DNA of 64,000 nucleotides from Paramacrobiotus metropolitanus (lineage: Eukaryota > Tardigrada > Eutardigrada > Parachela > Macrobiotidae), in NCBI RefSeq assembly GCF_019649055.1, contig NW_026570237.1, positions 1,364,001-1,428,000 on the forward strand. The letters are read 5' to 3'. A program made the translations under genes and the position numbers. Of the stretch, positions 1 through 64,000 are shown in pieces. The notes beneath the pieces were generated by a model. That model worked only from the letters and a program-made list of their open reading frames with translations. It searched no databases and was not told where the DNA came from. Numbering within the stretch: the stretch's first letter is position 1; each line of letters starts with the position of its first letter.

Positions 1-461
1 AAGAAACGAAAAGAACAGAAAAAACAGGAATAAAAACTAAATAAAAATGAGTTCTCACGCTCGACTGGGCAAGGCGGGCAAAATCCATCCTCCGTCCCAG
101 AATGACATGATCCTCCTCCACTACTGACGAGGGGTGGAAGGTGAGAGTTGGCAGGAAAAAAGTGAGTTGGTAGGAAACACGGCAGTCGGAGAAAACACAA
201 ACAGGAAAATCGTCGGAAAATAAATCGGAATTTCAGTGGCAAAATCCAAATAAAATTAACGTAAAATCGCCGATGAAAATTTAGGCAAAAACATCCGCGA
301 TAAACACAAAAATAAAAATAAAACGCCACTTTCGCACTGAGGAATTCTGTCAGCAAGTTGTAGAAAAATCACAAGGGAGAAATGAGCAAAATCCCATAGC
401 GGAGATCAACAGGGAATTAGTAATCAGATTCGCAATAAATCAGCAGGAATCATCAGCGCGA
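1..461. other. A-rich non-coding start of window
   Basis: This stretch is rich in A and in short A/T-rich words. I see no long open frame, splice-flanked exon or RNA gene in it. It may be the 3' flank of the minus-strand RG-rich frame that follows. Confidence 0.4.
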
Positions 462-983
462 TCAGAATGAGAAACGAGTCTGCTCAGTACCTGTTGACGG
501 CGGAGCCTTCTTACTGGCATCCAAAGCCATCTGCTGACGAATCTGCTGTTGTCGCTCACGCTCCTTGTCCGCATCGCTCGTAACTGCTGAGCCACCTTGC
601 TGGCCAGAGGGAATAGTAGACGAATTCTGTGCAGGTACTGAACCATTTCCTCCACCAGCAGTCATATCCACATCGCCATCACGCACAACATTACCAACAC
701 TACCACTCTGTCCATTCTGGGGATCTGCTGCAAGATCTCGCCCTGCTCGACGCCAGTTGTCCGTGGGAACAGAGGCATTACTTTCAGTGTTAGCGCCACC
801 ACGTCCTCGAGCTTCACCACCGCGGTTTCTACCACCAAATCGTCCACGACGACGGCCATATCTTCCTCGTTGCGTTTGAAAACCTGCAGCCATTAGCGTA
901 GTGCTATAAAGGCCTTGTAGCAGCTGATTCCGATAGTGTTGATGGGCACGGCCGCCTCGTCCACGGTTAAAATACGGAGGCAT
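462..983 (-). CDS. RG/RGG-rich low-complexity protein, possibly retroelement-derived
   Basis: An open frame runs on the minus strand from an ATG at 983 to a TGA at 462-464, giving about 173 aa. The N-terminal third is very rich in Arg and Gly (repeated RGR, GRG, RGG), as in RNA- or nucleocapsid-type nucleic-acid-binding proteins. The rest is polar and Gln/Ser/Gly-rich, with a charged stretch (KERERQQQ) near the C-terminus. The frame stays open upstream of this ATG for about 160 bases more, so the true start is uncertain. Upstream on the same strand lies a frame ending in a Pol-like tail (1208-1450), so it may be the last frame of a decayed retroelement. It could equally be a host RGG protein or one exon of it. 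I do not recognise a specific family. Confidence 0.35.
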   Translation of the reverse strand: MPPYFNRGRGGRAHQHYRNQLLQGLYSTTLMAAGFQTQRGRYGRRRGRFGGRNRGGEARGRGGANTESNASVPTDNWRRAGRDLAADPQNGQSGSVGNVVRDGDVDMTAGGGNGSVPAQNSSTIPSGQQGGSAVTSDADKERERQQQIRQQMALDASKKAPPSTGTEQTRFSF

Positions 984-1207
984 TATAACGCAAAATTCAA
1001 ACCTTACACAATGGTAAATAAGATTCACAAAGGAAAAGAGATCAATCCGCAAAGAGCAAACCGAAGAACCCAAAATAAATTCAAATGTGTACAGCTGCAA
1101 ATTGTAATGCGCTGTTTTCAACCACAAGGCTGCAGCATACAGCATACAGATACTGCATCAACCTGCCGTCTCGCGGCGGTTGCGACAGTTCCCGGGGATT
1201 TCGGGGA

Positions 1208-1580
1208 TTACTGTTTGTTAATCAGCCTGTCCGGCTGTTTCACATTTCTGCCATAACGAGTTCTAACTGGAACGGCGGGAACGTCTTGGACTTCCGGTTC
1301 AGGTAATTCTGGCCTGACGGGAAACTCCTCGATCTCGTCCTCGAAGGTCACGTTGCAGTTTACCACTGTTGACCATTGAATCATGGCACTGCTTTTCGAG
1401 ATTTTTATTCGTGTTTCGTACACGGTCCACTTCATCTTTGTTTTTGTCATTATAAACGCGCAAATCGAAAATCTCAGTATTCAATTTTTTGACATTTTCT
1501 TTGCACTCTTCGTCGTGCTTCTTCATCTTTTCTTCCAAATCATTTATTTTTTCATCTCGTTTCTTCACATCTTCTTTCAA
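1208..1580 (-). pseudogene. Retroelement remnant: coiled-coil segment and Pol-like C-terminus
   Basis: Two overlapping minus-strand frames lie here. The 1299-1580 frame encodes a charged heptad-like coiled coil rich in K, E, D and N. The 1208-1450 frame ends with an acidic, proline-rich stretch followed by RTRYGRNVKQPDRL. That kind of tail (R-x-R-x-G-R-x-x-x-x-P-x-R) is common at the C-terminus of Ty3/gypsy and BEL/Pao polyproteins, just after integrase. No integrase or reverse transcriptase core is visible nearby, so this is at best a fragment. The family call rests on a short tail motif and is weak. Confidence 0.3.
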
Positions 1581-1676
1581 GGCGTCACATCACTTAGTGT
1601 ATGACACCACGTGTTAGCCTTACAAACTTCATGTGCATTTCTTCCGTTGCATTTAAACCGGCTTTGGCCATTTCTT

Positions 1677-2500
1677 TCATTTCGCCGAAATCTTTTCATT
1701 TTCTATTCTGCTTTCCCATGCCTGAACAGTATTATCAAACTGTTCCTGATCTAAAGCAAATTGCCTCACTGCGGCATGTAACGGATGGATCACGTCCATC
1801 GTTTTATTCTGTTCGTCGCTCTGACCGGGAGCCACTGTACTACGCTGAAAGAACGGCTGTGCAGATAGTGGTTCAACCCCACCAGTTGGCACATCTTCAT
1901 CAATGATACTCACATTCATATCTTTTTCGATATTGGTAGCAGCTGTGTTATCAACTTCCTGCTCCTTATTATGCCACCAAAAGCAAAGGGGAAACAACCT
2001 TTTCCACCGTTTCACCAGCATTTTCATACGCATCAGCAGCTGCTGTTTGAACAGCTTGCACTTGCGCATTAAACTTCTGCATAGCAGCTTTATAAGCTTC
2101 AACAGTAAACAGTTTCGTAATATTAGTCGGCAGCTCTCTGTGTTCTAACTACACACTCGCCAACCTGTCGGTGGCTTTCCCATTTTGGCTTCATCGTTAT
2201 CATAGGTAACGAAATCTTTGCCACATATTCCTGATTTTGGAATTGCAACATTCAGTTCGTTAAGAATGCTTCGATTTTAACGCCAATCGGCACGATAAAC
2301 TTATCCGGTATCAGCTCTGCTGCACCTTTACTGCTTGTCTTGTAAACTTCGGCTGCACTACAGGCTGTGACGCCGTGCTTTTCGAATTATCCATTCTTCA
2401 GCTTTTTCACTTTTCACTTCAGTTCTTTGTTCAGCGCTCGTTGCACTGACTTCTTTTGTTTGAACCCGAGAACCGTCTTTGTTTAACCCGGATACGTTAG
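1677..2500 (-). pseudogene. Gag-like or unidentified degenerate coding remnant
   Basis: A 141-codon minus-strand frame (1677-2102) is followed upstream, on the same strand, by short Lys/Glu-rich frames up to about 2500 that are broken by stops. The readable part is acidic and Gln-rich (for example FALDQEQFDNTVQAWESRI), as in an alpha-helical gag-like or coiled-coil region, but I recognise no family. Same orientation as the coiled-coil and RG-rich frames at 462-1580 suggests one decayed minus-strand element across 462-2500. Confidence 0.25.
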
Positions 2501-3348
2501 CTACGCCTTTTGTTCTCCGTGTGTTCGCGTAACACTCACTTTTTACAGCTCAAGCACTGCTCTGGCTGTCCACGCTTTAGCTACGCTCAAGTCATCTACG
2601 AAGCGAAGAGACTTCGGATTATGCGAATTTTACTGTCACTCACAAGATGGATGAGCGTACCACGGTTGTGCGGGCGCAGGTTGGCTAGTGCAACGATCTC
2701 GTGTCCGTCGGCCACCGCGCACATCATGTTGAAACAGCTGTCCTTCCCGCCGCTGCAACGGTACGTCAGCAGTTAAAATACAGGATCAAAAGAAGAAGAT
2801 TAAAGATGCGGTCGTGCAGTATCGATACCTGACTAACGCCACAACTCTCATTCTGCCCGGATTAACTGGAGACGGCTTAAGCGCGAGCGATATCTTGCGA
2901 TCTGAGTATGGGACCGTGAAGTATGGGCTACATTAAAGTTCCGGTAGGCCGAAGATGAGTTTTTCTTTTTATTCGTCAAAAAACTAATAAAATCTCAACA
3001 AACTATTTCAAAATTCCGAAAATTTTGCCTGCTAAAACGGCTAAGGGCAACAGGCAAACTGCCACCGTAGGTGGTTGTACGGTAGTTGGATCTTCGTGGG
3101 TTATAATTCTTATTTTTAGATTGTTTTTCGAGGATTCTGGATTCAAGACTGTTCCTTGTTATTGAGTTTTTGGTTTTTGTAATTTCTTCAGTATTAAAAA
3201 TTAGTGAAACGTGATGATGCTAATTATTGATTTATCATCCTCACCATTCCTTGTGCATTTTTGAGTTGTGATTGGATTTATCGTCATCCCGTTTATTTAT
3301 GGTTGCCAATAACTCGGAGTGCTGGATGCACAGCCCGCACTTCGCAAA
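2501..3348. other. Mostly non-coding spacer with one short coding-like fragment
   Basis: On the plus strand about 50 codons stay open from roughly 2780 to a TAA near 2935, reading as a mixed, protein-like composition (for example LTNATTLILPGLTGDG), after other short broken frames from about 2600. I do not recognise the protein and see no clean start or splice sites. From 2940 to 3348 the sequence is AT-rich with no visible gene and precedes the ATG of gene 1 at 3349, so it may hold that gene's promoter and leader. Confidence 0.3.
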
Positions 3349-6300
3349 ATGAATTCGTCAAAGAAACCCGTTTCCTCCATCCGTGCGATCAACGCAGATC
3401 CTGAAATACCAGCCGCTTTTCAGGAGAATACTGAGATCTGTAAGTGGGAAGCATTAACTACCTTATGCAATTTGTTTTGTGTGTATGAGTTTTCTCAGAG
3501 GAGCAGTTTGTTAGCGTAACCACTAACCAGGGATATGCGATTCTGCGTGAACATCAGCTTTCTAACCTTGTGACGAATCGAATCTGTTGACTGTTGCAGA
3601 TTGTAAAATCTGCAAACGCCGCTTTACCGGAGAACCGTGCTGGATTCATGCGAAAACCGTCTCCGATCGCGTCGTCACACCGTTGGCCGTCGCCAGTCTG
3701 CCCGACGTGCTGTATTTTGAACCCACCGATAACTACCCTCACAGTAAGTTATTTTCTCCTACGTATTCGTAGAACTTATTCTCGCATGTGGTAGATTTAC
3801 TCCCAGTTTACTAAAAGCTTTCACAGTTGGCAGCTTTTTATGAAAAATTTGATATGTATCATCTATAGCCTTTGTAGACAGGAAGCTTGTGTGAATGCAA
3901 TAAGATAATTATCATGGAACAGTTTCCCGTCCGAACCTGTCTGTTATTTCTGTTCGTTAAATTTTTTATTTGCCTTTTTTTAAGATTTATTTTTAGTTCA
4001 GCTGAATATTTTCACAAGTGCGCTATTCATGTAATTTGGTAGAGCAAAGAAAGTCATTTTGTGACGAAAATTAAGGAAGAAACGCCTGAAAAGGATGGAA
4101 ATTTTTTCAGAAAATTTGAACACAGTATAAAATTCGTATTACCACGCCGAGCGGTTGCATTTGCTTCAACTGACGGAAGTCCTTGAATTTTTTTCATTTG
4201 AGTAGTCGAATTATAGATTTTCTTGGAATATAAAATTAGTCGTATTAGGCTGGGAAGTGGTCCACAGAAATGCAGGTTACTGGGAAAAAAACCGCTGATG
4301 TGCATTAGGAGTTGTACGCCTTGAAGCGACCTTATGTGCAAAATAGTACCATTGCAGTGCGAATATTTGTTTTTTAGACAAAGCTGTGCATACGAGCAGA
4401 TTCCTCCCGATATACACTGTTTTCGGCCCCCTCATCGCTCCCGTGTCTGCATTACCGGACACACACCTGCCCGGTGTGACACCGCTGGACAGCAGCCGCT
4501 TCGAGAACGATTACTTCTGCAACTGGATGAAGTATGTGCGCGTAGCCGACGATCCTCGTGACCACAACATCGCCGTCTGTTTCCGCGGAGATGATCTCAT
4601 GTTTGTCACCACCCGCCCGGTACGCCCGCACGAAGAGCTGAAAATGGGTTATTCGCTGTATGTCAAAAAGACCGTCGATACTGCTCCCGTGGCGGGCATG
4701 GAAATCGATTTTGATGCGTTATGTGAGTCACCGGTTCACGAACCTGTTGATGATCAAATTCATTGCGCCGGTGTAGCCCTGGATGTCGGTGAAACTCATC
4801 CCGATAATATTCCTGAAATTCCGGAAGCGGATATTTTATCGATTGAGTCTGATGCAGACGTGTCTCATTCCATTCCTCAGGATATTCTGCCTTCTACAAG
4901 TAGTGGTGGACCATCTTTTGGACAATCTGCATATGGAGAAGGATCGTCTGAAATTTCTGTTGAAGTGCAGGAGCGCTCTGAATTGTTGAGAACTCCTTGC
5001 CCAGATTTGAAACGCGTGACTCAGTTGTCTGTGTCTGCCGAAGCCAATCCTTATCGGCGTCAGTATGTTACTCGAGGAAGACCTTCCAATTCGACGAAAC
5101 GTGACACTGCCTTGACTGCATCTCGGACTTCTCCGCGTTTTACCAAGTTGCCTGGTGTCGTCAACACTGTTCCTGTAAATCCACAGGAACAAGGAAAAAC
5201 TACTCTTCCGATTTCTCAAGCCATTAAGGTCATTTCCGTGGCAGCTGCTCCCAAGCCATCTGCGAAAAGGCCTGTAAAAGGTGACAAGCCGGCTGCTAAA
5301 CGTGCACGAATTGCTACGCCAAAACCGTTGCCAGTAAAGAAAAATCGGATTGTCTTGAAAATTGTTCCGGCCGCAGCAAGCGAATCGGATGAAGAAGCGG
5401 TTTCGGAAGTGACCGGTCGTTTGTCGCCTTCCGGTGGTTCCCAGGACTCTACTCCATCGGATAAACCGCAAAAAAAGAAAAAATATGCTTGGCGTAAACC
5501 TGACGCAAGAGGCATAGAGCCAGTGGGTAGGAAGTCCCATCGGGTATTCCGGGAAGACTACTATGCGTTTCTTCACCGATACCCATGTCCACATTGCGCG
5601 CTCAAATTTTACAGTACCAAGCTTCTGGCCGTACACGAGCATCAGCACAAACCGGAATCAGAGCGCGCCGCTGATGATTTCAGTTTGAAATGTATCGACT
5701 GCGACCATGAAGCGGAAGATATGATGGGTTTATCCAAGCACATGGATACCCATGGCAAAGAAGTGGGCGAGATAAATGAAGACACCTTAAATGCGCTTTC
5801 CCCGGAACATCGAGCGCATCCGCATTGCTACCTGTATGCATGCGAGAACCAGGATTGTCATCGGTGGTTCTGCACGGAGACGCTGCTGAAGCTGCACCGT
5901 CGGGAGCATTATCCGGCGTTGCCGGTGCCGTGCGACTCGCTGCAGTGTTCGTCGTGCGAGTATCTGGCGAAGGATGTGGATGATCTGGCGCGGCATACCA
6001 CGTCGCATGGAGAGCGCATTACCACGCGGTTGCAGTGTCCGGTCTGCCTGCACGTCGTGGAACGACTGTCCAAGCATGTGCAGAGGAAACACCCCGAGTT
6101 TATCCATAAGGTGTCGCGGGATTTTCCTCTCGGCTGTGATCGATGCAATAGCCGGTTCGTGACGCATTACACGCTGGAGAAACACCGGGAATTCTGTGTA
6201 AGTTGAGAACTGATTCACTGTTGATGCTTCCAGTTTTTAAAGTTGCCGGTTTTTGTGCATCTGTTTGAGTGGGTAAGAAAAACCCTGTGATATTAATACT

Positions 6301-7119
6301 TGATTTTGGTTTTATTTTAATCTTTAAGTTTTGACTTTGACATACCCCGGCGCTGGCACGCTTTGTTATTGTTTTATTAAAGGAAATAATTGTTTAACTG
6401 AAAAACTGCTGCTGATCCCATTCGTTAATAAAAAACAGCATGTTTTTATTTTTTCAATGTTGATTGTGCCGTTTGTATATGCATTACGAATGTGTATCTC
6501 ATTTTTGTAATAATACGTACATTTTTGTAATAATATTGTGAGAGATTATTTATGGGTAATAATTTGTTTGCAGAAAAGAAAACTCAACCAGTGCTACATG
6601 TGTTCCAAGCAATGCACGTCGCGAGCGGAAGTGATGGAACACATAGAATCTCATGTAATTAACGGAAAGTATCCCTGTCCGAGTTGTGATCTGCTGGCAG
6701 TCGCCTACGAAAATGTTACGCGGCATATAAAACGGAGCCATAATGCAGCCGGAGTGCGGGTGTGCGAGATCTGCCAGCTGGTGGTCAAATCGTCGCGCCG
6801 GCTGACCGTTCACATGAAAACCCACGATCCGAGCATGGACTTCCTTTGCGATCAGTGCGGTAAACGCTACAACACCGCGGTCAGTCTGCGGCAACACCGG
6901 CACTATGTACACGGGGAGAAACTGAAGGCCAAAATCAACCGGAAAAATCAGGAGAAAAAAGAGATGGGAATACCGCTTAAGAAGCTGGCTAAGAATGAAT
7001 TGGCCTTGGAAGAATACCCGTACCGCTGCGATAAGTGTCAGGTGGGATTGCTCAAGCGGGGATTGCTGAGGCGGCATGTTCAGGATAAGCATAAAGACGC
7101 AGTCTCCGACTCCGAGTGA
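3349..7119 (+). CDS. PRDM-like zinc-finger protein (gene 1): zinc knuckle, PR/SET, 11 C2H2 fingers
   Basis: Four exons: 3349-3439, 3600-3743, 4378-6197, 6574-7119 (866 aa, total length a multiple of three, GT-AG introns). Exon 2 encodes a C-x2-C-x7-C-x2-H knuckle (CKICKRRFTGEPCWIH), the arrangement found before the PR domain of PRDM9 and PRDM11. Exon 3 opens with the PR/SET domain (TVFGPLIAP, CNWMKYVR, PHEELKMGYS), then about 300 residues of Ser/Pro/Lys-rich, probably disordered sequence with basic patches, then six finger motifs. One of these is C2HC, completed by a Cys at the end of exon 3. Exon 4 adds five more. PRDM proteins are nuclear DNA- or chromatin-binding regulators, some with histone methyltransferase activity. 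Here the W of the usual WYxxxY end of the PR domain is replaced (GYSLY), so catalysis is doubtful. It shares its layout and C-terminal fingers with genes 5 and 6 but has no THAP or Myb/SANT-like part. Start chosen because the first exon ends in phase 1 at a gtaagt donor, as in genes 5 and 6. Confidence 0.8.
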
Positions 7120-8400
7120 TAGGTTTCATTCGTGCTACGGTTGTACTGAAATTTGTTCTGCTTCAGTCATCTGAGGACGATCATATGTTCCTTCATTCGT
7201 TGGTCTTGTTTTTATACTCAGCTTATTGTTTGGGTTGAACAATAATTAGGTTTTATTTTGCTTGGTGTTTACTTTAAACGCAGTGTAACCAACTGAAAAA
7301 AAACATTACGCTACTTAAGCACGTATAGATATTCCATTTTAATTGCCGTCTCCTTATTTAATGACTTAATTCATCGTTTGTTTTATGTTGATATTTCCAT
7401 CGTACTTGCGACTAAGTACTTATTAAAACCACGGCAGTTTTGTAAGTATTATTATGCCAAACGGAGATCAGCTTGATTGCTGAACTGGAAAACTTTAAAG
7501 TGAGCAACAACTCGTTATTGTGTAAATTTTGCAGTAAGGATAAAGAAATCATAACATACAGGGCATACCCGTCTGCGGTGACGTAGTACGGTAATAGCCA
7601 GCATTTTTCGCAGACAACAGTACCCTGGGCGGCTAGCCAGAAGGTTTGCACTATGCAGTGCAGTGTGCGAAATTTTCTCGTGCTCACAATCGTTTTCTCT
7701 CGGTTTGCTGATTTTCAGCGAATTCTTCTGCATAAATAGTTTTGTTTTGGTCTGTACTCTCTATTTTTTTCTGTATTGAGGTATGACTATTGAAATGAAA
7801 TATTTCCAGAGTCATTGTAAGTAGCACGCAGACTGATGTGGTGCTCGTCATGTCTTCATTTTTCCTCTTCAGCGATTTAGACTCACTCACTGTAATCTGG
7901 GAGCACTGAGCAGCGTGTTTGTGTACAGATGGTTCGAAGTCCAGGATATTGTGGGATGCTTTACAGCACTTCTCGCACTGCAGTAGATTGCTGGCGTGGT
8001 TGAGCTGAGGAGCCTTCATAATTTCATAATCTGAACAGGAATCTCCCAGTTTCGGAGGTATTCACGCTCCTACAAGGATTTTTTTTATGCGCGGCTTTGC
8101 CTTTGTGACAAAGGCTTTGTGGCGTGAATAACGTCGATCTCGTTAGTTTTGATCTTGGTCACGACTAGCTCAAGTAAGTGTGCGTAACAAATTAACGAAA
8201 ATGTGGAGTTTTTGGAGAATTCTGACTTGCGCAGTAGTTGAGCCATAGAAAAGTGTAATTTCATAATTTAAGAGTGTGATTTTAATTTACCTCTCCACCT
8301 GCAAAATATATTGTTTAGCTGGTACTGGCAAGAAGAATTTGCTGTCATATCACATCTTGATTTCGTCGACTGTAATTTGGACTGAATTAGGACTGGAGCG
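7120..8400. promoter_or_regulatory. Intergenic spacer; upstream block shared with units B and C
   Basis: No plus-strand gene is visible. A block at about 7895-8060 matches blocks before unit B (about 22980-23130) and unit C (about 37150-37320), sharing a core such as CTCCCAGTTTCG and the CAGGATATT region. All three lie a few hundred bases before the unit start, so it came with the duplicated unit and may hold promoter sequence. A minus-strand frame (7684-8019) crosses it in this copy only; see findings. An ATTAAA at about 7422 could be a polyadenylation signal for gene 1. Confidence 0.4.
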
Positions 8401-11400
8401 ATGTCCGATCCCGCAGCTTGTTCCGTGTTGTTGTGTCCTTCTTCGGAGCAGTCGCGTTCCTTGCGCAGCGTGTGTTTCTTCGATTTCCCGCATCCGAACG
8501 ATCCGCGCTATCCCGTTTGGATTGAACGCACTCTGCGGCCAAAAGAGTGGACTCCGTCTCCGTCCAGCAAAATCTGCAGCAGACACTTTCGTCCATCAGA
8601 TATCCTTGCATTGCCCCTCGCTGACGGCTCCGGACGAACGGAGAAAAGATTGAAATACGATGCGCTGCCGTGTGTTTTCGAAGGCATTCCCGATTCAATG
8701 CGTCCGCAAACACATGTTGTGCCGCGCGCAGACAGCCCCGAAATAGTTCCTTCCACTAACTGTACGTGCGTTTTTTAAAAACTTTATTGTACTCGTTTAA
8801 ATGTTCCTTTCGTCAAAATGTTCCTTTTGACAATCGAACCTTTTGCTGCTGCATAGCAGCTACCATACAAATTGATAAAAATAATGATCAATATTTATAG
8901 CATGTGATAATAGCCCATAGCACTGCTATGCAAAGACATTTTACGTTGTTTTGTTACAGGTTCAAAAAAGCGCTCTGCCGATTGCTTGGACGAAAGCATC
9001 TCTGACGAAGCCGAGAAAGAATTTAGCGACTCCCTGAATGCTTCAACCGAAGTCCCCGACGCATCTAAAAATGCACAGTCGAATGTTTCGCTCACAATTC
9101 TAACGATCCAATCGAATAACTCTACAAGCGCGAATGTGGCTGGACCTGTTATTTCTGCAGCCACAGTTTCAGGTGCGAAAAAGGCCAAGCTTGTTGTTTC
9201 TCCTGCCGTCAGCGCGCCGATACCTATCCCCATTCGCCCCGCTTGTTCGCTGGATACGAAGATTATCGACGGACGACTCACGGTGTTGGAACACTGTGCT
9301 AAGCACATTCCCGTGGATTATCCTGCTCGAACGGACGCCGGCGAGGCCCGCAAGTGCTGCGTTCCCGGATGTTCTTTCGGGCGCGATGATAATCCACAGA
9401 GAAGAGTTCAATTCCACGCATTTCCCACGGACGAACGCTTCCGAACTGAATGGATCAAGCGGGTGGCGTGTTCCAGTTTCTGGCAGCCCGCCCCGTATTC
9501 CGTCGTGTGCAGCGTTCATTTTCTCGAAACGGATTACGGTTTTATTGGTAACCTTTTGTGTCTGAAGCCGACAGCGATCCCGTCGCAACTGGGATGCCGG
9601 AACGGATTGATGCGGAAGTTGAATGGACCGTGCCCGTTCAGTCGGGTGTGTGCAATCTGCGGATGCTGGAGAGCGATCAAGCAGACTACCTACTATAAGT
9701 CCGCGTCCCAGTTGGCCTTTGTTCCGTTTCCAGAACAAGCGAATGAGCGACTGAAGTGGTTGGCTTTCTGCCGTGAGGTTCCGTGTGCGGGTGAATTCTA
9801 CGCCTGTGAGCGGCACTTTGCCCTGGCTGACATTCTGGCACGGTTTGAGCAGGATAAAGAAATGAAATTCGAGCTGCAGCGACGTGATGGTATCCTGCCA
9901 CATCCCAGCCAACTGCTCGTACCGATTCCTCTGCAGAGTCGAGCTCCGTCGCTCATTGCTCCACGACCTTCTCCTTTGAGAGCTCCGTCGCTGATTGCTC
10001 CACGACCTTCTCCTTTGACAGCTCCGTCGCTCATTGCTCCACAACCTTCTCCTTCGAATAACACAAACAACAGCCAGAATAAGTCTTTCGCAAATTTTTT
10101 GAACGGGGCAGTTCTACAAAGCCGAACGGTTACCGCTACTCCGTCCGCTTTATTGATACATTCAGCTGCATCTTCGGCCAGCCCGGGCGGTTTTTCGTTC
10201 TTGGTGGTGCCTAATCAGACCGCAGCTCCGGCTGTTACTGCTCCTCTTGCGCCTCCAGTGACTAAACGGCTGACACTAGACCCTTCAAGAAATGTGCAAC
10301 CTCAAGTTGCTGTTGCTGCCCAGTCGCATCCGCATCCAGTTCGATTCGAGAAAACCACATGCGGTCAGTGTGGTTTGCGATTCAACACATATTTATCGTA
10401 CAGTATCCACGAATATGAACATGGAGGCAGAGAATTAGCCGAATATATTAGAAGCAGAACCGCGTGTTCCGATTGTGCAGAAAAATTTGATAGCTTCGAC
10501 GCTTTGGTGGAGCACGTTAAGATTCACGGAAGACAAACGGAAGAGTGTCCCGTTTGTAAGGGACGTTTTCGCGCGCTGAACGACCATATTCGACGTGATC
10601 ATCCTGATTGCCAGTACCGATCGAGGAAGAGTCCGGACCGCGTTCGGAAAGATAATCTTCACCGGTGTGGAGAGTGTGGGAAGGTATTCAAAACAGCTTA
10701 TGCTTTTGACATTCATGCCAAGGTATGTCAGCGAAGTGAAAGCGCATCGTTGGAATTTGATTAACCTGTTCTGTAATCGTTTGTTGCGTTCCATTTGTTT
10801 ATACAGAAAGATTCTAAAGAGAAATACAGAAATGTTCTAAAGAATTTCTGGTTGTTTCATTGCAGGCTCACCGCGCTAGAGCCTTGTGGGCCACTCTGAC
10901 GTGTAGCGACTGCGGTCTGCGCTTTAAGACGGATGTCTTATGCCGGTTGCATAAAATCCACCACGGAAATGAAGAATCGACGGAGCTTATTCGTGACACA
11001 CGAGAATGTCCTGACTGTCATCAAATCTTTGAGAGCCAGGAGGGACTAGTTGAACATGTTAGGGAGCACGGGAAAGCAACCGAAAAATGCGCACTGTCCG
11101 AAGAACGGTATATCTCTTTGGCGAACCTTATAATACGTGATCACCAAGCCCAAAATCCACTGAAAGCAGCGGTTTTGGCATGCTGCGTACCGGGATGCCA
11201 GAATGTGTGGGAGCCAGAGACACAGATTACACGCGCATCAAAAGTGTTGTTCTTTCGATTCATTGGAGCCGCTCATCCGCGTTTTGAAACTTGGATGCGG
11301 CGACTGCGGTACAACTCATCCTGGGTTCCGCATTTTCACGAGAGGGTTTGCAGTGATCATTTTTACGAGTCCGACATCAGATTCAAGAATGGCAAAGCTT

Positions 11401-14190
11401 CTCTCCTGCTAACAGCGGTACCGAGTCAGTTGTCCTGTATGAGCGCATTATGCGGGTTTACCGCAGCAGATATGGCTACCGGAGCAGTTGGTTGCGCTGT
11501 GTGTGGCCTGCGTCCGCCAGCTGACAGACAACCGAAAGCATCAGAGAAGCTGACGTTTTTTCGCGCACCTCCGTCCGCGTTGGATGCATTGCGAAAGAAA
11601 TGGATAGACTTCTGTAATCAGCAGCGGAACGACATCGACTGGGCATCCATTGGGGCGGATACGCCGTGGTATCTGTGTGAAAACCATTTCGAAATGAGGG
11701 ACAGAAAAGCGACAGAAAACATTGGCTCCCTCGCTAGTGATACGGAAGCAGTTCCGTCATTATCTTATTTTTTGGACTTGAATTACGCTGACTCAACGCC
11801 GACGACATCTGATGGTGATTTGTATGGAAATTCCCTGATGCGCATTGGCACTTTCTGTTGCGTGCCGGGATGTGAAACTATGTTAGAAAAAGGTGTCACC
11901 TGGTCAAAAACATTTGTTATGTTTCTTCCACCAGATGATGAACGGTATAATGAATGGCTCCGGATGGTGCGATACAATGCTTCCTGGATTCCCGGGAGTC
12001 GTGCGAAAATTTGTCGGCAACACTTCCCTGCATCGGCATTCGAGCTGCGATATCGCAAGAAAGGGTCTCCAAAGTCTGCCTGCCTACTTAATACAGCTTT
12101 CCCCACTCAGCTTTCTTGCATGGAATCTTTGTGCACGTTCACACCGGCCGACATGATTGCGGGGAAACAAGGCTGTGCTGTGTGCGGTCTTCGTCCGTTC
12201 ACGCCCAACCGCCGACTGAAACTCTCGGAGAAGCTGGAGTTCTTCCGGGCACCCTCGGGCGAAATCAGAGAGAAATGGGTTGAATTCTGCACATCACAAA
12301 GAATGGATATTGACTGGTCGTTGATTCCGGAGGAAACACCGTGGTATCTATGCGAAAACCATTTCGATGCGCAGAACAAGGCGAAATGTGCTGAACAGAC
12401 AGCAATCCCTTCCCTTTCGTTTTCCATGTACGTTAATTCCGGAGCTTTAGAAGCTTTTGCTGGTCCAGACGATGAAGGAATCAAAAGTGCAAAGAAAAAA
12501 AGAAGGAAGCGTCTTCGTCCGCCTGCTTGCTGTGTGCCGGGATGTCGGATGTTCGCATGGAACGAGCCCCTATCGGCGCCGGTATCCTTTCATTATGTCG
12601 GTCAAGGGATCGGGTCTCGGGATGATTGGGCAGATCATATCCGATGTGCCGTTTCATGGAGACCTAAGTCACGCGATACAGTGTGCAGTCGCCATTTCTG
12701 CCTTGGAGACTTCCGCGAAACAAGCTCCGACCAACCGCTACAATTCCGAAAATTGAGAGCGAACGTAGTGCCGTCTAAGCTGGATTGTACTGCAGCGTAC
12801 CGCGCTCCAAAGGATACAGATGCGTTATTAGGAAGGGAAGGTGTCCAGACGTGTTGTGTGTGCGGATGCTGGCGGCCACTGGACAAGACTGACCTAATTC
12901 TATCTGAGAGACTGAGCTTCTTTCCCTTTCCGGATGACGAAATCCTACGTGATTCATGGGTGACCTCTTGTCGTCAATGGAATCCCAATTTGACCGTGTC
13001 GAAAGAATCGGTTATTTGTGAGAATCATTTCTCGTTGGATGATTTGACATGGCTGCTGGAAGATGGCAAAGAAGCCAGACTGGTGCCGAAGAACAGTGCT
13101 ATGCCGACATGTGAGAGACTGCCTGTGCCTGTCAGATTAAATACTAACGGTGCTTTTGCAAGCAAGAAAAGTACATCAACTAGCAGCAGGAAGAGTACAT
13201 CAGCGGCGGCAAATGCTGATCGCATCACCGGCTACAAATGCTGCGTGCCGGGATGTGGGAATCGTGCGCAAGTGGAAGGCAAGTTGGAGAAGATAACCTT
13301 TCATGTTTTTCCTGGTCTCTGCGCTTCATCTCGCTTCTGCGAATGGATGAACCGGATTCGTTGCTCGATTTCGTGGACGCCTCACCCGCTCAATCGAGTG
13401 TGTAGTAAGCATTTTAGTCCTAAGGATTTTATGGAAGAAACGGCGAAAGGCAGGCAGCCTCGCACTAATCTGTTGAAGAAAGATGTGGTGCCGTCTATAT
13501 TGCAGTGTGCTGAAAAGTTTCGAAGCCCGATGAATTCGGGTGAATCGGCTGAATTGAATGAAGTACGCACGTGCTGTGTATGTGGATGGTGGCGTGCAGC
13601 CGGAGAGAAGAGTATCCAGTCTGAAATTCTGACATTTTTCTCGTTTCCTGCGGAAGATGGTCACCGCGAACAGTGGGTGAACATTTGCCGCGAATGGAAT
13701 CCCGATTTCGTCTTCTCGGAAGGGTTGTTGGTGTGTGAAAATCATTTTCAGTTGGACGAACTGACGTGGGCGCATGTGAGTAAGGTGAACGGGGAACTGA
13801 AACTACGAAGCGGTGCAGTTCCGTCGGAAAGATACCTGCGTCCGCTCAGTTTTGCGGACGATACAAGAGCTCGAGATGACACTGCTGAAATGGTGGCAGG
13901 AGTGCCATTCGATGATCTTACTGGGTTGTCTTCGCTTAATCCGGACGCTGATTCGGTGGATGGGGATGATAGCGAAGCTGGCAACGACACCTGCGTATAC
14001 GAAGAAAGAGACTGCATGTCGGTGGATGAGAATGCATGGAATTACGATGCAACGGCGGATGAAGAGTCGCTCATGGAAACTGACGACCCGAACGTACCCT
14101 TAATGGACATCACGATTTCTAAATGTGCTCCTCTGAGGACGACGAGAGTCGCCGAAAATGGTCTTCCGGAAGATGAGAGCTATACTAACG
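8401..14190 (+). other. Unit A THAP array (11 domains in exons 1-3)
   Basis: Exon 1 encodes one THAP domain: Cys pair near the N-terminus, FFDFPHPNDPR, W, ICSRHF, and the closing DALPCVF box that corresponds to the AVPTxF box of THAP proteins. Exon 2 (8960-10722) has one a/b pair, a Pro/Ser-rich linker with a tandem repeat of about 13 codons (APSLIAPRPSP type, 9940-10050), and a four-finger C2H2 module. Exon 3 (10866-14190) begins with three C2H2 motifs, the third degenerate (second Cys is Ser, one His is Leu), then four a/b pairs. Subtype a starts CCVPGC and ends C(S/R)xHF. Subtype b starts with CAVCGLRP or CCVCGCWRP and ends CENHF. Both carry an (A/V)(V/I)P(S/T) box afterwards. THAP domains are C2CH zinc-dependent DNA-binding modules related to P-element transposase. 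Confidence 0.85.
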
Positions 14191-17100
14191 GTAAGGGGGC
14201 ATTTTGTCGAAGTGCACAAGGATGACGAAGTTTAACGATCTGGTTGGGGAAATGTGAGCATTATTTGGATCTTCTTTCGTTCCAATTTTTAAAAAATTGA
14301 GCGATTATAGGCACTTTGTAAATCTCCGCATACATAGTGCGTAATTTTAAGTGGTATGTTGTATTGTTGACGTTTTATGGTTTCAGTCGGCACCTTATTT
14401 GACATGCCCTCAGCGCTCCCGTTTAGCACCGACGCGCAAATTGGGATTACTCCCCCTCCTTCGCCCCCGCGATGTGCCCCGGATGATGCTTTAGTGTGTA
14501 AGAGCGTACATAGATCCATTTTTTCAGTTGATCCGCTAAATGTCACGGATGTTACGATACTAACGAGTGTCTACACCCATGCTTATAGATTGCGACTGTT
14601 GTCACAAATTTCTTCCCACTCCATGTTGGCTACACGCAGCCAGCATTTGTGATGAGCCAGTTGTTCCGTTGGCCGTCGGAAGTTTGCCGAAGATGCTTTA
14701 CTTGGATGTCTGCGATGATTCGCAAACTGGTAGAAAAATTTTGTCTGCTACTGCCCATCCAGTCCGGTGCCTATAAAGTCATTGAAATGTTTAGGGAAAA
14801 CAGTATTCACGAAGGAGGTGATTGCCCGGCACACCGTGTTTGGACCGTTAATCGCACCACTGACGCCGGGTAACAGCGAAAAGGCGCTATACTTTTCTGT
14901 TACGGAAGAGCAGCGCAGGTATTACGAACTGGAATCTGAATACGCATGCAACTGGATGAAGCATGTCCGGTTCGCGGACAGCCTGCAAAACAGCAACTTG
15001 CTGGTGTTCTCGCGCGGATCGGAAGTGGTTTTTGTCACCATCAAGACAATCGCTCCGCACGAAGAACTCAAGGTCTGGTATTCCAAGCAGTACCTGGATA
15101 TGGTGGAAACGCACGGAAACGCTGCTGCTGAAGATGTTAAACTGGAAATAGACGATGAAGGTAAATATTGTGTCAAGGTAACACTTTAATGGAGAATGCT
15201 GTAGAATTTTACGTAACTTGATGTTTTGATGACCTACAGTTGAGGGGACGTCTTTGCCATTCGATGATTATGGCGAATTAGCAGAAACCGCACCTGGAGA
15301 CCATGAAGTGACTGGAAGTTGTCCATTTGAAGCAGTTTGTGTGGCCCATTTACCAATGGAAAGAGTTTCATCGTTGCCAATGGAAAGCGTGTCATCGTTG
15401 CCATTGACAGTAGATGATGATTATCTGCAGAGTGACCAAAGATCTTGTGTACGCTCAAAAACAAATCGAACCAACAAATCGCGAGGTTTTTTCACCAGCA
15501 ATATTTGTTTGGAATGCAACGTAAGGTTTCGGAGAGAGGATATGCTGCGTTTGCATCAGTTCAGCCACACGGGCTACGATGGGCAGCCTGAACGAGAGTG
15601 TCCGGAGTGTTCGAAACATTACGATGATTTTCCTGCTTTACTGAAGCATGTTGACGAGCATGGAACGCCGCTTGTGCAGTGCCCGGTCTGCAGCGAAACG
15701 TGCAGTTTAAGCGCGATTTTCATGCATCTACACCGTTATCATCCCGGAATTGAACGGAGAAAGTTGTATTTGAGGAGTTCGATCTGCAATAAGTGCGGCA
15801 TGCGATTTGGCAGTAATTTTCTTTGTCGGTTACATCAGTTGGGTCATCAGGACCAGGAGTGTATCAACAGCATAAAAATTACGCGAAAATGCCCGGAATG
15901 CGGTGAGATGTTCGAGAACCTCGATAAACTGGCGGCGCATGTGGATGTGCACGGAAAGCTAACGAAGAAGTGTCCAGTTTGCAACGGTTATTACCCTGGA
16001 ATGAAGAGACATATTGCACGCAGCCATCCGCAGTTTTCAGCCGAGAGAACTTGCCCGGAATGTGGGAAACAATTCGCGCACGAATCCTCCTTTGTGCCCC
16101 ACATGCGGGTTAGTGTTTACCTTCGTTGATGGTCGTTTAGGTGCTTGAGTCAGCTTGACTACATGAAAATACTCTTGTTGTGGTTATAATTTTAGGGCCA
16201 TCGGATCAGAGCATCTCTGGACAGTTGGACGTGCCGGGAATGTCGACTGCAGTTTCCGAAAGACAGTTTATTTGTCTTGCATAAGAGCAGCCATGATACT
16301 GCAGCCTATAACGCAACTGCCGGCGCGCAGAGATGTTCCGAATGCGCGGAAGAGTTTGACGGGATGGATGCACTGCTTGAGCATGTTCTGACGCATGCTG
16401 TACCCGCGGAGAACTGTCCCGAATGCGGCCACTGGATCGGCCGCAACCGTTTGCGTAAGCACATGAAGAACCAGCATCCTGCGCGAGCGCTGCCTACCCA
16501 TATGAAGCGTCACCACTCGGCGCGTGCGCACCGATCTGTTTTACAACAGGACGAGTCGAACGATAGTGCATTCGTTGACAAAGCGCACGATGAGGTACAA
16601 AGTAATACTAAAAGGAACCCTATTTCGAAAACTTGTTTTTTTACAGTTTTGATGGTTTTACAGCTTCATAAGAGAACGCCAGTTGAAGCGTTAGCTTGTA
16701 CTGATTGTGGGTTGCGGTTTCTGACCGAGGATCTCCTCCACATTCACGAATTTAAACACACGAAAATGAAACTTCCATTGGCACTGGACAGTGTCCGGAG
16801 TGCAAGAAATCCTTCGCCGTGGCGGATGATCTTGTGGAGCACGTACAAGCACATGCATCAAACACGAGGAAATGTCCATTGTGTGGTCGGTGGCGTGTAA
16901 ATATGTCTCAGCACCTCAAGCAAAAGCATCCTGAGAATAAGAACGAAACATACCAGTGTCCACAGTGTAGTGAACGCTTTCGGTTACGCCGCCGCTTGGA
17001 GCAGCACATGCTGGTGAGTGGTAATGAATACGCATAGTATGAACGTGCCGCTTCTGCTGGTTTGAAATTCTCGGAATAATGCTGTGCATAGTCGTCACTT

Positions 17101-20100
17101 TGCATTTGACTTTCAAACATAAATTTGCCAATTATTAGTATTAGTTTCACACAGATACTGGATGTATCTGTCTGCTAAAAGCTCTGAGCGAGTTGCAGAA
17201 AATCGCCCGTTATTGGAAATGTGTTCAACCGTTGATCTTGTAACCGAGTGCGCGATCAACGATTACATATTTTGCACACTAATATACATAAACTAAATAA
17301 AAAATGAGGACTATACTAAAAAATTATTTTATTAAAAAAATTAAAATTATGGCATCTTCGGGAGATTGGAATCTGTATGTAATCAGTTGTGCCGAATATG
17401 TAGCGAAAGTTATTGGTTACTGAGAGAAGGGGAAGTAGTCATCTCATAATTGCATTTTAACAGCAGAGACACGGGCAGCAGGTGCGCTTTAGGAAAACCA
17501 CATGTGCTCAGTGTGGTCTCCGATTCAGCACGGACTTATTATGTCGCATCCATGAATATGGACACGGCGGCAAAGAATTAGCAGACGATCTACGAAACCA
17601 AACTACATGCGTTGAATGTGTGGAAGCATTTGACAGCTTCGACGCACTGGTGAAGCACGCCGAGATCCACGGCAGACAAACGGAGGAGTGTCCCGTTTGT
17701 AAGGAACGTTTTCAAGCATTGAAGGAGCATATTCGGCGTGATCATCCCGGTTGCCAATACCGTTCCAAGAAGACGTGTGGAGACGGTCCGTATCGGTGTG
17801 AAGAATGCGGGAAGGAATTCCAGTCATATATTGCGTTTACCCGTCACGCCAATGTAAGTCAGCTGTCTCGCCAGGTGTTGTTGAAATTCAAATAATATGT
17901 TCACTACTGGAATAGTTCGTGTTATTCCTGTTTTTTTGTTTGATCCGGAATTTCCTGTGCTCGATGATTCGGTGTTGATGGTTGCCTTTCTTCTTGCAGG
18001 GCCACCGTGCTAAAGCCACACGGGTCGCTCGTACGTGTAGCGAGTGCGGTCTGCGCTTCAAGACCGATATCGAGTGCCGATTGCACAGGATACATCACGG
18101 AATCAACGAAGAATCAACGAAGCCGATAAGTGACACACGAGAATGTCCTGAATGCCATCAAAACTATGAAAATCTGGACGAATTAGTTGCACATCTTAGC
18201 GAGCACGGGAGAGCGACGGAGAAGTGCCCGGTATGCGGAGAATGGTATGCTGCTTTGACTGTCCATCTCCGAAGGGATCATCCGGATTACCGTCGTAAAT
18301 ATCTTCGGCTTTCGGAACTTGACGATGGAAATGATCACCCGGACGAAGGTTATTCGCACCAGACGTTCACATGCCCGAAATGCAGCATAGAATTCACTTC
18401 GAAGAGCGGCTTGACGGCGCATATTTCGGTTTGTGGCTCGGTTGCTCTGGTTTTGCAACATAAAGATTCGGAGGAAACGCCCAAGAAGGTACAACAACAG
18501 AAAAATCCAATTCCAGGAAAGTATAATTTACAATTGTTTATTGCATAGTTTCATCCGAGAACGACACCTGAAGCATTGGTGTGTACTAATTGTGGGCTGC
18601 GGTTCCTAACCGAGGAGCTTCTCCATCTGCACAAGCATATACATACGAAGGACGAAATTTCATTCAGTACAAGGGAATGTCCTGAGTGCCGGAAATTGTT
18701 TGCCGTGGCGGATGAACTTGTGGAGCACGTCGCAGAACATGCGACAGTTGCAAGGAAGTGTCTGGTTTGTGGCCAGTGGCGAGTGAATATGAGTCAACAT
18801 TTCAGAAGTCAGCATCCCGGATACGAGAAGGAACGCATGCTGGTACGTGGTCATGAATCCTTCTTACACGATCATACGGAGTATCGGCTGTCCAGTATTT
18901 TTTTTTCAGAAATTATATCTTACATCGTCCTCCCTTTCTGTCTAACTTTAACGAAGAAATGTGACAGTTACAATCATTTACAAATGTCTTCTACGAGTAT
19001 CGTAGTCTTCTGATGGTTGAGAAAAGTCAGAGTAATGATGTGTTGTCATGATAGTGATGTGTTATCATGAGTTATCTTGACTGCAGCCGCAGGCACACGG
19101 ACGCCAGCTGCGTTTCAAGAAAACCACGTGTGTTCAGTGTGGCTTGCGATTCAGCACGGACTTATTGTGCCTCATCCACGAGTACGAACACGGCCGCAAA
19201 AATTTAGCCGAAGATATACGACGCACAACCACATGTGATGAATGTGCAGAGGAATTTGAGGACTTCGACAAACTGGTGAAGCACGTCAAATTACACGGCC
19301 GGCAGACGAAGGAGTGTCCCGTTTGTAAGGGACGCTTTCATGCATTGAACTACCATATTCGGGCTTTTCATCCCGATTGCCAGTACCGGTGGAAGAATAC
19401 TCGTAGAGACGGTCTGTATCGGTGTGAAGAATGCGGGAAGGAGTTCGAGTCATTTACCGTTTATGCGCCTCATGTCACTGTATGTCAGCTATCTCACAAA
19501 GCTTCATTGCAATTGAATATTATGTGTATGTGATATTCGGACAAAAAAAAACCAGGAACGATAAAAACTACTACTGTGCCAGTTTGTTTTATTCATGTTT
19601 TTCTTTTTTTGTGCTTGGAGATTCGGAGTTGATGGTTGTGTTTGTTTTTGCAGAGCCACCGCGCTAAAGCCGCACTGGTCGCTCGTACGTGTAGCGAGTG
19701 CGGTCTGCGCTTCAAGACCGATATCCTGTCTCGCTTGCACAGAATGCAGCACGGAAACGAGGAATCAGCGGAGCTGATCTGTGACACACGAGAATGTCCT
19801 GAATGTCACCAAAAGTTTGAACATCTGGAGGAACTGGTTGCACACATTAGTGAGCATGGAAGAGCGACGCAACAATGTCCAGTGTGCGGAGACTGGTACG
19901 CTTCGTTGGCTGAACACATCCAACGTTATCATCCGGATTACCACCGTAGACGTCTTAACCTGACGTGCAGCGAGTGCGGACTGCGATTTACAAACGATTT
20001 GTTGTGCCGGTTGCATGAAGTATCCCACGGGAAATTGGAAATAGCGGAGGATATCCGTAACACTCGAGAATGCCCGCAAGGCGACGGAATTTTCCAAGAG

Positions 20101-22098
20101 CTTGATCAATTGGTGGAACATGTTGCCGGACATGGAAAGCCAACCGAAAAATGCCCGGTTTGCGGTCAGTCGTATGCCTGGTTGAAGGAGCACATCCGCC
20201 GTGATCATAAAGAACATTACGCGGAATTTGTCGCACAAGGAAAATTAAATTGTGACACGCCCAAGACGAAAGAATGTACCGGGTATCGATGCGAGAAATG
20301 TGGAAAGCAGCTTCCCACGCATACCAACTTGGATTCGCACATGGGGGTGCGTGTTTTTAATAAGGCGCTGTTTATTTTAAGCTACAGGATATTAAATTCT
20401 CATTTTTCAGAGACATCGTGCCAACGAACTCATGTACGACTCTGTGACTTGCAACGAATGCGGACTGCGATTTGGAAGTGCGCTGCTGTGTCAGCTTCAC
20501 AAGTTGCAGCATGACAGCGACGGATGCAGCGATGAGGAGTTGAAGAACACCAAATCGTGTCCCGAATGTGAAGAAGAATTCCAAGAAGTAGGATTGTTGG
20601 GTGCTCACGTTGCTGTACATGGCAAAGCGACCAGGAAATGTCCGGACTGCAGTCGTTGGTTCAGTGATCTCCGACACCACATGCGGCGCGAACACCCGGA
20701 GTCTTTTAAGGAATTTGTTGCCCAGCTGCAGCGTACTGGCGCAAAAGTTCCGGCTAAAGCCGTATCCGATGTATCGAAACGAAAAGAAACTCCACAGAAA
20801 GGCTACTGTTGTACAGAATGTTCGAGACGTTTTGAAAATTTCGGTAGTTTTAAGCGACATATGCAGGTAAGAGTTTTCGGGTGGTTGTGGGGAATTTGTG
20901 TAAGGTTTTTGTGAGAATTCTATTTATGTTTTATTATAGAGTCATGGCGAGGAAGACCCGTCCGATATTGTGACTTGCGACATGTGCGGTTTGCGCTTTA
21001 TGAACGAACACATGTGTGAGCTGCATAAAGTGAGCCACGGATTATTTAGCAAAAACCTGCAAAACACGGAAAAATGTCCAGAATGTGGTGGGAATTTTGA
21101 ACACCTGCAGGCGATGGCAGAGCATGTTGGCACCCACGGAGTGCAGGCGGAGCAGTGTTCGGTGTGCAATAAGTGGTTCGCTTCACTGCGACATCATGCG
21201 CGACAGTGTCGTAATCACGACGATCACCGTGACCGCTTCGAATCGTCAGATGATGCCGCAACGAACACGTCGGCATCTCCCAAAACTGGAGACTGGAAGA
21301 AAAGCTTTGAATGTCAGGAATGCGGGAAAGAATTTCGTTTGCGTGCCGGTTTGCAGTCTCACATGAAGGTTGGTTCTTGTCGGACTTCTTCTTCTGGATA
21401 AACGGATTGATTCAGTTATCCATAATTTGTTCGCTGCTTTGCAGACTGATCACGCGGCACTGAAATGTGTGGTTTGTGACAAAGTGTTCGGGAGCGATAC
21501 TGATCTGCAGCAGCATATGCTCTCTCACAGCAACAAAAATCAACTGAAATGCGGAATCTGCAAGAAAACATTCCAGTCATCGCGTATCTTTGCGGCGCAT
21601 GTCAGAGAGCATGAAAATGGGAAATTACCTGAACCCGTTGTAGAAGAAGCTGTGCCTAAGGAATGCGTAGTATGCCGGAAGCAGTTTGCGGATTTCCTTT
21701 TGCTGAATCAGCACGTGAAGAAGCACAATGTTAACGGTGGATTTGAGTGCGCGATGTGTAATGAAACGTTTCCCTTCTATCATTTATTGTCTCGCCATGT
21801 GATGGAGAAACAGCATTTTCGTCCCAAAATCGGCATCCCGTGCAGCGTGTGCGATGAAGAGTTGCCCGACGAAAACGCGTTACAGCTGCATTTATTTACC
21901 CATCACGATGCCGAGTTGACAGTCAAGTGTTATCTGTGCGCGGAACGATTCACGTGCAACGACGATCTCGACGTGCACACTGCTGCCGCGCATACAACGC
22001 TGGATGGGGATGATTCCGAAATGGAGATGGATGAGGAGGTTGGCCGGGAATGTTATCAGGAACTGATGGCAGGATTGAGCGACGACAGCAACGAATAG
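8401..22098 (+). CDS. Unit A: giant THAP-array / zinc knuckle / PR-SET / C2H2-array protein
   Basis: Reconstructed from 17 exons: 8401-8761, 8960-10722, 10866-14190, 14387-14497, 14589-14729, 14795-15160, 15240-16108, 16196-16594, 16664-17013, 17467-17853, 18000-18488, 18549-18842, 19093-19479, 19654-20346, 20411-20866, 20940-21368, 21445-22098 (TAG). Coding length is 11,474, one base short of 3,825 codons, because exon 9 holds a 1-base deletion. Predicted protein order: 11 THAP-like domains with seven C2H2-type motifs among them, a Pro/Ser linker, the C-x2-C-x7-C-x2-H knuckle, a PR/SET domain with an intact WYSKQY end, then about 50 more C2H2-type fingers. Introns before the C2H2 section are phase 1 (phase 0 between exons 2 and 3). 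Those inside the finger section are phase 0 and split the last finger of each exon. The joins agree in frame with paralogues B and C, which is the main support for a single gene. It could instead be two genes (THAP part and PRDM part); a transcript would decide. AATAAA at 22205-22210 is a likely polyadenylation signal. Confidence 0.7.
14589..15160 (+). other. Unit A zinc knuckle and PR/SET domain (exons 5-6)
   Basis: Exon 5 (14589-14729) gives CDCCHKFLPTPCWLH, C-x2-C-x7-C-x2-H, then a PLAVGSLPKMLYLDV segment. Exon 6 (14795-15160) gives TVFGPLIAP, YACNWMKHVRFA, NLLVFSRGS, FVTIKT and PHEELKVWYSKQYLD. This matches the order and spacing of the knuckle plus PR/SET unit of PRDM9/PRDM11, including the final WYxxxY. 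Family knowledge: PRDM9 methylates histone H3; activity here is inferred and untested. Exon 4 (14387-14497) is a 37-residue Pro-rich linker joined in phase 1. Confidence 0.85.
16664..17013 (+). pseudogene. Unit A exon 9 with a 1-base deletion
   Basis: Finger 1 is read in one frame (ACTDCGLRF) and fingers 2-4 in another (DDLVEHV, CPLCGRWRV, RFRLRRRLEQHML). Alignment with unit C (about 45720-45760) shows the spacing from finger 1 to finger 2 is 32 bases here and 33 there, so one base is missing between about 16757 and 16792. Without correction translation runs to a stop near 16900. Whether the base is missing in the animal or only in this assembly cannot be told from the sequence. Confidence 0.75.
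18000..18842 (+). other. Chimeric exon 11 and extra module exon 12 of unit A
   Basis: Exon 11 ends like the end of exon 8 in unit B (VLQxKDSEETPKK at 18450-18488 and 31630-31667), although its body is a different module. It is followed by a short intron and exon 12, a second copy of the module type seen once at this place in unit B (31727-32026). The former finger 4 splice donor is read through, and the finger closes with Cys instead of His (HISVC). This is the scar of a duplication or unequal crossover between similar exons. Confidence 0.65.
19654..20346 (+). other. Fused module exon 14 of unit A
   Basis: This exon carries seven finger motifs. Its first half matches the first half of the unit B exon 33066-33767, its middle matches 33841-34257 and its end (KEHIRRDHKEHYAEF onward) matches 34323-34745. 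Sequences present in B between these parts, including two introns, are absent. A deletion by recombination between modules explains it while keeping the frame. Confidence 0.65.
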
Positions 22099-22260
22099 TC
22101 AGCAGGACTTACTGATCCGGAATTGTAATGGCGTCAGTTTAGTGGCTTTTGTTTGAAATCCGTAAGCATCGATATTGACGTCGGCTGTATTTTGATATTT
22201 TTGTAATAAATACTATTTTGTGATATCATGAGTGTGCATTAGCGATAACTGTTGTCTGTT

Positions 22261-22408
22261 TAAGGCGCAATTCAAGTATTGCGTAACGGAAATTTTCAAC
22301 TTTTTTGACCACCCCCCCACCCTTTTGTGACCTTTATCCATGTATTACTTATGGGCGGGTAACGCCCCCACCCCCTGAGCCGTTACGTAATACTTGAATC
22401 GCGCCTTA
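22261..22408. mobile_element. MITE-like element with 29-bp terminal inverted repeats
   Basis: The first arm (22261-22289) starts TAAGGCGCAATTC. The last 29 bases (22380-22408) are its reverse complement at 27 of 29 positions. The 148-bp element has a C-rich interior and no coding capacity. TA at each outer edge could be the target duplication, which would fit a Tc1/mariner-type element; this family call is inference. Confidence 0.75.
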
Positions 22409-22599
22409 TTGATGGTTTATTGATACTTGTATTGATGTATGTGCAATTTCGAGTTTTTGGTTTGAGTTCGCGCTTCAGGGATTCTGTTAATCAATCGTTG
22501 CTTTTGTTTTTGCTAGGCTAAGGCAGCTTTTTTTTGTAATAAAGTCGGATTGTTAAATCTCACTTGAAGAAATGTAGTTTAATGTACAACATATTTCAC

Positions 22600-22700
22600 A
22601 GAACAAACAGCATTACCGCTTATTTCTGGGCTATATCATAATCGTACCTTCTCCCTGGTGAGGCAGCTGCCTAGCAAAAGCTAATAAACAGCTGCACTTA
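22600..22700. repeat. Conserved non-coding spacer element, copy 1
   Basis: Core words ACCGCTTATTTCT and GGTGAGGCAGCTGC recur with the same order and spacing at 36845-36945, 50538-50628 and 57052-57120. No open frame is shared. It is part of the duplicated spacer and may be regulatory. Confidence 0.55.
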
Positions 22701-23533
22701 TTGCAGTAGCCAGTAAGTTTTAACGCATTTTTTTAGCACTGTATCTGTGCTAAGTGTGCTTCTATGATCTATCATTCTGATTCAAGTTTGTTCGAAAAAA
22801 AGATCTCGCGCAACTGAGTTTTTGAAAGATCTCGCGCATTTGGAGGATGTCAGTATTTCTTATGTTGCAGTTATTGCAGTTTATTACGAGCACAAATATG
22901 AGTTTCGTTTTTAGCCTACTAGTTTGAGTGTCACGTAGATTGTGATGTGGTGCTGCAGCTGCTGGTGGACTAGTGCTCGTTAGTTTCCCTCAGTGATCTC
23001 AGCTGTGAGAAACATGTTTCCTCAAATGATTCCAGGATATTTTGGGACGCTGTCAGCGCTGCTCGTAGCGGACAGATTGCTCCATAGCTGAGTAGCCGTG
23101 GAACAGAAATCTGCCAGTTTCGAAATATTGGCTCCATTGTCGCTTTGCTACGTGCTTCGCTTACTGTCATCTCCAGGTTGGTGTTGGTCTTTCTGGTCTC
23201 GGCTAGTTTAAGTGGGGCTCTCCGTACGAATTAACGAAATTGTGGAATTTTGGCACAATTTGGCCTAGGCAGCAGTCAGTCAGCCTAGCTCGGCTAGGCT
23301 GCCCAGGCAATACTCAGCAAAAGTGTAATTTATGCAGAAAAACTGCCCACCTGATAAAATTTGTGAGGTTGTCCAATCGCTCGTGTGCTTACGACTTTCA
23401 ATAAAGTTTGATGATATCGTTGTCACATTGTGATTGATTTTAATTCTTTTAGTTGATTTGAAATTAATTTTGATTGATTGATTTTTCATTAATTTTTAAA
23501 TAATTTTTAATTCTGATTTTGTAGGCTAGAGCG

Positions 23534-26500
23534 ATGTCCGATCCTGCAGCGTGCTGCGTGTTGTTGTGTCCTTCGTCGGAGCAGTCGCGTTCCTTGCGCA
23601 GCGTGTGCTTCTTCGATTTCCCGCATCCCACTGATCCGCGCTATCCCCTTTGGATTGAGCGCACTCTGCGTCCGAAAGACTGGACTCCGTCTCCGACCAG
23701 CAAGATCTGCAGCAAACACTTTCGTTCAACGGATATCCTCACATTGCGCCACGCGGATGGCTCCGGACGAGCGGAGAAGCGATTGAAATACGATGCGCTG
23801 CCGAGTGTTTTCGAAGGCATTCCGGATTCCATGCGTCCGCAGACACATGTTGTGCCGCGCGCAGACAGCCCGGAGATTGTTCCGACCACTAACTGTAAGT
23901 GCTTATTCCAAGAACTGTATTGTACTCGTGTAAATGTTCCTTCCGTTAAAATGACTTGACTGTCGAACGTTATGCTGCTGCACAGTAGCTAGCAAAAAGT
24001 TGATGAAGTAATGATCAATATTTAGAGGAAGAAAATTTCATATTTTAATGTAAAATTCAATGTTCAAGCGGATTTCAGTGTTGAAGCAAATTAATATTTC
24101 TCTAATTAGAACGTTGAAGTCATGACAGCTTGATTTTGAACGTGGTTAGACAAAAATATCGTGTATTCCTAACAGTGATGATTTAGTTTACGCCAAGAAA
24201 AATATTTTATCTTGTCTTGAAAATGGTATTATAGCTTGGCAGGTGAAAAAAATAGATCTTTTCATTACATTACGCCTTATTCACTAAATTGTTGTAACAC
24301 CATTAGGCGTTACTTACAAATAGTTCGGTAAAGCAACCGATTCGTTGACGATGTTTTCATCATCGGAATATTGAAGGATATTTTTTTGTTTCAGGTTCGA
24401 AGAAGCGTTCTGCCGATTGTTTGGACGAAAACTTGTGTAACGAAGCCCAGAAAGAATCTAGTGACTCCCTCAATGCTTCTATCGAAGAGGCGGAGGTATC
24501 CACAAAGGCGCAGTCGAATTTTTCCCACCCAAACGATGACCCTTCAAGCGTGAGTGCGACCGGACCGCTTTGTCCGTCAGCCTCGATTCCACGTGCAAAA
24601 AAAGCCAGACATGATTTTTCACCTGTCGTCTTCCAGTCAAACCCAACCCAGCTGCGATCCACGTGTTCGTTAGCGTATAAAATCGCCGGCGGACAACTTA
24701 CCGTGTTGGAGAACTGCGCTCAACACGTTTCTGTGGATTATCCTGCTGCCACGGACGCCGACGAGGCCCGCAAGTGCTGCGTTCCAGGATGTTCTAACGG
24801 GCGGGATGATAATCTGCAAGGGAGAATTCATTTTCACGCATTTCCCACAGATAAGCGCTTCCAGACCGAATGGATCAAGCGGGTGGCGTTTTCCAGTTTC
24901 TGGCAGCCGGCTCCGTATTCCGTCGTTTGCAGCGTCCATTTTCTCAACACGGATTACGGTTTTATTGGCAGGATTTTGTGCCTGAAACCGACAGCGATCC
25001 CGTCGCAATTGGGTTGCCGGAACGGACTGATGCGAAAGCTGAATGGACCGTGTCCGTTCAGTCGGATGTGCGCCATTTGCGGGTGCTGGAGAGGATCAAG
25101 CAGACCACCTACTACAAGTCCGCGTCCCGGTTGGCCTTTGTTCCGTTTCCAGAAGAAGGGAATGAACGACTGAAATGGCTGGCTTTGTGCCGTAACGTTT
25201 CTTGTGCGGGTGAACTATACGCCTGTGAACGACACTTTGCCCTGGCTGACATTCTGGCACGGTTTGAGCAGGATAGGGAAATGAAATTCGAGCTGCAGCG
25301 ACGTGATGGTATTCTGCCGCATCCCCACCAGCTACTCGTACCGTTGCCTTTGCAAAATCGAGCTCCGTCGCTCATTGCTCCACGACCTTCCCTTTCGAAT
25401 GACACCAGCAACAGCCAGAATAAGCCAGGTTCTTTGAATGGAGCAATTGTACAAGGTCGAACGGTTACCGCTACTCCGTCAGCTTTATTGATACATACAG
25501 TAGCGTCTTCGGCGACCCCGGGCGGTTTTTCGTTCTTGGTAATGCCTAATCAGAATGCGCTTCCGGTTGTTGCTTCTCCAATAGCGGCTGAACCGGACTG
25601 GCCGGGTAACCGTTGGTCCTTTAAGGAATGGACCACCTCCAGCTGCTACTGCTGACAAGTCACTCTTACCAGCGCATGCACACCAGGTGCGTTTCGAGAA
25701 AACCACATGTGGTCAGTGTGGTTTGCGATTCAACACATATTTATTGTACCGCATTCATGGATACGAACACGGAGGCAAAGAATTAGCCGACGATATTAGA
25801 AGTAGAACCGCGTGTTCTGAATGTGCAGAAAATTTTGATAGCTTCGACGCACTGGTGGAGCACGTTAAGATTCATGGAAGACAGACGGAGGAGTGTCCAG
25901 TTTGTAAGGGACGTTTTCGTGCACTGAACGACCATATTCGACGTGATCATCCTGATTGCCAGTACCGATCGAGGAAGAGTCCGGACCGCGTTCGGAAAGA
26001 TAATCTTCACCGGTGTGGAGAGTGTGGGAAGGTATTCAAAACAGCTGATGCTTTTGTCGTTCATGCCAAGGTATGTCAGCAAAGTGGAAGCGCATCGTTG
26101 GAATTTTGATTAACTTGTTTTATAATCGTTTACTGCATTCCATTTGTTTATACAGAAATATTCTAGAGAGAAATACAGAAATGTTCCAAAGAATTTTTGG
26201 TTGTTTCGTTTCAGGCGCACCGCGCTAAAGCCTTGTGGGCCACTCTGACGTGTAGCGACTGCGGTCTGCGCTTTAAAACGGATGTCTTATGCCGGCTGCA
26301 CAAAATCCACCACGGAAATGAAGAATCAACGGAGCTTACTCGTGACGCTCGAGAATGTCCTGAATGTCATCAAATCTTTGAGAGCCGGGAGGGACTAGTT
26401 GAACATGTTAGCGAGCATGGGAAAGCAACCGAAAAATGCGCACTGTGCGAAGAACGGTATATCTCTTTGGTGAACCACATAAGACGTGATCACCAAGCCC

Positions 26501-29497
26501 AAAATCCACTGAAAGCGGCGGTTTTGGCATGCTGCGTACCCGGATGTCAGAATGTGTGCGAGTCGGATACGCCGAATGCAAGTACAGCGAAAGTGCCGTT
26601 CTTCCGGTTCGTTGGATCAGCTGATCCGCGGTATGAAACTTGGATGCGGCGACTGCGGTACAATTCATCGTGGGTGCCGCATTTTAACGAAAGGATTTGC
26701 AGTGATCATTTTCTCGAGTCCGAGATCAAATTTAGGAAGGACAGTGCTTGGCTCGTAAGGACAGCCGTACCCAGTCAGCTGTCGTGCATGAGCGCATTAT
26801 GTGGACTAACTGCAGCAGAAATGGCTTCCGGAGCGATCGGTTGTGCTGTGTGTGGCTTGCGTCCGTCATCTGACCCACAACCGAAACCCTCCGACAAGCT
26901 GACGTTTTTTCGCGCGCCTTCTACTGCGTCTGGTGAATTAAGAAAGAAATGGGTGGATTACTGCAATCAGCAGCGCACGGACATCGATTGGGCATCCATC
27001 GGGGCGGATACACCGTGGTATGTCTGCGAAAACCATTTCGAGTGGAAGTACAGAAAAGCGGCGCAAGACGTTGGCTCTGTCGCCAGTGATAGTGAAGCAG
27101 TTCCGTCATTGTCCTTTTCCCTGGACATCAACTATGTTGGCTCAAATCTGACGAGTCCTAGTTCGCATGTGCGCGCAAATCTTGTGATGCGTAAAGGCAA
27201 TTTCTGTTGCGTGCCGGGATGTGAAACTATTTTAAAAAAGGGGGATTCCGTGGTAGGAAAATTTTTCGATTTTCTTCCACCAGCAGATGAACGGTATGAG
27301 GAATGGCTGCGGATGGTGCGATACAATTCTTCCTGGATTCCAAAGGGCCGTGCCAGAATTTGTTGGGATCACTTTCCCGCATCGGAAATTAGGCGCGGGA
27401 CTGCGGGGTCTAATCCACAGACCCGCTTACGCGTTACAGCTTTTCCCACTCAACTGTCCTGCATGGAATCGTTATGCACATTCTCTCCGGCAGAGATGAT
27501 GGCAGGAAAGGAAGGTTGTGCTGTATGTGGTCTGCGCCCGTTTGTACCAAATCGACGACCGAAAGTCTCGGAGAAGCTGGAATTCTTCCGGGCACCGTCT
27601 GGCGAAATTAGAGAGAAATGGATTAATTTTTGCAAATCGCAGAGGACGGATATTGAATGGAGTTCGATTTCGGAGAAAACACCGTGGTTCCTCTGCGAGA
27701 ATCATTTTGATGCGCAGAACAAAGCGGAATATGCGGCGCAGACAGCGACTCCTTCCCTTCCGTTTTCCATGTACGTCAATTCTAGAGATTCAGAATCTAC
27801 CGCAACTGCACGGCGCGAGCGAGCTGAAATGCAAGAAAGAAAAATGAAGAGAAAATTCCAGCCGCTTGGGTGTTGTGTACCGGGCTGTCGGAAATTCGCA
27901 TGGAACGACACACCATCGGCACCGGTATCCCTTCATTGTATCCGGCAAGGGATGGTGGGTCGAGAAGATTGGGTAAATCATATCCGTTGTTCTGTGTCAT
28001 GGAGTCCTAAACCACGCGATGCAATATGCAGTCGACATTTCTGCCCGGAAGATTTCGTCGAACTATCTGCCGACCAACCGGCCAAAGCCAGAAGGTTGAG
28101 AGCAAACGTTGTGCCGTCTCGGCTGGAGTGTGCTGAAGAGTACCGCGCTCCAATTAATAGTCATCCGTTAGTGGGACATGATAATGTTCAGACGTGCTGT
28201 GTATGTGGATGCTGGCGGCCAGTGGACGAGGCGGGTCTTATTCCGTCTGAGAGACTGAGCTTCTTTCCCTTTCCGGATGACGAAATCCTACGTGATTCGT
28301 GGGTAACTGCGTGTCGCCAGTGGAATCCCAGTTTGACTATGTCGAAAGAATCTGTTATTTGTGAAAATCATTTCTCGTTGGAGGATTTAACAAGCCTGCT
28401 GGAAGACGGCAAAGAAGCTAGACTGATGCCGAAGAGCGGTGCCATTCCAACATGTGAGAGGCTGTCTGTGTCTGTTAGAGTAAATACCAACGCACCAGTT
28501 AGAACGAGCAGCAACAGTGCTGGTCTTGGTTACTCTGGGTATAAATGCTGCGTGCCGGGATGTGGGATTCGTGCGCAAGTTGAAGGCAAATCGGAGAAGA
28601 TAACCTTTCATGTTTTTCCTGGTCTCGGCACTTCATCCCGCTTTTGCGAGTGGATGAACCGGATTCGCTGTGCAATTTCTTGGAAACCTGATCGGCACTC
28701 CCGAGTGTGTAGTAAGCATTTTCGTCCAGAAGATTTTGTGCAGGAAACGGCGAGAGGAAAACAGCCGCGCACTAATCTGTTAAAGAAAGATGTCGTGCCG
28801 TCAGTATTGCAGTGTGTCGAAAAGTTCCGAAGCCCGATCGGTTTAAGTACATCGGCTGAGACGCAGGAAGTGCGCGTGTGCTGTGTGTGTGGTTGGTGGC
28901 GCAGTACCCACGAAAGATTTGTCCGAGCAGAAGTACTGACGTTTTTCTCGTTTCCTTCGGATGATGATGTGCGCGTGAAGTGGATAAATGTTTGCCGCGA
29001 ATGGAATCCCGAATTCGTATTTTCGGAAGGGTTGCTGGTGTGTGAAAATCATTTTCATTTGGACGAATTAACGTGGGTGAATGTGAACCAGCTGAACAAG
29101 GAGGTAAAATTGCGAAGCGATGCAGTTCCGTCGACGAGATGTTTGCGTCCGCTAAGCGCTGTAGACGATACAAATGCGCGAGATGATGCTGCTCAAATGG
29201 CAGCAGGAGTGCCGTTTGATGATCTTGCTGGACTGTCTCCTTTTGATCTGCATCCGGACGCTGATACGGCGGATGAGGATGAAAGCGAAGCTGGCAGTGA
29301 TTTTTACGCCGAAAGAAACGCTATGTCGGCAGATGAGAGCGCATGGGATTATGATGCAGCGGAAGACGATGATTCGCTCATGAAAGATGATAATACCGAC
29401 GTATCCGTAACCGACATTGCAAATTCCATTTGCGCTCCTTTGAGAACGCCAATGGCTGCCGAAAATGGTCTTCCGGAGGACGAGGATTTTACTCGTG
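23534..29497 (+). other. Unit B THAP array (11 domains in exons 1-3)
   Basis: Exon 1 (23534-23894) is a single THAP domain nearly identical to that of unit A. Exon 2 has one a/b pair, a shorter Pro/Ser linker and a four-finger module. Exon 3 (26215-29497) has three C2H2 motifs, all with their zinc ligands intact (CALCEERY, unlike unit A), then four a/b THAP pairs ending in an acidic tail. The two frame changes fall in the subtype b domain of exon 2 and in the linker after it; the protein between them is conserved in the shifted frame. Confidence 0.8.
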
Positions 29498-32400
29498 GTA
29501 TGTGGATATGTGATACATATTGCGTTTTATTAATATCTTTTTGTCTACATTTGTGTGTATTCTTGGGTTATATGATTTCAGTTGGCGCCGTTCATGATAT
29601 GCCATCGGCACTGCCGTTCACCATAGAAGAGGCAATGGAGATTACACCTCCTTCTTCGCCCCCACGATATGCCCTGGATGATGCTTTGATGTGTAAGGAT
29701 GATTGACTGAACAGCGTTTGTTCTCTTAATAGTCAACGGGTCATTGCAGACTGTGACTGCTGTCACAAATTCCTTTCCACTCCGTGTTGGCTGCATGCAG
29801 CCAGCGTCTGCGATGAACCAGTTGTTCCGTTGTCCGTCGGAAGCTTGCCCAAGATGCTCTACCTGGATGTTTGCGACGATTCGCTGACTGGTAAACTATC
29901 TCATCTTTCCCGTATGAATTCATGCCGCCACCTGGGTAATCATTAATTCGTTTAGGAAAAGCTGTCTTCACGAAGGAAGTGATTGCCCGCCACACGGTGT
30001 TTGGACCGTTAATTGCTCCTGTGACGCCGGGCGATAGTGAGAAAGCGCTGTATTTTAGTATTACGGAAGAGCTACGTAGATATTACGAACTGGAGTCGGA
30101 TTACGCCTGCAACTGGATGAAGCATGTCCGCTTTGCGGACAGCCTGCAAAGCAGCAATTTGCTGGTGTTTTCGCGCGGATCGCAAGTGGTCTTTGTCACC
30201 ATCAAAACCGTCGCTCCTCACGAAGAACTAAAAGTCTGGTATTCCAGGCAGTACTTGGAAATGGTGGAAGCGCTTAAAAGCACTGCTGTGGAAGCCACCA
30301 TACTGAAAACGGAGGATGACGGTACAAATTTAGCCTGGAAATGCTTTAGTTAAGAGAAGTATTTTGGGATTTTGCTGAGCAGTATTTTTTTGCAGTTGAT
30401 GGGACTTGTTGCGATGATTATGACGAAATGGCAGATGCCGTACCTGGGAGCGAGGAAGTGCCAGGAAATTCCTCAGTGGGAGCTGTTTGTATGTCGCGTT
30501 TGCCGATGGAAAGCGAGTCATCGCTGCCAGTGACTGTAGATGATGATTACCGGCAGACTGACGGAAGATCTGGTGGACGGCCAAAGACATTGCGTTCGAA
30601 ACCGAAACGAATGAGCAAAGCGCGGACATTTTTCACCAGCAATATTTGTTTGGAATGCAACGTAAGGTTTCGGAGAGAGGATATGCTGCGTTTGCACCAA
30701 TTGGGTCACACGGGTTACGATGACCAGCCAGAACGAGAGTGTCCTGAATGCTCGAAGCACTTCGACGAATTTTCCGCTCTACTGAAACATGTAGACGAGC
30801 ATGGAACGCCGCTCGTGGAGTGCCCGGTCTGCAGTGAGACCTGCAGTTTGAGCGCTATACTCGTGCATCTACACCGCTACCATCCCGGATTTGAAAGAAG
30901 AGGATTGTATCTGAGACGTTTGAACTGCGATAAGTGCGGCATGCGATTTGCCAATAATTTCCTCTATCGGTTACATCAGCTAGGTCATCAGGACCAAGAG
31001 TGTGTCGACAGTATAAAAATCACGCGAAAATGTCCCGAATGCGATGAAATGTTCGAAAGACTGGAAAAGTTAGCGGAGCACGTGAATGTGCACGGAAAAC
31101 ACACAAAGAAATGCCCAGTATGCAACGGCTATTACGCTGGAATGAAGAAACATATTGCACGTAATCATCCGCAGTACTTGCCCGAAACATGTTGCCCGAA
31201 ATGTAGGAAAGAATGCACGAATGAATCCTCCTTACTGCGCCACCTGCGGGTTCGTTTGTACATTCAGTAATGGAAGTTAAATACATGACTACGTTCCCGT
31301 ATTTCCAACGTGGTTTTACTTTTAGAGCCATCGGGTAAGAGCATCTATGGATAACTTGACGTGTCAGGAATGTCGACTGCAGTTTCCGAAAGACAGTTTA
31401 TATGTCATTCACAAGACCAGCCATGACTCTGCAGCCTATCACGTTATTTCGGGCGCGGAAAAGTGCCCTGAATGTGACAAAGAGTTCGACGGGATGGTTG
31501 CACTGTTGGAGCACGTTGTTAGTCATGCTGTAGCAGCGGAGAAATGCCCAGAATGCAACCATTGGTTCGGCCGCCACCGTTTGCGTAAGCACATGAAGAA
31601 CCATCATCCTGCGCGAGCGCATAAGGCTGTTTTGCAACAGAAAGATTCGGAGGAAACGCCCAAGAAGGTACTACAACAGAGAAACCAAATTCCAAAAAAT
31701 ATAATTTGCAATTGTTTATTGTATAGATTCATCCGAAAACGACACCTGAAGCATTAGTGTGTACTGATTGTGGGCTGCGGTTCCTTACCGAAGATCTCCT
31801 CCATCTTCACAAGCATATACATACAAAGGATGAAATTTCAGTCAGCACAAGAGAATGTCCCGAGTGCCGGAAATTGTTTGCCACGGCGGATGAACTTGTG
31901 GAGCACGTCGCAGAACATGCATCAGTTGCAAGGAAGTGTCCGGTTTGTGGTCGGTGGCGAACGAATATGAGTCAACACCTCAAAAATCAGCATCCCGGAT
32001 ACAAGAAGGAGCACAAACACGTGCCGGTACGTGGCCGTGAATCCTTCTAACACGATCATACGTCATATCTGCTGTCCATAATTTTGAGAAATAATTATCG
32101 TACATCGTCCTCACTTTTACGAAGGAATGTTATTATTATTATTACGGCACAAGAGCAGACAACCCAAACGAGACTTCAAGGCTAGTCGAACAAAAACGTT
32201 TTTAAATGCAATGTAAAGAATTAAGAGAGATCCACAGACTTGAGTACGAACTTAAAGGCAGGTACAGAACTGGCATCAAGAATTTTAGGGTTAACAGCAA
32301 TAATTTTATCAAGCAGACGCTTTAAACGCATTTCCATCGATTACTTTCATGGCCCGGGCAACTTCGATCCGTGCCGGCTTCCGTAAATTATAGCGCATGG

Positions 32401-35400
32401 TGTTATCTTTTACTTTAACCATATCCAGGAGGTAGGCAGGAAGCGGTAAAGAATATCCGACCGATGGCGTCAGAGCGATGCGGTGTGGCTGTTCAAGATC
32501 TGGAACAAAAATCAATTCCCGCTTCCGGCCTGCCTCCTGGATATCCAGTTAGGCCAGTTAGTTAGATATCCAGTTAGCATCCACGAGTATGAACACGGGG
32601 GCAAAAAATTAGACGAAGATATACGACGCACAACTACGTGTGCTGAATGTGCAGAGGAATTTGAGGTCTTTGACGCACTGGTGAAACACGTCCGAATTCA
32701 CTGCTGGCAGACGGAGGAGTGCCTGGTTTGTAAGGGACGTTTTCATGCATTGAACGAACATATTCGACTTTATCATCCCGATTGCCAGTACCGGTTGAAG
32801 AAAACTCGTAGAGACGGTCCGTATTGTGAAGAATGCGAGAAGGAGTTCGAATCACTTACCGTTTTTACGCGTCATGTCACTGTATGTCAGCTAGCTCACA
32901 AAGCTTCATTGATATGGAACATTATGTGTGCGTAATATTCGCACAAAAAAATAGGAATAATAAAAATTGCTACTGTGTTAGACTGCTTTATTCCTGTTTT
33001 TTTGTTTGACCCGGAATTTCTTGTACTCGAAGATTCGGAGTTGACGGTTGTGTTTCTCCTTGCAGAGTCACCGCGCTAAAGCCGCACTGGTCGCTCGTAC
33101 GTGTAGCGAGTGCGGTCTGCGCTTCAAGACCGATATCCTGTCTCGATTGCACAGAATGCTACACGGAAACGAAGAATCAACGGAGCTGATTCGTGACACA
33201 CGAGAATGTCCTGAATGCCACCAAAACTTCGAACATCTGGAGGAATTGGTTGCACACATTAGTGAGCACGGAAGAGCGACGCAACAATGTCCAGTGTGCG
33301 GAGACTGGTTTGCTGCGTTGGCTGAACACATCCGACATTATCATCCGGATTACCGCCGTCTTAGGCCAGTGAAATACGGGAATCTGACGTGCAGCGAATG
33401 CGGCCTGCGATTCACAAGCGATTTGTCATGCCGGTTGCATGCAACATCCCACGGGAAAGCGGACGTAGCGGAGGATATTCGTGAAATCCGAGAATGTCCA
33501 CAATGCGATGAAGGTTTTAAAGAACTGAATGAATTGGTTGAACACGTTATCGGGCACGGGAAACCAACCGAGAAATGTCCAGTCTGCGGAGAGTGGTACG
33601 CGGCATTGCAGAACCATACCCGACGCGATCATCCGGATTACCACTATCAAGTGGAACCTGACAATGAGAATGATCGCTCAGATGAAGATAACGCAAATCA
33701 AACGTACAGATGTCCAAAATGCAGCAGAAATTTAAGTTCAAAGATTAGCTTGGCGACGCATATTTCGGTTCGTTTCGAATTACTAGTTTGCCGACTCTTG
33801 CAGACAGGTATTATCTACCGGTAGTTTCGCTGTTTTTTAGAAGCATCGAGTGTACGAAGCGAAGTACGGAAACTTGACCTGCAGCGAGTGCGGACTGCGA
33901 TTTACAAACGATTTGTTGTGCCGGTTGCATGAAGTATCCCACGGGAAATTGGAAATAGCGGAGGATATCCGTAACACTCGAGAATGCCCGCAAGGCGATG
34001 GAATATTCCAAGAACTGGATCAGTTGGTGGAACATGTTGCCGGACATGGAAAGCCAACGGAAAAATGCCCGGTTTGCGGAGAGTGGTACGGCGCGCTGAA
34101 AAGTCACAGCAGACGTGAACATCCGGATTACCACTATCAGCTGTTAAAAGATGACAATGAAAACGACCGCTTGGATGCCGGGCTGGTCGACTCGTATAAG
34201 TGCCCGAAATGCAGCAAAGAATTCACTTCACACATCAGCTTGAAGGCGCATATTTCGGTTGGTTTTTCTATTGCTCTTATTCACATTCAGCATTCTTGCA
34301 GTTGTTGATCTGGCTGTTTCAGAATCATCGGGTGAACGAAGTGAAATACTGGAATCTGACGTGCAGCGAGTGTGGTTTGCGTTTCGGGAGTGAAGCCCTG
34401 TGCGATTTGCATCGTCTGCAGCATAAAGAGAAGGACGACTCGAGTAGTCTTGAGGAGGATGTGGATGGTTGTCCGCAGTGCGGTGAATCCTTCCAACAAG
34501 TCGTCGAACTGGTGGAGCATGTGGCTTCGCACGGAAGACGCACGGACAAATGCCCGGTGTGCGGTCAGTGGTATGCCGCCCTGAAGGAGCACATCCGCCG
34601 TGATCATAAAGAACATTACGCGGAATTTGTCGCACAAGAAAAATTAAATTGTGACACACCCAAGACGAAAGAAGGTAGCGGGTATCGATGCGAGAAATGT
34701 GGGAAACTGCTTCCCACGCGTACCAGCTTCGATTCGCACATGAGGGTGGGTGTTTTTAATAAGGCGCTGTTTATTTAAAGCTGCAGGATATTAAATTCTT
34801 ATTTTTCAGGGACATCGTGCGAACGAACTCATGTACGACTCTGTGACTTGCATCGAGTGCGGACTGCGATTTGGAAGTGCGCTGCTGTGTCAGCTGCACA
34901 GGTTGCAGCATGGCAGCGAAGGATGCAGCGATGAGGAGTTGAGCAACACCAAATCCTGTCCCGAATGTGAGGAAGAATTCGAAGAATTAGAACTGTTGGT
35001 CGATCACGTTACCGCACATAGCAAAGCGACCAGCAAATGTGCCGTCTGCAGTCGTTGGTTCAGTGATCTCCGACACCACGTGCGGCGCGAACACCCGGAG
35101 TCTTTTGAGGATTTTGTTACTCAGTTGCAGCGTTCTGGAGCAAAAGTCCCGGCTAAAGCCGTATCTGATGGATCGGAGCGAAAAGAGACTCCACAGAAAG
35201 GCTACTGTTGTCCAGAATGCTCCAGAAGTTTTGAGAATTTCGGTAGTTTTAAGCGACATTTGCAGGTAAGAGTTTTCGGGTGGTTGTAGGGAATGTGTGT
35301 AAGGTTTTTGAAAAAATTCTAATTTTGTGTTATTGTAGAGTCACGGCGTGGAAAATCCGTCCGATATTGTGACTTGCGACATGTGCGGTTTACGCTTTAC

Positions 35401-36504
35401 TAACGAACACCTGTGTGAGCTACATAAAGTGAGCCACGGATTATTCAGCAAAAACCTGGAAAACACGGGAAAATGTCCAGAGTGTGGAGGGAATTTTCAG
35501 CAGCTGCAGGCGCTGGCACAGCATCTTGGCACCCACGGAGTGCAGACGGAGCAGTGTTCGGTGTGCAACAAGTGGTTCGCTTCACTGCGACATCATGCGC
35601 CACAGTGTCGTAGTCACGCCGATCGCCATGACCGCTCCGAATCGTCAGATGATGCCGGAACGAACACGTCGGCATCTACCAAAACTGGAGACTGGAAGAA
35701 AAGCTTTGAATGTCAGGAATGCGGGAAAGAATTTCGTTTGCGTGCTGGTTTGCAGGCGCACATGAAGGTTGGTTCTTGTCGGAGTTTTTCTTTCGGATAA
35801 TCGGATTGATTCAGTTATCCATAATTTGTTCGCTGCTTTTTCAGACTGATCACGCGGCACTGAAATGTGTGGTTTGTGACAAAGTGTTCGGGAGCCATAC
35901 TGATCTGCAGCAGCATATGCTCGCTCACAGCAACAGAAATCAACTGAAATGCGGAATCTGCAAGAAAACATTCCAGTCGTCGCGTATCTTTGCGGCGCAT
36001 GTCAAAGAGCATGAAAATGGGAAATTATCGGAACCTGTTGCAGAAGAACCTGTGCCTAATGAATGCGTAGTGTGCCGGAAGTCATTTGCGGATTTTCTTG
36101 AGCTGAATCAGCATGTGAAGAAGCACAATGTTAACGGTGGATTTGATTGCGCGATGTGTAATGAAACATTTCCCTTCTATCATTTATTGTCTTGCCATGT
36201 GATGGAGAAACAGCATTTTCGTCCCAATATCGGCATCCGGTGCAGCGTGTGCGATGAAGAGTTGCCCGACGAAAGCGCGTTACAGCTGCATTTATTTACG
36301 CACCACGATGCGGAGTTGACAGTCAAGTGTTACCTGTGCGCGGAACGTTTCACTTGTAACGATGATCTCGACGTGCACATTGCTGCAGCGCACGCAACGG
36401 CGAATGGGGATGATTCCGAAATGGAGATGGATGAGGATGAGGAAGTGGGTCGGGAATGTTATCAGGAACTGATGGCAGGGTTAAGCGACGACAGCAACGA
36501 ATAA
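23534..36504 (+). CDS. Unit B: giant THAP-array / zinc knuckle / PR-SET / C2H2-array protein
   Basis: Sixteen exons: 23534-23894, 24395-26070, 26215-29497, 29582-29692, 29750-29890, 29956-30321, 30396-31249, 31326-31667, 31727-32026, a damaged exon ending 32881, 33066-33767, 33841-34257, 34323-34745, 34810-35265, 35339-35767, 35845-36504 (TAA). About 3,600 codons. Exons 1 and 4-6 have the same lengths as in unit A (361, 111, 141, 366), which supports the model. Order of domains is as in unit A: 11 THAP-like domains, knuckle, PR/SET, C2H2 modules. Damage: two frame changes in exon 2 (near 25094 and near 25600) whose net effect keeps the exon length in frame, and a foreign segment in place of the start of exon 10. 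ATTAAA at 36612-36617 is a likely polyadenylation signal at the place of AATAAA in unit A. With these lesions a full-length product is doubtful unless they are assembly errors. Confidence 0.65.
29750..30321 (+). other. Unit B zinc knuckle and PR/SET domain (exons 5-6)
   Basis: Exon 5 gives CDCCHKFLSTPCWLH and exon 6 the full PR/SET with CNWMKHVRFA, FSRGSQVVFV and EELKVWYSRQYLE. All motifs seen in unit A are kept, with no break. Conservation of this part while other exons are damaged suggests it was under constraint until recently. Confidence 0.85.
30396..36504 (+). other. Unit B C2H2 finger array (exons 7-16)
   Basis: The modules follow the same four-finger plan as unit A but in a different set: B keeps separate exons at 33066-33767 (two modules), 33841-34257 and 34323-34745 where A has one fused exon, and lacks A's extra exon block. 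Junctions rebuild the last finger with His from the next exon (for example HIS then KH, HIS then NH, HMR then GH). The final exon has six fingers and an acidic tail ending SDDSNE, as in unit A. Confidence 0.75.
32130..32578. mobile_element. Foreign insertion replacing the start of unit B exon 10
   Basis: Up to about 32130 the intron matches the intron after exon 12 of unit A (18843 on). The match then stops at a short TAT/ATT run and resumes at about 32579 inside finger 1 (IHEYEHGG), so acceptor, exon start and the first Cys pair are gone. Inside is an inverted repeat (32425-32445 against 32519-32541, core AGGCAGGAAGCGG and its complement) and tandem CCAGTTAG words at the right edge. A minus-strand frame (32309-32515) reads as protein-like sequence that I do not recognise. 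Possible sources are a transposon fragment or DNA captured during break repair. Confidence 0.55.
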
Positions 36505-37724
36505 TCAGCAGGACTTACTGATCCGAAATTGTAATGGCGACAATTTAGTGACTTTGGTTTGGAATCCGTAAGCATGGATATTGACGTCGGCTTGTGTTTT
36601 GTTATTTTTGTATTAAATACTATTTTGTGATAGCATGAATGTAAGTAAATTAGTGATTACTGTCATTGCTGGTTTCTTTTATATATGATAATTGCTTCGT
36701 TGGAGTTATCGGTTTCAGTTCGCATTTCAGGGATTCTTTTAATCAGTCGTTGCTATTGTTTTTTATATGCTAAGGCATCGTATTGTTTTGTTTAATAAAG
36801 AAGACGCTGTTGGTTTGTCACTAAGAAATGCAAAGGAATTTCACAAGGAAAAAACAAAGTACTACCGCTTATTTCTACACTACGTTAACCACGCCACCCG
36901 CCCGGTGAGGCAGGCTGCACAGTGTAAGCTAAAAACAGCTGTAGCAACAACTGCATTCCTTCCATTTATTTTGCACTGCACTTCTATTTTTTGTTCGGAC
37001 TGTTCGATGAGTTTTTGAAAGTTCTCGCGCATTTTCACGATTTCACTATTTCTCATGTTGCAGTTATTGCATTTATACTACGAGTATGAATTTCAGTTTT
37101 AGCCTACCAGTGTGAGTGTTACGTAGATTTTGATGGAGTGCTGCAGCTGCTGCTGGACGAATACTCGTTTCATCTCCGTTTCCCCTCTGCTGTGAGGAGC
37201 ATGTTTTCCTCAAATGATTCCACGGTATTTTGGGACGCTGTCACCACTACTCGTAGTGGACAGATTGCTCCCTAGTTGATTAGCTGTTGGGCAGGAATCT
37301 CCCAGTTTCGAAATATTGACTCGAGGATTGGCTCCACTGCAGATTTGCTGCGTGAAGAACTCTCGTCTCTAAGGTTGGTATTGGATTTTCTGGTCACGGC
37401 TAGCATAAGCAGGAGCTGCAGGACTCCGTATAAATTTAAAAAAATTGCGGAATTTTTATACAATTTGAGTTTGGCAGCCGCTGTAGTCAAGGCCTTTAAG
37501 AGTGTCACTTGTCACTTTGTGCAGTAAATGCGGTCTGCCCACCAAACGAAAAATACAGTATACTTGGGCCCTTGGCCTATCGTTCGTCTGCTTTAAAACT
37601 GGCAACGAGAATATGCTATCATTGTCACGTTGTGATTGACTTTAATTTCCTTGATTGATTTGATGTTAATTTTAATTCATTGGTTTTTCGTCGATTGTAA
37701 TTTGTACTGTTTTAGGCAGGAGCG
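36505..37724. other. Spacer between units B and C
   Basis: No gene is visible. It contains the poly(A) signal of unit B, the repeated non-coding element (36845-36945) and the upstream block shared with A and B (about 37150-37320). TTTTAG followed by GCAGGAGCG lies directly before the ATG of unit C, again like a 3' splice site. The MITE of the A-B spacer is absent here, so it inserted after the duplication or was lost. Confidence 0.5.
36845..36945. repeat. Conserved non-coding spacer element, copy 2
   Basis: Contains ACCGCTTATTTCTACACTACG and CCCGGTGAGGCAG, matching copies 1, 3 and 4 in order and spacing. Confidence 0.55.
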
Positions 37725-40700
37725 ATGTCCGATCCGGTAACATGCGCCGTGCTGTTATGTCCTTCGGCGGAGCAGTCGCGTTCTTTACGGAGTGTGTGTT
37801 TCTTCGATTTCCCGCATCCGAACGATCCGCGCTATCCCGTCTGGATTGAGCGCACTCTGCGATCAGAAGACTGGACTCCGTCTTCATCCAGCAAGATCTG
37901 CAGCAAACACTTTCGTTCGACCGATATCATCGCGTTGCCGCACGCAGATGATTCCAAACGAACGGAGAAGCGGCTGAAATACGATGCGCTGCCGTGTGTT
38001 TTCGAAGGCATCCCCGATTCCATGCGTCCACCAGCCGATGTGGTGCCGCGCGCTGACAGCCCCGAAATTATTCTGGCTGGTCAGAGTAAGTGCGGATTCC
38101 AGCAGTTTTTTTTGTTGACATGATCCATAATCAAATGATAGACGAATTCTGTTTTGAATAATCCGGAAATAAAAATTATTTGAAAATTGAAAATAAAATT
38201 TCAGTAGGGAAGCAATTTGTCAACCAAGGCATTTCCGATTCTATGCGACCGCCAACCGATGTGGTGCCGCGCCCCGACAGCCCCGAAATCGTTCCGACCA
38301 CTAACTGTAAGTGTCACTGTGTTAGTGCTTCTCAAAAATTTTAATTGTTGGTTAATCCCGTCTGCTAAAATTACATGAGCTAGCCAGATTCTGTTTTAAT
38401 GATTCTGGGTTTTCCAATAAAATAAAAGATTAGTACTGAAGTAGGGACGAAAACTATCTAAAATGGCTTTTAGCTTGTACAAGTTGTCAATAAAGCAGCA
38501 TCTACCAGGTGAGCGAAGTGACGACCACGTAGTACGATGTTGTTTGTGAATGTTAAATTAGGACGATGAAAGCTTGGCAGTTTGATTTTGCATTTTGTTA
38601 TTTGTTTTCTGACAACATTCTGCTGCATCCTTAACAGTGGAAATATTGACTTCACTGATGGTGAGCGGTATATTTTCGTGCTCTGTAAATTGGTATGATA
38701 CCGTAGTTAGAGCGGTTCCTAACCTTTTCATAAACATTTTAACACATACATTGAGATTTTTTCAGTTGCAGATTGATTTGCAAAATATGTCATGCGATAG
38801 CTCATAACACTGCTTTGCAAAGACGTTTTACGTTGTTTTGTTTCAGGTTCAAAGAAGCGGTCTGCCGATTGCATGGACGACAACATCTGTGATGAAACTC
38901 AGAAAGAATCCAGTGACCTCCTGAATGCCTCAACCGAAGTCGCCGAGGCACCCACAAATGCGCATTTGAATGTTTCACTCACAGATCCAGCAATCCTATC
39001 GAATAACTCTACAGGTGCGAATGCCCCCGGACCTGTTTTTTCGGCAGCCGCAGTTTCAGGCGCGAAAAGGACCAGACTTCTTCCTCCTCCTGTCGTCTGC
39101 GCGCCGAAAACAATCCCCATTCGACCCCCGTGTTCGTTAGCCCGGAAGTTCGTCGACGGACGACTAACAGGGGTGCAGCACTGCTCGCAGCACATACCCG
39201 TGGATTATCCTGCTCCCACGGGCGCCGACGAGGCCCTCAGGTGCTGTGTTCCTGGATGTCTTAACCGGCGCGATAATAATCCGCAAGGGAGAATCTATTT
39301 TCACGCGTTTCCCACGGACAAGCGCTTCCAGACCGAATGGATCAAGCGGGTTGCGTTTTCTAGCTTTTGGCAGCCGGCTGCGCATTCCGTTGTGTGCAGC
39401 GTCCATTTTCTCAGCTCGGATTACGGTTTTATTGGTAGCATTTTGTGTCTGAAACCGACAGCGATTCCGTCACGGTTGGGATGCCGGAACGGACTGATGC
39501 GGAAGTTGAATGGACCGTGCCCGTTCAGTCGGGTGTGTGCCATCTGCGGGTGTTGGAGAGCCATCAAGCAGGACTCCTACTACAAATCCGCGTCGCGAAT
39601 GGCGTTTATTCCGTTTCCTGAAGAACCGAGCGAGCGACAGAAATGGTTGACGGCCTGTAATGGAGTTTCGTGTGAGGGTCAATTATATGCCTGCGAGCGG
39701 CACTTTGTCCTGGCTGACATTCTGGCACGCTTTGAGCAGGACAGAGAAATGAAATTCGAACTGCAACGACGTGACGATATCCTGCCACATCCCAGCTTCC
39801 CTGTTTTTATTCCGTTCCCTCTGGAAAAGCGAGCGCCGACAATGTCCGGTAGCACACAGGTTGCCATTGGTCCACTTTCTTCACCTACGAATAGCTCCAA
39901 CAGCAGCAAAAATCCCTTGAATGGGGCCGTTCTACAGAACCCGACGGTTGCAAATACTCCATTTTCTTTAGTGATACGGTCAGCAAAGCATTCTACCAGT
40001 CCGGAAGGTTACAGAATCTTACTGATGCCTAAGCAGATTGCACTTCCGGCTGTTGCTTCTCCGACTGCGCTTCCTCCGGTTGGTCCTTCGAGGGAAGCTT
40101 TTGTTCGAACCAATCCATCAATACCAATGAAGCCATCCCAGCTGCCGACATGCAGTGAATGTGGTATGCGCTTCGGCGCAGACATACAGTATTGTGCCGT
40201 ATCCACGAGTATGAGCACGGAAACATGGCAGTATCTGACGATCTGATAAGCACAACCGCGTGCGCTGCATGTGCAGCAAAATTTGACAGCTTCGCCGCGT
40301 TGGTACAGCATGTGAAGATTCACGGTAGACAAACGGAGGAATGTCCCGTTTGTCAGCGACGTTTCTATGCATTGAAGGACCATATCCGTCGTCATCATCC
40401 GTCGCAAGTGAATGCAGCATGTTGTGTACCGGGATGCCGGATCGTCCGCCAAGAGTCGTCACAAACAGCCAAAGTGTTGTTCTTTCCGTTCGTTGGGGCA
40501 ACTGATCCGCGGTATAAAACGTGGACACAGCGATTGCGCTACAACTCATCCTGGGCTCCCGATTTTGACGAGAGAATCTGCAGTGATCACTTTCACCAGT
40601 CCGAAATCGAATCCGACAAGAACGGCTCTCGTCTCACAAGAACAGCTCTGCCCAGTCAGCTGTCGTGCGTGACTTCATTAAGCGGGTTTACCGCAGCAGA

Positions 40701-43284
40701 TATGGCTTCCGGAGCAGTTGGGTGTGCCGTGTGTGGCTTGCGTCCGCCAGGTGATAGACTACCGAAAGCATCAGAAAAGCTGCAGTTTTTTCGCGCGCCT
40801 CGTGCCGAGTCGGAAACCTTAAGGCAGAAATGGGTGGAGTTCTGCAGTCAGCAGCGCAGTGATATCGACTGGACATCCATCGGGGCAGATATGCCGTGGT
40901 ACCTGTGTGAAAACCATTTTGAGGAGAAATACAAAAACGATGTGGAAGGGCTGGGCTCCGTTGGTGAAGCAGTTCCGTCCTTGACTTATTCCTTGGACGT
41001 TAACTACACCGACCCGAAGCTGACGGCATCTCACTCACTGATGCGTGAAGGCATTTTCTGCTGCGTGCCGGGATGTGAAGCTGCTTTAGAAAAGGGGTAT
41101 TCGGTGGTAGGAAAGTTTTTCTGTTTCCTTCCACCAGCAGATGAGCGGTATGATGAGTGGTTGCGGATGGTGAGGTATAATTCTTCCTGGAATCCCGAGG
41201 GTCGTACCAGAATTTGTCGGGAACACTTTCCTGCATCGGTAATCAAGCACCGCATGAGGGATTCCAAACCAGCTGTGCGTCTACTTAGATCTGCTTTCCC
41301 CACGCAGCTTTCCTGCATGGAATCTTTGTGCACATTCACACCGGCCGACATGATTGCGGGAAAACAAGGTTGTGCTGTGTGCGGTCTGCGCCCGTTTGAA
41401 CCAAATCGAAGACTGAAAGCCTCGGAGAAACTGGAGTTCTTTCGGGCACCATCGGGTGAAATCAAAGAGAAATGGATTGATTTTTGCAAGTCGCAAAGGA
41501 ATGATATTGACTGGATTTCGATCCCGGAAGAAACACCGTGGTTCCTCTGTGAAAATCATTTTGATGCGCAGAACAAGGCGAAATATGCTGCGCAGAAAGC
41601 GATTCCTTCCCTTCCGTTTTTCAAGTATGCCAGTGCGAGAGATTTGGAATCTAATCCAGGTAAGAAGGAAGAAATTAAGCGACGTCAATCTGTTTGCTGT
41701 GTGCCGGGATGTCGGAAATTCCCATGGGACGAAACGCCTCCGGCTGTGTTTGGATACTTCAAGTGGTCAAAGGTGAATCGGAATGAATGGACGAATCGTA
41801 TCCGGTGTTCCCTTTCATGGAGTCCTAAGAAAAGCGATCATGTGTGTAGTCGCCATTTCTGTCCGGAAGATCTTTGCAGCACAACTTCCGATCAATCGGT
41901 AAAAGCCCCGAGGTTGAGAGTGAACGCAATGCCGTCTCAGCTGGATTGCACTGAACAGTACCGCGCTCCAAAAAATGCAGATACGCTAGTGGGAAGGGAA
42001 GCTGTACAGACGTGCTGTGTGTGTGGATGTTGGCGGCCACTGGACGAGACTTGTCTTATTCCTTCCGAGAGGCTGAGCTTCTTTCCTTTTCCGGATGACG
42101 ATATCCTACGTAATTCATGGATAACTGCTTGTCGCCAGTGGAATCCCAGTTTGACGGTGTCGAATGAATGTGTTATTTGTGAAAATCATTTCATGATGGA
42201 TAATTTGACGCGGCTGTTGGAGGATGACAGTGAAACCGGGTTGGTACCGAAGAGCGACGCGATTCCAACGGAAAGGACATTTGCTGAGCTGCCTGTCAGG
42301 TTAAATAAACGCGGCACAGCTGTGCGAAGCAATAACAGCAAGCCAAGGGAACGCTACAGCGCCAACAAGTGCTGCGTACCGGGATGTGGGAATCGTGCGC
42401 AGTTTGAGGGCAAAAAGGAGAAGATAACTTTTCATATGTTCCCGAGCCTTGGCACATCGCCCCGCTTTTGTGAATGGTTGAACCGGATTCGCTGTGCGAT
42501 TTCCTGGAAACCTGATCGACATAGTCGAGTGTGTAGTAAGCATTTCTGTTCACAGGATTTTATGGAGGAGACATTAAAAGGAAAACAACCGCGCACTAAT
42601 CTGCTGAAGAGAGATGCGGTGCCGTCTCTGCTACAGTGCGTTGAAAAGTTTCGCAGCCCGATGGATTTGAGTGAACCGGTTGAGGTCAGTGCAGTACGCA
42701 GTTGCTGTGTGTGTGGCTGGTGGCGCAGTGCTCACAAGAAACTTGTCCGATCGGAAGTACTGACGTTGTTCCCTTTTCCTTCGGATGGTGAGCAGCGCGA
42801 ACGCTGGGTGAATATGTGCCGCGAATGGAATCCCGATTTCGAACTCTCAGATGGATCATTGGTGTGTGAAAATCATTTTCAGTTAGACGAATTGTCTTGG
42901 GTAGTGGAAAATAAGTCGAACATGGAGCTCAAATTGCGAAGCGATGCAGTTCCGTCGGAGAGATGTCTTCGTACGATGAACGCTGCAGACAATCCGAGCA
43001 CGCGCGGCCACACTGCTGATGTATTGGCAGGATTACCGGTTGATGATCTCTCTGGACTTCCTTCGTTTGATCCCGACGCAGATACGGTGCGGGAGGATGA
43101 AAGTGAAGTTGGCAGTGGCGCTGGGGTCTGTGAAGAAAGAGATGTTGTGTTGGTGGAGGAGAGCGCTTGGGATTTCGATGCCAGGGAGGGTGAGGGTTCG
43201 CTCATGGAAGTTGAGGATGCTGACGCACCTTTAATGGACATCACAAACTCCGTATGGACATCACCAACACCTTTGAGAACGTGA
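37725..43284 (+). other. Unit C THAP array (11 domains)
   Basis: Exon 1 is a THAP domain (ICSKHF, DALPCVF). Exon 3 has one a/b pair, a Ser/Pro linker, a finger 1 broken by the 5-base insertion, two further C2H2 motifs, and then four a/b THAP pairs read in one long frame to the stop at 43284. All metal-ligand patterns of the ten later domains are present (CCVPGC...CSVHF to CCVCGWWRS...CENHF). The part before the insertion and the part after it are in different frames. Confidence 0.8.
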
Positions 43285-46200
43285 TACGTGTGATACGTGT
43301 AGAATTTCCAATACGTGTGATACGTGTAGAATTTTGCCGTTTGTGATACGTGTAGAATTTCCAAAATATAACAGACTCACAACTGACAACAACGCATAAC
43401 ATGTTTAGTTATGAATGACACTGGTTAAAAAAGACAAAAACATAAAATTAAATCAACATGAAAATTAGTTACTAATTCTGAGACTACTCGAATTAATTTT
43501 GTAAATGTTATTTTCTGATGAATGATGTAGCACGAGACTTATATTGCAGGATTGAGTTATGTTACCTTGTGGACGTTTTATGGTTTCAGTTGGCACCCTG
43601 TATGACATGTCATTAGCGCTGTCGGTTACGACAGAAGATTCAGTGGAGATTGCTCCTCCGTCGCCCCAGCGATGTGCTCCGGATGACGTGTTAATGTGTA
43701 AAACGAACTGCTGATCCCTTTCTTGTTATAAATGAATAATAATAGGCACCTGGTCATTTTAGACTGTGACTGCTGTCATAAATTCCTCCCTACTCCGTGT
43801 TGGCTGCACGCTGCCAGTGTCTGTGATGAGCCAGTTATTCCGTTGTCCGTCGGCAGTTTGCCCAAGATGCTCTACTTGGATGTTTGCGACGATTCGTTAA
43901 CAGGTAAATTGGCTGACTTTCGCTCGCGTTTTCAAGCACATACATAACTGATTAATTCGTTTAGGGAAAGCTGTGTTTGCCAAGGAAGTCATTGTCCGTC
44001 ACACGGTGTTTGGGCCGTTAATTGCGCCGTTAATGCCGGGTAACAGCGAGAAGGCGTTGTATATTTGTATTACGGAGGAGCACCGTAAATATTACGAACT
44101 TGAGTCGGATTACGCGTGTAACTGGATGAAGCATGTCCGCTTTGCGGACAACCTGCAAAACAGCAATTTGCTGGTGTTCTCGCGCGGATCGCAAGTGGTC
44201 TTTGTCACCATTAAGACAGTGTCGCCGCACGAAGAACTGAAGGTCTGGTATTCCAAACAGTACCTGGATATGGTGGACACGCCGGTAAACGCTGCTGTTG
44301 TGGACTTTCAACTGAAAATGGAGGATGAAGGTGAATATTTTGTCAAGCGAACGGTATTCGATTTGGCTTAGATAACGTGTTTCTGCAGTAAAGGGAACTT
44401 TTTTACCATCTGATGATTACGCCGAAGTGGCAGACGCAGTACCGAGGAACAGTAAAGTGACCGGAAGTTCCCCAGTGGAAGCTGTTTGTGTTTCTCATTT
44501 GCCGATGGAAAGCGGGTCATCGTTGCCAGTGACTGTGGACGCTGATTACCGACAGACTGACGAAGGCTTTCGTGTACGCTCGAAACCCAGGCGAACAAGA
44601 AAAACGGAAAATTTTTATACCAGCAATATATGCTCGGAGTGCAATATGAGATTTCGGAAGGAAGATATGCTGCGTTTGCATCAGTTCAGTCACACGGGCT
44701 ACGATGAACAGCCTGAACGAGAGTGTCCTGAATGCTCGAAACATTTCGACGGTTTTCCCGCTTTACTAAAGCATGTCGACGAGCATGGTACACCGCTTGT
44801 GCAGTGCCCGGTCTGCAATGACACGTGCAGTTTGGGCGTTATCCTCGTGCATCTTCGCCGCTACCATCCCGGAGTCGAAAGAGGAAAGCTATATGAGAAG
44901 CGTTTGAATTGTGATAAATGCGGTATGCGATTTTCCTATAACTTCCTCTACCGTTTACACCAGCTGGGTCATCAGGACAAGGAGTGTGTCGACAGCATAA
45001 AAATTTCGCGAAAATGTCCGGAATGCGGTGACATGTTCGAAAACTTGGAAGAATTGGCGGAGCACGTGGATGTGCACGGAAAGCTAATGAAGAAATGTCC
45101 AGTGTGCAACGGCTATTACCCTGGCATGGAGAAACATATTGCACGTGATCATCCGCAGTATTTGGCCGAAACACGTTGCCCGGAATGTGGGAAAGAATGC
45201 GCGAATGAATCGTCCTTACTGCACCACCTGCAGGTTCGTTTGTACATTCATCGAGGGTCGTTAAATACTTGACTACGTTTACATATTCCTAACGTGGTTA
45301 TACTTTTAGGGTCATCAGATGAGAGCATCTTTAGATAGCTTGACATGTGACGAATGCAGACTGCAATTTGCGAAAGACAGTTTATACGTCCTGCACAAGA
45401 GCAGTCATGAAACTCCAGCCTGTCACGCTATTTCCGGCGCGCAAAAGTGCCCTGAATGCGACGAAGAGTGTGACGGCATGGGTGCACTGCTGGAGCATGT
45501 TGTCAAGCATGCTGTCGCCGCGCAGAAATGCCCCGAATGCTACCATTGGTTCCCCCGCCACCGTCTGCGTTTTCACATAAAGCGTCACAAATCGGCGCAT
45601 CATTCTGTGTTACAAGAGAAAGAGTCAGTGAAAAGACCAAATTTGGCTGCGTTGACTTGTGCTGATTGTGGACTGCGGTTTTCTACCGTCGAGCTTGTCC
45701 ATTTGCACAAGAATAAGCATTTGGAAGATAAGATTTCCGTCAGCACCAGACAATGTCCTGAATGTAGTAGATCGTTTGCCGTCGCGGACGACCTTGTGAA
45801 GCACGTTGAAGAACACGCGACTATTACGAGGAAATGTCCAGTGTGTGGTGTGTGGCGTGCACAAATGAGTCAGCACCTCGCTCAAAAGCATCCTGGGTAC
45901 AAGGACGAAACACAGTACAAATGTCCACAGTGCAATCAACGCTTCCGGTTACGCCGCCGCTTGGAAGAACATATGCTGGTGCGTGATGATGAATTCATAC
46001 GAGATTTGCCACTTCTGATGATATACTAATTTTAAAGTTATTGCTTCAAAGTCCTCACTTGGGGTTCAACTTGCAAACACAAAAAGCTTTATTCTCACAA
46101 AGTCTATCCAGTACAAGTTATGGGCCGGTTAAACGCACGCTGTTGCAATTGTGATCATTTGTTCAACTTGTAACGGCGTGTGCGATCGGTGTGTATTATC

Positions 46201-49200
46201 TGCGCATTAAAATGTGAAACTAAAAAGCAAAATGAGTTTTTATTTTTGTAATTTTTCCACACCTAATAGGAAATTGGAACATGCGTTCTGTTTTTTTTTT
46301 CAAAACATATAGCGAAAGTGATAGGTTGTTGAGAAATGTCGAAGCGGGGATACTTGTTCTAATGATCGCATTTTAATTTCAGAGGCACGGACAGCAGGGC
46401 CGTTTCCGGAAAACCACATGTACTCAGTGTGGTTTGCGTTTCAGCACCAAATTATTGTGTCGCATCCATGAATACGAGCACGGAGACAAAGAATTATCAG
46501 ACGATCTGCCAAACCAAACTACATGTGCTGAATGTGCGGAAGAATTGGAAGGTTTCGATGCATTGGTGAAGCACGTCAGAATACACGGCCGGCAGACGGA
46601 GGAATGCCCGGTTTGTATGGGACGTTTTCATGCGCTGAACGAACATATTCGGTATCATCATCCCGGCTGCCAGTACCGGGTGAGGAAGAACTATACATTT
46701 TCTACGGAAGACAATTCTTACCGGTGTGGAGAATGCGGGAAGGAATTCAAGTCCGGTGTCGGTCTAACCGCGCATGTCAATGTATGTCAACTGGTTTCGA
46801 AGGGTTTTTCGTTTCGATTAATTTGTTCGTTTATTTTGTTCGATCGCATGAATACTGTTCGAACGAATAGTATTTACGAATCAGTGTTTTCGGGCATTCT
46901 GCAGTTAAGTTGATGGGTGCTTCGTTGCAGAGCCACGTCACGAAAGCTTTACTGACCGCTCGAACGTGTAGCGATTGCGGTCTGCGATTCAAGACAGATA
47001 TCGGATGCCGACTGCACACAGTGCGTCATGGAAATGTAGAATTAACGGAGACCATGCGTGACACACGACGGTGTCCTGAATGCCGTCGGAACTTTGAAAG
47101 ACTGGAGGAATTGCTGGACCACATTAGCAATCACGGGAGATCAACGGAAAAATGCCCGGTGTGCGGAGACTGGTATGCTGCTTTGACTGTTCACATCCGG
47201 CGTGACCATCCAGATTTCCTCCCCAAAAATGCTATTACACCACGAAAATCTACGAGCGACGGCTTGAATGCTGATGATGCCATCGACGATGTCTGCAAAT
47301 GTCCAGATTGCGGCAAAGAGTTTAATTCACGCACCAGTTTTAACAAGCATGTTGTGGTATGTGCAGTGGCTACTGGTAGTTATTCGCGTATGAAAAATAA
47401 AGTATGAACTTGTAGGCAGTTAAAAATTTACGTGGTTCACATTTTTAGAATCACCGGACAACCGACAAGCTCAAAACTCTGACGTGCAGCGAGTGCGGTC
47501 TGCGATTTACAAGCGATGTGTTGTGCCGGTTGCATGAGGTCTGCCATGGCAAAGTAGAGGTGTCGGAGGCTGCTCGTGCCACTCGAGATTGCCCGGAATG
47601 CGATAAAGTCTTTGCAGAACTTAATGAATTGGTGGAACATGTGGCACTGCATGGAAGACACACGGATAAATGTCCGGTGTGCGGACAATGGTATGCCTCG
47701 CTGAAAGAACACATTCGCCGTGACCATAATGAACATTTCGCGGAATTCGTCGCTCAAGAGAAACTAAACTGCGCCACGTCCAAGTCGAAGGAACGTGGTG
47801 GATATCGGTGCGGGAAATGTGGAAAAGAACTTCCCACGCGTAACAGCTACGATTTACATATGAAGGCGGGTGTTTTTTATATTACTAAACTGTTCGTTTT
47901 CAGCCACATGAAACTAATTTTCAGGCTCATCGTTTCAACGAAGTTACTACTGTTGCATTTGTAGAGTCATCGGTTGAAAGAAATGAAATACGGGCATCTG
48001 ACGTGTAGCGACTGCGGACTGCGGTTTGGAAGTGAATCCTTATGCAATTTGCATCGGATGCAGCATGCTGATAAGGACAATTTGACCGATCGTCAGGTGG
48101 ATGTGGATGATTGTCCGCAGTGCGGTGAATCCTTCCAAGAAGTTAAAGAACTGGTGGAACATGTGGCATTACATGGAAGACGCACGGATAAATGCCCGGT
48201 GTGCGGTCAGTGGTACGCCGCGTTGAAGGAGCACATCCGTCGTGATCATAATGAACATTACACGGAATTCGTCGCTCAAGAAAAATCAACTAGCGACACG
48301 CCCAAGACGAAGAAACACGGTGAATATCGTTGCGAGAAATGTGGAAAGCTGCTTCCCACGCGTACCAGCTACGATTTTCATACGAAGGTGGGTGTTTTTT
48401 TCAGTGCGGTGTTGATTTTGAGCTGCAGGAGGATATCCATTTCAGGCTCATCGTTCCAACGAAGTGACGTACAATTCTGTGACTTGCAACGATTGCGGAT
48501 TGCGATTTAGAAGCGGGTTGCTGTGTCAGCTGCACAAATTGCAGCATGCCAGCGACGGATGCAGCAACGAGGAATTAAAAAACACAAAATCCTGCCCCGA
48601 ATGTGAAGAAGAATTCCAAGGAGTCGCATTGTTGGGTGCTCACGTTGCTGTACATGGCAAAGCGACCAGCAAATGCCCGGTGTGCAGTCGTTGGTACGGT
48701 GCTCTCCGATTCCACGTGCGGCGCGAACATCCAGAACATTTTTTGAAATATACCGCACAGTTAAATGCCAATCGCGTACAAGTCCCGGCTAAAGCCGTAT
48801 CTGATGAATCGAAGCGAAAAGAGACTCCACGGAAAGGCTATCGTTGTCCGAAATGTTCCAAGAGTATTGAGAATTTCAGTGCTTTCACGTGCCACATGCA
48901 GCAGGTTAGTGTATTTATGTGAGAAAATTTGTTTGGCATTGTTTAATGAATTTAATAATGCTTGCTTTTAGAGTCATGGCGTGGAAGAGCCAGCCGGCAT
49001 TGGGACGTGCGACATGTGCGGTTTGCGGTTTCTGAGCGAACAGCTTTGTGAACTGCATAAAGTACAGCACGGATTATTTAGCAAAAATCTACAGTGCACA
49101 GGAAAATGTCCCGAGTGTGGAGGGAAATTTCAGCAGTTGCAAGCGTTGGCAGAGCATGTTGCCACGCACGGAGTGCAGACGGAGAAATGTTATGTATGCA

Positions 49201-50104
49201 ACAAGTGGTTCGCTTCACTGCGTCAACATGCTCCACGATGTTTTAACCGCGCCGTTGTCCATGACCGTTCCGAATTTTCACCGTTGGTTGATTCCCTTGC
49301 GAAAGCGTCGTCACCTCGAAAAACTGGACACAGAAAGAGATACTTTAAATGTCAAGAATGCATTAAGGAATTTCGTTCGCGGGATTTTTTGCAAGCGCAC
49401 ATGAAGGTTGGTTTTGTTTTTCCTTTCAGTGGATTGAGGGCTTCGGTAATCATAATTTGTTTGTTGTTTTTCAGGCTGATCACGCGGCACCGAAATGCGT
49501 GGTTTGCGACGAAGTTTTGGGTAGCGTTGATGATCGGCACCAACATATGCTCACTCACAGCACAACAAACGATCTGAAATGTGGCATCTGCAAGAAAACA
49601 TTCCAGTCATCGCGTAGTTTTGCGGCGCATGTGAAAAAGCATGCAAATGGGAAATTATGTGAACCCATTGCAGAAGAATTTGCGCCTGATGAATGTGTGG
49701 TGTGCCGGAAGTCATTTGCGGATTTTCTTCAGCTGAATCAGCACGTGAAAAAGCATAACCTTCATGGTGGATTTGAATGCGCGATGTGTGCTGAAAGGTT
49801 TCCTTTCTATTATTTATTGTCCCGCCATGTGATGGAGAAACAGCATTGGCGTCCGAAAATCGGCATCCCTTGCAGTGTCTGCCATGAAGAGTTGCCCAAC
49901 GAAAACGCCTTGCAGTTGCATTTATTTACGCACCACGATGCGGAGTTGACAGTCAAATGTTGTTGGTGCGCGGAACGGTTCACGTGCAACGATGATCTCG
50001 ACGTGCACATTGCTGCGGTGCATGCACCGGCAGATGGGGAGGATTATGGAATGGAGGAAGTCGCTGTGGATGACGAGTTGTTCGGGAATGTTGGCGGGAA
50101 CTGA
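37725..50104 (+). CDS. Unit C: giant THAP-array / zinc knuckle / PR-SET / C2H2-array protein, possibly split
   Basis: Exons: 37725-38085, 38205-38306, 38847 to about 43280, 43590-43697, 43763-43903, 43965-44330, 44389-45233, 45310-45978, 46383-46781, 46931-47356, 47449-47865, 47965-48387, 48446-48904, 48972-49406, 49475-50104 (TGA). About 3,400 codons. It has one exon that A and B lack (38205-38306), a fused exon 3 in which the intron between the two C2H2 modules is gone, and a fused exon at 45310-45978 (exons 8 and 9 of A). Damage: a 5-base insertion in finger 1 of exon 3 (about 40187), a stop at 43282-43284 where A and B have a phase 1 donor, and a frameshifted C-terminus. The stop leaves the THAP part and the PR/C2H2 part without a visible in-frame join, so C may encode two proteins or none. 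Confidence 0.6.
38205..38306 (+). other. Extra exon of unit C, a partial duplicate of exon 1
   Basis: The 102-base segment is bounded by TTTCAG and GTAAGT, is phase 1 on both sides and adds 34 codons without changing frame. Its end (GISDSMRPP, DVVPR, SPEIVPTTN) repeats the end of exon 1 of units A and B. It has lost the zinc ligands and is only the tail after the THAP domain. In unit C the tail of exon 1 itself has diverged (EIILAGQ), so the duplicate keeps the version closer to A and B. Confidence 0.65.
43270..43366. repeat. Short tandem repeat at the broken end of unit C exon 3
   Basis: The word GATACGTGTAGAATTT and the shorter GATACGTGT occur in about four close, partly degenerate copies. 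They begin where units A and B continue with AENGLPED and the phase 1 donor, and the first copy supplies the TGA that ends the frame. Confidence 0.7.
43763..44330 (+). other. Unit C zinc knuckle and PR/SET domain
   Basis: Exon 43763-43903 gives CDCCHKFLPTPCWLH and exon 43965-44330 the PR/SET with CNWMKHVRFA and EELKVWYSKQYLD. Lengths (141 and 366) and phases equal those of units A and B. The upstream linker exon is 43590-43697 (108 bases, one codon shorter). Confidence 0.85.
44389..50104 (+). other. Unit C C2H2 finger array
   Basis: Nine exons with the four-finger module plan. The exon at 45310-45978 joins two modules without the short intron that A and B have. One intron (47866-47964) appears to begin with GC instead of GT. 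One junction has an extra Gln (HMQQ then SH), giving H-x4-H. The last exon has six fingers but ends early because of a frame change near 50080-50095. Units A and B end with ECYQELMAGLSDDSNE; here the matching bases are present but out of frame. Confidence 0.75.
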
Positions 50105-50767
50105 TGGCACGATTGACCGACGACGAAAACGAATAGCTGGATTCATCCGCAAATGATGTGATACCGACTTTCTTTTCAGTTCTAATAAGCACTGGGGGGT
50201 ACTATTGCTTTTGATATGGGCTTTGTGCTTTGATTATTTTTGTATTCCGTGATTTTTCTGTGATGGTATAACTACATGAGCGGCCCAGGCGAGCAGCTAG
50301 ATTGATGGAAATATGTTTTTGTTTGGACTGTACGGGTATTGTGTAATCAGTGTCATCCGTGTTTAAATGGTTATGTTAGTGGGGGAATGGGTATGTACTT
50401 TGAATTTCAGGGATTTTTGTTTTAGTCTGTTGTTGCTTTTGTATTTCTTTGCTAGGGCACCATATTGTTTTGGTAATGAAGACGCTGTTAATTTGAACAG
50501 TTTCTCATTAAAAATCATTAAGTTTCTCATTAAGTTATTTCATGGAGAACAAAGTAGTATCGCTAATTTCTACGTTACGTTATCCGCGCCACCTCCCCGG
50601 TAAGGCAGCTGCATAGCGGAAATTATGAGTGCATCCATTTCGTTTTTATTTCTTGCCATTTTCTATGATGATTTTAATTTTACAAATTGTTTGATGTTTG
50701 CCACTTACGGGTCCATTTACTGATTCACTATTTAGCATCCCGCTGAATCTCGAAGTATTCATGCTTT
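50105..50767. other. Spacer between unit C and gene 5
   Basis: No gene is visible. It starts with the out-of-frame remains of the unit C C-terminus (to about 50136), then AT-rich sequence and the third copy of the spacer element (50538-50628), about 140 bases before the ATG of gene 5. Confidence 0.5.
50538..50628. repeat. Conserved non-coding spacer element, copy 3
   Basis: Contains GAACAAAGTAGTATCGCTAA and CCCCGGTAAGGCAGCTGCAT, matching the other three copies. Here and in copy 4 it sits 140-250 bases before a gene 5/6-type start, closer than before units B and C. Confidence 0.5.
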
Positions 50768-53700
50768 ATGGCAGTCAGGGCATTGCCGTTCTTGCCCGAC
50801 GGGGAGAGTTTTCACGACAGCCTTTGTGAGTTTCTCCATCGTCGGTTCTAGAAATGATTTCTGATTATTGTTGTCAGTTGTCGATAAATTAAGTACTGTA
50901 GGTACTGTAACACTGCGAGTCTGCGGGCAGTAGTGACTGAAGCTTGATGCCGTGACGATGTGGCTTTCGCATTGCAGACGTGTTTGAAAGTTGAATTTGA
51001 TTGATTTCCCTTGCGTTTGTCACTTCGTAGATTTCACACTCGTTGCATGCTGTGATAGTTACGCTATGATTAATCTGCAGATTGCGAGAAGTGTCAGTGT
51101 TTTCTGCGGGAGCCCTGTTGGCAGCATGCAGTGTTCGTTCAGGATGGAGACAGTATTCCGCTGGCTATCGCCAGCCTGCCAGATGTCTTGGCTTTCCATA
51201 ACGACGGCCCGCAGCAAAATGTCTGTCAGTCTTCGGAGAAAACCAGTGAGTGTTTGATCCAGGTCTGGCGAACTGGGCACCCCCTGAGCGTTCACGAAAG
51301 ACCTTTTTCTCCGTTCCTGCTATGGCTAAAATAATGCATAAAATTTTATTAGGGAAAATAGAAAGTTTGCAGAGAAACGAGATAAGGCTAAGAGCAGAAA
51401 CGTATAAGTTTCCGTTTTTTTGCGTTTAACATACTGCTGCTCAGTTTGCTGTATGACTTGTATCTGAATTGTCGAATGCGCTTCTGCTTTTAATACTTTT
51501 ATTTGCTAACTTTCAGTTAGTATTTTTCATAAGAAATTTTTTTTTTCTGCATTTTTCATCATTTTTCATTAGCACGAACTGATTGAATGAAAGGGAAGGC
51601 TCTCATGACATACGGTCACATACCGAACCTGCAGGGGGTGCCCTGTTCGCAAGACATGGTGCTGGTTCATAGTACAGAGTCTGTACTGAGAACCAGCACA
51701 AAAAATGAGTATTACAGTTAATTATTAATACTCATTTTTTGAGACAAAAAACTGTCCTGGCGTATTTGAAGGGCGTATTTGGTAATTTTACTATTCGTTG
51801 CAGTCCGATCGGTCGTGGCGAGAACAATCATCCTCCCGCAGACAGTCTTCGGGCCGTTCATCGCCCCGCTGTGCAGTCTGGGCGAAGCGCACTCGCGGAC
51901 ATATTCATCAGTGGACGGGCAGTGTGTGACGTTCACTGTGGAGAACGATCGTTGGTGCAACTGGATGAAGTTGGTCAGGACGGCTGACCACGGCCAACAC
52001 AACCTCCGCGCCTTCATCCACGAACAGAAGGTCCTTTTCGTCGCCGTTAAGGTCATCCTTCCGGGAGAAAAACTCACGCTGGCGCTGCCCCAAATTGACC
52101 GGAAGGACATCCACAGCAGTAACGATGTGAATTACGTTGACGTCTCTGTGGGTGAGCAGTGCCGTTGGTAGCGGTTGCGTGTTTGGTTCAACTTAAAATC
52201 TTAATTTGCACTAATTAAAATTTTAATCATTTTAATTAGTTTATATCTGCGGAAGCTTACCGATATGTGCACTGGCTGTTGCCGAATGAAAACATAGACT
52301 TTCAAGTAATTTTCCTTTCTCATTCAATTGGTTCGTACGTCTTCGGATTAGATTTCTTCGCCTTTGCGTGATGCTTGAGGGACATTAGTGTTATTTCGTT
52401 CTACCTACACAGATTGTGCTGTTTTATGTATTCAGAGTGTGTGAGCAGTGCTACGGATGTGAACGAAGATCCCGACATGGTTAAGTGCGAGGAGAATAGC
52501 GACGCAGATGAGAGCGTGGATGCCATGTCGATCTCAGCTGCTCTGGACGTTCCTGCTGTTTGTTTCTCAGTGGATGCGCAGCGCTTGGCAGAGCATGGGG
52601 ATCCGGCAGATCTGTTGCCACAGTCCCAATACTTGCCAGCTCCAGAACAGCTGCTAACTGGAATCTCCGGACTCTTAGTCCAACTGCCTGAAGATTCCAT
52701 GGTTAAGTGCGAGGATCATGATGACGAACTCGACCATGTGGAGACGATTGCTGCTGGTCACTCACTGGATGCACGGGCGTTGGTGCCGGATGATGAGGCA
52801 GATCCCTTGCCACCGTCCCAACCATTGGTGCCAGCGCAGTCACAGAAGCAACAACCGGCATCACTGCCTGCACTGCGCAATGGTCAACGCGAAGACTCAC
52901 CGGAATATCCATTGCCCTCCAACTTGTTTTCACCTGATTCGTTACTGAACAGGAATCCGGGAAAACGGAAGAGCGATGAGACGGAAGCAGCAACTGTTGC
53001 GTCGAAATTCTCGCGGGTTTACTCCCTTCGTATGCGGAGTACTGTACGCGCCGGTGCAGCCTACGGTGACGAGAATTTATCCGACGACAACGATAAAGAT
53101 TTCTGCTTGTCGGAAAACAGCGGTATGGTCACATTTAGTCAATGCGGGATATTACCCCAATGGGATTTTTGAAAAATTTAATCTGAGTGTGGGATAGAAG
53201 ACGTAATTTCTTATGCTGCTTGCAGATCCATCTTCTATCGATTCCGAATGCTGCAGCGAAAATGACTTGAATCTGGAAAATACCGCGACAAAAAGTGTGA
53301 ATAGTTTGAAAACTCACAGGATAAAAGAGTGATTATTTCGCGCATGCGGCTATTTTCGTTACCCTTGTTTCAATAGGGCAAGACAGAAAGCGTGGCACGA
53401 AAGAAAAACAAACCCCATCTTCACGCGGTTGCCGGAAGAAAACCGAAAATGTGATCCTTCAAAGCACTGCGGAGGTGGTGTTGCCAACGAATGGTCAGTA
53501 AATTTTCTGATAAAGCGTAAGCGTTAAACTGATGTCAAACGGGGAGTATATTATGACTATCGAGCGTGAAGTGCGGTCATTGTTTGCAGATTCATCGGCA
53601 AGAAAAGAGCCATGCCGTCTCCCGGATCCTGCTTTCCTTGAGGCACGGAACAGTCAGATCAAAGCCGTGGTCGCAGCTAATCCGTTCCAGTATCCGGCTG

Positions 53701-55719
53701 GAGAGCAGCGGTTGCTCGCGTTTTCGAGTGCTGCCGACATGCTGTCGCTTGACCAAGCGTCTCCAGGGATGCAGTCGCTAGATGGACCCATCCTCCAGCG
53801 CTGCACCGAGGGTCGTCTGCGTGACTTCAAAAGTCCACAACGCAGTAATCGGTTTGAGTCAACGTGCAGGCCGGAGTACGTCTCCCCGATGAACCAGTTG
53901 GATGCGTTAAAAGGCAACCAACGCTTGGATACAAAGGCGGAGAGAATGCGGCGATTGAATGCGGTAGCCACGATTAATCCTTTTCAGTTTTCCTCGCGAA
54001 TTGAACGCCGCGCCGCGTGGCAGGCATGCCTGGCTGATGACGGTCGAGTGAAGAATGTCAGGCTTGCTTGCAAAAATCTGCAGAGTTATATCCAAACTCA
54101 TTTGGACAAATTCCCCAGCGTGCTCGATAGCTACAAGGAGGATACCGCCGATAATTACGAGCGAGAGTATATCGAAGTGATGCGAGTGATAGCGCAACAG
54201 GCGGGGAAGGATTACGCCGATGACGCGCATCCCTTGGCCATTGATAAGGATGCCGACGCAGTTGGACCGGATCAGGTGAATGTCGCAGCTGACACTCCGA
54301 AAGCACATCGCAAACGGCGCCATAAAAAAAATTTGCAGCACGATAGGCGCTTCTTCAGTTACGTTTATCGGTTCGTGTGTTTCGAGTGTTCGTTGCATTT
54401 CAAGAACGAAAATCTGTTGAAATTGCATAAGGTGCAGCATAGTGATTCACCCAGCGAAGGTGCTAATTCTCGCAGTTGTCCAGTTTGCAGGCGCTCATTT
54501 AGCAAGCTATCCAGTTTATTGCGACATATTTTGGATCACGGCGTGAAAGCGTCACAGATTGTCCATTTTATCCCAACTGCTGATCCCAGTATCATGAGCG
54601 TCGCTTCCACTACGGCGGCTCCGATGGATGTGCTGGCGCAGAGTCATGACGCCCATGAGACGTGCTTTATGTACAGTTGCGGACAGAAGTCATGCGGACT
54701 GCGATTTTGCACGGAATCCATGGCTGATCTCCATCAACTCAGCCACAAAGTGCCGGATAGTTATCAGGGCGATGTTGTTTGTGCGGGATGCAGCTACGTA
54801 GCTGCAAATGCGGAGGACTTGCTGAAACACGTCGGTCGGCATGGAGCGAAGACAGGCGATCATAAAATGTGTCGTTTATGTGGGAAATTTGTGCAGGATA
54901 TGATCGAGCATGTTCAACTGGTGCATAAGGAAGCATATGTGAAGTACGAAGCTCGTTTAAATCTTTCTTGCGACCAGTGCGAAAAGCGATTTCGGACGTC
55001 TGTCCATCTTACTACCCACAAAACTGTAAGTTGTGTAATCGATTTGCTAAATATTCATGCATCTTCGGAGCAATAAAAAATTCTGAAACACACACATTAT
55101 GTGTTTTCAGCGCGCGATTCGTACAAAGTTTGTTTTTACTTTTTAGTTTGCACACACAAAGTTGCCAACACTGGAGTGTCTAATTTGTGCTAAACACTTC
55201 CCGTCGCCTCTTCAGCTGCATGCGCATGTAACTCAGGAGCACGGAACCGGTTTGATCTGTATGGTGTGCCGGAAAAGCTACACAAAGTACAGCAGCTTAT
55301 CAAAGCACGCGAGAATGCATAAGCAGATCCACATTTGCGAAACCTGTGGATCAGTATTCCGCTCCAGGCGTAACTTAGATACCCATCGATACAGTCACCG
55401 GTCTGACTATTCCTTCAAATGTGATCAGTGCGGAAAGACCTTCAAGAGACCGTCAAATCTGGCACAGCATAAAGTAGTCGTGCACACGGACAAAGTGCGG
55501 AAGAAGCGCAAAGCCAAACGGGAAGAAATGCGTCGGAAGGGCGTGGTCAGCGAGTACAAGTGTCCCCGGCAGAGGATGCTGTACGAGGAATTCCCGTTCA
55601 AATGCGTGGAATGCCGGCTCGGCTGGATGCTGCTGGGTAATCTACAGCAGCATCAACGGAAGAAGCATCCACAGAGTAACGATACTATGCTCAGCGCTGC
55701 CGCTTCTTCCAGCCTTTGA
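50768..55719 (+). CDS. PRDM-like zinc-finger protein (gene 5) with Myb/SANT-like repeats
   Basis: Eight exons: 50768-50825, 51081-51245, 51804-52151, 52436-53122, 53226 to 53294 (or 53303), 53377-53493, 53590-55025, 55147-55719; about 1,150 aa. The small first exon (MAVRALPFLPDGESF) was chosen because gene 6 has the same exon, each with ATG and a phase 1 gtgagt donor. Exon 2 is the knuckle CEKCQCFLREPCWQH. Exon 3 is the PR/SET-like domain (TVFGPFIAP, CNWMKLVRTADHGQHNL), but the WYxxxY end is replaced by LALPQIDRK, so methyltransferase activity is unlikely. Exon 4 is acidic and Pro-rich. Exon 7 opens with two related helical repeats, NPFQYPAG...R and NPFQFSS...ERRAAW, the second ending in EYEREYIEVM; these resemble Myb/SANT-like DNA-binding domains. 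Eleven C2H2-type fingers follow, ending with a basic linker (RKKRKAKREEMRRK). ATTAAA at 55971 is a possible poly(A) signal. Confidence 0.75.
51263..51655. mobile_element. Short inverted-repeat element in intron 2 of gene 5
   Basis: Arms at 51263-51286 (GTCTGGCGAACTGGGCACCC onward) and 51632-51655 are reverse complements over 24 bases with two mismatches. They flank about 345 bases of AT-rich, non-coding sequence. The form is that of a non-autonomous DNA element. The corresponding intron of gene 6 (57765-58341) has no such arms. Confidence 0.6.
51660..51740. repeat. Two adjacent hairpins
   Basis: Hairpin 1: arms 51660-51677 and 51681-51698 pair with two mismatches around a 3-base loop. Hairpin 2: arms 51700-51714 and 51726-51740 are perfect 15-base complements (AAAAAATGAGTATTA). 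They lie just outside the inverted-repeat element and about 60 bases before the PR/SET exon, inside the intron. Confidence 0.65.
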
Positions 55720-56029
55720 GACACTTGGATAAATTGTTCTGTTTGACTTGTAAGAGTGATCGGATCCGCAAAGAGGCTTATTGTTACTACGTTTACTTTG
55801 GTCAAGGGAGGAAGTTCCCTTCTGCAAAGGATACGAAGAGTGTAAAACGTATACTGTGACTGCCAGTATCAGCGCTCATGTTCTGAATATTTTTTAGTAT
55901 CTATTTGGGAGTGCACTTTTTGAGCTTGTTATTGAACATATTGCTGCGTGCTTTTGTGTCAAAAAATTTTATTAAACAATCTGGAATATATCATATGATG
56001 ATATAGTGCAAGCATCTCAGCGTATTTCA
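55720..56029. other. 3' flank of gene 5
   Basis: I see no coding sequence here. The ATTAAA at 55971-55976 is a possible polyadenylation signal for gene 5. Confidence 0.4.
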
Positions 56030-56420
56030 CAGTATCTTCCGTATGTGCACTATTGTGCAGCGTCTGCCAAACATTTTCGGACCACTAAGCAGTTGCTGCG
56101 TGCATGAAGAGTTTTTCGATGTAAACGCGTTGCAGCTGCATTTGTGATTACGCGCCACGATGCGGACTTGGTCGTGAAGTGTTAGGCTAGTGCGGAACGG
56201 TTTATGTACCTGCAACCATGACACGTGTATGCTGTAGCCGTTCATGCAGCATCCGATGTGGAGATTTCCGGTATGGAGGAAACAATTGTGGATGACGAGA
56301 TGGATCGGGAATGGTGTTGGGGGCTGGTAACATTTTTGGCAGAAGGGAGTATTCAGTCAGTAGCCAGACAGACTTTCTTATCTGAGAGTGCCGCATTAAT
56401 TGCCGACTGTCTGGCAGAAA
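56030..56420 (+). pseudogene. Decayed last exon of a fourth A/B/C-type unit
   Basis: The sequence aligns with the last exon of units A, B and C from the fifth finger onward: GCGTTGCAGCTGCATTT and ACGATGCGGACTTG match unit C 49908-49945, GTGCGGAACGGTT matches 49968-49980, and GGAGGAAACAATTGTGGATGACGAG matches the acidic tail near 50053-50077. The frame is broken by stops (for example TGA inside the LHLFTHH region, and TAG after the cysteine-rich part), so it cannot encode fingers. No upstream exons of such a unit are seen between gene 5 and this point, so the rest was deleted or replaced. Confidence 0.75.
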
Positions 56421-57303
56421 GCTTTTAATTCCTTTGAAATCTTATGAGAACTTCCACGGCGCCCGTCATTTTTGCTATATAGTTTGAATGCTTCCATGCC
56501 GGCGCCGGTCACTTTTAAGCTGTACATTTTCAACAATCGGGTAATATTTTTGTCCTGTTCTCCAGTCTTTTCTGTCGTTCAGTTATGGTACCGATTGCCG
56601 AATATAGACGCAATAAAGGATATTACAAAATCAAAGTTTACTGCTATTGGATACGCTGTTGGAACTGCGATTAGAAAGATGTCACATGCCACAATGGGCC
56701 TGTTGGGAGGTTGTTCAAAAATCAAAGGCACAGCTAAAGTGACCGGTTGTGGAGAAATGCCGAAGCACTTTTCATGCGAAATTTAGTTAAATTATTTATG
56801 AGAATCTAACTTTCAGTTTAAATCAGAGTATTATCAGACAGCAATTAGAGTGCAAATGAAATCAATACGTATAGGAGTAGCGAATCTTTAGTTATCGTCT
56901 TATGTAGTTCAAGTTTTAGGGATAAGTCTTTCTGTCCGTTATTGCTTTGTTTTTCCTTGCAAGGAGCAAATGCATATTATTCTTGAAATAGAGACTATGA
57001 ATTTGCTAAGAATTGCTCATTAATAAACGCAACAGATAGTAATTTTTTTGAAAAGAACAAAGTACAGCCGCTTATTTCCGCGCTACCTCCCAGTGAGGGA
57101 GTTGCATAGCGAAAATGATGGCTGCAGTTATGTTCTTTCTCCTTTGCGTATGAACTATGAAGCATGAACGATTGTCGATCTGGTTAATTTTTTCACAAGT
57201 TGAATTTCACGTTACAGTGTTATTACTGCGAACAGTTTCCTACCCTTATACAGTATACTGCATATATTTGGTATTTATTCCCTGGAATCTTTAAGTATGC
57301 TTT
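56421..57303. other. Spacer before gene 6
   Basis: A 104-codon open frame (56472-56786) has no paralogue in the window, no domain I recognise and no clear splice context; I treat it as chance. The fourth copy of the spacer element is at 57052-57120, and the ATG of gene 6 follows at 57304. Confidence 0.4.
57052..57120. repeat. Conserved non-coding spacer element, copy 4
   Basis: Contains GAACAAAGTACAGCCGCTTA and CCCAGTGAGGGAGTTGCATA. It follows the decayed fourth unit end just as copies 1-3 follow units A-C, which confirms that the remnant was once a full tandem unit end. Confidence 0.55.
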
Positions 57304-60300
57304 ATGGCAGTCAGTTTGGACGCAGTGCCGTTCTTGCCCGACGGGGAGAGTTTTCACGACAGCCTTTGTGAGTTTCTTCATCTCTCTGCGAGATTTCTGA
57401 TTGTCATTTCAACTTATTTGCTAGCTGCTTGAAGACATATTGCCGTACTCAGTACTGGTTAGTATGATGCATTGCAGACCAGTAGTTAGAATTTTTGTTT
57501 CGTGACGATGTGGTACTTCACTTAATCATAATGCATGCGTCTGTCGATTTCAAATGCGCTGCATGCTTTGATATCAGCGCTTTGATTAACCTGTAGATTG
57601 CGAGAAATGTCAGTGTTTTCTGTGGGAGCCCTGTTGGCAGCATGCAGTGTTCGTTCAGGACGGATACAGTCTTCCACTGGCCTTCGCTAGTTTGCCCGAT
57701 GGCTTGGCCTTCGATTACGGCCTCCCACAGCAAAATGTCGGGCCGTCCCCGGAGAAAGGCACGGGTAAGTAATTCAACGAGAACTCCGGGTGCGCTGTGC
57801 CTGCGTGTTTGTATTCACTGTACTGTCTCTGCAGAGCTGTTGGTTTGGGTAGCGTGTTTAGTGTTATGTTTACTTCACATTTGTCGTCAACATTAACGTA
57901 AAGTCTAGGCGTGGTGATGTATTTGGTATTTTTACTGTATGCCATTAAGCTATAGATAGTAATAATAATTAGACATAATTAATAATAATTATTAAGCATT
58001 ATTCGTAAAAGTAGCTGCAGTGTTACTGTTGAATCAACAGTAAGAGTACAAGATAACGATCAACACTGTTGATCGTTGACGTTATCTTGTACTCTGGCTG
58101 TACGGGGCAGATACGATCATACGAAGTGTTATGAATAAGGTGCGTGATCTGAGCTGTGCCGCTGTGGAGCGTTATCTGTATTGTACAGAGTACTGATATG
58201 AATTTTGAACTGTACCACGTATTTTCTCACTGTCACCCTTCATTATTCAATAATCAGTAGCTTTCGAATTAACAAAAGGTGCAAGGGCACTCTGTTTTGC
58301 AGTCAAAATTTTCTTAAGTACTTGAATTGCTTGTCTCATAGTCCCGACAGTCGTGGGGCGATCGGCCATCCGTCCGCAAACCGTATTCGGGCCGTTTATA
58401 GCGCCCGTATGTGATGCCGGCGCAGAACACTCGCGGACATTCTCGTCGACCGACGGGCAGTCGGTGACGTTCGATGTGGTTAACGATCGTTGGTGCAACT
58501 GGATGAAGTTGGTCAGGACGGCTGACCACGGCCAGCACAACCTCCGCGTCTTCATCCGGGAACACAAAGTCCTCTTCGTCGCCGTCAAGGTCATCCTTCC
58601 GGGAGAAGAACTCACACTAGCACTGCCAAAGCATAACCGGAAGGAAATGCACCTCAGCCATGTGGATTACGTTGCAGTGCCTATGGGTAAGTCGCGTCTG
58701 CAGCCGTAGCGGTTGGTAGTTTTTGTGTTGTTTCAGGTAATTCTCGTTTCGTATTGGACTTGTTCTAACGCCTGTGCAACGCGTAGTGGGCTGAGGGACT
58801 TAAATATCATTTCATTTTTCTTCCATCATGTTTCATGTGAAGTTTTATGTGTTCAGACTGTGCGAGTAGCGGGATTGATGTGGATGAAGATTCCATGGTT
58901 AAGTGCGAGGATCATGACGACGCCCTTGCTAATGTGGAAACGATTCCAGTGTCAATTCCAGTGGACTTTCCTGCTGCTTGTTTCTCGACGGATACACGGG
59001 CTTTGGTGCCGGATGATCAGGCAGAGCTGCTACTACCACAGTCCCAACCACTGGTGTCAGCGCAGTCACCGGAGCATTTACCAAATGACTCAAGATTCGT
59101 AGCATCCCTGCCTGTACTGCGCAGCTGTCAACGCGAAGACTCACCGGAATATCCATTTCCCTCCAATTTTTGCTCACCTACAACTGATTCGTTAACGAAA
59201 AACAGAATCGATCCGGGGAAAGAAAAGAGGGATGAAAAAGAACCAGCCGCTGCTGCGTCGAAAGAGACACCGTTCTCGCGTGTTTACTCCCTTCGTACGC
59301 GAAATGCCGTACGCGCCGGTGCAGCCTACAGTGATGAGAATTTATCCGACGACAACGATGAAGATTTCTTTTTATCTGAGGATAGCGGTACGGTTTTATG
59401 GGTTACTGTCCATAATGATTTCGGATGGAATTAACCTGAATGTGGGATAAGAAATCGTAACCTCTTATGGTGCTTTCAGGTTCATCTTCTATCGATTCCG
59501 AATCCGAATACTACAGCGAAGTAGAAGTTAATGTGGAAAATGCCACAACCAAAAGTGTGAACAGTTTGATAAAATGCAGGCAGTTTGTTTTAGCGAATGG
59601 TCGTCTTTACTGTAGTTGTTTGTAGAACAAGACAGAATGCGTGGTACAACTGACGCGAAAGAAAAAGAAACCCCGTCTTCAGGCCGTTGTCGGAATAACA
59701 CTGGGAGTGTAGGAACAAAAAAGAGTAAGTACATTTTCTGTTGAAGTGCCGGTTGCTGTGCTGATATCACAGGAATAGACTTAGGGATCAGAATTAGTAT
59801 GTGTCAAGCATGATTTGTATTTGCTGCGTGCAGATTTATCGGCAAGAAAGAGACACGCCCGGAGGGATGCTTTTTTGGAGACACGGAACAGACAGATTAG
59901 AACCGTGATTGCCGTTAATCCATTTCAGTATCCGGCTGGACGGCAGCGGTTGCAGGCGTATTGCACTGCCGCGAACATGCTCGCGCTCGACAAAGTCTCG
60001 CCAGGGAAACAAACGCTAGATGGGTCCGTGCTGCAGAGTATCGTAGAGAGCCGTTTAAGTACGTTCCAACTGGCAAAACGCCGTAACCGAATCGATGCCA
60101 TTTCGATGCCGAAAGAGTACGTTGGCCTGATGAATCAACTCGCTTCACTGAAGAGCCACGAACGCATCGACACCAGGTCCGAGAGGATGCGCCGATTGAA
60201 CGCGGTTGCCAAGATTAACCCCTTCCAGTTCTCCTCGCGAAGTGAACGCAGCGCCGCGTGGACAGCAGTGGGGCAGGCGTACGTGGCTGATGACGATGGA

Positions 60301-62003
60301 GCAAAGAAGGTTAAGTTTTCATGCATTGGACTGCAGAGGTTTGTCCAGACTCATTTGGACGATTTTCCCAACGTGCTCGATCGTTTTAACGAGGTTACCG
60401 CGGATGAATACGAGCGAGAGTATATCGAAGTCATGCGAGTGATAGCGCAACAGGCGGGGAAGGATTACGCCAATGGCGCGCATCCCTTGACCATTCACAC
60501 GAATGTCAACGCAGTTGGATCGGATCAGTTGAATGTCGCAGCTGATCCTCCGAAAGCGCATCCCAAACCGCGTTTTCTTGAAAATTACGAACCCGATAGA
60601 CGCAGAAGCTACTTCAGCTACGTTTACCGTTTCGTGTGTTTTGAGTGTTCTTTGCATTTCAAGGACGAAAAGTTGTTGAATCTGCATACCTTGCAGCATA
60701 GTGATTCGCCCGAGGAAGCTGCCGACGCGCGGGATTGCCCATCCTGTGAGCGATCATTCAACCAGCTGTCCAGTTTACTGCGGCATGTGCTCGATCACGG
60801 GGTGAAAGCCTCGCAGATCATCCACTTTATCCCGACTGCTGACCCCAGCATCATGAGTTTCGCCTGTCCAACGGCTGCTCCGATGGATGTGCTGGCGCAG
60901 AGCCATGACGCGCATGACACGTGCTTCATGTACAGTTGCGGATTAAAACAATGCGGACTGCGATTCTGCACGGAGGCGATGGCGGATCTGCACCAATTCA
61001 GTCACAACGTCCCGGACGATTATCAAGGCGACGTTGTCTGTGCGGGATGTCACTACGTAGCCGCAGATGCGCGCGATTTACTGAAACACATCAGTCGCCA
61101 TGGAGCGAAAACGAACGATCGCAAACTATGTCGTTTGTGCAGAGAGTTTGTTAACGATATGAGCCGACATGTCCAGAATGCGCACAAGGAGCAGTATCTG
61201 AAGTACGAAGCATGCCTGACGCTCCCGTGCGACCAGTGCGAGAAACGATTTCGGACGCCTGCCCATTTTACCACCCACAAGGCTGTAAGTTTATGTTTGC
61301 AATCGTTTTACTGAATTTTGCGGAATATTTATGTTTCTTTAGAGCACAAACTGCTGACTACCTGACACTATGTTTTGTGCACACGATATACATAAGCCTT
61401 TTTTTATTTTTTTAGATTGTGCATAGCAGAAGTTTACCAACACTGGGTTGTCTAGTTTGTGCTGAACCGTTCCCATCATACACTCTGCTGCATGCACATA
61501 TAAGAAAGGAGCATGGAACGCATTTGACATGTGTGGTGTGCCAGAAAGCCTACTCCAGATATGACCTTTTATATGATCACTCAAGGACGCACAAGGAAAT
61601 ACATATCTGCGACACCTGCGGTTCGGTGTTCCGCTCTAAGTTTGGCCTGGATCAGCATCAGTACACTCACCGGTCTGACTATTCCTTCAAGTGTGATTTG
61701 TGTGGAAAGACGTTTAAGCGACCGAGTAATCTGGCACAGCATAAGATGGTCGTCCACACGGATAAAGTGCGGAAGAAGCGCAAAGCCAAGCGAGAGGAAA
61801 TGCGGCGGAAAGGAGTGGTCAGTGACTACAAGTGTCCACGACGGAGGATGCTCTACGACGAGTTTCCCTATAAATGCGAGGAATGCCGGCTCGGTTGGCT
61901 GCAGCTGGGCAATCTGCAGCAGCATCAACGGAAGAAACATTCCCAAAGTGATGATACTGTGGAATGCGGCACTAGTCATCCGGTATCCGCTTCCAGCGTT
62001 TAG
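57304..62003 (+). CDS. PRDM-like zinc-finger protein (gene 6) with Myb/SANT-like repeats
   Basis: Eight exons: 57304-57367, 57597-57764, 58342-58686, 58857-59387, 59480 to 59554 (or 59563), 59626-59724, 59834-61284, 61416-62003; about 1,106 aa and a length divisible by three. Same plan as gene 5: short first exon (MAVSLDAVPFLPDGESF), knuckle CEKCQCFLWEPCWQH, PR/SET-like domain with CNWMKLVRTADHGQHNL but a degenerate end (LALPKHNRK), acidic linker with shared motifs (REDSPEYP, FSRVYSLRTR, VRAGAAYSDENLSDDND), two Myb/SANT-like repeats (INPFQFSSRSER, EYEREYIEVM) and 11 C2H2-type fingers. Those near the C-terminus (CDLCGKTFKRPSNLAQH) and the basic linker are almost identical to gene 5. No frame break was found. 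The gene 5/6 pair is a clear tandem duplicate, likely nuclear and DNA-binding. Confidence 0.78.
58023..58095. repeat. Nested hairpins in intron 2 of gene 6
   Basis: A 9-base palindrome (58023-58031 with 58035-58043) is followed by a 15-base perfect inverted repeat (58043-58057 with 58081-58095, AGAGTACAAGATAAC) that encloses a second 7-base stem (58058-58064 with 58068-58074, GATCAAC). This could be a small folded element or the remains of a foldback transposon. Confidence 0.65.
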
Positions 62004-62515
62004 CTAAAGTGTTGTTTGTCGGTGGACGATAATCGGATGTTTCATACCGCTTCTTGCACAAATATGCACACATACTAAGAATTTTTATATAGTGCACATA
62101 TGGACGCGGCACACAAAACTTTCCATCGACTTTTCAGCTGCCTTCGCACGTTCTAATGAAGCACAAACTGTTTTGTGCTGATGTGTGTAATCTGTCAGAA
62201 AAGCTAATCAAGATGGATTGGATTCAGAGGGACGCAGGAATCCGGGTATTGCGACACACGACACGCCCCCTTTCTAGTGGTCTCTCTGTTACAGTTATGT
62301 GTGTGTGTGAATTGGTATAAATTGGGAAATGCTAAGCGCTAACATGTGTCACTTGCTTCGTAAAATTTTTTTACCGGTATTTTGTATACCGAATGCATAC
62401 CGGTATTTTTTGTGTAGTTCTGTCGTGACCTTTCGCATTTACGCGCCATCATGATTCTAGCGTCTTTTTGCTATCAGCTTGCAGTTGTTTTGAGGTATAA
62501 CTATAATAATTCATC
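62004..62515. other. 3' flank of gene 6
   Basis: No coding sequence is recognised. Small repeats: a TG run near 62300 and two direct copies of ACCGGTATTTT at about 62373 and 62399, each containing the palindrome TACCGGTA. Confidence 0.4.
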
Positions 62516-62929
62516 ATGTCTGCATCGGTTTATGCAAGTGTCGGGTATGTATCTGGTGATTTTGTTGGACCAGCTAGTAAGAAGAAGTTGGATCGCATCA
62601 ATCGGCAACACGTCAAATGCACCATTTATTATATGGAAAGAACAACTGCCTGTAACACGAAGATGAATGCGGACTTCCTTTTGGATCCAGCCACCGTAGT
62701 TATTGCCAGTATTCTACCTGTTTTGCATCACTCGCTCAGCCTTGTGGACGCGGTTTTATGGCTTATGCCCACTTGGCGGAATCCCGTCAAACCTTCAAAC
62801 ACCCACAACGTATTTTTCAAAGTCGTCCAGGAGGTTTCGCCCGCTGCCCCCGCATTTTACCGCACACACTTGTGCGCAAACCTTGCCGGAGACATCGCCG
62901 CGAGACCTGTTTCACCGAAAAGCCGGTAA
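62516..62929 (+). CDS. Unidentified open frame, possibly an exon
   Basis: An ATG at 62516 opens 137 codons to a stop at 62927-62929. The first 65 residues (for example GYVSGDFVGPASKKKLDRIN, TACNTKMNADFLLDP) have balanced protein-like composition. The rest is hydrophobic and then Pro-rich and looks less like coding sequence. No family is recognised and there is no paralogue in the window. It could be a first exon with the donor somewhere after 62700, or chance. Confidence 0.25.
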   Translation: MSASVYASVGYVSGDFVGPASKKKLDRINRQHVKCTIYYMERTTACNTKMNADFLLDPATVVIASILPVLHHSLSLVDAVLWLMPTWRNPVKPSNTHNVFFKVVQEVSPAAPAFYRTHLCANLAGDIAARPVSPKSR

Positions 62930-64000
62930 GCCAGTACCACCTCCAAACATGACCTGCATTATGTTCCTGGAGAGTTACTCCTGTCTGGTTCCTACCTAAA
63001 GTTTTTCCTGACCCGGATTCATCGTCTTCGCTTACGTGTCCTGTTATCATTAAATTGTTACCGCTATTGCTGCATGACCTCCCTGCCTTTCACATTCCGG
63101 ATCTTCGACCTATCGTCGTATTGTGCAACCTTCAGTTGGCCTTTAACCATTGTTTACTTGCGGATTCGTCCTTATTGCATTTGATCTGTGGAATTCCCAG
63201 ATCTCCTGGAGACTAGTTTATCGTTTTGCCTTTAATTCGTAGGAGCAATAGGAATTCCATTGCGCCCTGCTTTATGTACAAATTCCAGTTGTGTACGTTC
63301 CTATGTGCAGTACTGCATGATGTAAGTTCGCAAAAGCAGCACCTTACCTTCGAGTTTTGCGCCGTTACCTTATGTTCACCTTCTATAGAACCGTTTTCGT
63401 GGTTGCCATAATTCGTCTTATTGTCATTGCCGCAGGATGCGACAGGAATTCCGTCGCTACCTGCTTTGTGTACGCAATTCTTTGATTTGCGGACATTAAT
63501 TTTGTGAGCTGTGCTGTGCTTGGCGTGATTTCCGCCGGAACAGCACTTTAAATTATTAGCGTTCAGTCCAAATTCAGTCGTGGATTTAGGCCAGTCTGTG
63601 GAATTCCCAGACCAACTAAAATCGTTCGTCTGCCTTGCCTTATTGCCGTCGGATGTGCAGGACTTCCTTGCAACCGGCTTTATTACATCTTTCGTGCAAA
63701 CTCGTGTACTTCGCTCGGTGGAATACCGCCCTAAGCCGTACTGATTTGCTATTTCTGTGGATCACTTAATTTGCCAATTATTTCGTGAATGCGCAGGGAT
63801 GTGCGGAATCCCGCACCTCACTAGCCGCGCTCATGTAAGTGTTTCCCTTGAATCAATGGAATCAGTCTTCATAATCGTCGCAACCGATCCTAGGAACTAT
63901 CGTCATCATCACGCCGCATTGGATCTTCTTTTGTGTCCTTTTCGTGTTTTCGTTTTGGGTTTTTGGGCTTGGGGCCGGTTCCGGCCATGTTCGGCATAAC
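62930..64000. repeat. Diverged repeats in the last kilobase
   Basis: Words such as TGTGGAATTCCCAGA (63187 and 63598), and CAGGAATTCCGTCGCTACCTG (63439) compared with AGGAATTCCATTGCGCCCTG (63248), recur at spacings of about 150-200 bases and suggest three to four diverged copies of a unit between roughly 63180 and 63840. No long conserved frame runs through them. They may be part of a mobile element or the leader of a gene beyond the window. Confidence 0.4.

What the first reader, a model, noticed from the sequence alone, without database searches (positions are those of the whole stretch)
8401..50104. THAP-array fused to a PRDM9/11-type knuckle, PR/SET and C2H2-array, in three tandem copies
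Seen: 11 THAP-like C2CH domains, a C-x2-C-x7-C-x2-H knuckle, a PR/SET domain ending in WYxxxY and about 40-57 C2H2 motifs lie in order with matching splice phases in three copies. Known: PRDM9 joins the knuckle, PR/SET and C2H2 array; THAP domains derive from transposase-type DNA-binding domains. I know of no described protein that joins multiple THAP domains with a PRDM core. Inference: a single chromatin factor with two different DNA-binding arrays on either side of a PR/SET domain.
Basis: partly seen in the sequence, partly recalled or inferred. Interest (0 to 1): 0.92.

Follow-up and report, generated by a model that had tools for sequence, protein, structure and literature searches.

The report
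Tardigrade PRDM genes with captured THAPs
In what is almost certainly a tardigrade genome, a greatly expanded family of gene-regulator genes (PRDM) appears to have joined itself, more than once, to DNA-binding THAP modules like those of jumping genes living in the same genome, and three neighbouring copies in this window carry eleven such modules each.

Summary
Copies A (8401-22098), B (23534-36504) and C (37725-50104) each have 11 THAP domains, a C-x2-C-x7-C-x2-H knuckle, a PR domain and about 38-46 C2H2 fingers behind it. Linker, knuckle and PR exons start in phase 1 in all three; the THAP-exon donor is clear in A and B, not in C. dN/dS is well below 1 in THAP, knuckle and PR. No cDNA was available; one-gene status is inferred.

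The finding is larger than described. Assembly statistics point to the tardigrade Paramacrobiotus metropolitanus. Of 84 PR loci, 20 have a THAP 5' on the same strand, 6 of 34 outside this contig against 0.04 expected.

Single-THAP PRDM genes elsewhere carry THAPs of different origin. One first exon matches that of a resident THAP-DDE transposon: 289 nt, phase-1 donor, 53% identical; another matches a different transposon. One common origin is rejected (p = 8e-5). Two sister PRDM genes carry different THAPs.

Best reading: PRDM genes here repeatedly capture, swap and multiply transposase THAP domains. Function as DNA-targeted chromatin factors is inference.

The parts
8401..8761 (+). copy A exon 1: start codon and THAP 1; donor phase 1
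   Evidence: Pfam THAP 48.6 bits; model
8960..10722 (+). copy A exon 2: THAP 2-3, proline-rich repeat, first C2H2 module
10866..14190 (+). copy A exon 3: C2H2 module, THAP 4-11 as four alpha-beta doublets (from 11181 on), acidic tail; donor phase 1
   Evidence: 8 THAP stretches, 244.7 bits for the whole ORF; doublets; donor
14387..14497 (+). copy A linker exon (111 nt, phase 1-1)
   Evidence: conserved with splice sites in A, B, C
14589..14729 (+). copy A knuckle exon (141 nt, phase 1-1), C-x2-C-x7-C-x2-H
   Evidence: aligns to the PRDM11 knuckle
14795..15160 (+). copy A PR/SET exon
   Evidence: Pfam PRDM2_PR 78.6 bits, SET 23.8; PRDM10 3ihx E 7.6e-16
15240..22098 (+). copy A C2H2 exons (11 exons, about 46 fingers) to the stop codon
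23534..23894 (+). copy B exon 1: THAP 1
   Evidence: 51.0 bits; model
24395..29497 (+). copy B THAP 2-11 and C2H2 modules; the frame changes between THAP 2 and THAP 3 (about 25.0-25.1 kb)
29582..29692 (+). copy B linker exon
29750..29890 (+). copy B knuckle exon
29956..30321 (+). copy B PR exon
   Evidence: 76.6 bits
30396..36504 (+). copy B C2H2 exons (about 41 fingers)
37725..38085 (+). copy C exon 1: THAP 1
   Evidence: 49.3 bits
38847..43189 (+). copy C THAP 2-11 with one reduced C2H2 module; end of the THAP exon uncertain (27-bp tandem repeat at 43284-43364)
43590..43697 (+). copy C linker exon (108 nt)
43763..43903 (+). copy C knuckle exon
43965..44330 (+). copy C PR exon
   Evidence: 75.1 bits
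44389..50104 (+). copy C C2H2 exons (about 38 fingers)

Best explanation
Each copy is one gene for a very long DNA-binding chromatin protein: THAP - (THAP, THAP, C2H2, eight THAPs) - linker - knuckle - PR - C2H2 array. It belongs to a PRDM family that has expanded to about 84 PR loci in this genome, and members of that family have several times acquired their N-terminal THAP module from resident DNA transposons. In at least one case this looks like capture of the transposase's first exon with its splice donor, which splices in phase 1 into the PRDM exons. In the clade of this window the THAPs were multiplied into alpha-beta doublets and the whole gene was duplicated in tandem. Shown by sequence: domains, order, splice phases, low dN/dS, several THAP origins, transposon relatives of two PRDM THAPs. 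Inferred: one transcript per gene; direction transposon to PRDM; that the THAPs and fingers bind DNA; that the PR domain serves as a recruiting platform rather than a PRDM9-type methyltransferase; that a captured THAP brings the protein to the donor transposon's ends or to promoters derived from it, chiefly to repress.
For: Fusion: THAP-exon donor in phase 1 in 7 of 8 copies, knuckle and PR acceptors in 7 of 7 copies that have them; conservation falls off at the exon edges; dN/dS against A: 0.06-0.16 THAP1 (7 pairs), 0.01-0.08 knuckle (6), 0.12-0.17 PR (6), 0.30-0.37 THAP4-11 (7, three of them over part of the exon); PR-less paralog open from linker into fingers; same order in dispersed genes. 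Coupling: 20 of 84 PR loci, directional. Capture: L006 PRDM exon 1 and transposon L068 exon 1 are both 289 nt from ATG to a GTAAGT at the same aligned place, phase 1, 96 codons without a gap; 53% identity over 98 residues, E 5e-41; dN 0.38, dS 1.61. L068 has THAP, HTH_Tnp_4, DDE_Tnp_4 and YqaJ and a second copy 97.9% identical over 4.7 kb. L010's THAP is 53.6% identical to that of an element with 60-bp inverted repeats, found at three places with the first 562 bases 99-100% alike and both repeats. PRDM THAPs of L006 and L010 are 30% identical; one clade of the seven single-THAP rows is rejected; sister genes L010 and L011 are 70-76% identical in tail, knuckle and PR DNA but 23.5% in the THAP protein. 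Window array: alpha THAPs match free THAPs, chiefly of the transposase kind, as well as each other (median best 55 bits each) and better than beta THAPs (30 bits). THAP fold: the four matches with probability 0.99 or more are all THAP structures.
Against: No transcript evidence. The linker exon has an in-frame ATG in 7 of 8 copies, so a separate PR gene starting there is not excluded by sequence. In-house gene models (7 loci, 4 settings): THAP and PR came out in one model in 12 of 14 runs with a cost per gene but in 2 of 14 with free gene boundaries (there the finger arrays break up too). Of 7 dispersed loci modelled, THAP and PR were in one model in 4 (L006, L010, both L014 genes; one with a stop at a junction, one without the knuckle), THAP and knuckle without PR in 1 (L015), not joined in 2 (L007, L011). 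The exon edge in transposon L068 is predicted too, from a low-scoring model. B has a frame change, C's THAP-exon end is altered, m1341's linker acceptor is broken; the PR-less paralog still has a GTAAGA at the linker end, so its read-through is not certain. The THAP tree rests on 89 columns with long branches. 64 of 84 PR loci have no THAP found 5' within 6 kb. The transposon link for the window's own array is weaker (31-45% identity) and beta THAPs have no close free match. The PR model folded poorly (pLDDT 41). Nothing here measures binding or repression.
Confidence: 0.75

Rival explanations
1. Two neighbouring genes, a THAP-array gene and a PRDM gene, which were duplicated together but are transcribed apart.
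For: No cDNA; the linker exon holds an in-frame ATG in 7 of 8 copies; with free gene boundaries the gene finder keeps THAP and PR together in only 2 of 14 runs.
Against: Phase-1 donor at the THAP exon end in 7 of 8 copies with diverged sequence beyond it; codons before that ATG continue in frame to the acceptor; the order recurs at dispersed loci with one THAP; PR-less paralog with linker and fingers open in one frame.
Confidence: 0.08
2. One ancient THAP-PRDM fusion; the THAPs diverged later, or transposons picked theirs up from PRDM genes.
For: The phase-1 junction recurs at the loci modelled; THAP-bearing PR domains lie in several lineages of the PR tree (5 changes over 31 rows).
Against: One clade of the 7 single-THAP rows rejected, p 8e-5; L006 and L010 are each nearer to different transposons (53%) than to each other (30%); sister genes L010/L011 differ in the THAP; in the transposons the THAP precedes HTH and DDE domains, its usual place in such transposases (recalled).
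Confidence: 0.12
3. A meiotic-recombination factor that works like PRDM9.
For: Same knuckle spacing and order knuckle-PR-C2H2; recognition positions of fingers differ more than other positions between copies (131 of 356 against 127 of 534).
Against: No KRAB or SSXRD match in the N-terminal ORFs scanned; no tyrosine at the Y276 position in 30 of 30 scored PR domains; fingers spread over 11 exons in A with mixed spacing; many paralogs; the contact-site excess is modest and pools three non-independent pairs.
Confidence: 0.08
4. A decaying tandem cluster without function.
For: Frame change in B, altered exon end in C, PR lost in one paralog, broken acceptor in m1341.
Against: dN/dS well below 1 in THAP, knuckle, PR and finger exons at dS of about 0.2-1.4; open frames of 1041-1179 codons.
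Confidence: 0.04

Closest known systems
Host-transposase fusion genes (Cosby et al. 2021; known to me here through one passage and the reference list of PMC10719622; the paper itself is not held)
   Same: A transposase domain becomes part of a host gene through splicing and yields a new transcription factor; recurrent.
   Different: Described for vertebrates (title; joining to KRAB genes recalled). Here the host partner is a PRDM gene, the captured part is the THAP exon, and in one clade THAPs were multiplied to 11.
HIM-17 of Caenorhabditis (PMC9757741, abstract and passages)
   Same: Several THAP domains (six) in a chromatin-associated regulator related to a transposase; acts on transposon-derived promoters.
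   Different: No PR domain or knuckle is mentioned in the passages seen.
PRDM9 / PRDM11 / PRDM10
   Same: Knuckle then PR (PRDM9, PRDM11), PR then C2H2 fingers in the family; best PDB match of the PR domain is PRDM10.
   Different: N-terminal THAPs, no KRAB/SSXRD found, finger modules over many exons, PRDM9 tyrosine positions only partly kept.
Recurrent recruitment of the THAP domain from P elements (Quesneville et al. 2005; title only, in the reference list of PMC7776569)
   Same: THAP domains recruited more than once from transposons.
   Different: Recruitment into PRDM genes and array formation were not in anything I read.

Membership tests
THAP domain family (Pfam PF05485) | Profile match above the curated cut-off | tested here: met
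   All ORFs with THAPs in A, B, C score over 23.9 bits as wholes except window:24855-25652 (20.7); singly, 23 of the 33 domains are listed over the cut-off (150 of 180 candidates scored there)
THAP domain family (Pfam PF05485) | C2CH zinc ligands and the conserved Trp, Phe and Ala-x-Pro residues (signature recalled) | tested here: met
   Cysteines, C-x2-H, Trp and a Pro near the end invariant in 12 doublets (24 of the 33 domains); other parts of the tail box vary
THAP domain family (Pfam PF05485) | THAP fold | tested here: met
   Doublet model pLDDT 74.8; the four matches with probability 0.99 or more are all THAP structures, though no match reaches E 0.001
PRDM family | PR domain over the Pfam cut-off, followed by C2H2 fingers | tested here: met
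   75.1-78.6 bits against 27; 38-46 fingers behind it
PRDM9 | KRAB and SSXRD at the N-terminus | tested here: not met
   No such match at E 0.01 or better in the 10 N-terminal ORFs of A, B, C scanned; linker and knuckle exons were not scanned
PRDM9 | Knuckle C-x2-C-x7-C-x2-H before PR | tested here: met
   aligned with PRDM11, and matched over the same range by PRDM9 chains
PRDM9 | Catalytic tyrosines Y276, Y341, Y357 (PMC5519329, passages) | tested here: not met
   31 PR domains examined. Y276 position: L 21, M 4, F 4, V 1, not scored 1. Y357 position: Y in 26, not scored 5 (of these, window 51782 and 58347 and L012 2407 show no Y there by eye). Phe at the Y341 position in A-C. Columns mapped by motif; human residues recalled
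PRDM9 | Rapidly evolving near-identical finger array (recalled) | tested here: not met
   Fingers of mixed spacing over 11 exons in A; only a modest excess at contact positions
Host-transposase fusion | Domain homologous to a transposase of a resident multi-copy element | tested here: met
   L006 with L068/L069, L010 with L070/L071; for the window's alpha THAPs weaker
Host-transposase fusion | Junction through the transposon's own splice site | tested here: met
   Tested for L006 only: same predicted exon length, same aligned GTAAGT and same phase as L068
Host-transposase fusion | Chimeric transcript | not testable with these tools
   no cDNA or reads available

The most novel reading that the evidence does not exclude
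The PRDM family of this tardigrade is a working workshop of genome defence: PRDM genes keep capturing the THAP exon of DNA transposons that invade the genome, exchange one THAP for another between sister genes, and in one clade stack eleven of them, and the resulting proteins go back to the ends of the donor transposons and to promoters derived from them to silence or rewire them, as a counterpart in another phylum to the KRAB zinc-finger and transposase-fusion regulators of vertebrates.
Probability: 0.3. Interest if true: 0.95.

Novelty: new variant of a known kind. Interest (0 to 1): 0.88.

Why it matters
It shows in a single genome the donor kind of transposon, the recipient regulator family, a shared exon edge between them, and a swap of the module between sister genes. 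That makes the step from transposase to transcription factor directly testable outside vertebrates. PMC2082429 (passages) gives 2 PRDM genes for nematodes, 3 for arthropods and 7 for a sea urchin; 84 PR loci in one invertebrate genome is a large lineage-specific expansion.

Tried and rejected
Gene finder: a small dynamic-programming exon finder was written. With the first setting it merged most of the window into a single gene; with free gene boundaries it broke genes in many places, finger arrays included. It was used for exon edges, not as proof of one gene.

Taxon: arthropod cuticle (PF00379), nematode cuticle collagen (PF01484) and COX1 searches found nothing; the first two rang in no control genome either, so they show little. 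A fatty-acid-binding protein and a xylulose-kinase-like ORF compared with the PDB gave no taxon. PMC5531438 was looked at for its contig count, which belongs to another tardigrade. The assembly statistics settled it as far as it is settled: longest contig 4,484,719 here against 4,484,941 published; N50 1.03 Mb published, and contigs 49 and 50 are 1.04 and 1.03 Mb here; 169.8 against 170.5 Mb; the last contig here is 10,170 bases.

Structure: the PR model from 6 window sequences was too poor to use. Viral contigs held no relative of the PR or THAP-doublet alignments. Rfam found nothing in the window at gathering scores.

Literature: ten searches were answered (two were for the taxon). None of the listings showed a THAP-PRDM protein. 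That covers only the held open-licence papers, those words, and the rows listed.

Single-origin reading of the THAPs was tested and rejected; the L006+L010 pair was named after the tree was seen, the seven-row group was labelled when the tree was built.

Dropped or narrowed before counts: two C2H2 false seeds were removed from the THAP seed set; one split PR hit was merged, 85 to 84; pairs whose best hit was a non-orthologous or saturated match give no ratio (two of seven for THAP 2-3, one for the first C2H2 module, one for the first finger exon, two for the last); only copy A's THAPs went into the THAP tree; of 66 THAP hits outside contig 17, 38 were cut out for it, plus two of contig 17, one of which (L067) lies in the array region although the tree labels it free; of the 41 rows labelled free, nine were checked for transposase parts nearby (L028, L029, L030, L032, L044, L045, L057, L058, L064); 31 PR domains of 84 loci went into the PR tree.
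Full report
What is in the window. The window is contig 17, 1364001-1428000, of a 169.8-Mb assembly. Three genes of one build lie head to tail: A 8401-22098, B 23534-36504, C 37725-50104. Each has 11 THAP domains (Pfam PF05485: 1+2+8, 1+1+1+8, 1+2+8), the third of B below the curated cut-off. The first THAP has an exon of its own with the start codon; two THAPs follow; then one or two C2H2 modules (6, 7 and 1 fingers by pattern count); then eight THAPs in one exon. These eight are four doublets of two kinds, alpha (CCVPGC...) and beta (C-x-V-C-G...), alternating in all three copies, with the zinc ligands invariant in the 12 doublets. An acidic tail, a short linker exon, a knuckle exon, the PR exon and about 38-46 fingers follow. 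In A the fingers behind PR lie on 11 exons.

Is it one gene? Direct proof (cDNA) is out of reach here. The evidence is comparative. In A, B, C and five further copies on the other strand of the same contig (1305-1355 kb), the THAP exon ends in a phase-1 donor in 7 of 8 (not in C). The linker acceptor is at the same place in 6 of 8 (shifted by six bases in the PR-less copy, broken in m1341). Knuckle and PR acceptors are kept in 7 of 7. Conservation falls off at these edges in A, B and C. Non-synonymous to synonymous ratios against A are 0.06-0.16 for THAP 1, 0.01-0.08 for the knuckle, 0.12-0.17 for PR, 0.30-0.37 for THAP 4-11 and 0.34-0.83 for the short linker; the linker figure is weak evidence. 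One paralog (1347-1353 kb) has lost knuckle and PR, and its linker is open in frame into the first fingers, though a GTAAGA remains at the old linker end. Against: the gene finder does not decide the matter (THAP and PR together in 12 of 14 runs with a cost per gene, 2 of 14 without), and an in-frame ATG in the linker (7 of 8 copies) would allow a separate PR gene.

The same order elsewhere. A scan of the assembly scored 150 of 180 THAP candidates and 96 of 96 PR candidates, so counts are lower bounds. After merging one split hit there are 84 PR loci. 20 have a same-strand THAP within 6 kb on the 5' side; 5 have one on the 3' side (not looked at one by one; in a tandem row the next gene's THAPs can fall there) and 3 and 2 on the other strand. 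Outside contig 17 it is 6 of 34, with 0.04 expected if THAP hits were strewn evenly. Loci read in detail show THAP, knuckle, PR and fingers in order with a single THAP at L006, L007, both L014 genes and L015; at L010 and L011 the knuckle pattern of that scan found none between THAP and PR, but a knuckle-like exon is there with one residue more. L006 lies between a xylulose-kinase-like ORF and what looks like a sulfatase-type ORF (recalled likeness). My exon models put THAP and PR in one frame at L006, L010 and both L014 genes (one with a stop at a junction, one without the knuckle), THAP and knuckle at L015, and failed to join them at L007 and L011. PR domains of 31 loci form a tree in which the THAP label (14 with, 17 without) needs 5 changes; the seven array genes with PR that were fetched form one clade (99/99).

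Which animal. The longest contig is 4,484,719 bases, the last of 533 is 10,170, and contigs 49 and 50 are 1.04 and 1.03 Mb. Table 1 of PMC8277472 (seen in passages) gives a longest scaffold of 4,484,941, N50 1,033,707 and 170,483,395 bases for Paramacrobiotus sp. TYO; PMC11191345 (passages) gives 4.48 M and 1.0 M for the published P. metropolitanus genome. I take the genome to be that tardigrade; the 222-base difference is unexplained.

Where the THAPs come from. THAPs of seven single-THAP PRDM genes, eleven THAPs of copy A and 41 other THAPs of the genome were put in one tree (89 columns, several long branches). The PRDM-linked THAPs do not form one group. The THAP of L006 lies with four others (95/91). 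Two of these, L029 and L030, belong to a 4.7-kb repeat with two copies 97.9% identical; the copy scanned encodes THAP, HTH_Tnp_4, DDE_Tnp_4 and YqaJ. The other two, L028 and L045, lie within 1 kb of diverged copies of the same DDE region (65-69%). The THAP of L010 lies with L057 and L058 (98/95), parts of an element with 60-bp inverted repeats, a THAP and a TNP-like RNase H domain. Three places share its first 562 bases at 99-100% and carry both repeats, at spans of about 3.6, 1.7 and 5.7 kb, and a fourth of about 0.5 kb is more diverged. L006 against its transposon: 53% over 98 residues, E 5e-41. L010 against its transposon: 53.6%. L006 against L010: 30%. Holding the seven rows together is rejected (p 8.1e-5); so is L006 with L010 (p 2.7e-6, named after the tree was seen).

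The exon edge. In L006 the first exon runs from 2512 to 2800; in transposon L068 from 2527 to 2815: 289 nt each, ATG to a GTAAGT donor at the same aligned place, phase 1, 96 codons without a gap. Both edges are predictions; the transposon model scores low beyond its first exon. The two exons differ at dN 0.38 and dS 1.61, so the PRDM exon is not a fresh insertion, and the ratio of about 0.24 speaks for constraint. This is what capture of a transposase's first exon through its own splice donor would leave.

A swap. L010 and L011 are sister PRDM genes (99/94): tail, knuckle and PR exons match at 70-76% of bases, yet their THAPs are 23.5% identical (E 0.03) and fall in different parts of the tree (L011's row is a long branch). 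One of the two has most simply exchanged its THAP.

The window's own array. The 15 alpha THAPs of A, B and C find free THAPs (12 of 15 the pair L040/L044, one L032, two L049; L044 and L032 lie in genes with HTH_Tnp_4 and DDE_Tnp_4; L049 was not checked) at a median best of 55 bits, as good as the best other alpha in the same copy (55) and better than the best beta (30). The three first THAPs match L032 at 54-57 bits. The 14 beta THAPs have no close free relative (median 31 bits). So at least alpha and first THAPs are kin to transposase THAPs, at 31-45% identity; this is weaker than for L006 and L010.

How it may work. THAP and C2H2 domains are DNA-binding domains in known proteins (family knowledge; PDB matches of the doublets to THAP1, THAP2, THAP11 and the P-element transposase). 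The PR domain is nearest PRDM10, then PRDM1 and PRDM11. At the position of PRDM9 Y276 it has L, M, F or V in 30 of 30 scored rows of 31 (the tyrosines from PMC5519329, passages), so I expect a recruiting platform, not a PRDM9-type enzyme; this is inference, and that paper warns that loss of single residues need not end activity. Finger positions that usually touch bases differ more between copies than other finger positions (131 of 356 against 127 of 534), which suits diverging targets, but the three pairs are not independent. A captured THAP would at first know the transposon's own ends, which suggests silencing of the donor element or use of promoters derived from it, as HIM-17, a six-THAP protein, does with transposon-derived promoters in Caenorhabditis (PMC9757741, abstract and passages). 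None of this was measured.

Novelty. Joining of transposase domains to host genes is known (Cosby et al. 2021, seen only through a passage in PMC10719622), and so is repeated recruitment of THAP (title of Quesneville et al. 2005 in the list of PMC7776569). PRDM genes are known. In the listings of the subject searches I saw no THAP-PRDM protein. I file it as a new variant of a known kind.

Noticed in passing
window 4347-7119: A PR plus C2H2 gene without any THAP directly 5' of copy A (PR 41 bits).
   Followed up: partly
window 51083-55719 and 57599-62003: Two further knuckle-PR-C2H2 genes without THAP; behind PR they carry a repeated stretch with the motif NPFQYPAG (no domain but C2H2 kinds found by Pfam in window:53514-55073). 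A similar NPFQYPG stretch lies BEFORE the knuckle in L006 (3225-4262, no Pfam match).
   Followed up: no
L005 (C17:1345000-1354999, minus strand): Paralog that lost knuckle and PR exons and is open in frame from linker to fingers: perhaps a THAP-C2H2 protein without PR.
   Followed up: yes
window about 25.0-25.1 kb: Frame change between THAP 2 and THAP 3 of copy B; damage or an assembly slip, not decided.
   Followed up: partly
window 43284-43364: 27-bp tandem repeat (3 copies) at the end of the THAP exon of copy C; its splice donor there is unclear.
   Followed up: partly
window 9941-10054: 39-bp in-frame tandem repeat (2.9 copies) in the proline-rich stretch of copy A exon 2.
   Followed up: no
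L070 (C34:333400-340500), C44, C29, C130: THAP element with 60-bp inverted repeats: three places with near-identical left ends but different spans (about 3.6, 1.7 and 5.7 kb) and a more diverged one of about 0.5 kb.
   Followed up: partly
L021 5844-6074 (contig 17, about 706.8-707.1 kb, minus): A THAP on the other strand between two PR genes, grouping with the free THAPs L039 and L048.
   Followed up: no
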